Source of the DNA: Pseudalkalibacillus berkeleyi
GTDB lineage: Bacteria > Bacillota > Bacilli > Bacillales > Fictibacillaceae
Direction of reading: 5' to 3'
Length of the DNA: 50,487 bases
NCBI RefSeq assembly: GCF_021608225.1
Contig: NZ_JAKIJS010000006.1
Span: forward strand, 1-50,487
Shown here: piece after piece, positions 1 through 50,487 of the stretch
Position numbering within the stretch: the first letter of the stretch is position 1
Layout: the number at the start of each line of letters is the position of its first letter
Notes under the pieces: model-generated
Told to the model about the DNA's origin: nothing
What the model saw: only the letters and a program-made list of their open reading frames with translations
Databases searched by the model: none
Made by a program: the position numbers and the translations under genes

Positions 1-89
<89 letters not shown>

Positions 90-100
90 AAATTCAAAGA

Positions 101-126
101 AGTAGTCGAGAGACTGCTCTTTTTTG
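101..126 (+). terminator. rho-independent terminator of the rRNA operon
   Basis: A 7-bp stem AGTAGTC / GACTGCT with loop GAGA (one G-T pair) is followed by a run of T. It sits about 12 bases after the 5S rRNA end. Confidence 0.9.
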
Positions 127-227
127 TATGTTTAAAGAAGTCCGCAAGGAGTCGAGTCTACAAAGTAATTGAGGTTTTGAAAGATCCATGTAGTAAGAAG
201 TTACCAAATCCCCCAAGTGGGCGCAAA

Positions 228-311
228 AGTTTCACAAGCCATCCCGAAAGTTCCACGAGTGAGAGCGCAAGTTCCACAAGTAAGAGCAATAGTTCCACAA
301 GTAAGGGCGAA
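228..311. repeat. 21-bp direct repeat, four copies
   Basis: Units starting at 228, 249, 270 and 291 share the core AGTTCCACAAGTAAGAGC. The first copy is degenerate and the last two nearly identical. The array lies between the rRNA terminator and the 52-bp array. It is readable as Ser/Thr-rich codons, but that frame has no ribosome binding site and starts inside 5S rRNA. Confidence 0.8.
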
Positions 312-381
312 GTAGAATGAAACGTTCTTATAAAGGTAGATTTTTGTACCAAAAATCATCTATATATGAAATAGGTTGCGT

Positions 382-693
382 AATGAGTGCTCGGTAGGAG
401 GGAAATCGTTCTACGAAGCACCTAAAGAGGTGGAATGAGTGCTCGGTAGGAGGGAAATCGTTCTACGAAGCACCTAAAGAGGTGGAATGAGTGCTCGGTA
501 GAAGTGAATTCGTTCTACGAAGCACCTAAAGAGGTGGAATGAGTGCTCGGTAGCAAGAAAATCATTCTACGAAGCACCCAAAGAGGTGCAATGAGTGTTC
601 GGTAGCAGGGAAATCGTTCTACGAAGCACTCAAAGAGGGCGTATGAGTGCTTGGTACCAGCACAAACGAAATTCGGAGCACCCAATGAGCTTT
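382..693. repeat. 52-bp tandem array of hairpin-forming units
   Basis: Units start at 382, 434, 486, 538, 590 and 642, exactly 52 bp apart; a decayed remnant begins at 684. Copies 1 and 2 are identical and similarity falls off to the right. Each unit contains GTGCTCGGTAG pairing with CTACGAAGCAC (9 of 11 positions) around a variable 13-base loop. Copies 1-3 also contain the short hairpin CACCTAAAGAGGTG, which shares CAC with the larger stem. There are no unique spacers, so it is not a CRISPR array. No gene is seen between 127 and 909. Confidence 0.9.
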
Positions 694-861
694 AGGTCCA
701 GGAAGGGATTTATAAAATGTCGTGGTTTTCAGTTCATAACTGAGTATTTTCTCAGGTTAGGTCATTCTTCTTCGTTTACTTTTAAGGAGACATACACAAT
801 TTCTATTGTTCTATCATACATTTACGTTAGTAGATTATTTTTCGAAATATTTAATGAGTTT

Positions 862-890
862 GTATATTTATAATTGTTTCTGGGAACAAT
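862..890 (+). promoter_or_regulatory. SigF-type forespore promoter of csfB
   Basis: GTATA (862-866), a 16-base spacer and GGAACAAT (883-890) match the SigF pattern GHATR-N15-16-GGHRARHT with one mismatch. csfB is known to be SigF-dependent in B. subtilis. The inferred start would lie only about 13 bases before the ATG. Confidence 0.5.
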
Positions 891-909
891 GGTGATGGAG
901 GTGGGAGAA

Positions 910-1098
910 ATGGAAACTACAAAACAATCCATTGACATGTGTATGGTTTGTGAGGAAAAATCCAATAAAGGGATTTATATTTTCCAACACTTTTTATGCA
1001 CCAAATGTGAACAGAGAATGGTTGTCACGGAAACGGATGACGCTGAATATCAATATTTTATAGAGAAACTAAGGAAAATTAATCGAGTGTCGTGTTAA
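910..1098 (+). CDS. csfB: anti-sigma factor Gin (CsfB)
   Basis: A 62-residue protein with two zinc-knuckle pairs, CMVC and CTKC, 16 residues apart, which is the hallmark of Gin/CsfB. In B. subtilis Gin is made in the forespore, binds SigG and SigE, and keeps SigG from acting too early. The ATG at 910 is chosen over the upstream in-frame ATG at 874 because GGAGGTGG ends five bases before it and because known family members begin at this point. A SigF-like promoter lies just upstream and a terminator follows at once, so it is a single-gene unit. B. subtilis carries xpaC and yaaN after csfB; here yaaO follows directly. Confidence 0.88.
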   Translation: METTKQSIDMCMVCEEKSNKGIYIFQHFLCTKCEQRMVVTETDDAEYQYFIEKLRKINRVSC

Positions 1099-1124
1099 AG
1101 CAGGTGAGCATACACCTGTTTTTT
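1099..1124 (+). terminator. terminator of csfB
   Basis: The stem CAGGTG / CACCTG, extended by a flanking G-T pair, is followed by TTTTTT immediately after the csfB stop codon. Confidence 0.85.
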
Positions 1125-1267
1125 GTTTGTCTAAATTTCGAATCATCAGTGTTTTAATTCTTTCTAAATGATCAAAAATACATCCAATCCCTACATTCTA
1201 AGTCAAAAGGGTCAATTTTTGATAAAATGGGGAAAGTACGTAAATAGAAGAATCGGAATGATGGATA

Positions 1268-2722
1268 ATGAAAAGCTTACATACTCCTTTACTAGATCGC
1301 CTTAAGGAACACTATGCAAAGCAGGATTATTCTTTCCATGTGCCTGGTCATAAGTATGGTGAGCTATGGAAGGATGATTCTATAAAGCAAAACCTCCTTT
1401 CGCTTGACGTAACTGAATTACGAGGATTGGATGATTTACATGATCCTTCTGGCATTATAAAAGAAGCTCAAAGAAAAGCTGCAGAAGTTTACAAGGCGGA
1501 TTACAGCTATTTTTTGATAAACGGGACAACCGTTGGTAATTTAGCTATGATTTTAGCTACTTGTAAGAAAGGATCCAAGGTACTTGTTCAACGGAATGCT
1601 CATAAATCACTAATGAATGGGATTAAGCTTGCACAAGCACATCCTATTTTTTTAACGCCCGAGATCGATGAAGAGACAGGTGTTTCCGTTGGGGTTTCTC
1701 TTGAACAAATACAATCTGCTTTTGAAGCTTATGGTCCGTTTGATGCCGTTCTACTAACGAACCCAAATTATTATGGCATGACCCAAGATTTGACCGAAAT
1801 CATTGATTATATTCATACAAAGAAATGCCCTGTACTCGTAGATGAAGCTCATGGGGCACACTTTGGGATTGGGTCACCCTTTCCGCCTTCCTCTTTATCG
1901 ATGGGAGCTGATGTTGTTGTCCAATCTGCTCATAAGACGTTACCTGCAATGACGATGGCTTCTTATATGCATATGAAGTCTTCGATGATTAACAGAAGCA
2001 CGTTAGAAGAGAAACTACAGCTTTTACAATCCAGCAGCCCGTCATATGTTTTGATGGCGTCACTTGATTTCGCACGAGCTTATCTTGAAGCCATAGAGCC
2101 TTCTGATATTCCTGAAATTACAAAGAGCATACAAGCGTTCATAGAGCAGTTATCAGCAATACCTCAAATAAAAGTGATCCGCAATCAAGGTCGTTATGAA
2201 TGGCTTGATCCCTTAAAGCTTACGATTCAATCGAGGACAGACCTATCAGGTTATGCGTTACAAAAGCTGTTTGAAAGTGTCGGGATTTATACCGAACTTG
2301 CTGATCCATATAATGTTTTGTTCATACTCCCCTTGAGACCTATGCAGAGTACTGATGAAATCGTAAGTCGAATGAAAAGTTTATTAAAATCATTTAAAGT
2401 TAGGGAGAACGATCTGGTTAAACTAAACGGTATGAACTTCCCTAGTGTTACTCAGCTTGAGCTGAATGAAGAAGAAATAAATGAACAAAAAACAGTTAAG
2501 ATGAAATTATCGGATGCGAAGGATTACATCAGTGCTGAAACGATCATTCCTTATCCTCCAGGGATTCCGGTCATTTTAAAAGGAGAACGTATCACGAAAG
2601 AACACATTGACTACTGTCAATTTCTCGTTGAATACGAGGCGAGATTCCAAGGTAACCAACTGAACGAAGGCATTTCAGTAATCATAGAACGTAGAAATTT
2701 GGAGGAAATATCTTATGAGTAA
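1268..2722 (+). CDS. yaaO: Orn/Lys/Arg decarboxylase family protein YaaO
   Basis: A PLP-dependent fold-type I decarboxylase of the Orn/Lys/Arg group, 484 residues against about 480 in B. subtilis YaaO. PGHKYG near the N-terminus, DEAHGAHFG (binding the PLP pyridine) and [10 protein letters not shown], whose lysine near residue 223 would form the Schiff base, are all intact. The C-terminal domain carries the family signature YPPGIP. The substrate is not established; arginine, lysine and ornithine are possible. The ATG at 1268 has only a weak ribosome binding site. The stop overlaps the start of tmk by 8 bases, so the two genes are translationally linked. Confidence 0.88.
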
Positions 2723-3347
2723 ACCATTATTTATTACATTTGAAGGCCCTGAGGGTGCGGGGAAAACAACGATTATTAAACGGGTTGAGGAGGAGCTTAA
2801 TCGACGAGATGTATCCTTTATATGTACCCGTGAACCTGGAGGCATTGATATTGCCGAGCAAATTCGTTCGGTCATCCTTCATCCACAAAACACGAGTATG
2901 GACGGACGGACAGAAGCGTTACTATATGCTGCAGCTCGTAGGCAGCACCTTGCTGAAAAAGTCTTTCCTGCCTTACAAAATGGAAAACATGTTTTATGTG
3001 ACCGGTTCATTGATAGTAGTCTAGCCTATCAAGGCTTTGCAAGAGATCTTGGTATTGATGAAGTATATTCGATCAATCGATTTGCTACAGAAGACCGTAT
3101 GCCTGATTTAACGATATACTTTGATTTATCACCAGAGGTAGGTCTAAGTCGAATTGACGATAACACGGATCGTGAGAAAAATCGATTGGACCTTGAGAAG
3201 CTTGATTTCCATAAGAAAGTACAAGAAGGTTATCGTCGTGTCATTAGCATGTTTCCTGAACGAATTGTAAAGGTTAATGCAGAACAGTCTATTGAAGCCG
3301 TTTATCAGGATGTTATTTGTATATTAGAAGAAAACTTCCAAATATAA
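2715..3347 (+). CDS. tmk: thymidylate kinase
   Basis: Phosphorylates dTMP to dTDP for DNA synthesis. The P-loop GPEGAGKTT lies at residues 11-19. The substrate-binding [13 protein letters not shown] follows near residue 95, and the DR-rich lid region near residue 145. At 210 residues it is the normal bacterial length. The start at 2715 is preceded by GGAGG and lies inside the end of yaaO. In B. subtilis tmk heads the same series leading to the DNA polymerase delta-prime subunit. Confidence 0.97.
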
Positions 3348-3369
3348 AATAGATTGAGCTATTTGCACC

Positions 3370-3378
3370 TGTTATAAT
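3370..3378 (+). promoter_or_regulatory. extended -10 promoter before yaaQ
   Basis: TGTTATAAT is a perfect -10 with the TGn extension, 65 bases before the darA start. No good -35 is visible at 17 bases. It would let darA and following genes be transcribed apart from tmk. Confidence 0.5.
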
Positions 3379-3428
3379 AAGAATAGAAGACACCGAACAT
3401 CATAAAGAGATCACGCATAAATTCTTGA

Positions 3429-3773
<345 letters not shown>

Positions 3774-3785
3774 GAGGCAACGAAT

Positions 3786-4226
3786 ATGAAGATTGGTCCA
3801 GAAGTGAGGACCACTGTTGAACAGCGGCTTCAGGACGGAACGAAAACCCCTCTAAAGTCAGGGAAGTTTGAATCAGTCGTTCAAGCACAACAACAGAAAC
3901 TACAACGTGAGCATTTATCCACTTTATTAAATAAGATCGATCAACAGGGGAATAGACTTTTGAAATCCCAAACATTAAGCGATCTTAGAGAATATAAACG
4001 TCTTGTGAAACGGTTCATGAAGGAAACCGTGGAATTCGGTATGAATTTGAAGAAGTCTAATAACTGGAACGGGAATGGTCAATTTGAGACCATGCATCTC
4101 GTTGAACGGGTAGATGACGAATTGATTGCACTGACAGATCAACTTGTTTCCCGTGAAGGAAAGTCTATTGATATATTAGGAAGAATTGGTGAAATTAAAG
4201 GATTACTCGTCAATTTGTATACGTAG
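3786..4226 (+). CDS. yaaR: YaaR, DUF327 family protein of unknown function
   Basis: A 146-residue, mostly helical, charged cytoplasmic protein of the DUF327 group. It is identified from its fixed position between yaaQ and holB and the conserved C-terminal pattern DLREYKRLVKRFM and GRIGEIKGLLVNLY. No catalytic motif or membrane segment is visible. AGGAGG precedes the ATG. The gene is probably cotranscribed with darA and holB. Confidence 0.85.
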   Translation: MKIGPEVRTTVEQRLQDGTKTPLKSGKFESVVQAQQQKLQREHLSTLLNKIDQQGNRLLKSQTLSDLREYKRLVKRFMKETVEFGMNLKKSNNWNGNGQFETMHLVERVDDELIALTDQLVSREGKSIDILGRIGEIKGLLVNLYT

Positions 4227-4242
4227 AAAAGAGTCGATATAA

Positions 4243-5229
4243 ATGAGTTGGAATACGCTATCGGATAAACAACCTTATATTGTGAAGTTGCTGACAAACA
4301 GTATAAGAAAAGAACGGTTGGCACATGCTTATTTATTCAAAGGGAATAAGGGAACGGGAAAAAAGCAGGTTGCCATTCAATTGACGAAGGCCTATTTTTG
4401 CCGTGCAAGAGAAGCGAGTGAACCATGTGATGATTGTTCTGACTGTAAGCGGATCGATTCAGGCAATCACCCAGATGTCCATGTCGTTGCACCGGATGGG
4501 CAGTCGATCAAAATTGAACAAATTCGTAAGCTACAAAAAGAATTTTCCTATTTGGGATTAGAATCTAAATCCAAGGCGTATATCATCGAGCATGCTGATA
4601 AGATGACGACTCAAGCTGCAAATAGCTTGTTGAAGTTTTTGGAGGAGCCAGGTCAGAAGACGATTGCTTTTCTTTTAACTGAAAATCCTCATCAAATGCT
4701 CGATACGATTCGTTCAAGGTGTCAAATATTAACATTTGCCCCACAGTCTCAAAGTGAACTCTCTTACACACTACAGGAAACCGGCTATTCAAAACAATTA
4801 GCACAAACGGCTGTAGCGTTAACAAATGATCAAAAAGAGGCCGAAGAACTTCTAAACGATGAGTGGTTTGTACAAGCTCGAAAGAACGTGTTAAAATTAG
4901 GAGAAGAGCTTCATGAGAGACCTCACCGTGTTCTTCTCGCTCTTAATGAATATTGGCATCCACATTTTAAAGAGAAACAACAGGTTGGTATTGGATTAGA
5001 TTTGTTGTTGCTCTGGTTTAAGGATGTATTTCTCACCCAACTTGAAGAAGAACAATCAATTGTTTTCAACGATTGCCAAAATATATTATCCGTCCAAGCT
5101 CTACATAGCTCCCAGAGTCGAGTGCAGCAGCAAATGATGCAGGTTCTTGAGGCAAAGCGACGTTTGAACGCAAATATGAATCTTCAGTTATTAATGGAGC
5201 AGTTAGTGCTTAGATTGCAGGAGGGATAA
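4243..5229 (+). CDS. holB: DNA polymerase III subunit delta'
   Basis: The clamp-loader delta' subunit, 328 residues, which helps DnaX and HolA load the sliding clamp. It has a degenerate Walker A (GNKGTGKKQ near residue 31), the four-cysteine zinc module (CRAREASEPCDDCSDC near residues 50-65), LLKFLEEP and the sensor motif TIRSRCQ. The ribosome binding site is weak, and translation may depend on readthrough from yaaR 16 bases upstream. It is followed by ricT after 5 bases. Confidence 0.95.
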   Translation: MSWNTLSDKQPYIVKLLTNSIRKERLAHAYLFKGNKGTGKKQVAIQLTKAYFCRAREASEPCDDCSDCKRIDSGNHPDVHVVAPDGQSIKIEQIRKLQKEFSYLGLESKSKAYIIEHADKMTTQAANSLLKFLEEPGQKTIAFLLTENPHQMLDTIRSRCQILTFAPQSQSELSYTLQETGYSKQLAQTAVALTNDQKEAEELLNDEWFVQARKNVLKLGEELHERPHRVLLALNEYWHPHFKEKQQVGIGLDLLLLWFKDVFLTQLEEEQSIVFNDCQNILSVQALHSSQSRVQQQMMQVLEAKRRLNANMNLQLLMEQLVLRLQEG

Positions 5230-5234
5230 CCCTA

Positions 5235-6059
5235 GTGTATGAAGTAATTGGTGTCCGCTTTAAGAAAGCGGGAAAAATATATTATTTTGATCCTGGAGAT
5301 CTGGATATAGATATTAATACATTTGTCATTGTCGAAACGGCTAGAGGGATTGAATATGGCAAGACGGTCCTTGCTAATAAACAGGTAGATGAAAACGATG
5401 TAGTGCTTCCATTAAAGAAGGTTGTACGAATCGCGAATACGAAGGACCAAATCTCAGTCCAGGAAAATAAAGAAGCAGCCAAGGAAGCATTTGACACATG
5501 TGTGAAGAAGATTGATGAACATGATCTCGACATGAAATTGGTTGATGTAGAATATACATTTGATCGCAACAAGGTCATTTTCTATTTCACAGCAGATGGT
5601 CGTGTCGATTTCCGAGAGTTAGTTAAAGATTTAGCTTCCATATTCCGTACTCGGATTGAGTTGCGCCAAATCGGTGTGAGAGATGAAGCGAAAATGCTTG
5701 GTGGAATTGGACCGTGTGGACGTTTACTATGTTGTTCAACATTCCTTGGAGATTTCGAACCAGTCTCAATCAAAATGGCGAAAGATCAAAACCTTTCATT
5801 GAATCCAGCGAAAATTTCTGGGTTATGTGGTCGATTAATGTGTTGTTTGAAATACGAAAATGATGATTACGAAACAGCAAAAAAGGAGCTTCCAGACATA
5901 GGAGAAGAAATTCACACCGCACATGGAAACGGGAAAGTCGTTGGTCTAAACATTCTCGAGCGTTTAGTACAAGTAAATTTATACGAACGCGAACGTGTGA
6001 TTGAATACACCCTTGATGAGCTTATTAAGGAAGGCTCCGTTTCACAAGTGACAGAGTAA
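5235..6059 (+). CDS. ricT: RicT (YaaT), PSP1-domain subunit of the Ric complex
   Basis: In B. subtilis RicT, with RicA (YmcA) and RicF (YlbF), forms a complex that directs RNase Y processing and supports sporulation, competence and biofilm formation. The PSP1 domain fills the first two thirds of the 274 residues. The conserved cysteine motifs PCGRLLCC and CGRLMCC, separated by about 35 residues, fit the iron-sulphur ligands reported for the complex. The start is GTG at 5235, with AGGAGG 11 bases upstream in the holB end. yabA follows after 12 bases. Confidence 0.95.
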   Translation: MYEVIGVRFKKAGKIYYFDPGDLDIDINTFVIVETARGIEYGKTVLANKQVDENDVVLPLKKVVRIANTKDQISVQENKEAAKEAFDTCVKKIDEHDLDMKLVDVEYTFDRNKVIFYFTADGRVDFRELVKDLASIFRTRIELRQIGVRDEAKMLGGIGPCGRLLCCSTFLGDFEPVSIKMAKDQNLSLNPAKISGLCGRLMCCLKYENDDYETAKKELPDIGEEIHTAHGNGKVVGLNILERLVQVNLYERERVIEYTLDELIKEGSVSQVTE

Positions 6060-6071
6060 CGGGGTGAAGCC

Positions 6072-6428
6072 GTGGAAAAGAAAGAGATCTTCTCAAGAGT
6101 TAGTGAAATGGAAGAGCAGATTGGAAGTTTGTATAAGCAATTAGGCGATTTAAAAAGCCAATTGGCTGCTCTTCTAGAAGAGAATCACCATTTAGAGGTG
6201 GAGAATCGAAATTTAAGAAGCCGCCTAGAAAGAGAAAAACAGCCTGCCAAGGGTAAGTCTTCATTAAATGAATCGGATGGGAACAAGAATGCACCAGATA
6301 TTGGTGAAGGATTCGACACTCTCGCCCGGTTGTATCAAGAAGGCTTCCATATTTGCAACCTTCATTATGGGAGCATACGGACAGAAGGCGATTGTTTATT
6401 CTGCCTTTCGTTTCTTAACAAAAAGTAA
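6072..6428 (+). CDS. yabA: replication initiation control protein YabA
   Basis: A negative regulator of initiation that bridges DnaA and the clamp DnaN in B. subtilis. The first 60 or so residues are a heptad-rich coiled coil (tetramerisation). A linker leads to the C-terminal zinc module with ICNLHYG and CLFC (one Cys-x-x-His and one Cys-x-x-Cys). The 118 residues match the family. The start is GTG at 6072 behind GGGGTGAAG. A strong terminator follows 42 bases after the stop. Confidence 0.95.
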
Positions 6429-6469
6429 GTGTTCATCACTTTCTAAGGAGATGTTCTCTTATTCCTAGA

Positions 6470-6503
6470 CCTTATCAAATGTACAGTTTGATAAGGTTTT
6501 TTT
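6470..6503 (+). terminator. terminator after yabA
   Basis: A perfect 10-bp stem CCTTATCAAA / TTTGATAAGG is followed by seven T. It closes the tmk-to-yabA cluster. Confidence 0.95.
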
Positions 6504-6504
6504 G

Positions 6505-6635
6505 TAACCATCCGAGGGTTGTGGTAGACGATTAGCCTTCTCATCAGGCTTTCAGTGAATACCACCACGTCTTGTGGTCGAAGTCAGAACATCCTGTACG
6601 AGTCAGGGTGCTTAGGCTTTTTGCCAAGCTTACTT
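6505..6635. repeat. degenerate intergenic repeat with GCTT...GCTTTT end
   Basis: It ends in GGGTGCTTAGGCTTTTTG, resembling the right end GGGTGCTTAAGCTTTTC of the element at 24672. It carries TCGAAGTCAGAACATCC, nearly identical to a segment at 29719. It is decayed and the boundaries are approximate. It fills the yabA-trmN6 gap. Confidence 0.5.
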
Positions 6636-6667
6636 TATAGAATTTCATGTGAAAGGGTATAACAACT

Positions 6668-7405
6668 ATGACAGTAGAACTTTTTGAAGGTGAACGGATC
6701 GATTATATCATCCAAGGGGAGTTAGAAATCATTCAGAGTCCTTCTGTATTTACATTTTCACTCGATGCCGTCCTACTTGCGAATTTTGTATATGTACCTA
6801 TTCGAAAAGGTCATTTATTAGATTTATGTACGGGTACAGGAGCTATTCCATTAATCTTATCTAAAAGAACGAATGGATCGATCTCAGGAATTGAAATACA
6901 AGAACGACTTTTTAGTATGGCAGAGCGCAGTGTGCGATTAAATAACCTTCAACAACAAATACAGATTGAGCATCAAAACATTTTAGACTTTGAAGAAGAG
7001 GCTAAACCAGAATATGATGTTGTCACATGTAATCCGCCTTATTTTGATTCGACAAATCCAAAAGATCATAATAAAAATGAGCATTATGCAATTGCACGCC
7101 ATGAAATTTATTGCTCATTGGATGATGTTGTGCGGATATCAGCTAAAAGTCTCCGCAATGGGGGAAAAGCAGCGTTTGTTCATAGACCTGAGCGGTTGAT
7201 GGATCTGCTTTCACTTATGCGAAAATATCAACTAGAACCGAAGCGCCTTCAATTTGTATATCCAAAACAAAACAAAGAGGCAAATATGATCCTCGTTGAA
7301 GGGACCAAAAATGGGAAGCCAGACTTAAAACTTCTCCCGCCAATCGTCGTATACAATGAATCGAATACGTATACGGAGGAGGTTTTGCGTGCGTATGGAC
7401 GATAA
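6668..7405 (+). CDS. trmN6: tRNA1(Val) adenine-N6-methyltransferase-like YabB (TrmN6 family)
   Basis: A class I SAM-dependent N6-adenine methyltransferase, 245 residues. The SAM-binding segment LLDLCTGTGAIPLIL lies near residues 55-70, and the catalytic NPPY motif (VVTCNPPYF) near residue 122. YfiC/TrmN6 of E. coli modifies A37 of tRNA-Val; the Bacillus ortholog is assigned by similarity. It overlaps the start of yazA by 11 bases and heads a three-gene overlapping group with yazA and rsmI. Confidence 0.88.
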   Translation: MTVELFEGERIDYIIQGELEIIQSPSVFTFSLDAVLLANFVYVPIRKGHLLDLCTGTGAIPLILSKRTNGSISGIEIQERLFSMAERSVRLNNLQQQIQIEHQNILDFEEEAKPEYDVVTCNPPYFDSTNPKDHNKNEHYAIARHEIYCSLDDVVRISAKSLRNGGKAAFVHRPERLMDLLSLMRKYQLEPKRLQFVYPKQNKEANMILVEGTKNGKPDLKLLPPIVVYNESNTYTEEVLRAYGR

Positions 7406-7694
7406 AACCCATTGTGTGTATATACTGGAATGTTGTGATGGAAGCCTCTATACAGGGTATACAAATGATATTGAAAAGCGTTTACAGACACATCAACAAG
7501 GTAAAGGTGCGAAATATACTCGAGGTAGAACGCCTGTTAGGCTTGTATATATCGAAGAACACATTTCAAAATCGGATGCTTTGAAAGCGGAATACCAAAT
7601 TAAACAATTGAAAAGAGTAGAAAAGGAACGTCTCATTGATACAAAGGAGTCTATGGACCATGTGGAACCAATCAAGCTATCAAGCTGTCAGTGA
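7395..7694 (+). CDS. yazA: GIY-YIG domain protein YazA
   Basis: A small GIY-YIG nuclease superfamily protein (UPF0213). The motif appears as VYILECCDGSLYTGYTND at the N-terminus, with KYTRGR and the catalytic-type glutamate region behind it. The substrate is unknown. The ATG at 7395 is chosen by homology. An in-frame GTG at 7389 is better spaced from the strong AGGAGG at 7377-7382 and could be the true start. Both ends overlap neighbours, trmN6 upstream and rsmI downstream. Confidence 0.85.
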   Translation: MDDKTHCVYILECCDGSLYTGYTNDIEKRLQTHQQGKGAKYTRGRTPVRLVYIEEHISKSDALKAEYQIKQLKRVEKERLIDTKESMDHVEPIKLSSCQ

Positions 7695-8532
7695 TGGTAA
7701 GTTATACATCATTCCAACCCCTATCGGTAACCTCGAAGATATGACCTTTAGAGCGATTCAATATTTGAAAGAAGCGGACTTGATTGCATGCGAAGATACG
7801 AGACAAACGAAGAAATTATGCAATCACTTTGAAATCACAACACATCTTGTGAGCTATCATGAACATAATAAAATGAAAAGCGGAGATAAATTAATCGAAA
7901 AACTTAAGAATGGACAAACGATCGCAATCGTGAGTGATGCAGGAATGCCAGGGATTTCTGACCCTGGATATGAGCTTGTTAAACAATGTGTTGAAGAACA
8001 AATACCAGTTATTCCGCTTCCTGGAGCGAATGCAGCTCTTCCCGCACTTGTGGCATCAGGATTGTCAACGGACCATTTTTATTTTTATGGATTCCTTCCT
8101 AGAGATAAGAAATCGAGAAGGTCAGAAATTGAGTTATTAGCGAAAATTAGAGATACAATCATATTGTATGAATCACCTCACCGATTAAAAGAAACGCTGA
8201 AAGATTTGTCTTCTGGACTTGGAAATGAACGGATGGCTTCGTTAAACAGAGAGTTGACGAAGAAATATGAGGAGATTATCCGAGGCAAATTGGAAGATTT
8301 GCAGCAATGGAGTGAAGATGAACAAATTAGAGGAGAGTTTTGCTTAATTATTGAAGGCTCTGGTGAAATCGATCAATCTGAAGATTTATGGTGGGCATCA
8401 CTTTCAGTTGTAGAGCATATCGAGCATTATATAGAGGAAAAAGAGATGTCGAATAAAGCAGCCATTAAGCAAGTTGCTCTCGATCGTAATCTGCCGAAGC
8501 GAGAAGTCTATCAAACCTATCATGTGAAATAA
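7660..8532 (+). CDS. rsmI: 16S rRNA (cytidine-1402-2'-O)-methyltransferase
   Basis: A tetrapyrrole-methylase-fold enzyme, 290 residues, that 2'-O-methylates C1402 in the ribosomal P site. LYIIPTPIGNLEDMTFRA at the N-terminus, ACEDTR, SDAGMPGISDPG and PLPGANAALPALVASG are family signatures. The ATG at 7660 is preferred to that at 7636 because AAAGGAG lies at 7642-7648 and the homologous N-terminus begins here. It overlaps yazA by 35 bases. A bidirectional terminator separates it from the opposed abrB. Confidence 0.95.
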   Translation: MWNQSSYQAVSDGKLYIIPTPIGNLEDMTFRAIQYLKEADLIACEDTRQTKKLCNHFEITTHLVSYHEHNKMKSGDKLIEKLKNGQTIAIVSDAGMPGISDPGYELVKQCVEEQIPVIPLPGANAALPALVASGLSTDHFYFYGFLPRDKKSRRSEIELLAKIRDTIILYESPHRLKETLKDLSSGLGNERMASLNRELTKKYEEIIRGKLEDLQQWSEDEQIRGEFCLIIEGSGEIDQSEDLWWASLSVVEHIEHYIEEKEMSNKAAIKQVALDRNLPKREVYQTYHVK

Positions 8533-8535
8533 ATG

Positions 8536-8573
8536 AAAAGAGATGCTGACAATCGAATGTCAGCATCTCTTTT
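8536..8573. terminator. bidirectional terminator between rsmI and abrB
   Basis: A 16-bp perfect inverted repeat (AAAAGAGATGCTGACA and its complement, loop ATCGAA) ends in T on both strands. It serves the convergent genes rsmI (+) and abrB (-). Confidence 0.95.
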
Positions 8574-8583
8574 ATCGTTTTAT

Positions 8584-8868
8584 TTACTTTGTCTTAGAAA
8601 CGTAGTCGTTCAATTCTTTAAGGATTGATTCTGCACCTTCGCGGCTAAGAATGATCTTGCCGTCTCCGATAGAAAGATTGTCATCAGACACCTCTCCTGT
8701 TACTTGGCAAGTCATATTAGGCTTGTATTTCTTAAGTACGATGCGATCATCGTCAACATAGATTTCTAGAGCATCTTTTTCTGCAATACCAAGAGTACGG
8801 CGGAGCTCAATTGGAATAACTACTCGTCCTAATTCATCAACTTTACGTACAATTCCTGTAGATTTCAT
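8584..8868 (-). CDS. abrB: transition-state regulator AbrB
   Basis: A 94-residue DNA-binding protein with the swapped-hairpin AbrB fold. The N-terminal GIVRKVDELGRVVIPIELRR is the DNA-binding domain and the C-terminal half mediates tetramerisation. A cysteine (Cys54 in B. subtilis) is present in NMTCQV. AbrB represses post-exponential genes, including spoVG, which lies at 20327 in this window. It is the only - strand gene here. It has a SigA promoter with a Spo0A box just downstream, fitting the classic Spo0A repression of abrB. Confidence 0.97.
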   Translation of the reverse strand: MKSTGIVRKVDELGRVVIPIELRRTLGIAEKDALEIYVDDDRIVLKKYKPNMTCQVTGEVSDDNLSIGDGKIILSREGAESILKELNDYVSKTK

Positions 8869-8930
8869 ACTGTAAAATCTCCTCTCTTTTATCGTATCTT
8901 TTTGAATTCATTCTATGTTTATCGCCATTA

Positions 8931-8937
8931 TTCGACA
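8931..8937 (-). promoter_or_regulatory. Spo0A box overlapping the abrB leader
   Basis: TGTCGAA on the - strand is an exact 0A box. It lies about 11-17 bases downstream of the predicted abrB transcription start, the arrangement by which Spo0A~P represses abrB in B. subtilis. Confidence 0.75.
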
Positions 8938-8954
8938 AAAACTATTATGCTCTC

Positions 8955-8983
8955 ATAATACCAGCGATTCCCAAACGCGTCAA
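8955..8983 (-). promoter_or_regulatory. SigA promoter of abrB
   Basis: On the - strand TTGACG (8978-8983), a 17-base spacer and TATTAT (8955-8960). The leader would be about 80 bases. Confidence 0.85.
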
Positions 8984-9150
8984 TCATTTTCTTTTAAGAA
9001 AGTATTTGCATTTTTTGTAAACAAGAGCTTTCCCTTGAGTTGACGCAATCCGCAAACATAGAATTGAAAGACATTTCCAAAGTTAGAAATAACAAACAGG
9101 AAAAATATACTAAATATACAGCCGGTATTTATAATCTAAAAGTATTAATC

Positions 9151-9192
9151 AACGACATAGTTTCGACATATTTCGACAAAAGATATGTCGAA
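9151..9192. promoter_or_regulatory. cluster of Spo0A-box-like sites between abrB and metS
   Basis: AACGACA at 9151, TTCGACA at 9162, TTCGACA at 9172 and TGTCGAA at 9186 give three exact 0A boxes plus one near match, spaced about one helical turn. They lie about 170 bp upstream of the abrB -35 and 250 bp before metS. The rest of the 573-base gap from 8869 to 9441 holds the abrB promoter. No T-box, other riboswitch or convincing ORF is seen there. Confidence 0.55.
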
Positions 9193-9396
9193 TGGGTGAT
9201 TTAGCTATTGAGAGATTTCTCTTAAATCGGGTATATTTTTGTTTAAGTACAGTAATCCTGTAGGTATTTACATATATTGTTTTTCGTAGCGCTGTGTCAT
9301 TTTATGTCTAGTGAAAGAAAAAGTATTCAATTAATGGTAGAATGAAACGGGAAAAATACTTTCGTTAACTAGATTTTTCATTTAAAATACCCCTAA

Positions 9397-11415
<2,019 letters not shown>

Positions 11416-11428
11416 ACATTTACATCAC

Positions 11429-11466
11429 AAAGGTCGATACCACGTAAGTGGGTCGACCTTTTTTTA
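11429..11466 (+). terminator. terminator of metS
   Basis: AAAGGTCGA and TCGACCTT flank an inner CCAC GTAA GTGG hairpin, followed by a T run just after the stop codon. Confidence 0.93.
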
Positions 11467-11781
11467 TGGATAATAAATAAAGTTTATATCCGAAAATGAG
11501 ATGGGTTATTCTGTCTTGTTAAATATATAATACCGGGCGCTTAAAGAGTAAAAAAACTATAAAAATGTAAAAATACACCTTTTTCTCGTTGTCTTACCCT
11601 CCTGTGATAATGTCTTCAGACCAGTCATACCAACGGTTTTCTCGTCTGTAATCAATTTGTAACCTGATTGACAAGGTACTGACTTAGCAATTCCTTTAAT
11701 AAATGTGATAAACTAGGAAAGTGCTTCAGAGAGTAGGAAATCTGAATCAGAAAACAAAAGTTTTAGTAGGTGTTTGTAACT
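11467..11781. other. gene-free stretch before tatD
   Basis: No ORF, repeat or riboswitch is recognised. A TTGACA occurs at 11668-11673 without a -10 at usual spacing. A weak TTAGCA-17-GATAAA (11684-11712) is the best promoter guess for tatD. Confidence 0.4.
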
Positions 11782-12552
11782 ATGTTATTTGATACACACG
11801 CGCATTTGAATGCGGATCAGTTTGATGAGGATCGAGAAATTGTCATTCAACGAGCGCTAGATGAAGGCGTTTCACACATTGTTGTTGTAGGTTTCGACCG
11901 TAAAACAATCAAAGGTGCGCTAGAGTTAGCTGAAACATATGAATTTATATATGCAGCTGTAGGGTGGCATCCAGTAGATGCAATTGACATGACTGAAGAA
12001 GATTTAGGTTGGCTTGAGGAGCTTTCATCTCATCCAAAAGTCGTTGCACTTGGTGAAATGGGACTAGATTATCATTGGGACAAATCCCCACATGATGTTC
12101 AAAAGGAAGTATTCAGAAAGCAAATTCGTCTTGCTAAGAAAGTTAAACTTCCTATCGTTATTCACAATCGTGATGCAACGGAAGATGTCGTTACCATTTT
12201 GGAAGAAGAAGATGCAAGTGAAGTTGGCGGGATTATGCATTGCTACAGCGGTAGCTTAGAAATTGCAAAGAGATGTATGGACATGAATTTCTACATATCC
12301 TTTGGGGGACCCGTTACATTTAAGAATGCGAAACGTCCAAAAGAGGTTGCGACTGAAATTCCAATGGATCGACTATTAATAGAAACTGATTGTCCGTTTT
12401 TGAGCCCTCATCCGCTTAGAGGGAAACGGAATGAATCATCTTATGTAAAATATATTGCTGAACAAATAGCAGACCTAAAAGGTATTTCAATAGAAGAACT
12501 CGCACAAAAAACTTCCGACAACGCATTTCGGTTATTCGGCATCAATCGCTGA
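11782..12552 (+). CDS. tatD: TatD family metal-dependent DNase
   Basis: A TIM-barrel hydrolase of the TatD group (YabD), 256 residues. Metal ligands are visible: DTHAHLN at the N-terminus, GEMGLDYHW near residue 95, IVIHNRDA, MHCYSG, and ETDCPFLSPHP near residue 205. Relatives are 3'-5' DNases implicated in DNA repair or degradation. The ATG at 11782 gives the canonical MLFDTHAHL start; upstream GTG at 11770 is less likely. Its position downstream of metS is conserved in Bacilli. Confidence 0.95.
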   Translation: MLFDTHAHLNADQFDEDREIVIQRALDEGVSHIVVVGFDRKTIKGALELAETYEFIYAAVGWHPVDAIDMTEEDLGWLEELSSHPKVVALGEMGLDYHWDKSPHDVQKEVFRKQIRLAKKVKLPIVIHNRDATEDVVTILEEEDASEVGGIMHCYSGSLEIAKRCMDMNFYISFGGPVTFKNAKRPKEVATEIPMDRLLIETDCPFLSPHPLRGKRNESSYVKYIAEQIADLKGISIEELAQKTSDNAFRLFGINR

Positions 12553-12759
12553 AGACTACTGTCGAAGAAAGAAGATAGAAACAAAACAAAGCGAGATTCT
12601 ACAAATTTCGAATAAAAAGTACAGAGAAAATGTCGAGCGAATTTCCTTTCTTTTTGGAAAATCTCCTTGCATAATGGGGACCAAATGTGAAAGGAGACCT
12701 TGCTCGATTCGGGCAACAGGTGTTAAGAAACTGAAAAAAGCAAAAGGAGGGGTCGGAAC

Positions 12760-13956
12760 ATGACTCACCTAAAAACTGTCATGACCAGAATGTTCTCAGG
12801 AAAGTGGCTTCTGGTATCCATTGCAGGCCTTATCGTATTTGGAGCAGCTGTAAGTGTTGGGGCATATGAAATGACCAAGAATTCGGTGACGCTTTCGATT
12901 AATGGTAAGGAGAAGCAGGTGGAAACTCATGCCGAAACCGTTAAGGGGATCTTTAAAGAAAATGGCATTGATATAGGGTCGCATGACAAAGTGGATCCTG
13001 GCTTAGATACAAAAGTGAAGAATCAAATGAAGGTCACTTGGACGCAAGCGCATCAAGTAACTGTTAAAATTGGAAAAGAAGAAAAGAAAGTATGGACTAC
13101 AGCTAGTACGGTTAACGAGTTATTGGACCAAGAGCAAATTGAAGTCGGTAAACATGATCAAGTAACACCTAAGCTTGAAACAGATATTAGTGATGGATTA
13201 GAGGTTAAGCTTGATAAAGCCTTCCAAGTTCAATTGAACGATGGAGGGAAGGAAAAGAAAGTTTGGGCTACTTCGATTACGGTCGCTGACCTTTTAAAAC
13301 AAAATAAGATCCAGTTGTCTGAAATGGATCGCGTAGAACCTGGTAAAGACGCTCTTGTTAAGAAGGGCTCACAGGTCAAAGTCATTCGCGTAGAAAAGGT
13401 CACCGATGTAGTGGAAGAGAAAGTCGACTATGCTGTCGTTAAACGAAAAGACAGCAGCCTCGATAAAGGCAAAGAAAAAGTCGTTTCTAATGGCCAAGAA
13501 GGTAAAGTGAAAAAGCATTATGAAGTTGTGATGGAGAACGGTAAGGAAGTCTCTAGAGAACTTGTTAAGACTGAAAAAGTTTCAGATAGTAAGGATAAGA
13601 TTGTAGCTGTCGGAACAAGAGTAAATACAAAAACTGTATCACGTAAGAAATCATCTGAGCCTGCAGGAAGAGAATTTTATGTATCAAGTACCGCTTATAC
13701 TGCATTTTGCACTGGATGTTCAGGCGTTACGACTACAGGATATAACTTAAAGGCAAACCCTAACGCAAAAGTCATTGCGGTCGATCCAAGTGTCATCCCA
13801 TTAGGAAGTAAGGTTTGGGTTGAAGGTTACGGTTATGCGACAGCCTTAGATACAGGTGGCGCTATTAACGGTAATAAGATTGATGTATTTTTCAGCAGTA
13901 AATCAGCTGCTAGGAGTTGGGGTAGAAAGACTGTTCGAATTAAGATTATTAATTGA
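12760..13956 (+). CDS. yabE: YabE, cell-wall protein with DUF348, G5 and 3D domains
   Basis: A 398-residue surface protein. One N-terminal membrane segment or uncleaved signal (residues about 18-38) is followed by three DUF348 repeats of about 55 residues. A G5 domain follows (about 210-285). The C-terminal 3D domain (about 305-398) carries the three conserved aspartates in AVDPSV, LDTGG and KIDVFF, and resembles lytic transglycosylases of the MltA/Rpf type. A role in peptidoglycan turnover or resuscitation is inferred. AAAGGAGGGG precedes the ATG. I looked for the cyclic di-AMP riboswitch that precedes some rpf-like genes and did not find it. Confidence 0.9.
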   Translation: MTHLKTVMTRMFSGKWLLVSIAGLIVFGAAVSVGAYEMTKNSVTLSINGKEKQVETHAETVKGIFKENGIDIGSHDKVDPGLDTKVKNQMKVTWTQAHQVTVKIGKEEKKVWTTASTVNELLDQEQIEVGKHDQVTPKLETDISDGLEVKLDKAFQVQLNDGGKEKKVWATSITVADLLKQNKIQLSEMDRVEPGKDALVKKGSQVKVIRVEKVTDVVEEKVDYAVVKRKDSSLDKGKEKVVSNGQEGKVKKHYEVVMENGKEVSRELVKTEKVSDSKDKIVAVGTRVNTKTVSRKKSSEPAGREFYVSSTAYTAFCTGCSGVTTTGYNLKANPNAKVIAVDPSVIPLGSKVWVEGYGYATALDTGGAINGNKIDVFFSSKSAARSWGRKTVRIKIIN

Positions 13957-13997
13957 TTTCCATTAGATGTTATCTGATATTTTTATACTAAATGTGA

Positions 13998-14029
13998 GTG
14001 CAGGGGTAAAACCCTGTACTTTTATTTTT
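13998..14029 (+). terminator. terminator of yabE
   Basis: The stem GTGCAGGG / CCCTGTAC with loop GTAAAA is followed by TTTTATTTTT. Confidence 0.9.
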
Positions 14030-14175
14030 GTAAGAAGCAACAATAAAATTTAATAAACCCTATTAAAACAACGCTTTATCTTAAAGAATAGGATAGGGTA
14101 TACTGTTTTAATGGTGGTACTACTAATTTAGACGGTTTTTTTACAAAAAGGTTTCAAAATTTCCGGAGGTTTTTC

Positions 14176-15611
<1,436 letters not shown>

Positions 15612-15626
15612 TATGTTTAACGAAAC

Positions 15627-15675
15627 AAACCCTTATCACTTGAGAAGTTAACCTCTCACGTAGATAAGGGTTTTT
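15627..15675 (+). terminator. terminator of rnmV-ksgA
   Basis: CCCTTATC and GATAAGGG enclose a partly paired inner arm (GAGAAG / CTCTC), with TTTTT following. Confidence 0.88.
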
Positions 15676-15812
15676 GTATTCTTATCATTATTTTCAATGT
15701 TGGTACATAGGTATAAAGAGTAGAGAATGAATTGGGTGGTTGTGTATTAGGCTAAGAATGAATAGAAGAAAAGAATTATACGGATCACTCTCGTCGAGGG
15801 GGAAATGAGGAT

Positions 15813-16718
15813 ATGTCTATCCAAGTCGGAGATATCGTTGGAAGAAGCTCATACCAATGCGATTTATTATTTCGCATCACGAATATATCGGAAGATCAAA
15901 TAGCAGAGCTTGCTGGAGAAGATATGAGACTTATTGCTGATGCCCCTATAGATGATCTAGTTGTCATGAGTGGAGATGAGCAACAGGAGAGAAGAAAGAA
16001 GATTAAAGAGAAAGAGAAGTCTTCCTATCGTTTATTTCGTCAGGATTATCAATTGCTTAGGCATAAGATGGAGTACTCCGCAACTGGAGGTTATGACAAG
16101 GATCAATCTTACTTCAGATTGCCTGGAAAGGTATTACATGTTGATGGGGATCCGTATTATTTGAACAAGTGCTTGGAATTATATAAGAAATTAAATGTAC
16201 CCGTATTCGGAATCCATATGAAAGAGACTGAAATGCCTGAGAAGGTTCCGGCGTTACTTGAAGAGGTAGCTCCTGATATATTGGTCATAACTGGTCATGA
16301 TGCGTATATTCGCTCCAAAGGAGAGAAAACGGACCTTCAAGCCTATCGGCACTCTAAATACTTTGTTCGGACTGTAAAAGATGCAAGAAAGAAGAATCCA
16401 AACCTTGATCAATTGATGATTTTTGCTGGAGCATGTCAATCTCATTTTGAATCATTAATTAGAGCAGGTGCGAACTTTGCGAGTTCCCCCTCGAGAGTCA
16501 ATATTCATGCGCTCGACCCAGTCTATATCGTATCTAAAGTAAGTTTCTCCTCTTTTTATGACCGGATCAATGTATGGGAGGTTCTAAGAAATACGATTAC
16601 GGGTGATGACGGATTAGGTGGGGTTGAAACAACAGGTTTTCTACGAACGGGAATGCCGCTTAAAGATTCTGAAAACAATAGCACGAATCAATCCACTAAC
16701 GCAAATACGAACGTATAA
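15813..16718 (+). CDS. yabG: sporulation-specific protease YabG
   Basis: YabG is made late in the mother cell (SigK in B. subtilis) and processes coat proteins such as SpoIVA and SafA. The 301 residues contain VITGHDAY (His near 162) and FAGACQSHFES (Cys near 208). These correspond, with a constant offset of ten, to the His and Cys I recall as the catalytic pair in B. subtilis. The C-terminus is an Asn/Thr-rich tail of about 15 residues. I could not pin down a SigK promoter in the 200 bases upstream. Confidence 0.93.
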   Translation: MSIQVGDIVGRSSYQCDLLFRITNISEDQIAELAGEDMRLIADAPIDDLVVMSGDEQQERRKKIKEKEKSSYRLFRQDYQLLRHKMEYSATGGYDKDQSYFRLPGKVLHVDGDPYYLNKCLELYKKLNVPVFGIHMKETEMPEKVPALLEEVAPDILVITGHDAYIRSKGEKTDLQAYRHSKYFVRTVKDARKKNPNLDQLMIFAGACQSHFESLIRAGANFASSPSRVNIHALDPVYIVSKVSFSSFYDRINVWEVLRNTITGDDGLGGVETTGFLRTGMPLKDSENNSTNQSTNANTNV

Positions 16719-16865
16719 TAGACCGGGCTGTCTCGCGTGAACTTTGCTTTGAGCCAGCCTGATTCGAATTTTGTCGATTCCTGTTTAATCTTTTTTGTAC
16801 AAGTCTACATAATCCCCCAATTTTTAGGCAAAATAATTTTATATTAAAAAAAAGAGTCAACACCG

Positions 16866-16895
16866 TTGACAAGTGCAGAGGAGCATTGCTATAAT
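16866..16895 (+). promoter_or_regulatory. upstream SigA promoter of veg (P1)
   Basis: A perfect TTGACA and a perfect TATAAT separated by 18 bases. Confidence 0.85.
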
Positions 16896-16907
16896 TTTAG
16901 ATTTATT

Positions 16908-16937
16908 TTGACAAAATGCATCAAATGATGTTATAAT
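16908..16937 (+). promoter_or_regulatory. downstream SigA promoter of veg (P2)
   Basis: A second perfect TTGACA-18-TATAAT pair, 42 bases after the first. veg of B. subtilis also has strong tandem promoters, so very high expression is expected. Confidence 0.85.
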
Positions 16938-16960
16938 TTGTCTAAGTGAGGTGTAGTAGA

Positions 16961-17230
16961 ATGGGTAAAACAATTCCTGATATAAAGCGTGTGTTAGAAG
17001 GGCAAGTTGGTAAGCGGCTTACTTTGAAAGCTAACGGAGGACGACGTAAAACCATTGAAAGAAGCGGCACCTTAGAAGAAACGTATCCAGCAGTCTTTAT
17101 TGTAAAGCTGGATCAAGATACAAATGCATTTGAGCGTGTATCATATAGCTATGCGGATGTGTTGACTGAAACGGTTGAAATTACATTTGCTGAAGATACT
17201 ACGAGCGGAATGATGGTAAGTGGGCAGTAG
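16961..17230 (+). CDS. veg: Veg protein
   Basis: An 89-residue protein conserved in Firmicutes. [15 protein letters not shown] and [16 protein letters not shown] are almost identical to B. subtilis Veg, which stimulates biofilm genes by countering SinR and is also linked to spore outgrowth. The ATG at 16961 follows GAGGTG; an upstream frame start at 16946 would lie only 9 bases after the P2 -10 and is rejected. Confidence 0.95.
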
Positions 17231-17292
17231 GGCATAAGTGTCTAACTGCTTTTTTACTTTTTTAAAGGCGAAAATTGCGCATATGATCTTGA

Positions 17293-17399
17293 TGTTTAGC
17301 TCCATCGCCTACGTGCTCGAGGTCACTTCGATTCCACCAAAAACACAAAATGCGTATATTGTTGGCTTGTCGCACCTGAACAAGGCGATTGCACTTTTC
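17293..17399. repeat. single copy of the 120-bp structured repeat (family B)
   Basis: It begins TGTTTAGCT and ends GATTGCACTTTTC. The terminal arms ATCGCC (17304) and GGCGAT (17384) pair. The same design forms the array at 50152-50487, but the interior here has diverged. It lies between veg and sspF, and the short ORF reading through it (17238-17480) is not a gene. Confidence 0.75.
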
Positions 17400-17474
17400 G
17401 AAATCGCGGAAAGTGAGTGGATTTCGAAAGAGTTTAATGCATCAATTTTTTGTTATATAGGATACATAAGGAAA

Positions 17475-17503
17475 TCATAATTCCCTTTCAACAACCCATA
17501 CTA
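17475..17503 (+). promoter_or_regulatory. SigG promoter of sspF
   Basis: TCATA (17475-17479), a 17-base spacer and CATACTA (17497-17503), the consensus SigG -10, lie 47 bases before the sspF start. Confidence 0.7.
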
Positions 17504-17549
17504 AAGATAAGTAGTAGTCATTAAGTATTTGAAAGGGGCTTTTGCAATT

Positions 17550-17720
17550 ATGGCTAAACGTAAAGGCATCATGTCCGACCGTTTTAAAGAAGAAATTGCT
17601 AAGGAATTAGGCTTCTATGATACCGTTCAGAAAGAAGGCTGGGGAGGAATACGCTCTCGGGATGCCGGTAACATGGTTAAACGTGCGATTGAAAAAGCAC
17701 AACAACAAATGTCTGAATAG
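17550..17720 (+). CDS. sspF: small acid-soluble spore protein SspF, alpha/beta type
   Basis: A 56-residue DNA-binding SASP that coats forespore DNA. The alpha/beta signature ELGFYDTV followed by [17 protein letters not shown] is clear. The ATG at 17550 follows GAAAGGGG; the upstream frame start at 17529 is rejected. Expression in the forespore is supported by a SigG promoter. Position between veg and ispE is conserved. Confidence 0.95.
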
Positions 17721-17954
17721 CTACTGCGATATATAAGGATCGACCCAACTGGCTTACAATCCTCCAGCTGCCAAACAGCCCCCTCAACACAGTGTTGCAG
17801 GAAATGTTAGGCCCGTGTTGATTAAACCGAGTTTGGTCATCCTTTTTTGATTTCATGAAAGTTTTAACATATATATTGAACCGTGACCGCAAATATGAAA
17901 AAATTTATGGTAAACTTATCTGCGGTAAATGGACGAAATAAGTAGGTGGAAAAA

Positions 17955-18815
17955 TTGAAACTATCTGTTAAAGCACCAGCGAAGATTAACTTGTCGTTGG
18001 ATGTATTACATAAGCGGGATGATGGGTATCACGAAGTCAAAATGGTGATGACGACAATTGATCTTGCTGATCGAGTTGAATTGACGGAGTTAGAAGAGGA
18101 TAAAATTAGTCTTGAATCATCAGGAGGTTATGTCCCTTCTGACAACAGAAATCTTGCATTTCAAGCGGCGGAATTGTTGAAAAAAGAATTTAACCTGACA
18201 AATGGGGTTCATATTGTTATTGATAAACAAATACCCGTATCTGCTGGTCTTGCAGGGGGAAGCAGTGATGCAGCTGCGACATTAAAAGGATTAAATCAAT
18301 TATGGGACCTAGGCCTTTCTCTTGATGAGCTAGCCGACTTAGGCGCTAAAATTGGCTCAGATGTATCCTTTTGTGTTTATGGAGGTACTGCGTTAGCTAC
18401 AGGTAGGGGAGAAAGGATCGAATCGATTCAAGCTCCGCCTCCTTGCTGGGTGATTCTTGCTAAACCTTCCATCGGTGTTTCGACAGCAGATGTATACCGG
18501 AAATTGAAAATAAAAGAGGTAGAGCATCCAGATACCCATTCTATGCTAGAAGCTATTGAGGACAAAGACTATGACCGTATATGTTCTACTTTAGGTAATG
18601 TTTTAGAATCGGTGACACTTAAAGATCACCCTGAAGTTCTTCATATTAAAAAGCAGATGACGAGGTTAGGTGCTGAGGGTGTTCTAATGAGTGGAAGCGG
18701 GCCAACTGTTTTCGGATTGACGGTTCACGATACACGTGCGCAAAGAATTTATAATGGCTTGCGAGGGTTTTGTAATGAAGTTTATATGGTCCGGATGTTA
18801 GGAGAATCGGAATAG
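17955..18815 (+). CDS. ispE: 4-diphosphocytidyl-2-C-methyl-D-erythritol kinase
   Basis: A GHMP kinase of the MEP isoprenoid pathway. Substrate motif [12 protein letters not shown] lies near residue 6. The ATP-binding glycine loop [15 protein letters not shown] is near residues 90-105, and [10 protein letters not shown] near the C-terminus. The start is taken as TTG at 17955 because AGGTGG lies five bases before it and the N-terminus then matches B. subtilis IspE, with five residues before KAPAK. GTG at 17946 is an alternative. Length is then 286 residues. purR follows. Confidence 0.95.
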
Positions 18816-18819
18816 AAGG

Positions 18820-18870
18820 TTGAATAAACCCGTACAAAAGTGATATATTAACCTTAAAATATTCGGTTCT
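18820..18870 (+). promoter_or_regulatory. purR promoter with two PurBox-like sites
   Basis: TTGAAT (18820) and TATATT (18844) are 18 bases apart. AAACCCGTACAAA (18826-18838) and, on the other strand, AGAACCGAATATT (18858-18870) match the PurR box AWWWCCGAACWWT at 10 and 11 of 13 positions. They point toward each other with a 19-base gap, as the paired PurBoxes of B. subtilis do. Autoregulation is inferred. Confidence 0.5.
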
Positions 18871-18883
18871 GGAGGAAAAACTC

Positions 18884-19717
18884 ATGAAATTAAAGCGAAG
18901 CAGTAGGCTCGTGGATTTAACTAGATATCTCCTCCAACATCCACATGAACTCATTTCTCTTTCATTTTTCAGTGAACGGTATGGTTCTGCAAAGTCTTCA
19001 ATCAGTGAAGACTTGTTAATCATAAAGGAAAATTTCGAGGGACAAGGTGTCGGTTGGCTTGTGACGGTTCCTGGTGCCGCTGGGGGCGTACGTTACATCC
19101 CACGCGTATCCGAACAAGAAGCAAGTGAGGTCATCGAGGAGTTAAAGCATTTATTAAGCTCTTCTGAACGGGTGTTGCCAGGCGGTTATCTTTATATGAC
19201 AGATATCATTGGGAATCCTAAAGTCATCAACAAGGTTGGTCGTATGTTTGCCTCTATGTTCGCGGATCGAACGATAGACGTTGTCATGACGGTAGCGACG
19301 AAAGGAATTCCATTAGCATATGCAGTTGCTTCATATTTAAATGTGCCAGTTGTCATTGTTCGTAGTAATAGTCGTGTGACGGAAGGGTCTACAATGAGTA
19401 TTAATTACGTGTCTGGGTCCACCAAAAGGATTCAAACGATGGCCCTAGCAAAAAGGAGTCTTGCATCTGGCTCTAATGTTCTCATTCTAGATGATTTCAT
19501 GAAGGCTGGTGGAACGATTAAAGGAATGACGGATTTGTTACAAGAGTTTGAAGCGAATTTAGCCGGTATCGGAGTTCTTGTAGAGTCTGAGGATGTCCAA
19601 GAAAGACTTGTTGATGATTATATTTCAGTGACTCGATTGACAGCTGTAGATACGAAAGATAAGAAAATTCAAGTAGAAGCTGGAAATTATTTAGATCGAA
19701 TATCGAATGGGGAGTGA
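18884..19717 (+). CDS. purR: pur operon repressor PurR
   Basis: A 277-residue repressor of purine genes relieved by PRPP. An N-terminal winged helix (residues about 1-75) precedes a phosphoribosyltransferase-like domain. That domain keeps the PRPP loop VLILDDFMKAGGT near residue 205 and lacks enzyme activity in relatives. It lies between ispE and ridA as in B. subtilis. The inducer PRPP is made by Prs, encoded 3.6 kb downstream. Confidence 0.96.
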   Translation: MKLKRSSRLVDLTRYLLQHPHELISLSFFSERYGSAKSSISEDLLIIKENFEGQGVGWLVTVPGAAGGVRYIPRVSEQEASEVIEELKHLLSSSERVLPGGYLYMTDIIGNPKVINKVGRMFASMFADRTIDVVMTVATKGIPLAYAVASYLNVPVVIVRSNSRVTEGSTMSINYVSGSTKRIQTMALAKRSLASGSNVLILDDFMKAGGTIKGMTDLLQEFEANLAGIGVLVESEDVQERLVDDYISVTRLTAVDTKDKKIQVEAGNYLDRISNGE

Positions 19718-19723
19718 ACAGAT

Positions 19724-20101
19724 ATGAAGAAAATTCATACAACTAACGCACCTGAAGCGATAGGTCCTTATTCTCAAGGTGTTGTTGTAAACAACATGTT
19801 TTATAGTAGCGGACAAATTGCCCTTACACCAGAAGGTACACTTGCCGGTGAAGACATTGAAACGCAGACGAACCAAGTCTTTGCCAATCTTAAGGCTGTA
19901 TTGGCTGAGGCGAATGCTTCATTGAATTCAGTTGTTAAGACAACGGTTTTCTTAAAAGATATGGACGACTTTCCTGCTGTTAATGAAATATACAGTAACC
20001 AGTTTGAGAGCCATAAACCTGCACGATCTTGTGTAGAAGTATCAAAATTACCTAAAGATGTGCGGATTGAAATTGAAGTGATTGCACTCGTACAACCATA
20101 A
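19724..20101 (+). CDS. ridA: RidA family 2-iminobutanoate/2-iminopropanoate deaminase
   Basis: A 125-residue YabJ/RidA protein that hydrolyses reactive enamines or imines released by PLP enzymes. [11 protein letters not shown] near the N-terminus and [20 protein letters not shown] at the C-terminus, with the substrate-binding Arg and Glu, are intact. It is 6 bases after purR and cotranscribed with it. YabJ was originally linked to purine repression in B. subtilis. Confidence 0.96.
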
Positions 20102-20113
20102 ATGTTAAAGACG

Positions 20114-20155
20114 CCAAAAGCCAACCACAGAAGATACTCTGTGGTTGGCTTTTTT
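20114..20155 (+). terminator. terminator of purR-ridA
   Basis: A perfect stem AAGCCAACCACAGA and its complement with loop AGATAC, followed by six T. Confidence 0.96.
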
Positions 20156-20251
20156 AAGGATCTAATATAGAGCAAATAGCCCCCTTTTTTGTAGCCCTTT
20201 TTATAGAATTGTTAAAATGATTAAATTTTTAAATAATTTTTTATTTTCCGA

Positions 20252-20281
20252 GCAGGAAAAAGTTACTAGTATGTAGAAACT
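20252..20281 (+). promoter_or_regulatory. SigH promoter of spoVG with upstream A/T tract
   Basis: GCAGGAAAA, a 12-base spacer and GTAGAAACT match the SigH consensus (RNAGGAWWW-N11-12-RNNGAAWWW). A nearly pure A/T block (20219-20247) lies just upstream, where AbrB binds at the B. subtilis spoVG promoter. Confidence 0.85.
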
Positions 20282-20326
20282 ACGTAGTACGCTGGTATTT
20301 ATAAAAAAGGTGGTGTGTTTTACAAG

Positions 20327-20617
20327 ATGGAAGTAACTGACGTAAGACTTCGAAGAGTGAACACAGATGGACGTATGAAGGCAATCGCTTCAATCACCAT
20401 CGATCATGAATTCGTCGTTCATGACATTCGTGTGATTGACGGTAACAATGGTATGTTTGTAGCGATGCCAAGCAAACGGACGCCAGATGGTGAATTCCGC
20501 GACATCGCACATCCAATAACTTCAAACACTCGTGAGAAGATTCAGACAGCTGTATTGACCGAATACCATCGTGTAGGGGAATTGGAGACAGCCCTAGAAG
20601 AAGCGGGTGCATCCTAA
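20327..20617 (+). CDS. spoVG: SpoVG, RNA/DNA-binding regulator
   Basis: A 96-residue SpoVG protein; the segment around [16 protein letters not shown] and [18 protein letters not shown] is essentially invariant. In B. subtilis it affects asymmetric septation and cortex formation; in Staphylococcus and Listeria it is a global regulator that binds nucleic acid. The ATG at 20327 gives the canonical [11 protein letters not shown] start, with AAAGGTGGTG 11-20 bases upstream. A SigH promoter and a terminator bracket it as a single-gene unit. Confidence 0.97.
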
Positions 20618-20631
20618 TAATCTACGCAACT

Positions 20632-20664
20632 AAGAACCTGATCAAATGATTAGGTTCTTTTTAT
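20632..20664 (+). terminator. terminator of spoVG
   Basis: Stem AAGAACCT / AGGTTCTT, then TTTTTATT. Confidence 0.9.
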
Positions 20665-20730
20665 TGTGTTTTAAAATTATAGATTAATTTTAAAAGATTG
20701 TTGCTCTTGAGGATAAGTTCACAAAACGAG

Positions 20731-20916
20731 TTGTTGAAATACACGAGACTCCTACGGGAACAGCGGCCAAATCGAGACCCCGCAGAGCGAAATTATGATC
20801 TTCGCCAGTACATCCTGTACCAGTGTGCTCGAGGAGGCTTGATGGTCGCCCGTGGAAAGCGAAGAGTATTTCAACAATCTATAACAACAATGTTTAGGAA
20901 AACAGCCCAAATTTAT
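20731..20916. repeat. about 147-bp intergenic element with 12-bp terminal inverted repeats, plus tail
   Basis: TTGTTGAAATAC (20731-20742) and GTATTTCAACAA (20866-20877) are perfect inverted repeats. Between them lie GAGACTCCTACGGGAACAGC, GAGACCCCGCAG and GAGGAGGCTTGATGG, which resemble an intergenic repeat I recall from many Bacillaceae genomes. The tail after the right end, with GGAAAACAGCC, recurs alone at 25861 and 46285. The ORF reading through it (20698-21009) is not credible. The 20618-21095 gap otherwise holds the glmU promoter. Confidence 0.75.
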
Positions 20917-21028
20917 AACTCCCCTGAAGACATTAAGGAAAATGTAACGAAAATAAGCGGGTCAATTGTCACATCTTGCATAGAATGTTTCAATCTAGCG
21001 ACAAAATAGCTATATATGGCGCCTTTCC

Positions 21029-21057
21029 TTGAATCATACGGGATTATAAGATATATT
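21029..21057 (+). promoter_or_regulatory. SigA promoter of glmU-prs
   Basis: TTGAAT, a 17-base spacer and TATATT, 39 bases before the glmU ATG. Confidence 0.6.
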
Positions 21058-21095
21058 CATATTGGATAAAGGTCAACGAGTATTGGAGGATATAT

Positions 21096-22484
21096 ATGTC
21101 GAAACGTTATGCAGTTGTCTTAGCAGCTGGAAAAGGTACCCGAATGAAATCTCGTTTATATAAAGTGTTGCATCCTGTAGGCGGGAAGCCAATGGTTCAA
21201 CATGTCGTCGATCAAATCAACAAAGTAGAAGTCGATCAAATTGTAACTGTCATTGGTCATGGAGCAGAAAAGGTTAAGGACCAACTTGGTGAAGAAGTTG
21301 ATTACGTCTTACAGGAAGAGCAGCTTGGAACCGGACACGCAGTTATGCAAACAGAAGGGCTTTTAGGAGATCTTGATGGTACGACACTAGTCGTTTGTGG
21401 AGACACCCCGCTCATTTCTTCAGAGACGATGGATGCTTTATTGAGACACCACGAGAAGGAAAACGCTAAAGTAACTCTTTTGACAGCTCATGCTGAAGAT
21501 CCTTTCGGTTACGGAAGAGTCATTCGAAATGAAGATGGCACTGTATCTAAAATTGTTGAGCATAAAGATGCATCCATTCACGAGCAAGCTGTCCAAGAAA
21601 TCAACACTGGTACGTATTGTTTTGACAATAGAACGTTATTCGAAGCTTTGAAACAAGTGACAAATGATAATGTTCAAGGTGAGTATTATCTACCTGATGT
21701 TATTGAAATCGTGAAAGATCAACAGGAGACGGTTGCAGCTTATCAAACCCCTGCATTTGAAGAAACGATAGGCGTTAATGACCGAGTTGCTCTATCTCAA
21801 GCTGAGCAATACATGAAGCAACGAATCCTTACACATCACATGAAAAATGGTGTAACGATCATTGATCCACAACAGACCTATATCACATCAGATGTGAAAA
21901 TTGGCTCGGACACGGTTGTTTACCCAGGAACATTTATTCATGGGAATACAACAATCGGAGAAGAGGCGGTCATTGGACCGAATACAGAAATTAAAGACAG
22001 TCAGATTGGGAACGAAACGGTTGTTAAACAATCTGTTGTTCATGATAGCGAGGTAGGGCACAATGTATCTATCGGCCCATTCGCACATATTCGACCTCAG
22101 TCCGAATTGGGAAATGATACAAAGATTGGAAATTTTGTAGAGATTAAGAAATCTAAATTGGATGATGGTAGTAAGGCATCTCATCTAAGTTACATTGGAG
22201 ATGCTGAGATTGGAAAAGACGTCAATCTTGGTTGCGGTTCAATTACGGTTAATTATGACGGTAAGAACAAACATCTGACAAAAGTAGGCGACGGTGCATT
22301 TATCGGTTGTAATTCTAACTTGATAGCACCTGTTAACGTTGGAGAAAATGCATACGTAGCAGCAGGATCTACGATAACTGACGATGTTCCAGGGAATTCG
22401 CTTTCAATTGCAAGAGCGAGACAGACGAATAAAGAAGGTTATGTTTCTAAAATACAAGAAAAGCAAAACAACCACAGGGGGTAA
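21096..22484 (+). CDS. glmU: bifunctional UDP-GlcNAc pyrophosphorylase / glucosamine-1-P acetyltransferase
   Basis: Makes UDP-GlcNAc for peptidoglycan and teichoic acids. The N-terminal uridylyltransferase domain (about 1-230) starts with [12 protein letters not shown]. It contains QLGTGHAV and the metal-binding CGDTPLI. The C-terminal left-handed beta-helix (about 250-450) shows repeated hexapeptides, with [15 protein letters not shown] carrying the acetyltransferase residues. The length of 462 is normal. AGGAGGATAT precedes the ATG. prs follows after 5 bases. Confidence 0.97.
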
Positions 22485-22489
22485 TAAGC

Positions 22490-23440
22490 GTGTCCAAGTA
22501 TGAGAATTCCAAACTTAAAGTCTTTTCGCTAAATTCTAATGAGGGATTGGCAGAAGAAATAACGGAACATATCGGTGTTCATATGGGTAAATGTTCAGTA
22601 CAAAGATTTAGCGATGGTGAAATCCAAATCAATATTGAGGAGAGCATCCGTGGAGGAGAGGTTTATGTTATTCAATCCACTTCATCCCCAGTTAACGAAA
22701 ACTTGATGGAGCTCCTAATCATGATTGACGCGCTTAAACGAGCGTCCGCAAAAACCATCAATGTTGTCATTCCGTATTATGGATACGCTAGACAAGACCG
22801 AAAAGCACGATCAAGAGAGCCAATTACGGCAAAGCTTGTTGCAAACTTACTAGAAACAGCAGGTGCTACACGTGTGATTTCAATGGATTTACATGCCCCG
22901 CAAATCCAAGGATTCTTCGATATTCCAGTTGACCAACTATTGGCTGTACCGACATTAGCCAATTATTTCGAAAGTAAGAATTTAGACGACATCGTCGTTG
23001 TATCTCCAGATCACGGAGGCGTGACGCGTGCAAGAAAAATGGCAGATCGACTAAAAGCGCCAATTGCAATTATTGATAAGCGACGTCCACGTCCTAACGT
23101 ATCGGAAGTGATGAACATTGTAGGTAACATCGAAGGAAAGACAGCGATTTTGATTGATGATATCATTGATACTGCTGGTACGATTACGCTTGCGGCTAAT
23201 GCATTGATTGAAAATGGTGCAACAGAAGTATATGCATGTTGTTCTCATCCTGTCCTTTCAGGACCTGCAATAGAACGGATTCAAAATTCTAAGATTAAAG
23301 AGCTTGTCGTAACAAACACGATTGAATTACCAGAAGAAAAATTCATTGATAAGCTGACACAATTATCGGTTGCTCCGCTACTAGGTGAGGCGATCATCCG
23401 AGTTCACGAACAACAATCTGTAAGTAAACTTTTCGACTAA
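22490..23440 (+). CDS. prs: ribose-phosphate pyrophosphokinase
   Basis: Forms PRPP from ribose-5-phosphate and ATP, feeding purines, pyrimidines, His, Trp and NAD. ATP-binding [17 protein letters not shown] lies near residue 100, the catalytic flexible loop region RRPRPN near 200, and the PRPP loop [15 protein letters not shown] near 220. The length is 316 residues. It is cotranscribed with glmU. Its product is the effector of PurR, encoded upstream, and substrate of HprT at 43646. Confidence 0.97.
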
Positions 23441-23454
23441 GTTTTTGATGTAAT

Positions 23455-23480
23455 GTTTGAACCTATCTGATTTCGGGTAT
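23455..23480 (+). promoter_or_regulatory. SigB general-stress promoter of ctc
   Basis: GTTTGA, a 14-base spacer and GGGTAT match the SigB consensus GTTTAA-N13-15-GGGWAW with one mismatch. ctc is the founding SigB target in B. subtilis. Confidence 0.85.
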
Positions 23481-23518
23481 ATTTCTAAAATAGTAACTGA
23501 CAGGAAGGTGATTTCGTT

Positions 23519-24172
23519 ATGGCTATCGATTTAGATGTAAAAGTAAGAGATGATTTTAGTCGTTCTACTACAAGGAAGTTACGTGAGGAAGGCAATGTTC
23601 CAGCAGTCTTCTACGGGAATGGTGACAGTAAGCCAATTTATTTAGACAGAATTAATTTCATTAAATCCATTCGTGATAATGGTATTAATTCAGTAATCAA
23701 TCTTTCAATTGATAATAAGAAACATTCTGCAATGGTTCAAGATCTTCAAATCGACCATTTGAAAGATTTACTTATTCACGTTGATTTTAGAGAAATTAAT
23801 CTTAATGAAGAAACAGACGCAGAAGTTCCAGTACACTTAGTTGGTGAACCTGCTGGTGCTAAGGAAGGTGGCGTATTACAGCACTTCCTTCATACCATTA
23901 CGGTTCGAGCGTTACCTGCTGAAATTCCAAGTGAATTTGAAGTGAACGTTGAAGAATTGAATATTAGTGACGCATTTACTGTAGCTGATCTTATCGAAAA
24001 TTCTTCTTACAACATTCTTTCCGATCCGGAAGAGGTTGTCGTATCAGTTGCACCTCCTACGGAAGAGCCTGAAGAAGAAGTGGCAGATGATGAAGAGCAA
24101 GAACCTGAGGTGCTCAGTGACAAGGAATCAGATGATTCCGATGACAACAATGAAGAAGACAACAAAGAATAA
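23519..24172 (+). CDS. ctc: general stress protein Ctc, ribosomal protein bL25 (TL5 type)
   Basis: A 217-residue bL25/Ctc protein that binds 5S rRNA. The N-terminal L25 domain (1-95, with REEGNVPAVFYG) is followed by the Ctc beta-domain (about 100-185). A very acidic tail of about 35 residues rich in Glu and Asp ends the protein. A SigB promoter drives it, in line with stress induction, and a terminator follows. Confidence 0.96.
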   Translation: MAIDLDVKVRDDFSRSTTRKLREEGNVPAVFYGNGDSKPIYLDRINFIKSIRDNGINSVINLSIDNKKHSAMVQDLQIDHLKDLLIHVDFREINLNEETDAEVPVHLVGEPAGAKEGGVLQHFLHTITVRALPAEIPSEFEVNVEELNISDAFTVADLIENSSYNILSDPEEVVVSVAPPTEEPEEEVADDEEQEPEVLSDKESDDSDDNNEEDNKE

Positions 24173-24195
24173 TAAGAGCTATTATAGTCTTATAC

Positions 24196-24227
24196 AGAGG
24201 CGTAGCCATTTAGGTTACGCCTCTTTA
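24196..24227 (+). terminator. terminator of ctc
   Basis: AGAGGCGTAGCC / GGTTACGCCTCT, 12 pairs with one G-T, then TTTA. Confidence 0.88.
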
Positions 24228-24240
24228 ATACGTTAAGAAA

Positions 24241-24563
24241 TTTCAGAAATAAGTATAAGTGCAACTAAAGCTCACCCTGCGCTATGGCTTGGATTCGCTA
24301 AGTTTTCTTTATACGTTAATCTATAAATTTTCAGGTTCCAGTTAGCTCGACGTAGTGGAAAATTTCAGAAATAAGTATAAGTGCAACTAAAGCTCATCCT
24401 GCGCTATGGCTTGGGTTCGCTAAGTTTTCTTTATACGTTAAACTTATAAATTTTCAGATTCCAGTTAGCTCGACGTAGTGGAAAATTTCAGAAATAAGTA
24501 TAAGTGCAACTAAAGCTCACCCTGCGCTATGGCTTGGGTTCGCTAAGTTTTCTTTATGTTATA
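24241..24563. repeat. 122/123-bp tandem repeat, about two and a half copies
   Basis: AAGTATAAGTGCAACTAAAG occurs at 24251, 24373 and 24496. Each unit ends in AAGTTTTCTTTA. The inner segment has AAATTTTC / GAAAATTT arms around a conserved GCTCGACGTA, and a small stem CTTGG / CTAAG. A solitary diverged copy lies at 36604. It follows the ctc terminator. Confidence 0.88.
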
Positions 24564-24570
24564 ATGGGAC

Positions 24571-24668
24571 GGTCAATCATTGGATCACTTCAATCCTCCT
24601 GCGGCGGCGACAGCCTCCTCGTCGGATTTCCAGTGACCATCGGAGCTAACAAGGCGATTCCGCTTTTC
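24571..24668. repeat. family A structured repeat, left-truncated copy (A1)
   Basis: It shares the core GGATCACTTC...CCAGTGACC with copies at 24672 and 42090. The left end is missing and joins the preceding array directly. The right end GGCGATTCCGCTTTTC is of family B type, so this copy looks recombinant. Confidence 0.75.
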
Positions 24669-24671
24669 TAT

Positions 24672-24785
24672 TGTCTAGCTTCAGCACCCAGACACTTGGA
24701 TCACTTCAGACCTCCTGCGGCGGCGACAGCCTCCTCGTCGGTCTTCCAGTGACCTTCGTGTCTAATCGGGGTGCTTAAGCTTTTC
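24672..24785. repeat. family A structured repeat, full copy (A2)
   Basis: It runs from TGTCTAGCT to GCTTTTC. Nested helices are GCACCC / GGGTGC, AGACAC / GTGTCT, GGATCACT / AGTGACC (one bulged A) and AGACC / GGTCT around a GC-rich loop. Compared with the 42090 copy, two helices change on both sides at once. Confidence 0.85.
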
Positions 24786-24905
24786 TAATTTCTTGGGAGG
24801 ATGGAGCGGTTTCATCTGGAATAGAATAAGAAAGTTGATATGAGGAGTTATTTGTATATGCTGAATAGAATTAAGCAGCTGTTTGAAAAGGAAGGTTATG
24901 AGGAA

Positions 24906-25466
24906 ATGAAAGTCATTGCAGGTCTAGGAAATCCAGGTAGCAAATATGAAGAAACACGACATAATGTAGGGTTCAAGGTCATTGATCAACTTTCAGAATC
25001 CCTCTCCATCCCACTGAACAAACAGAAGTTCAATGGATTGTATGGCATAGGTGAAGTGAATGGACATAAACTATGTTTATTAAAGCCTTTGACCTACATG
25101 AACCGTTCAGGAGATTCTGTCGTACCTCTTATGAAGTATTATAAGGTTGAACGGGAAGATTTACTTGTCATTTATGATGATCTCGACTTAGTCCCGGGTA
25201 AGCTAAGATTACGTGAAAAGGGAAGTGCTGGTGGACATAATGGAATGAAATCCATCATACAGCATTTAGGTAGTCAAGACTTTAAACGAATTCGTATTGG
25301 CATTGGTCGGCCAGAACCAGGAGAAGCTGTTCCTGACTATGTGTTGAAAACATTTAAACCAGACCAACAAGCAAACATTAATGAAGCACTAAAACGCTCA
25401 GCAGATGCTTGTGAAAACTGGGCAGATACACCATTTTCGCAAGTTATGAACCGTTTTAATGGATGA
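24906..25466 (+). CDS. pth: peptidyl-tRNA hydrolase
   Basis: Releases peptides from drop-off peptidyl-tRNAs (spoVC in B. subtilis). LGNPGSKYEETRHNVG at the N-terminus carries the catalytic His (residue 20) and Asn (residue 10). YDDLDL holds the catalytic Asp and GSAGGHNG the substrate-binding loop. The ATG at 24906 gives the canonical MKVIAGLGNPG start; the frame extends upstream to 24840 but the extra 22 residues do not fit the family. Length is 186. Confidence 0.96.
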   Translation: MKVIAGLGNPGSKYEETRHNVGFKVIDQLSESLSIPLNKQKFNGLYGIGEVNGHKLCLLKPLTYMNRSGDSVVPLMKYYKVEREDLLVIYDDLDLVPGKLRLREKGSAGGHNGMKSIIQHLGSQDFKRIRIGIGRPEPGEAVPDYVLKTFKPDQQANINEALKRSADACENWADTPFSQVMNRFNG

Positions 25467-25525
25467 ATAGAAAAGCCCTTTAGGGACCATAATGGTAGTA
25501 TGTTATGTCACTAAGGAGGCGTAAG

Positions 25526-25756
25526 ATGTCAGTCTATTATGCATGCAAGCATTGTAATGTCCACATCGGAAAGCTAGATGTATCTTCCGTTGCGACGACA
25601 AACTTAGGTTTAGATCAACTAACAGACCAAGAAAGAGAAGAATACGTATCTTATGATGACGATGGACATGTTTATGTGAAATCTATATGTGAGGACTGTT
25701 ATGAGATGCTAAATAAAAACCCAGATTACCACGCACTGGATACATTCATACAGTAA
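25526..25756 (+). CDS. fin: anti-sigma-F factor Fin (YabK)
   Basis: A 76-residue zinc protein with CKHC near the N-terminus and CEDC near residue 57. In B. subtilis Fin antagonises SigF and so helps the switch from SigF to SigG in the forespore. The start at 25526 is chosen for AAGGAGGCG just upstream. Position between pth and mfd is conserved. The window thus holds two anti-sigma factors of the same switch, Gin and Fin. Confidence 0.95.
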   Translation: MSVYYACKHCNVHIGKLDVSSVATTNLGLDQLTDQEREEYVSYDDDGHVYVKSICEDCYEMLNKNPDYHALDTFIQ

Positions 25757-25759
25757 CAG

Positions 25760-25786
25760 CTTTGGTTTTGTAACCAAGGCATTTTT
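25760..25786 (+). terminator. terminator of pth-fin
   Basis: CTTTGGTT / AACCAAGG with a TTGT loop, then GCATTTTTT. Confidence 0.85.
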
Positions 25787-25860
25787 TGCTGTCTGAATGA
25801 GTAGCAGTTTAATGATAATGGCTCATCTCTAAAAGGTTATTTCTATAGGGAATCATGGCA

Positions 25861-25904
25861 TTCAACAATCTTTTACAAAAGCTACTATGTATACGAAACA
25901 GCCT
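25861..25904. repeat. solitary tail of the 20731 element
   Basis: TTCAACAATCTTTTACAA and GAAACAGCC align with the segments at 20869-20916 and 46285-46332, but the main body is absent. The 25787-26026 gap shows nothing else. Confidence 0.7.
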
Positions 25905-26026
25905 TGATCATAGAAATACACGATTGATTTATACAAAGAATTGCATATTTCAAGAATAATATAGGCAACAAGATTTAATAGATGGGAAATTATTACGCCC
26001 ATTCCTACAGGGAGGGAGATTATGCA

Positions 26027-29000
26027 ATGCAAGGTTTATTGAACTATTTTTGTGATAATGACGATTTTCAATCCCTGATTACAGGCATGTCTGAAGGGCT
26101 CAGCGAACAACTCGTTTCAGGTTTATCCAACTCTTCTAGAACGTTATTGATGGCTTGTTTAAACAGAGCAGATGATCGTTCTCAGCTCGTGGTCACGCAT
26201 AATTTATTTCAAGCTCAGAAGCTTTATGAAGACCTCGTTTCATTGGTAGGAGAGGAGAAGGTGCACCTCTATCCAGTAAATGAACTAACTTCAGCAGAAA
26301 TTGCCATCGCAAGTCCTGAATTAAAGTCTCAAAGAATTGACGTATTAAATCAGCTATCAGGACACGGCAGAGGGAACATTATCATTACACCTATTGCTGG
26401 TTTAAGACGAATGATTCCACCCCCACATGTTTGGAGTGCCAGCCAATTTACACTTCAAGTGGGAACGGATATAGATCTGGATCAGGTGAAGAACAAGTTA
26501 GTTGCAATGGGATATGAACGTTCAGATATGATCACAAGCCCAGGCGAATTTAGCATTCGTGGGGGAATTGTTGATATATTCCCTCTGACCGAGTCACAGC
26601 CACTTAGAATTGAGCTCTTCGATACTGAAGTCGATTCGATTAGATATTTCGACGTTGAAACGCAACGTTCTGCTGATCAATTACAAGAAATAAAGGTAGG
26701 CCCAGCAGAAGAAATTATCCTTTTCCCGGAACATTTTGATCAAGCTGTACAAAATGTCGAACTTGGACTATCTAGGTCTCTTCAGAAAATAAAAGATAGT
26801 GGTGTGAAAGAGAAGCTAACCGAACATATCGGATACGAACTTGAACAGCTGAAACAAAAACAAACATTTCAAGGCATGTACAAATATATCTCTTGCTATT
26901 ACGATCAGCCAGCTAGTTTACTAGACTATTTACCGGATAACACACTCGTTGTCGTGGATGAAATCAGTCGAGTGCAAGAAACATCTTCAAATTTGGAAAA
27001 ACAAGAAGCAGAGTGGCACACAACCTTGTTGAACCAGGGAGAAATGTTGTCTGGTCTTACGTTAAGTCACAAGTATGAGGAATTGGTGAACCGTCCGAAC
27101 TTATTGTTCTTATACCTTTCATTATTTTTAAGACATGTACCTCACACCAATCCCCAAAATATTATCAATATGAATTGTAAGGCCATGCAGAATTTCCATG
27201 GACAATTAAACGTACTGCAATCTGAAATACAAAGATGGCACAATAGTAAGGATGCTATCGTTTTCTTAGCAGCAGATCAAGATCGAGCGAAAAGGCTAGA
27301 ACGTGTCCTTGAAGATTACAATATTGAATCAAGTTTCGTAGATGAGACCACACCTCTAACACCAGGGAAAAACCATATTATCATCGGAGATTTAAATGGT
27401 GGATTTGAATTACCGATGAGAAAGCTTGTCGTCCTAACTGAAAATGAGGTTTTTACAAAGAAAACGCGAAAGACGAGAAGACCACAAAAGGTCTCTAATG
27501 CTGAGCGTATCAAAAGTTATTCTGAATTAAAGGTCGGCGATTACGTCGTTCATATTAATCATGGTATTGGTAAATATCTTGGGATCGAGACCCTGGACAT
27601 TAATGGCGTCCATAAAGATTATATACATTTGAAATATGCTGGGGATGATAAGCTCTATGTCCCCGTCGAACAAATCGATCAAGTACAAAAGTTCGTAGGT
27701 TCAGAAGGGAAAGAACCAAAAGTATATAAGCTTGGCGGTAGTGAGTGGAAGAAGGTCAAGAGCAGGGTGCAGTCTTCTGTTCAAGATATTGCCGATGATT
27801 TGATTAAACTGTACGCCGAACGAGAAGCCTCAAAAGGGCATGCATTTTCAAAGGATGGTGGAATGCAGCAAGACTTTGAAAGTGCATTTACCTATCAGGA
27901 AACAGAGGATCAACTCCGGGCAATTGAAGAAATTAAACAAGACATGGAAAAAGAAAGACCGATGGACCGACTATTGTGCGGTGACGTTGGATATGGGAAA
28001 ACGGAAGTTGCTATTCGTGCTGCATTTAAGGCGATTAATGATGGTAAACAAGTGGCATTCCTTGTTCCAACGACAATTTTGGCGCAACAACATTACGAAA
28101 CATTCCAAGAAAGATTCTCCGAATTTCCGATTACGATCAAATCATTAAGTCGGTTCAGAACGAGAAAAGAGCAGACAGAGACGATGAAAAGCTTAAAAGC
28201 AGGAACTGTCGACATTGTGGTTGGCACACACCGGATCCTCTCAAAGGACATTCAATTTAAGGATCTTGGTTTGTTAATTATTGATGAAGAGCAACGCTTT
28301 GGTGTCACGCACAAAGAAAAGATTAAACAAATGAAAACGAACGTAGATGTCCTTACGCTTACAGCTACACCTATCCCGAGAACGTTGCATATGTCTATGC
28401 TTGGTGTTCGTGATTTATCTGTAATCGAGACACCACCAGAAAATCGATTCCCGGTGCAAACGTATGTTGTTGAATATAGTGGTGGCACCATTCGAGAAGC
28501 GATAGAGCGTGAACTTTCTAGAGGAGGGCAGGTGTACTTTCTCTATAATAAAGTTGAATCAATAGAACGAATGACAGAGGAAATTTCGCAGCTTGTTCCT
28601 GATGCTCGTGTGGCATTTGCGCATGGACAAATGCGTGAAAATGAGCTTGAATCAGTCATGATTGATTTCTTAGATGGTAATTTCGATGTACTCGTAAGTA
28701 CGACCATCATTGAAACGGGTGTAGATATACCGAACGTTAACACGTTGATCGTAAATGATGCCGATAAGATGGGCTTATCTCAGTTGTATCAGTTACGCGG
28801 TCGTGTAGGCCGGTCAAATCGTGTAGCCTATTCGTATTTCATGTATCAGCGTGACAAGGTACTTACGGAGGTCGCTGAGAAACGTCTGCAAGCCATCAAG
28901 GAATTTACAGAGTTAGGCTCAGGATTTAAAATTGCAATGCGAGACCTATCTATTCGTGGTGCGGGTAATTTATTAGGTGCACAACAGCATGGATTTATTG

Positions 29001-29563
29001 ATTCCGTCGGATTCGACTTATATTCTCAAATGCTCAAAGAAGCAATTGAAGAACGTAAAGGTGACAAACCGAAGAAGAAGGAAATTGAACTCGAACTTGA
29101 TTTGAATGTCGACGCTTATATTCCAGCATCATATATTCAAGATGAAAAGCAGAAAATTGATATGTACAAACGTTTCAAAGGAATCGAGAGCTTTGATGAC
29201 ATATTCGACCTTAATGATGAAATGGTCGACAGATTTGGAGACTATCCAGATCAAGTAGCGAATTTATTTGCGGTTGCAAGAATCAAGCTATACGCGCAAG
29301 TAGAGAAGGTAGAGAAAATCGAACAATTGAAAAATAAACAAATTCAAATGCTCTTCTCAAAGGAAACGACATTGAACATAGATGGCAGCAAGTTATTTGA
29401 TATCGTCAACAAAATTGGTCGTCATGTTAACTTGGGGATGACACAAGAACAAATCAAAGTACTTATTAACCATAGAAAAATGACAGATGAACAAATTCTT
29501 CAAACGATTGAAGATGTCCTTGAGAAAGTTCCACAAGCGAAGAAGGAAGCGGTACAAGCATAA
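26027..29563 (+). CDS. mfd: transcription-repair coupling factor Mfd
   Basis: An ATP-dependent translocase that removes stalled RNA polymerase and recruits UvrA, 1178 residues. The UvrB-like N-terminal module carries GEFSIRGGIVDIFP. The RNA-polymerase-interacting domain begins at about residue 490 (KVGDYVVHINHGIGKY). The RecG-like motor has Walker A GDVGYGKTE, the DEEQ box IDEEQRFGV and QLRGRVGRSNR. The C-terminal D7 domain closes it. The ATG at 26027, eight bases after GGGAGGGAG, replaces the longer frame start at 25982. Confidence 0.97.
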   Translation: MQGLLNYFCDNDDFQSLITGMSEGLSEQLVSGLSNSSRTLLMACLNRADDRSQLVVTHNLFQAQKLYEDLVSLVGEEKVHLYPVNELTSAEIAIASPELKSQRIDVLNQLSGHGRGNIIITPIAGLRRMIPPPHVWSASQFTLQVGTDIDLDQVKNKLVAMGYERSDMITSPGEFSIRGGIVDIFPLTESQPLRIELFDTEVDSIRYFDVETQRSADQLQEIKVGPAEEIILFPEHFDQAVQNVELGLSRSLQKIKDSGVKEKLTEHIGYELEQLKQKQTFQGMYKYISCYYDQPASLLDYLPDNTLVVVDEISRVQETSSNLEKQEAEWHTTLLNQGEMLSGLTLSHKYEELVNRPNLLFLYLSLFLRHVPHTNPQNIINMNCKAMQNFHGQLNVLQSEIQRWHNSKDAIVFLAADQDRAKRLERVLEDYNIESSFVDETTPLTPGKNHIIIGDLNGGFELPMRKLVVLTENEVFTKKTRKTRRPQKVSNAERIKSYSELKVGDYVVHINHGIGKYLGIETLDINGVHKDYIHLKYAGDDKLYVPVEQIDQVQKFVGSEGKEPKVYKLGGSEWKKVKSRVQSSVQDIADDLIKLYAEREASKGHAFSKDGGMQQDFESAFTYQETEDQLRAIEEIKQDMEKERPMDRLLCGDVGYGKTEVAIRAAFKAINDGKQVAFLVPTTILAQQHYETFQERFSEFPITIKSLSRFRTRKEQTETMKSLKAGTVDIVVGTHRILSKDIQFKDLGLLIIDEEQRFGVTHKEKIKQMKTNVDVLTLTATPIPRTLHMSMLGVRDLSVIETPPENRFPVQTYVVEYSGGTIREAIERELSRGGQVYFLYNKVESIERMTEEISQLVPDARVAFAHGQMRENELESVMIDFLDGNFDVLVSTTIIETGVDIPNVNTLIVNDADKMGLSQLYQLRGRVGRSNRVAYSYFMYQRDKVLTEVAEKRLQAIKEFTELGSGFKIAMRDLSIRGAGNLLGAQQHGFIDSVGFDLYSQMLKEAIEERKGDKPKKKEIELELDLNVDAYIPASYIQDEKQKIDMYKRFKGIESFDDIFDLNDEMVDRFGDYPDQVANLFAVARIKLYAQVEKVEKIEQLKNKQIQMLFSKETTLNIDGSKLFDIVNKIGRHVNLGMTQEQIKVLINHRKMTDEQILQTIEDVLEKVPQAKKEAVQA

Positions 29564-29570
29564 AATGTAA

Positions 29571-29598
29571 AAAAGGCAGGTTGATACCTGCTTTTTTT
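29571..29598 (+). terminator. terminator of mfd
   Basis: GCAGGT / ACCTGC with a TGAT loop and a run of T. Confidence 0.9.
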
Positions 29599-29604
29599 AT
29601 TTGT

Positions 29605-29750
29605 AAGTCCTGCGGGATAAGCGATCCAGGCGAGTCCCCACAACTACCTGTGACAATAGTTATTCGACTATGAGTAAGGATGTTCGACTAAGAACCACCT
29701 CCTGTGGTGAACATCGAAGTCAGTACATCCTGTGCGCTTTTCTTTCATTT
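29605..29750. repeat. degenerate intergenic repeat between mfd and spoVT
   Basis: CATCGAAGTCAGTACATCC near 29717 matches the 6505 element, and the right end TGCGCTTTTCTTTC resembles the family A and B ends. Short internal palindromes such as CCACCTCCTGTGG are present. Boundaries are approximate. Confidence 0.5.
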
Positions 29751-29896
29751 TTATGAAGAATTTTCCGTTTTTGGTGAATAGATTAAGTGAACGTACGGAT
29801 ACTAAAGGAAAATGAATGGTATATTTATTCATTCATACCAAGAATGCTATTGTATCTCCATTATCTTGCAACGATAGAAAGTGAGGACAACAAAGA

Positions 29897-30433
29897 ATGA
29901 AAGCCACAGGTATCGTACGTCGCATTGATGATCTTGGACGGGTCGTCATCCCTAAGGAAATTAGAAGAACCTTACGTATTCGTGAGGGGGATCCTCTTGA
30001 AATTTTCGTAGACCGCGAAGGGGAAGTCATACTTAAGAAATACTCTCCCATCAGTGAGCTTGGAGATTTTGCTCAAGAATATGCAGAGTCATTATATGAG
30101 CACACTCAACATATCGCGTTGATTTCTGATCGTGATTCTTTTATCGCGGTGGCTGGTGGAGGCAAAAAGGAGTACATGAATAAGAACATCGGTAAATTGA
30201 TTGAAAACTCGATGAATGACAGGAAAACGGTTGTCTCAACGCAAGCAACAAGTGTAGAGATTATTGATGGTAACAATGAGCCTGTATCTCATGTCATAGC
30301 TCCAATCATAGCAAATGGGGATCCCATTGGTTCGGTAGTGCTTCTTTCAAAAACGGACAAGCCTATTGGGGACATTGAACAAAAGTTATCTGAAACAGCT
30401 GCAGGATTTTTAGCGAAACAAATGGAGCAATAA
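29897..30433 (+). CDS. spoVT: stage V sporulation regulator SpoVT
   Basis: A 178-residue AbrB-type regulator of late forespore (SigG) genes. The N-terminal swapped-hairpin domain (1-50, GIVRRIDDLGRVVIPKEIRR) closely resembles AbrB at 8584, and a GAF-like domain follows (about 55-178). GAATG-15-CATACCA (29814-29840) resembles a SigG promoter, but the spacing is short of ideal. AGTGAGGA precedes the ATG. Confidence 0.97.
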   Translation: MKATGIVRRIDDLGRVVIPKEIRRTLRIREGDPLEIFVDREGEVILKKYSPISELGDFAQEYAESLYEHTQHIALISDRDSFIAVAGGGKKEYMNKNIGKLIENSMNDRKTVVSTQATSVEIIDGNNEPVSHVIAPIIANGDPIGSVVLLSKTDKPIGDIEQKLSETAAGFLAKQMEQ

Positions 30434-30594
30434 GTGAAGGGGCTGTCCAAAAAGTCAGTGAACACTGATTTTCTGGAAGCTCTATTTTTTTTGGCTTTTC
30501 ATAAGGATACGTGAAGCCGAAATAAATACCTCAAGTCACAGCGATCGCCAGGTGTTCTGAATAACCGTTTGTAATTGTGTAGCCTCTTTATTTC

Positions 30595-30613
30595 ATATCA
30601 CTCGTGATATAAT
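30595..30613 (+). promoter_or_regulatory. inverted repeat overlapping an extended -10 before yabM
   Basis: ATATCAC TC GTGATAT (7-bp arms, 30595-30610) overlaps TGATATAAT (TG-extended -10, 30605-30613). This could be a repressor operator at the promoter of the yabM-yabN unit; no -35 is clear. Confidence 0.4.
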
Positions 30614-30720
30614 GGGGCTATTATTGTACTTAAAAAAAGCTTTTTTAGGCAATACTTTAGATTTCTTGTAGGTTTATGAATAAAGTATATGTGTTCTTTA
30701 TCGATTTAGGCGGTGTCACA

Positions 30721-32322
30721 ATGTTAGATCAAACGGATGTACAGAAAACGTTTTGGAGAGGAACACTTGTCATATCTGGCGCTGCATTGATTGTCAAAGT
30801 GTTAAGTGCCTTTTATCGGATTCCTTTTCAAAATATCGCTGGTGACCTTGGATTATATGTGTATCAACAAGTATATCCATTCTATGCGATAGCATTTGCA
30901 TTAAGTTTATATGGTTTTCCGCTCATTATATCTAAAATCATTTCTGAAAATGAGGGGAGACAAGCAAGAGACGCACTAACGACAACGTTTGTTGGTTTGT
31001 GTACTTTTTTTGTAATTGTCTTTCTCATCTTGTACCATTCTGCGGATCACATTGCGAAAGGTATGAACGATCCGATGCTCGTTGGACCGTTAAGGATGGC
31101 CTCTTTTTCTTTTCTATTTGTTCCGTTTTTATCTGTAATGAGAGGATACTACCAAGGTGAAAAAGATATGACACCGACAGCTGTCTCTCAAATTGCAGAA
31201 CAAATGATTAGAGTAGGTCTTATTTTAATTTTTACGATTTATCTCGTCACGAACGGAGCCGATCGCTATTTAGTAGGAAGTGGGGCTGTATTTGGAGGTT
31301 TAGCCGGTAGTGTAGTTGCTATCTTTATATTAGGTTTATTTTTGAAGAAACAATCAAAACCTATATTGGGGATTCATTTTCTGCCAATTCGTCAGTCAAC
31401 TGCATTGATTGGAACCATTTTAAAAGGTGGACTTGCGATATGTATTACAGCCGTGATGTTTGCATTGTTTCAGCTTGTTGACGCTTTACAAGTTGTTCCT
31501 GGACTGCAATCAAGCGGTATGGATTCTTTAGATGCAAAAGTGAGTAAAGGTGTATTTGACCGGGGCCAGCCATTACTGCAATTAGGAACGGTTTTGGCGA
31601 CTGCAATGGCTTTACCGCTTATTCCATTCATTGCGAAAGCGAATCAAAGTAATGATCGAAAGCGAGTCATTGAGTTTGCTGGTCAGTCATTAAAATTTAG
31701 CTTCATCGTTGGTGGTGCTGCTGCGATTGGATTAGCAGTCATTATTGAACCGACGAATGTGTTCTTATATGAGGATCAAAATGGTTCTTTAGCTCTTGGT
31801 ATTCTCGGGGTGGCGATCTTATTTGGATCGATTGCGATTACGTCTTCAGCGATTCTACAAGGGCTTGGAAAAATTAGTTTTCCTGTACTTTTCATCTTAA
31901 TTTCACTAGGAATTAAAGGGCTGTTGAACTTATGGTTCATTCCTCATTTCGGCATTACCGGGGCCGCAATTACGACTGTAATGAGTGCCGCCTTTGTTGC
32001 GATTTGTAACTTAATGATGGTCCAAAAGCTGACCAATGTATTTCAAGTCCATCGATTTTCTAGTTTGAAAGTTGTATTTGCCTTGATTTTAATGGCAGTC
32101 AGTACATTTCTATGGAAAGAATCCTTGTTACTCTTTCAGTCAGGTAATGAACGATTAGTTGCCGGGGTTATTGCGTTATCAAGTGCGGGAATAGGTGCTG
32201 CTGTTTATTTACTGGTACTTATGTATCAAAATGTTTGGAACCGAGACGAACTTCGGATGCTACCGAAGGGCGAATACTTAATTAAATGGTTCTACAGAGA
32301 TAGGAGAGGTGAGAATGGGTAA
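30721..32322 (+). CDS. yabM: polysaccharide/lipid flippase YabM (MOP superfamily, SpoVB-like)
   Basis: An integral membrane protein of 533 residues with about 14 hydrophobic segments and the conserved N-terminal region FYRIPFQNIAGDLGLYVYQQVYPFY of the SpoVB/MurJ-like exporters. It may flip lipid-linked cell-wall precursors; the substrate is not known for B. subtilis YabM. The ATG at 30721 is preferred for length; an in-frame ATG at 30676 would add 15 residues. The end overlaps yabN by 8 bases. Confidence 0.88.
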   Translation: MLDQTDVQKTFWRGTLVISGAALIVKVLSAFYRIPFQNIAGDLGLYVYQQVYPFYAIAFALSLYGFPLIISKIISENEGRQARDALTTTFVGLCTFFVIVFLILYHSADHIAKGMNDPMLVGPLRMASFSFLFVPFLSVMRGYYQGEKDMTPTAVSQIAEQMIRVGLILIFTIYLVTNGADRYLVGSGAVFGGLAGSVVAIFILGLFLKKQSKPILGIHFLPIRQSTALIGTILKGGLAICITAVMFALFQLVDALQVVPGLQSSGMDSLDAKVSKGVFDRGQPLLQLGTVLATAMALPLIPFIAKANQSNDRKRVIEFAGQSLKFSFIVGGAAAIGLAVIIEPTNVFLYEDQNGSLALGILGVAILFGSIAITSSAILQGLGKISFPVLFILISLGIKGLLNLWFIPHFGITGAAITTVMSAAFVAICNLMMVQKLTNVFQVHRFSSLKVVFALILMAVSTFLWKESLLLFQSGNERLVAGVIALSSAGIGAAVYLLVLMYQNVWNRDELRMLPKGEYLIKWFYRDRRGENG

Positions 32323-33796
32323 TACGATTACAGTGATTGGTTTAGGTGCAGGTGATCTTGATCAAATCCCGCTAGGTGTTTATAAGCGAATTAAAGCGTC
32401 ATCGCACGTCTTTTTGCGGACGAAAGAGCATCCTGTTGTGAAAGAATTAGAGCTTGAAGGGTTAACATTTGAAAGCTTCGACAAACTTTATGAGCAAAAA
32501 TCAGAATTTGAAGATGTTTATCAAGAAATCGCAAACAAGCTATGGGAAGAAGCGAAGAAAAAGGATATCGTATATGCGGTTCCAGGACATCCGTTAGTTG
32601 CAGAACAAACCGTGCAATTACTGATTCATGGACAAGATGAGCATGACACGAAGGTCGAGTTCCAGGGTGGACAAAGCTTTCTAGATGCGATGTTTCAAGC
32701 AGTTCAAATTGACCCGATTGATGGGTTTCAACTGCTCGATGGTACCAACCTTACCATGGAGCAAATGAATTTACAGCAACACGTCATCATCGGTCAAGTT
32801 TATGATTCATTCGTTGCTTCGCATGTGAAATTGACTCTGATGGAGCGATACCCAGATGACCATCCTGTTCATGTTGTCACAGCTGCAGGCTCAAACAATG
32901 AGAGCATCGTATCTGTGCAATTATACGAGTTGGATCGTCACGTCGAACTACATAACTTAACGGCACTTTATGTTGAGCCTATAAAAGACGAGGGTAAATT
33001 AACGCGAGAATTTAATCAGTTACGCCATGTCATCCGGACACTCAGAGGTCCTAATGGATGTCCATGGGATAAGAAACAAACGCATGAGAGCTTGCGTAAA
33101 TATTTGCTTGAAGAAGCGTATGAAGTGATCGAAGCGATTGATGAGCAAGACGATGATCACCTGACCGATGAACTAGGGGATGTCCTTCTTCAAGTCATGC
33201 TCCATGCCCAGATCGGTGAAGACGAAGGCTATTTCTCAATAGAAGATGTCATACAAGCTTTAACTGAAAAAATGATCCGCCGTCACCCGCACGTGTTTGG
33301 GGATGATTCTCTAGACACAGCTGAGGAAGTGAAGAAAACTTGGGATGAGATTAAGAAAACTGAAAAAGGTGGAAAGAATGCGGCATCCGTTCTGGATGGG
33401 ACCGACCGATATCCTGCCTTAATTAGAGCTGAGAAACTTCAGAAGAAAGCTGCGAAAGTAGGGTTTGATTGGGATGAAGTTGAACCGATTTTAGCTAAAA
33501 TTAAAGAAGAACTAAACGAATTCCAACAAGCCGTCCAAAAGCAAGATGAAAGCGAAATGGAAAATGAATTCGGGGACTGTTTGTTTGCACTCGTTAATCT
33601 ATGCCGTTATTATGGGATTGACCCTGAGCTTGCTCTCAATCGTACGAATCACAAATTTTTCAACCGATTTCGGTACATTGAGGATTCGCTTCAAGAGAAA
33701 GGTGTCCCTTTTGACCAAGTAACGCTCGAGGACATGGACGTTTTGTGGGAACAAGCAAAAAATATGTCAAAAAAGAAGGATTCTCTAGGAGAATAG
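32315..33796 (+). CDS. yabN: YabN: tetrapyrrole methylase-like domain fused to MazG pyrophosphohydrolase
   Basis: A two-domain fusion of 493 residues. The N-terminal half (about 1-225, ITVIGLGAGDLDQIPLGVY) is a SAM-dependent tetrapyrrole-methylase fold of unknown substrate. The C-terminal half is a MazG NTP pyrophosphohydrolase. It has GCPWDKKQTHESLRKYLLEE and ELGDVLLQ, with the metal-binding EExxE and ExxD sets, and likely cleans non-canonical or damaged NTPs. TAGGAG at 32301 fixes the ATG at 32315. This fusion is standard in Bacilli. Confidence 0.95.
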   Translation: MGNTITVIGLGAGDLDQIPLGVYKRIKASSHVFLRTKEHPVVKELELEGLTFESFDKLYEQKSEFEDVYQEIANKLWEEAKKKDIVYAVPGHPLVAEQTVQLLIHGQDEHDTKVEFQGGQSFLDAMFQAVQIDPIDGFQLLDGTNLTMEQMNLQQHVIIGQVYDSFVASHVKLTLMERYPDDHPVHVVTAAGSNNESIVSVQLYELDRHVELHNLTALYVEPIKDEGKLTREFNQLRHVIRTLRGPNGCPWDKKQTHESLRKYLLEEAYEVIEAIDEQDDDHLTDELGDVLLQVMLHAQIGEDEGYFSIEDVIQALTEKMIRRHPHVFGDDSLDTAEEVKKTWDEIKKTEKGGKNAASVLDGTDRYPALIRAEKLQKKAAKVGFDWDEVEPILAKIKEELNEFQQAVQKQDESEMENEFGDCLFALVNLCRYYGIDPELALNRTNHKFFNRFRYIEDSLQEKGVPFDQVTLEDMDVLWEQAKNMSKKKDSLGE

Positions 33797-33885
33797 AGAA
33801 TTTTATTCTGTGGAATGGACAGAGATGTTGCTTCATGTGCGAATCTGTCTATCAAACAAGGTAAGAATAATAGGAGGTACATACA

Positions 33886-34158
33886 ATGAATAAAAATGAT
33901 CTAATCAACAATATTTCTGAAAAAGAAGGTCTAACGAAAAAAGACGTAGAAGCAGTTGTGAACGGATTGCTTACTGAAATTACAGATGCACTAAAAGAAG
34001 GCGACAAAGTACAATTTGTTGGATTTGGAACTTTTGAAACTCGTGAACGCTCAAGCCGTACGGGCCGTAACCCACAAACTGGTGAGTCTATCGACATTCC
34101 AGCATCAACTGTTCCTGCATTCCGTGCCGGAAACAAGTTGAAAGACGCTGTAAAGTAA
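33886..34158 (+). CDS. HU family DNA-binding protein
   Basis: A 90-residue HU-type nucleoid protein with the signature GFGTFETRERSSRTGRNPQTG and an arm proline in IPAST. AATAGGAGG precedes the ATG. In B. subtilis yabN and rqcP (yabO) are adjacent and the main HU gene hbs lies elsewhere. This copy differs clearly from HBsu in the N-terminal helices, so it is probably a paralog. The rqcP ATG begins on the base after its stop codon. A weak stem (ATTCTCT / AGAGAAT, 33780-33801) overlaps the yabN end upstream. Confidence 0.93.
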   Translation: MNKNDLINNISEKEGLTKKDVEAVVNGLLTEITDALKEGDKVQFVGFGTFETRERSSRTGRNPQTGESIDIPASTVPAFRAGNKLKDAVK

Positions 34159-34419
34159 ATGCGTCTCGATAAATTTTTGAAAGTTTCTCGCTTGATTAAA
34201 CGACGCACCGTAGCGAAAGAGATATCGGATCAAGGGAGAATCTTAATAAACGGGAACGCTGGTAAAGCGTCCTCAGTTATCCAACCGGGAGATGAACTGA
34301 AAATCCGGTTTGGACAAAAGATTGTTACGGTCAAAGTGGAAGATTTAAAAGAGACAACCAAGAAAGAGGATGCAGCATCTATGTATTCACTCGTTAGTGA
34401 GGAACGTGTTAACGAGTAA
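34159..34419 (+). CDS. rqcP: RqcP (YabO), S4-domain ribosome quality control factor
   Basis: An 86-residue S4-domain protein (MRLDKFLKVSRLIKRRTVAKE). In B. subtilis RqcP works with RqcH to add C-terminal alanine tails to stalled nascent chains on 50S subunits. The ATG follows the HU stop with no gap, and no purine-rich Shine-Dalgarno is visible in the preceding 20 bases. Translation therefore probably depends on reinitiation from HU. Confidence 0.93.
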   Translation: MRLDKFLKVSRLIKRRTVAKEISDQGRILINGNAGKASSVIQPGDELKIRFGQKIVTVKVEDLKETTKKEDAASMYSLVSEERVNE

Positions 34420-34470
34420 CTGCGTGGAGCGAGTAAGACATTCTCGAATAAAACGGGGTTAATTTAAAAG

Positions 34471-34567
34471 AAAGATTGACTTACAGAAATGTCGGTCTTC
34501 ATTACTTTATCATTTTGCAAAAATGGTGTGGTAGTGGCGACCGAACAGCTGGAGGTCAATCTTTTTT
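34471..34567 (+). ncRNA. long nested hairpin ending in a T run (structured terminator or leader)
   Basis: AAAGATTGAC (34471-34480) pairs perfectly with GTCAATCTTT (34555-34564), followed by TTT. Inside, TCGGTC (34492) pairs with GACCGA (34539). GTCGGTCTT (34491-34499) can instead pair with AAGATTGAC. The 97-base element is much longer than a usual terminator. It may be only the terminator of the HU-rqcP unit; a regulated attenuator is speculative. Confidence 0.45.
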
Positions 34568-34633
34568 GGTTTGTTAGAAAAGAGGAATCGCCAAGGTAGC
34601 TCGGATGTCATTGGATACCGACAATTAAAGCTT

Positions 34634-34663
34634 GTTCTATTTAATCCTGTGTGCTCATACATT
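34634..34663 (+). promoter_or_regulatory. SigE promoter of yabP
   Basis: GTTCTATT (34634-34641), a 14-base spacer and CATACATT (34656-34663). The -10 fits the SigE consensus CATACANT, and yabP is a mother-cell gene in B. subtilis. Confidence 0.75.
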
Positions 34664-34691
34664 TGTACAAACTATGTTTGGAGGGGAGCAC

Positions 34692-35006
34692 ATGGATTCG
34701 TACTACGATTATAATGGTTCCAATTACAATAAACCTGAAACAGCACCGGATCATGATGTCAAGATGAGAGGTAGGAAAGCACTTGATATAACAGGTGTGA
34801 AGCAAGTAGAAAGCTTTGATAATGAGGAATTTTTGCTGGAAACCTCAATGGGATTCCTCGCAGTTAGAGGCTACAACTTAAAGATGAAGAACCTAAACCT
34901 AGAACAAGGATTAGTTTCAATTGAGGGAAAGGTGTACGACCTTGTTTATTTAGATCAGCAACAAGGGGAAAAAGCTAAAGGTTTTTTTAGCAAGCTGTTC
35001 AAATGA
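34692..35006 (+). CDS. yabP: spore cortex formation protein YabP
   Basis: A 104-residue protein of the YabP/YqfC family, needed with YabQ for spore cortex formation in B. subtilis. The conserved core is GRKALDITGVKQVESFDNEEFLLET and GNL-like RGYNLKMKNLNLE. The ATG at 34692 follows TTGGAGGGG; the longer frame begins before the predicted SigE transcript. It overlaps yabQ by four bases (ATGA). Confidence 0.93.
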   Translation: MDSYYDYNGSNYNKPETAPDHDVKMRGRKALDITGVKQVESFDNEEFLLETSMGFLAVRGYNLKMKNLNLEQGLVSIEGKVYDLVYLDQQQGEKAKGFFSKLFK

Positions 35007-35605
35007 GCTTGACCGTCCAATTCTATACGATCCTGGCGATGATCGGAAGTGGGATTTGGATTGGAGCAGCCCTTGACACGTATCACAGATTCCAGCCTAG
35101 GGACAAGAAGTGGAACTGGTTAAGGTTTGTAAATGATATCGTCTTCTGGGTCTTACAAGCTCTTCTCATTTTCTATGTATTACTACAAGTGAATCACGGT
35201 GAAGTACGCGTCATTATTTTTCTAGCATTACTTTGTGGATTTGCCTGTTATCAAAGTTTATTGCAAAGAGGCTACAAAAAATTATTGGAGTACTTGATTA
35301 CATTTTTCGTAGGGGTGACAAGAATGATTAAGAAATTAGTTTCCACTTTTGTCATCCATCCCATAAAAGTCATATTGAATCTCCTTCTTACCTTGAGTAA
35401 AATGATAGGTAGACTGCTATCATCTGTCCTTCTATTCATTTTAGGTATTCTTCTCTTCCCCTTTAAAATCATCGGTGTTTTCCTTCTTCAAAAAGTTTTG
35501 AAAAGGATTCAAGCGAAAATGCTAACAAAACTAAAGGGAAAAGCAGGAATATGGAAGAAGCCAACGAATAAAGTGAAAGACTGGATAGGGAAATTCAAAA
35601 GGTAA
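35003..35605 (+). CDS. yabQ: spore cortex membrane protein YabQ
   Basis: A 200-residue polytopic membrane protein with about four to five hydrophobic segments (residues about 5-25, 40-60, 68-85, 125-155) and a basic C-terminal tail. B. subtilis YabQ localises to the outer forespore membrane and is required for cortex synthesis. Its start is coupled to yabP by ATGA, and it shares the SigE promoter. Confidence 0.92.
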   Translation: MSLTVQFYTILAMIGSGIWIGAALDTYHRFQPRDKKWNWLRFVNDIVFWVLQALLIFYVLLQVNHGEVRVIIFLALLCGFACYQSLLQRGYKKLLEYLITFFVGVTRMIKKLVSTFVIHPIKVILNLLLTLSKMIGRLLSSVLLFILGILLFPFKIIGVFLLQKVLKRIQAKMLTKLKGKAGIWKKPTNKVKDWIGKFKR

Positions 35606-35619
35606 AAAGGGGGCTCAAG

Positions 35620-36003
35620 ATGGTCCAACGAAATGACAAGGTAACAGCGTTAAACGAAAACATCATGAATCAGGAACGAAAAAAACAGGAACGTGCACAT
35701 CGTAGAAAGAAAGGGCTTTACAGGCGTTTAGTGGTTTTCGGTGTACTGGTTGTCATCATGTTTACCGTCATGATTTCCACACTTACCTCACAATCTACTG
35801 TCATTGCAGAAAAGAAGGAAGAACGACAAAAAGTAGAAAAGCGTCTAGAAGAAGTTAAACAAGAAAAATCACAACTAAGCGAAGAAGTGAATAAACTACA
35901 AGACCCAGATTATATTGGTGAGGTAGCAAGAAGAGATTATAATATGTCCAAACCTGGGGAAACGATCTTCAAACTTCCTAAAAAGAAAGAGGAGTCTCGT
36001 TGA
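35620..36003 (+). CDS. divIC: cell division protein DivIC (FtsB-like)
   Basis: A bitopic divisome protein of 127 residues. A basic cytoplasmic N-terminus precedes one membrane segment (about 36-58), then an extracellular coiled coil rich in Glu and Lys (about 60-95), and the conserved DPDYIGEVARRDYNMSKPGE. It partners with FtsL and DivIB in septal wall synthesis. AAAAAGGGGG precedes the ATG. It follows the sporulation pair yabPQ, as in B. subtilis. Confidence 0.95.
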   Translation: MVQRNDKVTALNENIMNQERKKQERAHRRKKGLYRRLVVFGVLVVIMFTVMISTLTSQSTVIAEKKEERQKVEKRLEEVKQEKSQLSEEVNKLQDPDYIGEVARRDYNMSKPGETIFKLPKKKEESR

Positions 36004-36076
36004 CCATATATTTTGGGGCATGTATAATAAAGTAAATTTGATTTATTCATCTTTTTAAGGAGGAGCAATTTTTACA

Positions 36077-36502
36077 ATGACAATTGAAGTAGGCAGCAAA
36101 TTGAAGGGAAAAGTAACAGGCATTACCCATTTTGGAGCATTTGTCGAGCTGCCAGATGGTATCACCGGTTTAGTCCACATTAGTGAGGTTGCCGATAATT
36201 ATGTCAAGGACATTAACGAACACCTAACTGTCGGAGATGAAGTTGAGGTAAAGGTCATCAATGTTGATAATGATGGCAAAATTGGACTTTCAATCAAGAA
36301 AGCGAAAGACCAACCACCAAGACAGAATCGCAGGCCAGACCGCCCTCGTGGAAAGGGAGGCAAACCTAGAAGACAGCAAAATGAAGTCGTTTCATTTGAA
36401 GATAAGTTGAATCGTTTCTTGAAGGATAGTGAAGATCGCTTATCCACTATAAAAAGGCAAACCGAATCAAAACGTGGAGGACGCGGTGCACGCCGAGGGT
36501 AA
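36077..36502 (+). CDS. yabR: S1 domain RNA-binding protein YabR
   Basis: A 141-residue protein with one S1 domain (residues about 5-75: LKGKVTGITHFGAFVELPDG and GLVHISEVADNYV). A basic Arg/Gly/Lys-rich linker and tail follow. Related to the S1 module of polynucleotide phosphorylase; RNA binding is inferred and the role is unknown. AAGGAGGAG precedes the ATG by ten bases. Confidence 0.93.
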   Translation: MTIEVGSKLKGKVTGITHFGAFVELPDGITGLVHISEVADNYVKDINEHLTVGDEVEVKVINVDNDGKIGLSIKKAKDQPPRQNRRPDRPRGKGGKPRRQQNEVVSFEDKLNRFLKDSEDRLSTIKRQTESKRGGRGARRG

Positions 36503-36572
36503 TTCATCATCTGCTGCTTACCGATTGTAGTAAAATCAGCTCTAATCGGAATATGCAAGCAAAAATAGAAGA

Positions 36573-36601
36573 AGGACTGACAGCGATGTTAGTCTTTTTT
36601 T
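36573..36601 (+). terminator. terminator of the yabP-yabR cluster
   Basis: GACTGACA / TGTTAGTC (one G-T pair, loop GCGA), then seven T. Confidence 0.88.
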
Positions 36602-36603
36602 AT

Positions 36604-36731
36604 GCGTTAAGAAGGTATATAATTTTTCAGATTCAGATTTACTCGACGTAATTGAAAATTCCTGTATTAAGTATAAGCGCAACTAAGGCTCACCCTACGC
36701 CAAGGCTTGGCTTTGCCAAGTTTTCTTTATT
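36604..36731. repeat. solitary copy of the 122-bp repeat of 24241
   Basis: It contains GCGTTAAGAAGGTATATAA, CTCGACGTAA, AAGTATAAGCGCAACTAAGG and AAGTTTTCTTTAT in the same order as the array. It carries the perfect hairpin CTTGGCTTTGCCAAG where the array has weaker CTTGG / CTAAG. It lies just upstream of the tRNA promoter. Confidence 0.85.
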
Positions 36732-36757
36732 TGCCACCAACAAATCCAAAAAAACTA

Positions 36758-36786
36758 TTGACTAGGTTTTGATTATCTTGTATTAT
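36758..36786 (+). promoter_or_regulatory. SigA promoter of the tRNA-Met/tRNA-Glu unit
   Basis: TTGACT, a 17-base spacer and TATTAT, ending 31 bases before tRNA-Met. Confidence 0.85.
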
Positions 36787-36817
36787 TCTTGTTGTGTCTT
36801 TAAAACATATTGTTTAT

Positions 36818-36894
36818 GGCGGTGTAGCTCAGCTGGCTAGAGCGTACGGTTCATACCCGTGAGGTCGGGGGTTCGATCCCCTCCGCCGCTACCA
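36818..36894 (+). tRNA. tRNA-Met (CAU), elongator
   Basis: A 77-base cloverleaf with encoded CCA. Anticodon stem TACGG / CCGTG encloses loop TTCATAC (anticodon CAT), and the T arm is GGGGG TTCGATC CCCTC. The 5' end GGCGGTG pairs normally at position 1 (G-U), unlike an initiator tRNA. Confidence 0.97.
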
Positions 36895-36903
36895 TTTTTA
36901 TAG

Positions 36904-36945
36904 GATTTTAAAAAGAGCAACGAATGATAAACGTCGAATTTCTAC
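36904..36945 (+). repeat. 42-bp direct repeat, copy 1
   Basis: Begins GATTTTAAAAAGAGCAACG nine bases after tRNA-Met. It is identical over 42 bases to 37059-37100. Confidence 0.9.
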
Positions 36946-37058
36946 GTTACTCTGATTTTCCGGTTCTCATGTATAAACGACATACATTCCGATCCTCAAA
37001 TTTATCGTGCCTTGAACTTCTAGTTTCTGATTCGTCTACTTTTTAACTTATAATTTAA

Positions 37059-37100
37059 GATTTTAAAAAGAGCAACGAATGATAAACGTCGAATTTCTAC
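37059..37100 (+). repeat. 42-bp direct repeat, copy 2
   Basis: Identical to 36904-36945, 155 bases downstream and 21 bases before tRNA-Glu. Confidence 0.9.
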
Positions 37101-37121
37101 TTATATCATAAATATAAATTA

Positions 37122-37196
37122 GGCCCCTTGGTCAAGTGGTTAAGACACCGCCCTTTCACGGCGGTAACACGGGTTCGAATCCCGTAGGGGTCACCA
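37122..37196 (+). tRNA. tRNA-Glu (UUC)
   Basis: A 75-base cloverleaf with encoded CCA. Anticodon stem CCGCC / GGCGG encloses CTTTCAC (anticodon TTC). Acceptor GGCCCCT pairs with AGGGGTC. Confidence 0.97.
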
Positions 37197-37211
37197 ATAC
37201 ATATAATGAGT

Positions 37212-37242
37212 AACTGTCCTTCATGTAAGGGACAGTTTTTTT
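37212..37242 (+). terminator. terminator of the tRNA unit
   Basis: AACTGTCC and GGACAGTT around a short loop, then seven T. Confidence 0.93.
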
Positions 37243-37598
37243 GTGCTGAAAAATGGTTGAGAGTCTTCTTGTTTTTAATAGAAAGAAGATACAAAATGCC
37301 TAATCCCAACATATATTCTAGTGATGCTCAAAATAAGTGGTGAAAATATTACAGAGCAGGCGTCAACCCATCGACATATGACTCCATTTATGTAGAATCA
37401 TATAAACTTTCTTCCATCCTGTAGTCCCTTCGCCATAATTCTCATTTCTAATTCACCTCTTACAAATAATGGGTGCGTATAGACGTCCCTAAGGATAAGG
37501 GCAAAGTATCTATCCCTATTTGATATTTAAAAAATTGAATCATATTGACGCTCGGCATCGTAACGCGTCGAGAAGTTTTTTTCCCTCCGCCTTACCTT
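37243..37598. other. gene-free stretch before spoIIE
   Basis: No credible ORF, RNA gene or repeat is seen. CGTCGAG at 37566 is a 5-of-7 match to the Spo0A box upstream of the spoIIE promoter. Confidence 0.5.
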
Positions 37599-37631
37599 TT
37601 GACAAAATATGAAAATGGTATGTGGTTAAAT
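37599..37631 (+). promoter_or_regulatory. spoIIE promoter with 21-bp spacing
   Basis: TTGACA (37599-37604) and TTAAAT (37626-37631) are separated by 21 bases. The B. subtilis spoIIE promoter has the same long spacing and is a Spo0A~P-activated SigA promoter. Confidence 0.75.
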
Positions 37632-37666
37632 AGACAACACAAATCTATTAACGGGTGGTGCGGGGA

Positions 37667-40156
37667 ATGATGCAAAAGGTTGGAGCCCATAGCAACCAAA
37701 TACTGAGAAAGTTTGTTCTTGTTGAAAGGTTGAAAAACAATATTTCCATGCATACAAGAGAAGCAATCATGAGAGTCCAGCGCGTTCTCATGCATTGGAG
37801 TTTAGTGTTATTTTGTACAGGCTTCTTACTTGGACGAGCCTTTATACTTACCGAATTATCTCCATTTGCCATTCCATTCTTTGGTGCAGTCTTATTATTA
37901 AAGCGTGAGCGAGCAGGAGTGGCAGCGATCGCATTGTTAGCAGGTGCATTAACAACCTTTGATAAAACCGGGTTGTTCATCTCCGTTGGCCTAGCCGTCT
38001 TCTTCGTTATAAATGCCATTACTACTAATCTAGTAAAACAAAGTTTCAAAATCCTACCGTATACGGTTGTAGCGGCAAGCTTCATAACTCGGATGAGTTT
38101 GCTAACTTTTGCCTCAGAGTCAATTACTACAGGGACAATGTTAATGGTTGCAATAGAAGCGGGATTAAGCGGTATACTCACGCTGATCTTCTTACAAAGC
38201 ATCCCTCTCCTTTCTATAAAGAAAATTCAACACTCCTTAAAAAATGAAGAGATTGTATGTTTTATTATCCTGCTCGCATCGGTTATGACAGGCACGATCG
38301 GTTGGCAAGTATACGATTTATCACTTGAACATATTTTGTCACGCTATCTCGTGTTAATCTTCGCTATTGTCGGTGGAACTGCGATTGGCGCAACAGTAGG
38401 GGTAGTAACAGGTCTTATATTAGGTCTTGCTAATATTGCGAGTCTCTATCAAATGAGTTTACTCGCATTTTCGGGGTTGTTAGGTGGTCTCCTAAAAGAA
38501 GGGAAGAAATTGGGGGTTGGTGTCGGTCTCTTTATAGGAACGATGTTAATTGGACTCTATGGCAATGAATCAGGCATGCTTTTCAATAGTTTTCTCGAAT
38601 CCTGCGTAGCGGTCGGTCTCTTTCTTCTAACGCCGAACAAAGCTATTTCAAAAATCTCTCGCTACATACCCGGGACGAAAGAATATAACCAAGAACAACA
38701 ACAGTATTTACGCAAGGTGAGGGACGTTACAGCAAACCGCGTAGAGCAATTCTCTCATTTGTTCCAAACCTTATCGAATAGTTTCTTAAATACGAGTGCT
38801 ACAACGATGTTGGAGGAAGAAGGGAAACGAGAGTTAGATATGTTTTTGAGTAATATCACTGAAAAAACATGTCAAAACTGCTTCAAGAAACGACATTGTT
38901 GGGTGAATAACTTTGAAGAGACGTATGGTTACATGGCAAATATTATGACCGAAACGACACCGAATGGAACATTGAAAGATCGAGGGTTACAAAAGGATTG
39001 GGAGCGACACTGCGTGCGGTCAAAGAAAGTCATTGATACGATCCAATATGAGCTCGGTCAATATCATGCGAACATCAAACTGAAACAGCAAGTGAAGGAA
39101 AGTAGAAGGCTTGTTGCAGAACAACTCCATGGTGTATCGCAAGTTATGGATAATTTCGCAAAAGAAATTCAACGTGAGAGAGAAAATCATCAAATACAAG
39201 AAGAACAAGTGAAATTAGCTTTAGATGATATTGGACTTGAGGTTGGAAACATTGAAATATATAACCTAGACAAGGGTAGCATTGACATCGAGATGAGTAT
39301 TCCATACTGCAATGGACGAGGAGAAGCCGAAAAGGTAATTGCTCCATTATTATCAGACATATTGGATGAAGCAATTGTCGTGAAAAATGAAGAATGCGCA
39401 GCTTATCCAAACGGTTACTGCCACGTCGTTTTCCGTTCATCACAAAACTTTGTGATTGAGACAGGTGTCGCAAGTGCAGCTAAAGGGGGCGCTTGGGTGT
39501 CTGGGGATAGTCATTCGACAATCGAGCTTGGAGTTGGAAAGTACGCTGTTGCGATTAGCGATGGTATGGGGAACGGGGAACGTGCTCATCTCGAGAGCAA
39601 TGAGACGTTAAAGCTTTTGCAGCAAATCCTACAGTCGGGGATCGATGAAACAACAGCAATTAAGTCTGTTAACTCAATTCTCTCACTAAGGACAACTGAT
39701 GAAATCTTTTCAACATTAGATCTTGCAATGATTGACCTCCAAGATGCCGCGGTACGATTTTTGAAGATCGGTTCAAGTCCAAGCTTCGTTAAACGAGCAG
39801 ATCAAGTCAGAATGATAGAAGCAAGTAATCTACCAATGGGCATTATTGAGGAGTTTGACGTTGAGGTGGTGAGTGATCAGTTAAAAGCAGGAGACTTCCT
39901 CATCATGATGAGCGATGGTATTTTCGAAGGTCCGAAGAATGTAGAAAATAAAGAAGCTTGGATCAAGCGTAAAATACGAGAAATCCATTCTGATGACCCT
40001 CAACTGATAGCTGACCTCCTTTTAGAAGAGGTCATTCGTACAGATTGTGGTCATATTGATGATGATATGACCGTCGTCGTAACGAAATTAAACCGCAATA
40101 TTCCTAAATGGTCGACGATCAGGTATCAGAATAAGGGGGAGCAGAAACAGGCTTAA
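37667..40156 (+). CDS. spoIIE: stage II sporulation protein E, serine phosphatase
   Basis: A membrane phosphatase that dephosphorylates SpoIIAA and so activates SigF in the forespore; it also helps polar septum formation with FtsZ. About ten membrane segments fill residues 35-325. The central regulatory and oligomerisation region includes CQNCFKKRHCW. A C-terminal PP2C-type domain (about 590-825) carries metal-binding aspartates in AISDGMGNGERAH, MMSDGI and DDDMTVVV. The start at 37667 follows GGTGGTGCGGGG; ATG at 37670 is equivalent. Length is 829. Confidence 0.97.
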   Translation: MMQKVGAHSNQILRKFVLVERLKNNISMHTREAIMRVQRVLMHWSLVLFCTGFLLGRAFILTELSPFAIPFFGAVLLLKRERAGVAAIALLAGALTTFDKTGLFISVGLAVFFVINAITTNLVKQSFKILPYTVVAASFITRMSLLTFASESITTGTMLMVAIEAGLSGILTLIFLQSIPLLSIKKIQHSLKNEEIVCFIILLASVMTGTIGWQVYDLSLEHILSRYLVLIFAIVGGTAIGATVGVVTGLILGLANIASLYQMSLLAFSGLLGGLLKEGKKLGVGVGLFIGTMLIGLYGNESGMLFNSFLESCVAVGLFLLTPNKAISKISRYIPGTKEYNQEQQQYLRKVRDVTANRVEQFSHLFQTLSNSFLNTSATTMLEEEGKRELDMFLSNITEKTCQNCFKKRHCWVNNFEETYGYMANIMTETTPNGTLKDRGLQKDWERHCVRSKKVIDTIQYELGQYHANIKLKQQVKESRRLVAEQLHGVSQVMDNFAKEIQRERENHQIQEEQVKLALDDIGLEVGNIEIYNLDKGSIDIEMSIPYCNGRGEAEKVIAPLLSDILDEAIVVKNEECAAYPNGYCHVVFRSSQNFVIETGVASAAKGGAWVSGDSHSTIELGVGKYAVAISDGMGNGERAHLESNETLKLLQQILQSGIDETTAIKSVNSILSLRTTDEIFSTLDLAMIDLQDAAVRFLKIGSSPSFVKRADQVRMIEASNLPMGIIEEFDVEVVSDQLKAGDFLIMMSDGIFEGPKNVENKEAWIKRKIREIHSDDPQLIADLLLEEVIRTDCGHIDDDMTVVVTKLNRNIPKWSTIRYQNKGEQKQA

Positions 40157-40293
40157 TTGATTTAAATGCTTATTGAAAGATAAGGAGATTCTAGCAATAT
40201 GCGAATGATAATACGAGACTCACCAAAACTAGTATAAATCCCTTCTCGGTTGACCATTATGGTAATAACAATTTGAGAGAGGGGATTTTTCGC

Positions 40294-41034
40294 ATGAGTA
40301 AAGGGACATTACGACAAATCTTACTGATTACAGATGGATGCTCGAATCAAGGTGAAGACCCAGTTGCCATTGCGGCATTAGCCCGTGAGAAAGGCGTTGC
40401 AATCAACGTCATTGGAATCTTATCGAAAAATGAAGCATACGGTGAGCATGGTTTGAAGGAAGTTGAAGATATAGCAATGAGCGGTGGTGGCGTTAGTCAA
40501 ATTGTATATGCAAATCAGCTTGCCCATACGGTGAAAATGGTTACACAAAAGGCGATGACGCAAACGATTCACGGTATGATCAATAAGGAGCTTACACACA
40601 TTTTAGGTGATGATCAACAAATGGAGGATCTTCCTCCAGATAAACGGGGACAAGTGATGGAAGTTGTCGATGAAATCGGCGAGACTGTTAACTTGGAAGT
40701 ATTGATCTTAGTTGATATTTCGGCGAGTATGGATGACAAATTGCCGACTGTTCAAGAATCGCTCATAGACTTATCCATCTCATTGAACTCAAGAGGTGGA
40801 CAGAATGTGTTCTCCATATTCGCATTTCCTGGTAAAAAACAATCAGTAGAAAAACTTCTAGATTGGACACCACAATTAGATACACTAGGGAAGTTATTCA
40901 AGAAAATCACAACGGGTGGTATTACGCCAACAGGACCGGCACTTCAAGAAGCGCTTGAACAGTTTTCGGAAAGGGGTTCTAAGCGCAAGTTTTTAGGTGA
41001 AGAAGATGAATACTTCGAAGAATCCGGAAGTTAA
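40294..41034 (+). CDS. yabS: YabS, VWA-domain protein
   Basis: A 246-residue von Willebrand factor A-type protein. A metal-site-like DISASMDD (residues about 145-152) begins the second half, with GGITPTGPALQEAL supplying the conserved Thr. The N-terminus also reads ILLITDGCSNQGEDP, resembling the later part of a VWA fold. Function unknown. GAGAGGGG precedes the ATG at 40294. It overlaps yabT by 29 bases, so YabS and the kinase YabT are probably coupled. Confidence 0.9.
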   Translation: MSKGTLRQILLITDGCSNQGEDPVAIAALAREKGVAINVIGILSKNEAYGEHGLKEVEDIAMSGGGVSQIVYANQLAHTVKMVTQKAMTQTIHGMINKELTHILGDDQQMEDLPPDKRGQVMEVVDEIGETVNLEVLILVDISASMDDKLPTVQESLIDLSISLNSRGGQNVFSIFAFPGKKQSVEKLLDWTPQLDTLGKLFKKITTGGITPTGPALQEALEQFSERGSKRKFLGEEDEYFEESGS

Positions 41035-41986
41035 TCTATCGCCAGGTGATCTCATAATAGGTAAGTGGAATCAGAATCATTACACGATTCTTCGGGAATT
41101 GGGTTCTGGAGCAACCGGGACGGTCTATCTGGCAAAGAGTAAACAGTCGAAGGTGGCTGTAAAAGTAAGTCATGATACGCTGTCGATTACCTCAGAAGTA
41201 AACGTGTTGAAGCATCTATCTAAGGTCCAGGGAAAAACGCTTGGACCTTCTTTCGTCGAAATGGATGATTGGAGGACGCCTAAAGGTACATTCCCATTCT
41301 ATGTAATGGAGTATGTACAGGGGGAGTCACTTTTCGTATTCATGCGTCAAAGGAAAGAAGAATGGTTTGGCATCCTGATTCTGCAACTATTAAGAGATTT
41401 GGCTGACCTTCATAAGTCAGGTTGGGTCTTTGGTGATTTGAAACCCGATAACTTACTCATTACAGGACCTCCGCCGAAAATCCGCTGGCTTGATGTAGGT
41501 GGTACGACAATGATGGGAAGAGCGATCAAGGAGTATACGGAATTCTTTGACCGTGGTTATTGGGGGATGGGATCGAGAAAGGCGGAACCGACCTATGACT
41601 TATTTGCTGTCGCTATGATTATAATGAACTTCGCCTACCCGAAACGGTTTGATAAGAAAGAAGGTGGGTGGCAACAGCTTCAGAAGTTGATTGATCATAA
41701 CCGTTCGCTCAAAAAGTACAGAAAAATCTTATATAAAGCGCTACATGGACAATATGCAACAGCAGATGCAATGAAGGATGATTTGCTGGAATATTATTCT
41801 AGAAAATCATCATCACAAGCGATACCGAAAAAAAGCCCCACCCCAAAACCAACTCCTAAAGGTTCGACTAAAGGACGTTATCAAAGAAAGAAATCAAAAC
41901 GTAAAAGGCAAATTACAGAAACGATGCTCATCTTTCTGTTCTTACTAGCTTTTTACATTGTCTATTTAATCGGAAATACGGTGTAA
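41006..41986 (+). CDS. yabT: sporulation Ser/Thr protein kinase YabT
   Basis: A Hanks-type kinase of 326 residues with one C-terminal membrane segment (about 306-324). Glycine-rich ELGSGATGTVYL, catalytic Lys in VAVKVSH and the catalytic loop VFGDLKPDNLLI are present. The metal motif reads LDVGG instead of the usual DFG. A basic Lys/Arg-rich stretch before the membrane segment could bind DNA, as reported for B. subtilis YabT, which phosphorylates RecA during spore development. AGGTGAAG precedes the ATG at 41006, inside yabS. Confidence 0.93.
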   Translation: MNTSKNPEVNLSPGDLIIGKWNQNHYTILRELGSGATGTVYLAKSKQSKVAVKVSHDTLSITSEVNVLKHLSKVQGKTLGPSFVEMDDWRTPKGTFPFYVMEYVQGESLFVFMRQRKEEWFGILILQLLRDLADLHKSGWVFGDLKPDNLLITGPPPKIRWLDVGGTTMMGRAIKEYTEFFDRGYWGMGSRKAEPTYDLFAVAMIIMNFAYPKRFDKKEGGWQQLQKLIDHNRSLKKYRKILYKALHGQYATADAMKDDLLEYYSRKSSSQAIPKKSPTPKPTPKGSTKGRYQRKKSKRKRQITETMLIFLFLLAFYIVYLIGNTV

Positions 41987-41996
41987 GCTCTTACCA

Positions 41997-42005
41997 TGTT
42001 ATAAT
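41997..42005 (+). promoter_or_regulatory. extended -10 promoter before tilS
   Basis: TGTTATAAT is a perfect TGn-extended -10, 225 bases before the tilS start. The family A repeat at 42090 would lie in the transcribed leader. Confidence 0.5.
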
Positions 42006-42089
42006 GACCTTACATTTAGGAAGCGAGGTGATGACGCTCGTTTCTTTGGATAGATAAGAAAGTATAATTTTTTGGTCACTTAGATGTAA

Positions 42090-42203
42090 TGTCTAGCTTC
42101 AGCACCCAGTCATTTGGATCACTTCAGTCCTCCTGCGGCGGCAACAGCCTCCTCGTCGGACTTCCAGTGACCTTCATGACTAAGAAGGGTGCTTGCGCTT
42201 TTC
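42090..42203. repeat. family A structured repeat in the tilS leader (A3)
   Basis: TGTCTAGCT to GCGCTTTTC. Helices are GCACCC / GGGTGC, AGTCAT / ATGACT, GGATCACT / AGTGACC and AGTCC / GGACT. It ends 13 bases before the tilS Shine-Dalgarno. An ORF call that extends tilS upstream to 42089 runs through this element and is wrong. Confidence 0.88.
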
Positions 42204-42229
42204 TTTACATATATAAAGGAGACTTCTCC

Positions 42230-43630
42230 ATGTTCGAGGAAGTAGACAAGTTTATTGAAAGAAAAAAGCTCGTAAGGTCAGGTGCTGTCATTGTTGTTGG
42301 TGTGTCTGGTGGCCCTGATTCAATGGCATTACTCCATTATTTGTCCATGAAACGGAAGGGTTGGGGTTTAACAATCGTTGCTGCACATATGGATCATATG
42401 TTTAGAGGAGAAGGATCGGTTGAGGATGCTCAATTCGTAAAGAGGTATTGCCAGGAGCATTCGATAGAATTTGAACAAACGAGAAAGAATCTTCCACAAT
42501 ATATACAAGAGACAGGTTCATCACCGCAGCTGGCGTCACGCAAATTGAGATATCAATTTTATGATGGCGTGATGAAGGCCTACCAAGCGGATTATCTTGC
42601 CCTAGCCCATCATGGGGATGATCAGATTGAAACAATGATGATGAATATCGTTCGAGGTACAAGTGCTGCTGGTTTATCTGGCATCCCATTGAGTCGGCCT
42701 TTTTCAACAGGTATGATTATCCGCCCCTTGCTAGAAGTAACGAAGGATCAAATTTTGAAATATTGTGATGTTCATTCCGTTCCCTTTCGTAATGATCCGA
42801 GTAACGCGGAGTCCAAATATACAAGAAATAGATTTAGAAAAGAAATCCTTCCATTTTTGAAAGAGGAAAATACACATGTTCACTTGAAATTTCAATCGTT
42901 AAGTGAGGCTGTTTCCGAAGATGAACAATATTTGAGGAAGCAAACGGAGGACGCATTAGGAAATGTTATTTTGAAAAAGTGTGACAAAGAATTGACATTG
43001 TCTGTACGACCTTTTCTCAAGATGGCAATTCCTTTACAAAGAAGAGGGATTCATCTAATATTAAACTATCTTTATCCAACAAACCAAGAGAATATTATAT
43101 CTAATCATATCAAGGATTGTTTGCAGCTGATCAAGTCGGAGAACCCATCAAGTGAAATACACCTTCCGAATGGATTATTCGTACGTCGTTCATATGAGAA
43201 GTGTACCTTTTCATTTGACCCCAATGATCATCACTTACCTTACCGTTTTGCTCTTATAGAGGGTGAGGTCCATCAAGTACCGATAGGAAAGTTAACATTT
43301 CTGCCGAAAAGCAGAATGAAGACCGACAAAAGAGGGAAAGATTATTTAGTGTTTGCACCAACCCAGGTTAACTTCCCTCTCTTCGTAAGAACAAGGGAAA
43401 ATGGAGATCGACTCCAGCCAGCAGGTGTCCAAGGGTCTCGTAAAGTGAAAGACGTATTCATTGATGCGAAAGTACCGAAGCACCTTCGGGATGTTTGGCC
43501 GATTGTTGTGGATTCGACTGGTAAGATCATTTGGATTCCAGGAATCAAGCATGCAGAACTACCACCCCCTACGGGTGCCGAGGATGATTGGATGTTATTA
43601 TCTTTTGAAAATACGAGGCATGAGGTCTAG
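42230..43630 (+). CDS. tilS: tRNA(Ile)-lysidine synthase
   Basis: Converts C34 of tRNA-Ile(CAU) to lysidine so that it reads AUA. The PP-loop VSGGPDSMALLHY lies near residues 25-37, HMDHMFRGEGS near 57, and the N-terminal ATPase domain ends near 230. TilS substrate and C-terminal domains follow (about 370-460). The ATG at 42230 follows AAAGGAGA. Length is 466. It precedes hprT and ftsH as in B. subtilis, where these genes are linked. Confidence 0.96.
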   Translation: MFEEVDKFIERKKLVRSGAVIVVGVSGGPDSMALLHYLSMKRKGWGLTIVAAHMDHMFRGEGSVEDAQFVKRYCQEHSIEFEQTRKNLPQYIQETGSSPQLASRKLRYQFYDGVMKAYQADYLALAHHGDDQIETMMMNIVRGTSAAGLSGIPLSRPFSTGMIIRPLLEVTKDQILKYCDVHSVPFRNDPSNAESKYTRNRFRKEILPFLKEENTHVHLKFQSLSEAVSEDEQYLRKQTEDALGNVILKKCDKELTLSVRPFLKMAIPLQRRGIHLILNYLYPTNQENIISNHIKDCLQLIKSENPSSEIHLPNGLFVRRSYEKCTFSFDPNDHHLPYRFALIEGEVHQVPIGKLTFLPKSRMKTDKRGKDYLVFAPTQVNFPLFVRTRENGDRLQPAGVQGSRKVKDVFIDAKVPKHLRDVWPIVVDSTGKIIWIPGIKHAELPPPTGAEDDWMLLSFENTRHEV

Positions 43631-43645
43631 GAGGAATACATACTT

Positions 43646-44188
43646 ATGAGAAACGATATGGAAGAGATCTTGATTTCTGAAGAAGAAATTCAAGAAAAGG
43701 TCCAGGAGCTAGCAGCACAACTATCAGAAGAATATAAGGATCGTTTTCCACTCGTGATTGGAGTTTTGAAAGGTGCACTACCTTTCATGGCTGATCTAGT
43801 CAAACGCATGGACATCCATGTTGAGCTTGATTTTATGGATGTATCTAGCTACGGAAATTCAACGGTTTCTTCAGGAGAGGTTAAGATTGTAAAAGATTTG
43901 AACACTTCAATGGAAGGCCGTGACGTACTCATTGTCGAAGATATTATCGACAGTGGTTTAACATTGAATTATCTTGTTGAGTTGTTTAAGCATCGAAAAG
44001 CTAACTCTATTAAGATTGTAACTTTGCTTGATAAACCAACTGGCCGAAAGGTTGATCTCAAGCCTGATACTGCTGGATTTATTGTTCCAGATGCATTTGT
44101 AGTAGGTTATGGGTTAGACTTTGCGGAGCGTTATCGAAATTTACCATTTATAGGTGTATTGAAGCCTGAAATTTACCAAAACCAGTAA
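43646..44188 (+). CDS. hprT: hypoxanthine-guanine phosphoribosyltransferase
   Basis: Purine salvage enzyme using PRPP, 180 residues. [29 protein letters not shown] and the PRPP loop [14 protein letters not shown] are intact, and the purine-binding [12 protein letters not shown] lies near the C-terminus. TAGGAGGAAT precedes the ATG, 15 bases after tilS. In B. subtilis HprT and TilS also jointly activate ftsH transcription. Confidence 0.97.
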
Positions 44189-44265
44189 AGTCATATTGTT
44201 GTGAATAAATGAACACGTATGGTACTATAATTATTGATTTGCTTGTATGCGAGAGGAGGTAAGGG

Positions 44266-46224
44266 ATGAATCGCATCTTTAGAAATACAATCTTTTATTT
44301 ATTAATATTCCTTGTCGTTGTAGGTATAGTGAGCTTTTTCAATGGCAGTAACAACGACGTGAAACAATTAAGATACGACGAATTTAAACAGGAATTACAA
44401 AAAGGTGAAGTAGACTCCCTATCCATGCAACCTAAGAATCAGGTGTATGTATTAAAGGGGCAACTTAACTCCTATAAGGATGAAGAGTTCTTTACAACGA
44501 ACATTCCACCAGCTTTAACGGAAGAAGTGGTCGCACTTTCCGAGGAAGCAAAAGTTCAATTGGAAGTACAAGAAGCAGAAGGAACGAGCGGTTGGGTAAC
44601 TTTCTTTACCTCGATTATTCCGTTTGTCATCATATTTATCTTATTCTTCTTCTTACTTAACCAAGCTCAAGGTGGCGGTAGCCGTGTTATGAACTTTGGT
44701 AAAAGTAAGGCAAAGCTTTATAGCGAAGAAAAGAAGAAAGTTACATTTAAAGATGTAGCTGGCGCAGATGAAGAAAAGCAAGAACTTGTTGAGGTTGTTG
44801 AATTCTTGAAAGACCCTCGTAAGTTCGCTGCACTAGGTGCTCGTATTCCGAAGGGTGTCTTACTTGTAGGACCTCCTGGTACTGGTAAAACATTGTTAGC
44901 GAGAGCTGTCGCTGGAGAAGCTGGCGTGCCGTTCTTCTCAATCAGTGGTTCAGACTTCGTTGAAATGTTTGTCGGTGTCGGTGCATCTCGTGTCCGTGAC
45001 TTGTTCGAAAATGCCAAGAAAAACGCACCATGTATCATTTTCATTGATGAAATTGATGCCGTTGGTCGTCAACGTGGCGCAGGACTAGGCGGCGGTCACG
45101 ACGAACGTGAACAAACGCTAAACCAATTGCTTGTTGAAATGGATGGTTTCAGTGCAAATGAAGGTATCATCATTGTAGCGGCAACGAACAGACCAGATAT
45201 TTTAGACCCTGCATTACTACGTCCTGGTCGTTTCGACCGTCAAATTCCTGTCGGCCGTCCAGATGTTAAAGGTCGTGAAGCGGTCCTTAAGGTCCATGCG
45301 CGAAACAAACCGTTAGCAGACGAAGTCGATATGAAGACGATCGCAATGAGAACACCAGGATTTTCTGGTGCCGACTTAGAAAACTTATTAAATGAAGCTG
45401 CTCTAGTAGCTGCTCGAAGAAATAAGAAGAAAGTCGATATGGAAGACATTGACGAGGCAACAGACCGAGTCATTGCTGGACCAGCTAAGAAAAGCCGTGT
45501 CATTTCCAAAAAGGAAAAAGATATCGTTGCTTATCACGAAGCCGGTCATACAATTATCGGGCTTGCGCTCGATAATGCCGAAATTGTACACAAAGTTACA
45601 ATTGTTCCACGTGGTCAAGCTGGTGGATATGCAGTGACACTTCCGAAAGAAGACCGTTACTTCATGACGAAACCAGAATTGATTGATAAGATTATCGGTC
45701 TTCTTGGAGGCCGCGTAGCTGAAGAAGTCACATTCGGTGAAGCAAGTACGGGAGCAAGTAATGACTTCCAACGTGCTACAGGTATTGCGCGGAAAATGGT
45801 AACTGAATTCGGTATGAGTGAAAAATTAGGTCCTATGCAATTTGGTCAAGGATCTGGTGGGAATGTATTCCTTGGTAGAGATATTCAAAATGAACAGAAC
45901 TACAGTGATGCAATCGCTCATGACATTGATCTAGAAGTACAAAAGATCATCATGGAAGCATATAACCGTTGTAGAGAAGTTCTTTTAGAGAACCAAGATA
46001 AGCTGAACTTGATTGCTGAGACGTTGAAAGAAGTTGAGACGCTCGATCAAGAACAAATTAAATCCCTATACGAAACAGGCAAAATGCCAGAGGGATATGT
46101 TATGCCTGAAAAGAAAGAACAAGCTTCTGACGATGATGTGAAAGTTAACATCAATAAGAAAGAAGAAAATACAACAGACGATTCCGAAGATACAAATGAT
46201 TCGGATCAGAACAATAAAGAATAA
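44266..46224 (+). CDS. ftsH: ATP-dependent zinc metalloprotease FtsH
   Basis: A membrane-anchored AAA protease of 652 residues. Two membrane segments lie at about 5-25 and 110-132, flanking a small extracellular domain. Walker A GPPGTGKT starts near residue 203, Walker B reads [12 protein letters not shown], and the arginine-finger region LLRPGRFDR follows. The zinc site HEAGH begins near residue 424. The tail is acidic and Asn/Asp-rich. AGAGGAGGTAAGG precedes the ATG. A TATAAT occurs at 44226 without a clear -35. Confidence 0.98.
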
Positions 46225-46238
46225 TACTGTTCGGTCAG

Positions 46239-46270
46239 AAAAGGGTGTCCACTTCGGACATCCTTTTCTT
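46239..46270 (+). terminator. terminator of the tilS-hprT-ftsH unit
   Basis: AAAAGGGTGTCC / GGACATCCTTTT with loop ACTTC. Confidence 0.92.
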
Positions 46271-46284
46271 AATCTAAGGCTCTC

Positions 46285-46332
46285 TTTCAACAATCTGTTA
46301 CAAGGGCAACAATGTATATGAAAACAGCCTTT
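46285..46332. repeat. solitary tail of the 20731 element
   Basis: TTTCAACAATCTGTTACAA and GAAAACAGCC match the tail after 20866 and the copy at 25861; the remaining body is absent. Confidence 0.7.
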
Positions 46333-46436
46333 TGTAATTAAAGAGGAATAGTACAGTAACGTTATTTTTTTGCGCGTGTTTTCATATTGTGTTTGTGTTA
46401 TAACTAAAGAAAATGGTATAGATAGTGGGGAATAAC

Positions 46437-47210
46437 ATGATTCTAGTAATGGATGTAGGGAATACGAATATCGTCCTCGGCGTTTACGAAGGGGATGAGT
46501 TGAAATATCATTGGCGTGTCGGAACGAGCAAAAAGAAGTCTGAAGATGAGTACGGTATGTTTATTTCTAATCTACTGACGCATGTTGGTTTAAATTTCAA
46601 GAGCATAGATGGAATCATATTATCATCTGTCGTACCGCCACTCATGTTTCCACTTGAAAAAATGTGCGAAAAGTATTTTAACCTTAAACCTCTAGTCATT
46701 GGCCCAGGTATCAAAACAGGTTTGAACATAAAGACTGAAAATCCAAGAGAAGTCGGTGCTGATCGAATTGTGAATGCTGTCGCAGCACTGCATGAATACG
46801 CGAGCCCATTGATCATTGTAGATTTTGGAACCGCGACAACATATTGTTATATTGACGAACAGAACCATTACTTAGGAGGGGCAATTTCCCCTGGTATAGG
46901 TATATCAACAGAGGCCTTATATACAAATGCAGCTAAATTACCTCGTATTGAAATCATGAAACCTGAAAACGTTGTAGGGAAAAATACCGTGAGTGCGATG
47001 CAAGCCGGCATTTTTTATGGATATGTTGGTCAAGTTGAAGGAATAGTACAACGGATGAAAGACCAATCAGGTACAAATCCAACGGTTATCGCTACTGGTG
47101 GACTTGCTCACCTAATTGGTGATGAATCAAACATCATTGACGTTGTGGATCCATTCTTGACATTAAAAGGATTACAACTGATCTATCAGAAAAATACAGA
47201 TGCATATTAA
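46437..47210 (+). CDS. coaX: type III pantothenate kinase
   Basis: First step of coenzyme A synthesis, 257 residues, an ASKHA-fold kinase. Phosphate-1 motif [15 protein letters not shown] at the N-terminus, substrate-binding [15 protein letters not shown] near residue 100, and [13 protein letters not shown] near 125 are intact. The ATG at 46437 gives the usual start directly before ILVMDVGN; an in-frame upstream start at 46425 is rejected. hslO follows after 18 bases. Confidence 0.97.
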
Positions 47211-47228
47211 GAAAGGAAGTTTCACATC

Positions 47229-48125
47229 ATGTCAGATTATTTAGTTAAAGCGTTAGCGTTTAATGGTAGCATTCGTGCTTTTGCTGTAGATACAACAGAA
47301 ATGGTTAAAGAAGCCCAACGACGTCAAGGTACACTGCCTACGGCTTCGGCTGCATTAGGACGTGCGATGACAGCCTCAACAATGATGGCGTCGATGCTCA
47401 AAGGTGATGGGAATAAATTAACAGTCAAGGTTGAAGGAGATGGTCCACTAGGTGCGATCATCGTAGACGCTAACGTAGATGGAGGGACGAGAGGCTTCGT
47501 TTCTAATCCTCATGTTCATTTTGACTTGAACGCTGCGGGCAAGCTAGATGTCGCAAGGGCAGTTGGGAAGAATGGTACGCTCTCAGTAGTGAAAGACCTT
47601 GGCATGCGAGATAACTTTACTGGGCAAGTGCCCCTTGTTTCCGGAGAATTGGGTGAAGACTTCACTTATTATTTCGTATCCTCAGAGCAAATACCATCTG
47701 CTGTTGCCGTTGGCGTACTTGTGAATCCAGATAATTCAGTACTTGCTTCGGGTGGATTCATTATTCAAGTTATGCCAGGTGCGCAGGATGAAATGATTAC
47801 CTTTATTGAAAAGCGCTTGGAAAATTTGGATCCTGTATCTAAAATGATTGAAGCAGGAAATACACCTGAACAGCTTCTTTACAATGTTCTAGGAGAGGAT
47901 AACGTAAAATTACTCTCCAATTCACCTGTCCAATTTCAATGTACATGTTCACAAGAACGTTTTGCTGATGCGATCATTAGCCTTGGTGAAGAGGAAATAC
48001 AAGCAATGATTGATGAAGATGGAAAGGCAGACGCAACATGTCATTTCTGTAATGAAGCTTACCACTTTACTCAAGATGATTTGCAAAAATTCCTAGAAGA
48101 AGCTCGCAAGGAGAACGGTGAATGA
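47229..48125 (+). CDS. hslO: redox-regulated chaperone Hsp33
   Basis: A holdase activated by oxidation, 298 residues. The zinc-binding redox switch is intact: CTC at residues 238-240 and CHFC at 271-274. The N-terminal substrate-binding domain includes [12 protein letters not shown] and [29 protein letters not shown] precedes the ATG. It overlaps yacD by four bases (ATGA). Confidence 0.97.
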
Positions 48126-49045
48126 AAGAGAAATGGTTGATCGGTATTGTTGTTTTTCTTTTAATCACAAATATAGGGACACTATCCTATTTCATGAATG
48201 AAAGTGAAGAAACAGCTAGCGGGGGAAAGAAGTCCATGCTGTCAACATTGTCAGGTAGTGTTGCCCAAATCGGTAATGAATCAATCTCTGAAAAAGAATG
48301 GGTGCAACAACTAAAAGAACGCTACGGAAAAGAAATGCTCACACAAATGATCAACAAATTGGTTGTATCTCAACTTGCTAAGAAACATAATTTGTCTGTT
48401 TCGAGTGATGAATTAAAAAGAGAAATAGAATTGTATCATCGAATGGTCGGAACTGGAGCGGATGCACAAGAACATCCTGACATTCAAAAGATGAACGATG
48501 ATCAATTAAAGCAAGAAATTAAGCATGCCATTTTATTAGAAGAACTGATTACGAAAGATGTCGTCATTAACGAAGAGGAATTGCGTAAATATTATAATGA
48601 TCATCAACAATTGTATGATTTGAAACCTTTATTCCAGATCTCCCAAATTGTCGTTGAAACTAAGGAAGAAGCAGATCAAGTGATAGAAGAGCTTGAGAAT
48701 GGTTCGTCGTTTTCAACACTTGCGAGAGAAAAGTCTATTGATGAATTTTCAGCACCTAGCGGCGGTGTAATGGGGTGGGTTGATACTTCAAGTAACTACG
48801 TTGATCCAGCATATTTTGAAGAGATCGAGAATATGAAGAAAGATAGTTGGAGTGGACCACTCAAAACTAAAGACGGATATGGCATTGTATATCTTCATGA
48901 TACGAAGAAAGGCTCTTCTTATAAATTCGAAGAGGTTAAAGGACAAATTAGACGTCAATTAGCCATACAACAACTGGAGTCTGATTTCGATCCTAAACAA
49001 TTGTGGAAAGAGTTAGATGTGAACTGGGAGTATGGTACTGATTAA
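48122..49045 (+). CDS. yacD: PrsA-like peptidylprolyl isomerase YacD
   Basis: A membrane-anchored extracellular foldase of 307 residues. One N-terminal hydrophobic segment (about 5-25) has no lipobox cysteine, unlike PrsA. SurA-like N-terminal helices and a parvulin (PpiC) domain (about 178-275) follow, with [24 protein letters not shown] and [16 protein letters not shown]. The client proteins are unknown. It is cotranscribed with hslO through ATGA. Confidence 0.92.
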
Positions 49046-49126
49046 TTGAATAAAGATTCTGATAATGCTAAGATGGATTGAAGTTAGTATTCCTATGAAG
49101 ATACTAAGAATTGGGGAGTGAACGGT

Positions 49127-50053
49127 ATGAGAGTGGGAAATTCTATAGTCGATCTGATTGGTCAAACACCAATTGTAAAATTGAACCGACTAACTAGTGA
49201 AGAAGATGCAGATGTATACTTGAAACTCGAATTCATGAATCCAGGTAGTAGTGTCAAAGACCGTATAGCATTATCGATGATTGAGACGGCAGAAAAAGCT
49301 GGTGCACTTAAGGAGAATGATACAATCATTGAGCCTACTAGTGGTAATACAGGCATCGGTCTTGCGATGGTTGCAGCTGCAAAAGGTTACCGTACGATAC
49401 TCGTTATGCCAGATACGATGAGTATGGAGCGCAGAAATCTTCTCCGTGCATATGGAGCCAAACTGATCCTTACTCCAGGTGCAGAAGGGATGAAAGGTGC
49501 AATTGCAAAAGCTGAAGCTCTTGCAAGCGAGCGTGGCTACTTCATGCCGCAACAGTTCCAAAATGAAGCAAATCCAGCCGTACATCGAGATACGACTGGG
49601 AAAGAAATTGTTGAACAAATGGGAGATCAACTCGATGCGTTTGTTTCTGGCATCGGTACAGGCGGTACAATTACAGGAGCTGGCGAAGTCCTTAAAGAGC
49701 ACTATCCATCGATTCAGATCTATGCAGTAGAACCTACAGATTCTCCGATTTTGTCTGGTGGAAGTCCTGGTCCTCATAAAATACAAGGAATTGGCGCTGG
49801 ATTTGTGCCATCCATTTTGAATACTTCGATCTATGATGAAGTGCTTACTATAACTTCAGATGAGTCTTTTGAATACGCTCGAAAGGCCGCTAGAGAAGAA
49901 GGATTACTTGGGGGTATTTCTTCAGGTGCTGCAATTGCAGCGGCATTAAAAGTAGCTAAGAAACTAGGTAAGGGTAAGAAGGTACTAGCAATTATTCCGA
50001 GTAATGGTGAACGTTACTTAAGTACTCCTCTCTACCAATTCGACGAAGAATAA
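49127..50053 (+). CDS. cysK: cysteine synthase (O-acetylserine thiol-lyase)
   Basis: A PLP enzyme making cysteine from O-acetylserine and sulphide, 308 residues. PLP lysine in [11 protein letters not shown] lies near residue 41, substrate loop [10 protein letters not shown] near 68, and phosphate-binding GTGGTITG near 175. The ATG at 49127 follows GGGGAG; the GTG at 49118 is less well placed. No CymR site or T-box was recognised in the 81 bases upstream. In B. subtilis the pab/folate genes follow; here a repeat array begins. Confidence 0.97.
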
Positions 50054-50073
50054 ATTTAATGGACCAAAGTGTG

Positions 50074-50103
50074 AAGAGCTGACAATAGTGTCGGCTCTTT
50101 TTT
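50074..50103 (+). terminator. terminator of cysK
   Basis: AAGAGCTGACA / TGTCGGCTCTT (one G-T pair, loop ATAG), then TTTT. Confidence 0.93.
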
Positions 50104-50151
50104 AATGGAAGAAATGGTCGCATAGATGAGAGAGCGAACTCTATTGGGGGT

Positions 50152-50487
50152 TGTTTCGATTCCTCTTACAACACAAAAAGCGTGTTATTGCGAGGAACCT
50201 CCAGCACTCTACGCACCTGACCAAGGCGATTCCGCTTTTCTTGATGTCTAGCTACATCGCCTAGGTGCTCGAGGTCGCTTCGATTCCTCTTACAACACAA
50301 AAAGCGTGTTATTGCGAGGAACCTCCAGCGCTCTACGCACCTGACCAAGGCGATTCCGCTTTTCTTGATGTCTAGCTACATCGCCTAAGTGCTCGAGGTC
50401 GCTTCGATTCCTCTTACAACACAAAAAGCGTGTTATTGCGAGGAACCTCCAGCGCTCTACGCACCTGACCAAGGCGATTCCGCTTTT
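50152..50487. repeat. 124-bp tandem array of family B structured repeat, running off the window
   Basis: AAGGCGATTCCGCTTTTC occurs at 50223, 50347 and 50471, exactly 124 bases apart. The first unit lacks its left end; the second (50245-50364) is complete; the third reaches the window edge. Arms ATCGCC / GGCGAT, GGTGC / GCACC, ATTCCTC / GAGGAA and AACAC / GTGTT make each unit one long imperfect hairpin. The 60-residue frames on the - strand are repeat translations, not genes. Confidence 0.9.

Follow-up and report, generated by a model that had tools for sequence, protein, structure and literature searches.

The window, a 50,487-nucleotide stretch of contig NZ_JAKIJS010000006.1 from Pseudalkalibacillus berkeleyi, carries three units of an intergenic hairpin repeat, family A, all on the plus strand. 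Unit 1 (24571..24670) is 5'-truncated, with neither the TGTCTAGC end nor the outer helix, and its right end is of the GGCGATTCCGCTTTTC type, which also terminates units of another core family; the covariance-model match to it spans 24561-24669. Unit 2 (24672..24785) is complete and lies directly 3' of the right end of unit 1. Unit 3 (42090..42203), also complete, follows a leader (GATAAGAAAGTATAA...GATGTAA, 42053..42089, plus strand) that was read in the sequence and defined from wider comparisons, and it ends 26 bases 5' of the likely tilS start codon (42230). At the contig end, a family B unit (50245..50365, plus strand), which has the ends and architecture of family A with a different core, forms a head-to-tail array with a second family B unit (50369..50487, plus strand) that is cut by the contig end.

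The sequence-only reading had given the three family A copies common ends and a common core. The copy at 24571 departs from this in its ends, the normal 5' end being missing and the 3' end being GGCGATTCCGCTTTTC. The inner helices it had listed were present in all three copies (AATCC:GGATT at 24571, AGACC:GGTCT at 24672 and AGTCC:GGACT at 42090), as were the outer helices AGACAC:GTGTCT and AGTCAT:ATGACT in the two complete ones (24672 and 42090, respectively); the copy at 24571 has no outer helix because its normal 5' end is missing. Copies 2 and 3 folded far better than shuffled sequences (z -5.4 and -3.6), and copy 1 did not (z -0.6, with 46 of 200 shuffles equal or better).

The element proved larger than the hairpin unit described from the sequence, having in addition a leader, tandem arrays and a position behind terminators. 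A complete element consists of a leader of ~35 nt, running AAAGATAAGAAAGTATAAAA...GATGAAGTGA, and one or more tandem, head-to-tail units of ~115 nt, running from TGTCTAGCTNCAGCGCC to GGCGCTTNCGCTTTTC, each of which is one long imperfect hairpin with conserved internal loops. The leader motif was found at 42 of the 89 first-in-array copies of the genus, against 1/89 and 2/89 in control windows; by the motif used, 47 of the 89 are without a leader. The right end of the element, a hairpin followed by CTTTTCTT, resembles the insertion target, a terminator hairpin.

The genome of P. berkeleyi gave 30 BLAST matches (query, window positions 24560-24790), 32 covariance-model matches at E<=1 and 31 matches to the five-prime-end pattern with up to 1 mismatch, compared to 1 for the reversed control pattern. 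The left and right ends are unlike each other, and both turn up again in further families within the order; the 3' end noted earlier for other Bacillaceae does occur, together with a common 5' end, across many of the order's genomes. Family A is part of a widespread family of small DNA hairpin elements in Bacillus-type bacteria, with pattern matches per genome of 190 (G066), 83 (G052), 65 (G080) and 33 (own genome).

Covariation was counted on a structure derived from 7 copies of the own genome, to which the alignments were fitted. Rows for family A were collected from 77 sources of the window and 240 loci at E<=1e-12; a further search, which took in family B, covered 49 sources at E<=0.001. 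Of the 34 pairs in the family A alignment (101 copies, 98 distinct), 22 change on both sides. Double-change cells numbered 205, compared to 53.3 (sd 10.4) after shuffling and 14-44 when the structure was slid, and 39 same-branch compensations were observed, against a mean of 3.7 and a maximum of 10 in 300 simulations of a tree-aware null. A superfamily alignment that includes other Bacillales families showed 32/34 pairs covarying (27.8 in shuffles) and 699 double-change cells (182.5, sd 12.0, in shuffles). The covariation suggested by three copies therefore extends over 101, far above the shuffled, slid and tree-aware controls, and these results show that base pairing of the family A hairpin is maintained.

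From the sequence, a structure under selection had been proposed, either as RNA or as a hairpin in DNA; the maintained pairing bears out the structure, and the ratio of G.T to A.C combinations bears on its form. SRP RNA from the same order served as the RNA control (29 of 30 loci, one being dropped for a short contig). In family A, G.T and A.C stood at 130:70 of 3318 cells, and at 42:44 once two pairs with >10% wobble were removed; in the superfamily the ratio was 90:65 of 2517 cells, or 22:50 minus three high-wobble pairs. SRP RNA gave 475:7 of 2522 cells, and 23:2 minus 29 high-wobble pairs by the same rule as for family A. Counted as events on trees, with pairs above 25% left out, the ratios were 36:42, 19:48 and 57:5 for family A, the superfamily and SRP RNA, respectively. 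The RNA-type excess of G.T over A.C is therefore absent in family A and the superfamily and strong in SRP RNA. Because this signature is missing, unlike in SRP RNA, the tests point to DNA: the covariation is not RNA-like, and the paired shape appears to be kept as DNA.

If no function were selected, both sides of a helix could also change together when the arms of a long quasi-palindrome undergo template switching or gene conversion with each other. Single branches often show direct Watson-Crick-to-Watson-Crick switches (51 events in family A and 274 in the superfamily, with 140 in SRP RNA as well), and G.T at or below A.C is what a symmetric DNA process would be expected to leave. Such a process would erase non-canonical loop combinations, yet 12 of the 15 apposed combinations tested remain non-canonical in 91-100% of rows, and the two ends, which recur in other families, differ from each other. 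Since the internal-loop mismatches persist, arm homogenisation alone is insufficient; the suspicion that inverted-repeat conversion might by itself account for the paired changes is unlikely to be right, and conversion may contribute to double changes inside helices.

We consider it very unlikely that the repeat is a structured RNA (an sRNA, UTR element or mRNA stabiliser) with selection acting on the fold of the transcript. The strong folding of copies 2 and 3, the covarying pairs and the upstream ORF, co-oriented in 52 of the 74 arrays for which one was called (77 examined), would agree with a transcribed element. Against this stand the G.T:A.C ratios, which unlike those of SRP RNA show no excess of G.T, and the position of many copies behind an already existing terminator. 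Rfam gave no match to the copies at gathering scores across the window and none at E<=1 in 41900-42350, the region of the third copy. No plus-strand promoter-like site was found at the leader of that copy, which is overlapped by two weak minus-strand promoter matches (3 in the region versus 2.1 in shuffles).

Empty and filled sites were compared between two related genomes in 13 of 63 array rows, selected because the gap in the second genome was short. Of these, seven were clean, three had a partial element in the shorter allele (411461, 65038 and 342653) and three were not cleanly readable (354602, 147063 and 408669); sites 95336 and 149507 are compound repeats, and 334479 lies outside the inspected rows. 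In all seven clean pairs the extra DNA lies just 3' of a terminator-like hairpin and has the terminator's orientation, the exact cut base being ambiguous, and the terminators are complete in the empty allele too. These comparisons show gain, or else precise loss, of leader and unit immediately 3' of a terminator hairpin and in the same orientation. There was no consistent target-site duplication at the seven clean sites, of which 180390 can be read as a 3-base T duplication. The T-run is weak at 364464 (CTCTTTGTC), and at 416723 the hairpin GGGAGAT...ATCTCCC was read by eye, the computed fold there (-2.2, T-run in the loop) having taken the wrong stretch.

Of the 42 leader-bearing copies, 30 had a T-run within 25 nt on the 5' side of the leader, 25 of them with a hairpin, compared to 5/42 and 0, respectively, in a mirror test on the right side. 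For the third window copy no terminator was called 5' of its leader. Unit number and presence were shown to differ between related genomes: array size was 3 versus 1 at one orthologous site, and in the ctc-pth gap units were found only in the own genome among the 24 genomes searched with the profile. A right-end remnant was observed in the ctc-pth gap of G003.

There is little probability that recombination spreads the repeats and that their main use to the cell is as spare or bidirectional transcription terminators. The hairpin followed by CTTTTCTT at the right end has the form of a terminator, a terminator scan places a call on the right end of copy 1 (24651-24666; 2 calls across the region versus 0.7 in shuffles), and a co-oriented gene lies upstream of many first copies. 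However, the copies sit after terminators that were already complete, the scan gives no call for the third copy, and a leader of ~35 nt with fixed ends is unnecessary for termination.

We therefore favor the reading that family A is a non-autonomous mobile DNA-hairpin element, with a probability of roughly 0.62. The folded DNA would be what an enzyme supplied in trans recognises, and the target would be a hairpin followed by T. If the right end (hairpin and CTTTTCTT) mimics this target, elements would insert behind each other as well. The enzyme might, as a first conjecture, be a single-strand-acting HUH/Y1-type transposase. IS200/IS605 elements have hairpin ends, insert 3' of a short target without duplication and carry a right end that resembles the target. 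More tentatively, and with rather less confidence than not, a Bacillales-wide class of miniature elements, served by an enzyme in trans, may move as folded DNA and read structure rather than sequence, the target being a terminator hairpin and T-run that is rebuilt at the element's own right end. Each insertion would then create the next target, and arrays would grow behind terminators; the superfamily excess of A.C over G.T (48 versus 19 events) would fit folding of the bottom strand.

Inspection by eye of left ends that lack a right end close by showed no autonomous long version. The RAYT-like gene of the own genome (NCBIfam NF047646, 66.7 bits, below the cut-off of 80) lies among GGGTC...GACCC repeats, and seven of the nine relatives' RAYT-type loci examined, out of 22 places, carry other repeated palindromic motifs. 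At ten RAYT loci the family A profile found one unit, which lies ~430 nt 5' of the gene in L444, and at no locus were there units on both sides, so that the palindrome flanking a RAYT gene that marks RAYT REPs was not family A at the loci examined. RAYT was rejected as a dedicated partner because of the other palindromes at the loci examined. Among 30 Y1 loci scanned, leader, left end and right end occurred together only at L151, as a complete unit beside the gene, and the remainder showed scattered single fuzzy end matches. The IS200-like gene at L151 has its own hairpin ends, and no transposase with family A ends was found among the 30, in which respect family A differs from IS200/IS605; with one complete unit beside a gene in 30 loci, an IS200-type Y1 gene was not accepted as the cognate. 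A Y1 match was present in 20/20 genomes with at least 20 pattern matches, but also in 89/100 overall; the carriers G045 and G017 had none, and copy number correlated weakly with Y1 count (Spearman rho 0.29, p 0.004, kinship ignored).

Copying by a group IIC-like intron reverse transcriptase is highly improbable: these introns share the unusual target of a hairpin and T-run (PMC7161350), and the copy-rich G002, G005 and G007 hold 33 of the 37 group II intron matches within the genus, but G066, G052, G080 and the own genome have no group II intron match (for the own genome, no RF00029, group II domain V, match under stricter filters), the RNA pairing signature is absent, and group II introns were rejected as partner for lack of correlation with copy number across 100 genomes (rank rho 0.09, p 0.39). 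Group IIC introns have their insertion sites behind the stem-loops of intrinsic terminators (PMC7161350). Such introns are ribozymes that come with a reverse transcriptase, whereas family A units are ~115 nt and have no Rfam match.

Structural covariation is often taken as evidence for RNA, and in family A it appears to mark a DNA hairpin. The G.T:A.C ratio with a same-genome RNA control separates DNA from RNA cheaply and could help clean candidate-RNA screens. If terminator targeting is true, family A is one of the few elements whose target is a shape, and it offers clean, countable sites on which to seek the enzyme.

Among known repeats, REPs are described in PMC3733652 as intergenic palindromes that occur in high copy number and carry an unpaired tag on one side, with stems of 5-13 bp (GTAG) or 8-9 bp (CGTC) and a predominance of head-to-head dimers; CGTC REPs, with a tag often TGTC, seem to have no dedicated transposase (PMC3733652). 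Family A is likewise intergenic, high-copy and palindromic but has a hairpin of ~115 nt with conserved internal loops, in head-to-tail arrays behind a leader. The repeats bcr1-bcr3 of the Bacillus cereus group are summarised as intergenic, 100-400 bp, MITE-like and copy-variable, and bcr1 is listed with a conserved structure (PMC6542083, PMC3446304 and PMC2267715). They are reported as B. cereus group-specific and tied to a TTTAT motif (PMC6542083), which would set them apart from family A. Bhal-1, a 74-bp family of Bacillus halodurans listed in PMC2267715, might be a relative. The hallmarks of DDE-type MITEs, matching terminal inverted repeats and a target-site duplication, were not found: complementarity between the two ends of family A is partial (leader ATAAGAAAG with CTTTTCTTAT), and the seven clean sites show no consistent duplication. 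Integron attC sites are DNA hairpins with a conserved structure, which searches for RNA motifs may detect (PMC8632094); by that description family A would resemble them in its conserved DNA hairpin.

A literature search that included the strings CTTGCGCTTTTC and TGTCTAGCT, paper search being weak for sequences, returned no evident description of the element among the papers listed. The 50,697 phage records gave no match to it, and the 72,556 plasmid records gave a single partial match, which covers 65% of the query at 79.7% identity. One viral contig carries the 5' end pattern.

Family A was read directly in the window (contig C6 of the 3.5-Mb Pseudalkalibacillus berkeleyi genome), and the three copies agreed in sequence with the description in the sequence-only reading. 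In the ctc-pth gap, copy 1 (24571-24670) is 5'-truncated and copy 2 (24672-24785) comes next after its right end; copy 3 (42090-42203) is flanked by a PrkT-like kinase gene and tilS. Copies 2 and 3 folded far better than dinucleotide shuffles, and copy 1 did not. A family A profile search of the ctc-pth loci of 24 genomes found units in P. berkeleyi only, and a remnant of the right end at this locus in its congener G003. Immediately 5' of copy 1, at 24400-24560, is a different hairpin repeat in tandem (AAGTATAAGTGCAACTAAAGCTC...GCTAAGTTTTCTTTAT) with the family A layout of left box, hairpin and TTTTCTT end; a relative of it (ACTAAGGCTCAGCC...AAGTTTTCTTTAT) is present at one site in the congener G005 and missing there from another, G007.

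A covariance model built from seven P. berkeleyi copies gave 32 matches in that genome (E<=1) and 101 matches in 77 chosen sources (E<=1e-12). In the 101-match alignment, standard pairs made up 95.5% of 3318 cells and both sides had changed in 22 of 34 pairs, with 205 double-change cells versus 53.3 (sd 10.4) in shuffles and 14-44 in slid structures. Because kinship among sequences inflates covariation counts, a tree-aware null was run in which changes were placed randomly on a FastTree tree; over 300 simulations it produced 3.7 same-branch compensations on average and never more than 10, versus 39 in the data. A superfamily alignment including other Bacillales families (82 matches, 77 distinct) had 32/34 covarying pairs (27.8 in shuffles) and 699 double-change cells versus 182.5 (sd 12.0) shuffled and 82-121 slid; this alignment and that of family A were both fitted to the model structure and lean towards it. 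The covariation is real: the paired helix changes first noticed in three copies persist over 101, above shuffled, slid and tree-aware controls, and mark a kept structure.

Selection on RNA tolerates G.U and not A.C; in a DNA duplex or cruciform the two are equivalent, each being the other read on the opposite strand. Counted as plus-strand cells, G.T:A.C was 130:70 in family A (42:44 without two pairs having >10% of either). For the superfamily it was 90:65, or 22:50 once three pairs were dropped, and the RNA control, SRP RNA taken from 29 genomes within the order, gave 475:7 (23:2 without 29 pairs). As tree events, with pairs >25% left out, the ratios were 36:42, 19:48 and 57:5, respectively. 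The structures permit G.U and not A.C, and therefore method bias would oppose an equal or low G.T result. Of the two forms in the earlier proposal, a structure in RNA or a DNA hairpin, the counts point to DNA, there being no G.T excess over A.C, unlike in SRP RNA; the family A covariation is not an RNA signal. Folding of the bottom strand could account for the superfamily's A.C excess, but this is no more than a hint, since family A alone shows no such excess (p 0.57).

Conversion of one arm by the other, raised earlier as a possible sole source of the paired differences, does not by itself explain the covariation, because such copying would remove the loop mismatches that persist. Apposed internal-loop bases are mostly still pyrimidine against pyrimidine (T.C in 97/98 rows at columns 26/157 and in 95 rows at 36/147; C.T in 95 rows at 51/132), and 12 of 15 loop combinations tested had canonical pairs in 0-9% of rows; the other three were 10/180 (54%), 15/175 (81%, really a pair) and 27/156 (23%).

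Units are arranged head to tail, most commonly with CTTTTCTTGA joined to TGTCTAGC, and the leader AAAGATAAGAAAGTATAAAAATTTTGNNNGCGATGAAGTGA often stands directly 5' of an array's first unit. Among 133 distinct genus copies (44 tandem, 89 first), the leader motif preceded 42/89 first copies versus 1/89 and 2/89 in two control windows; at other Bacillales loci it preceded 3/12, versus 0 and 0. The leader's ATAAGAAAG and the right end's CTTTTCTTAT form an imperfect inverted repeat. A minimal version (leader, short hairpin and right end) adjoins the terminator 3' of ctc in genome G035, and some units in P. berkeleyi and relatives carry ~55 nt more at the apex (TCGACACATTGATTTAG...GAACCGAACTTTGTTTGGTTCGAGCC; loci L181:430-600, L191:719-888 and L047:1501-1681). 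At nine loci (L012, L015, L035, L072, L193, L203, L215, L218 and L236), family A or B units sit within another repeat (CACTCCTGCGGG...CCCGCGGAAAGGGAGTG), a hairpin nested in a hairpin; locus L162 has this host repeat uninterrupted. Judged by eye, 16S rRNA genes at loci L108 and L115 have superfamily units near their 3' ends, apparently in spacer.

A T-run lay within 25 nt upstream of 30/42 leader copies, 25 of these 30 also having a stable hairpin, and 8/42 had a match there to a preceding element's right end (a group that may overlap the first). The mirrored test of the opposite flank gave 5 A-runs and 0 hairpins. G005 and G007 were compared over 450 kb each (30 and 33 arrays); blocks in the first 180 kb were 88-98% identical except for one 67% match. 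Seven of 13 presence/absence candidates inspected had a clean empty allele (G007 contig C7, 180390, 364464, 368693, 403592, 416723 and 444196; G005 contig C1, 121497). A terminator-like hairpin was present in both alleles at all seven; in the empty alleles, six of these hairpins have fold energies between -10.2 and -17.7 kcal/mol and the seventh was identified by eye. In the filled alleles the extra DNA opens with the leader, at most ~10 nt from the T-run, which is weak at 364464, and terminates in or just past a CTTTTCTT-type right end. Alleles differed by 157-226 bp at six sites, approximately leader plus one unit, and by 119 bp at 368693, which has a truncated unit. No consistent target duplication was found at the seven sites, 180390 being readable as a 3-base T repeat. 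One orthologous site had three units in G007 versus one in G005. The upstream ORF was co-oriented in 52 of the 74 arrays that had one, out of 77 arrays in which ORFs were called by a crude method.

These observations fit a mobile, non-autonomous DNA hairpin that targets a hairpin with T after it and carries the target signal again at its own right end. Because HUH-type enzymes recognise hairpins and produce no duplication, and because the right ends they use look like the target, a single-strand HUH-type mechanism would be our preferred guess for the mover. Group IIC introns have a target in common with family A (PMC7161350) and a different anatomy. We classed family A as an element of the REP/MITE kind, outside REP, MITE and IS200/IS605 proper and provisionally outside the attC and bcr families.

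No mobilising enzyme was found among Y1 (IS200/IS605-type) transposases, loci of the REP-associated type (RAYT) or group II intron counts. The one Y1 gene found in P. berkeleyi (L039:1078-1869, RAYT-like, 263 aa) is surrounded by GGGTC...GACCC repeats, palindromes of the GGGTCGAGGGACCTGTCCC type that make up a REP system of their own. Among nine RAYT-type loci in eight relatives, seven had recurring motifs (for example GTGCCAGGCAC or GGGGACGGTTCTC), one had another tandem repeat and one had none; a family A unit occurred at 1/10 RAYT loci, on a single side only. Copy number correlated with Y1 count weakly and with kinship ignored (Spearman rho 0.29, p 0.004), and not with group II intron count (rho 0.09, p 0.39). 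Genomes G045 and G017 had no Y1 match, though both have copies.

R1 matches occurred in 70/100 genomes (E<=0.001). Pattern counts per genome reached 334, 190, 164 and 110; low counts mean little because reversed-pattern controls reached 11. Among the matches listed in the core pattern scan were Pseudalkalibacillus decolorationis, P. salsuginis, Alkalihalobacillus sp. YIM B00296 and a strain labelled Rossellomorea aquimaris. One IMG/VR contig (L379) carries the superfamily 5' end pattern. Elsewhere in the window, a Bacillaceae-1 RNA (RF01690, 45.7 bits) lies at 29672-29736, and an array at 50150-50487, in which units with the family B core follow one another head to tail, continues past the contig end and may be the cause of the assembly break there.
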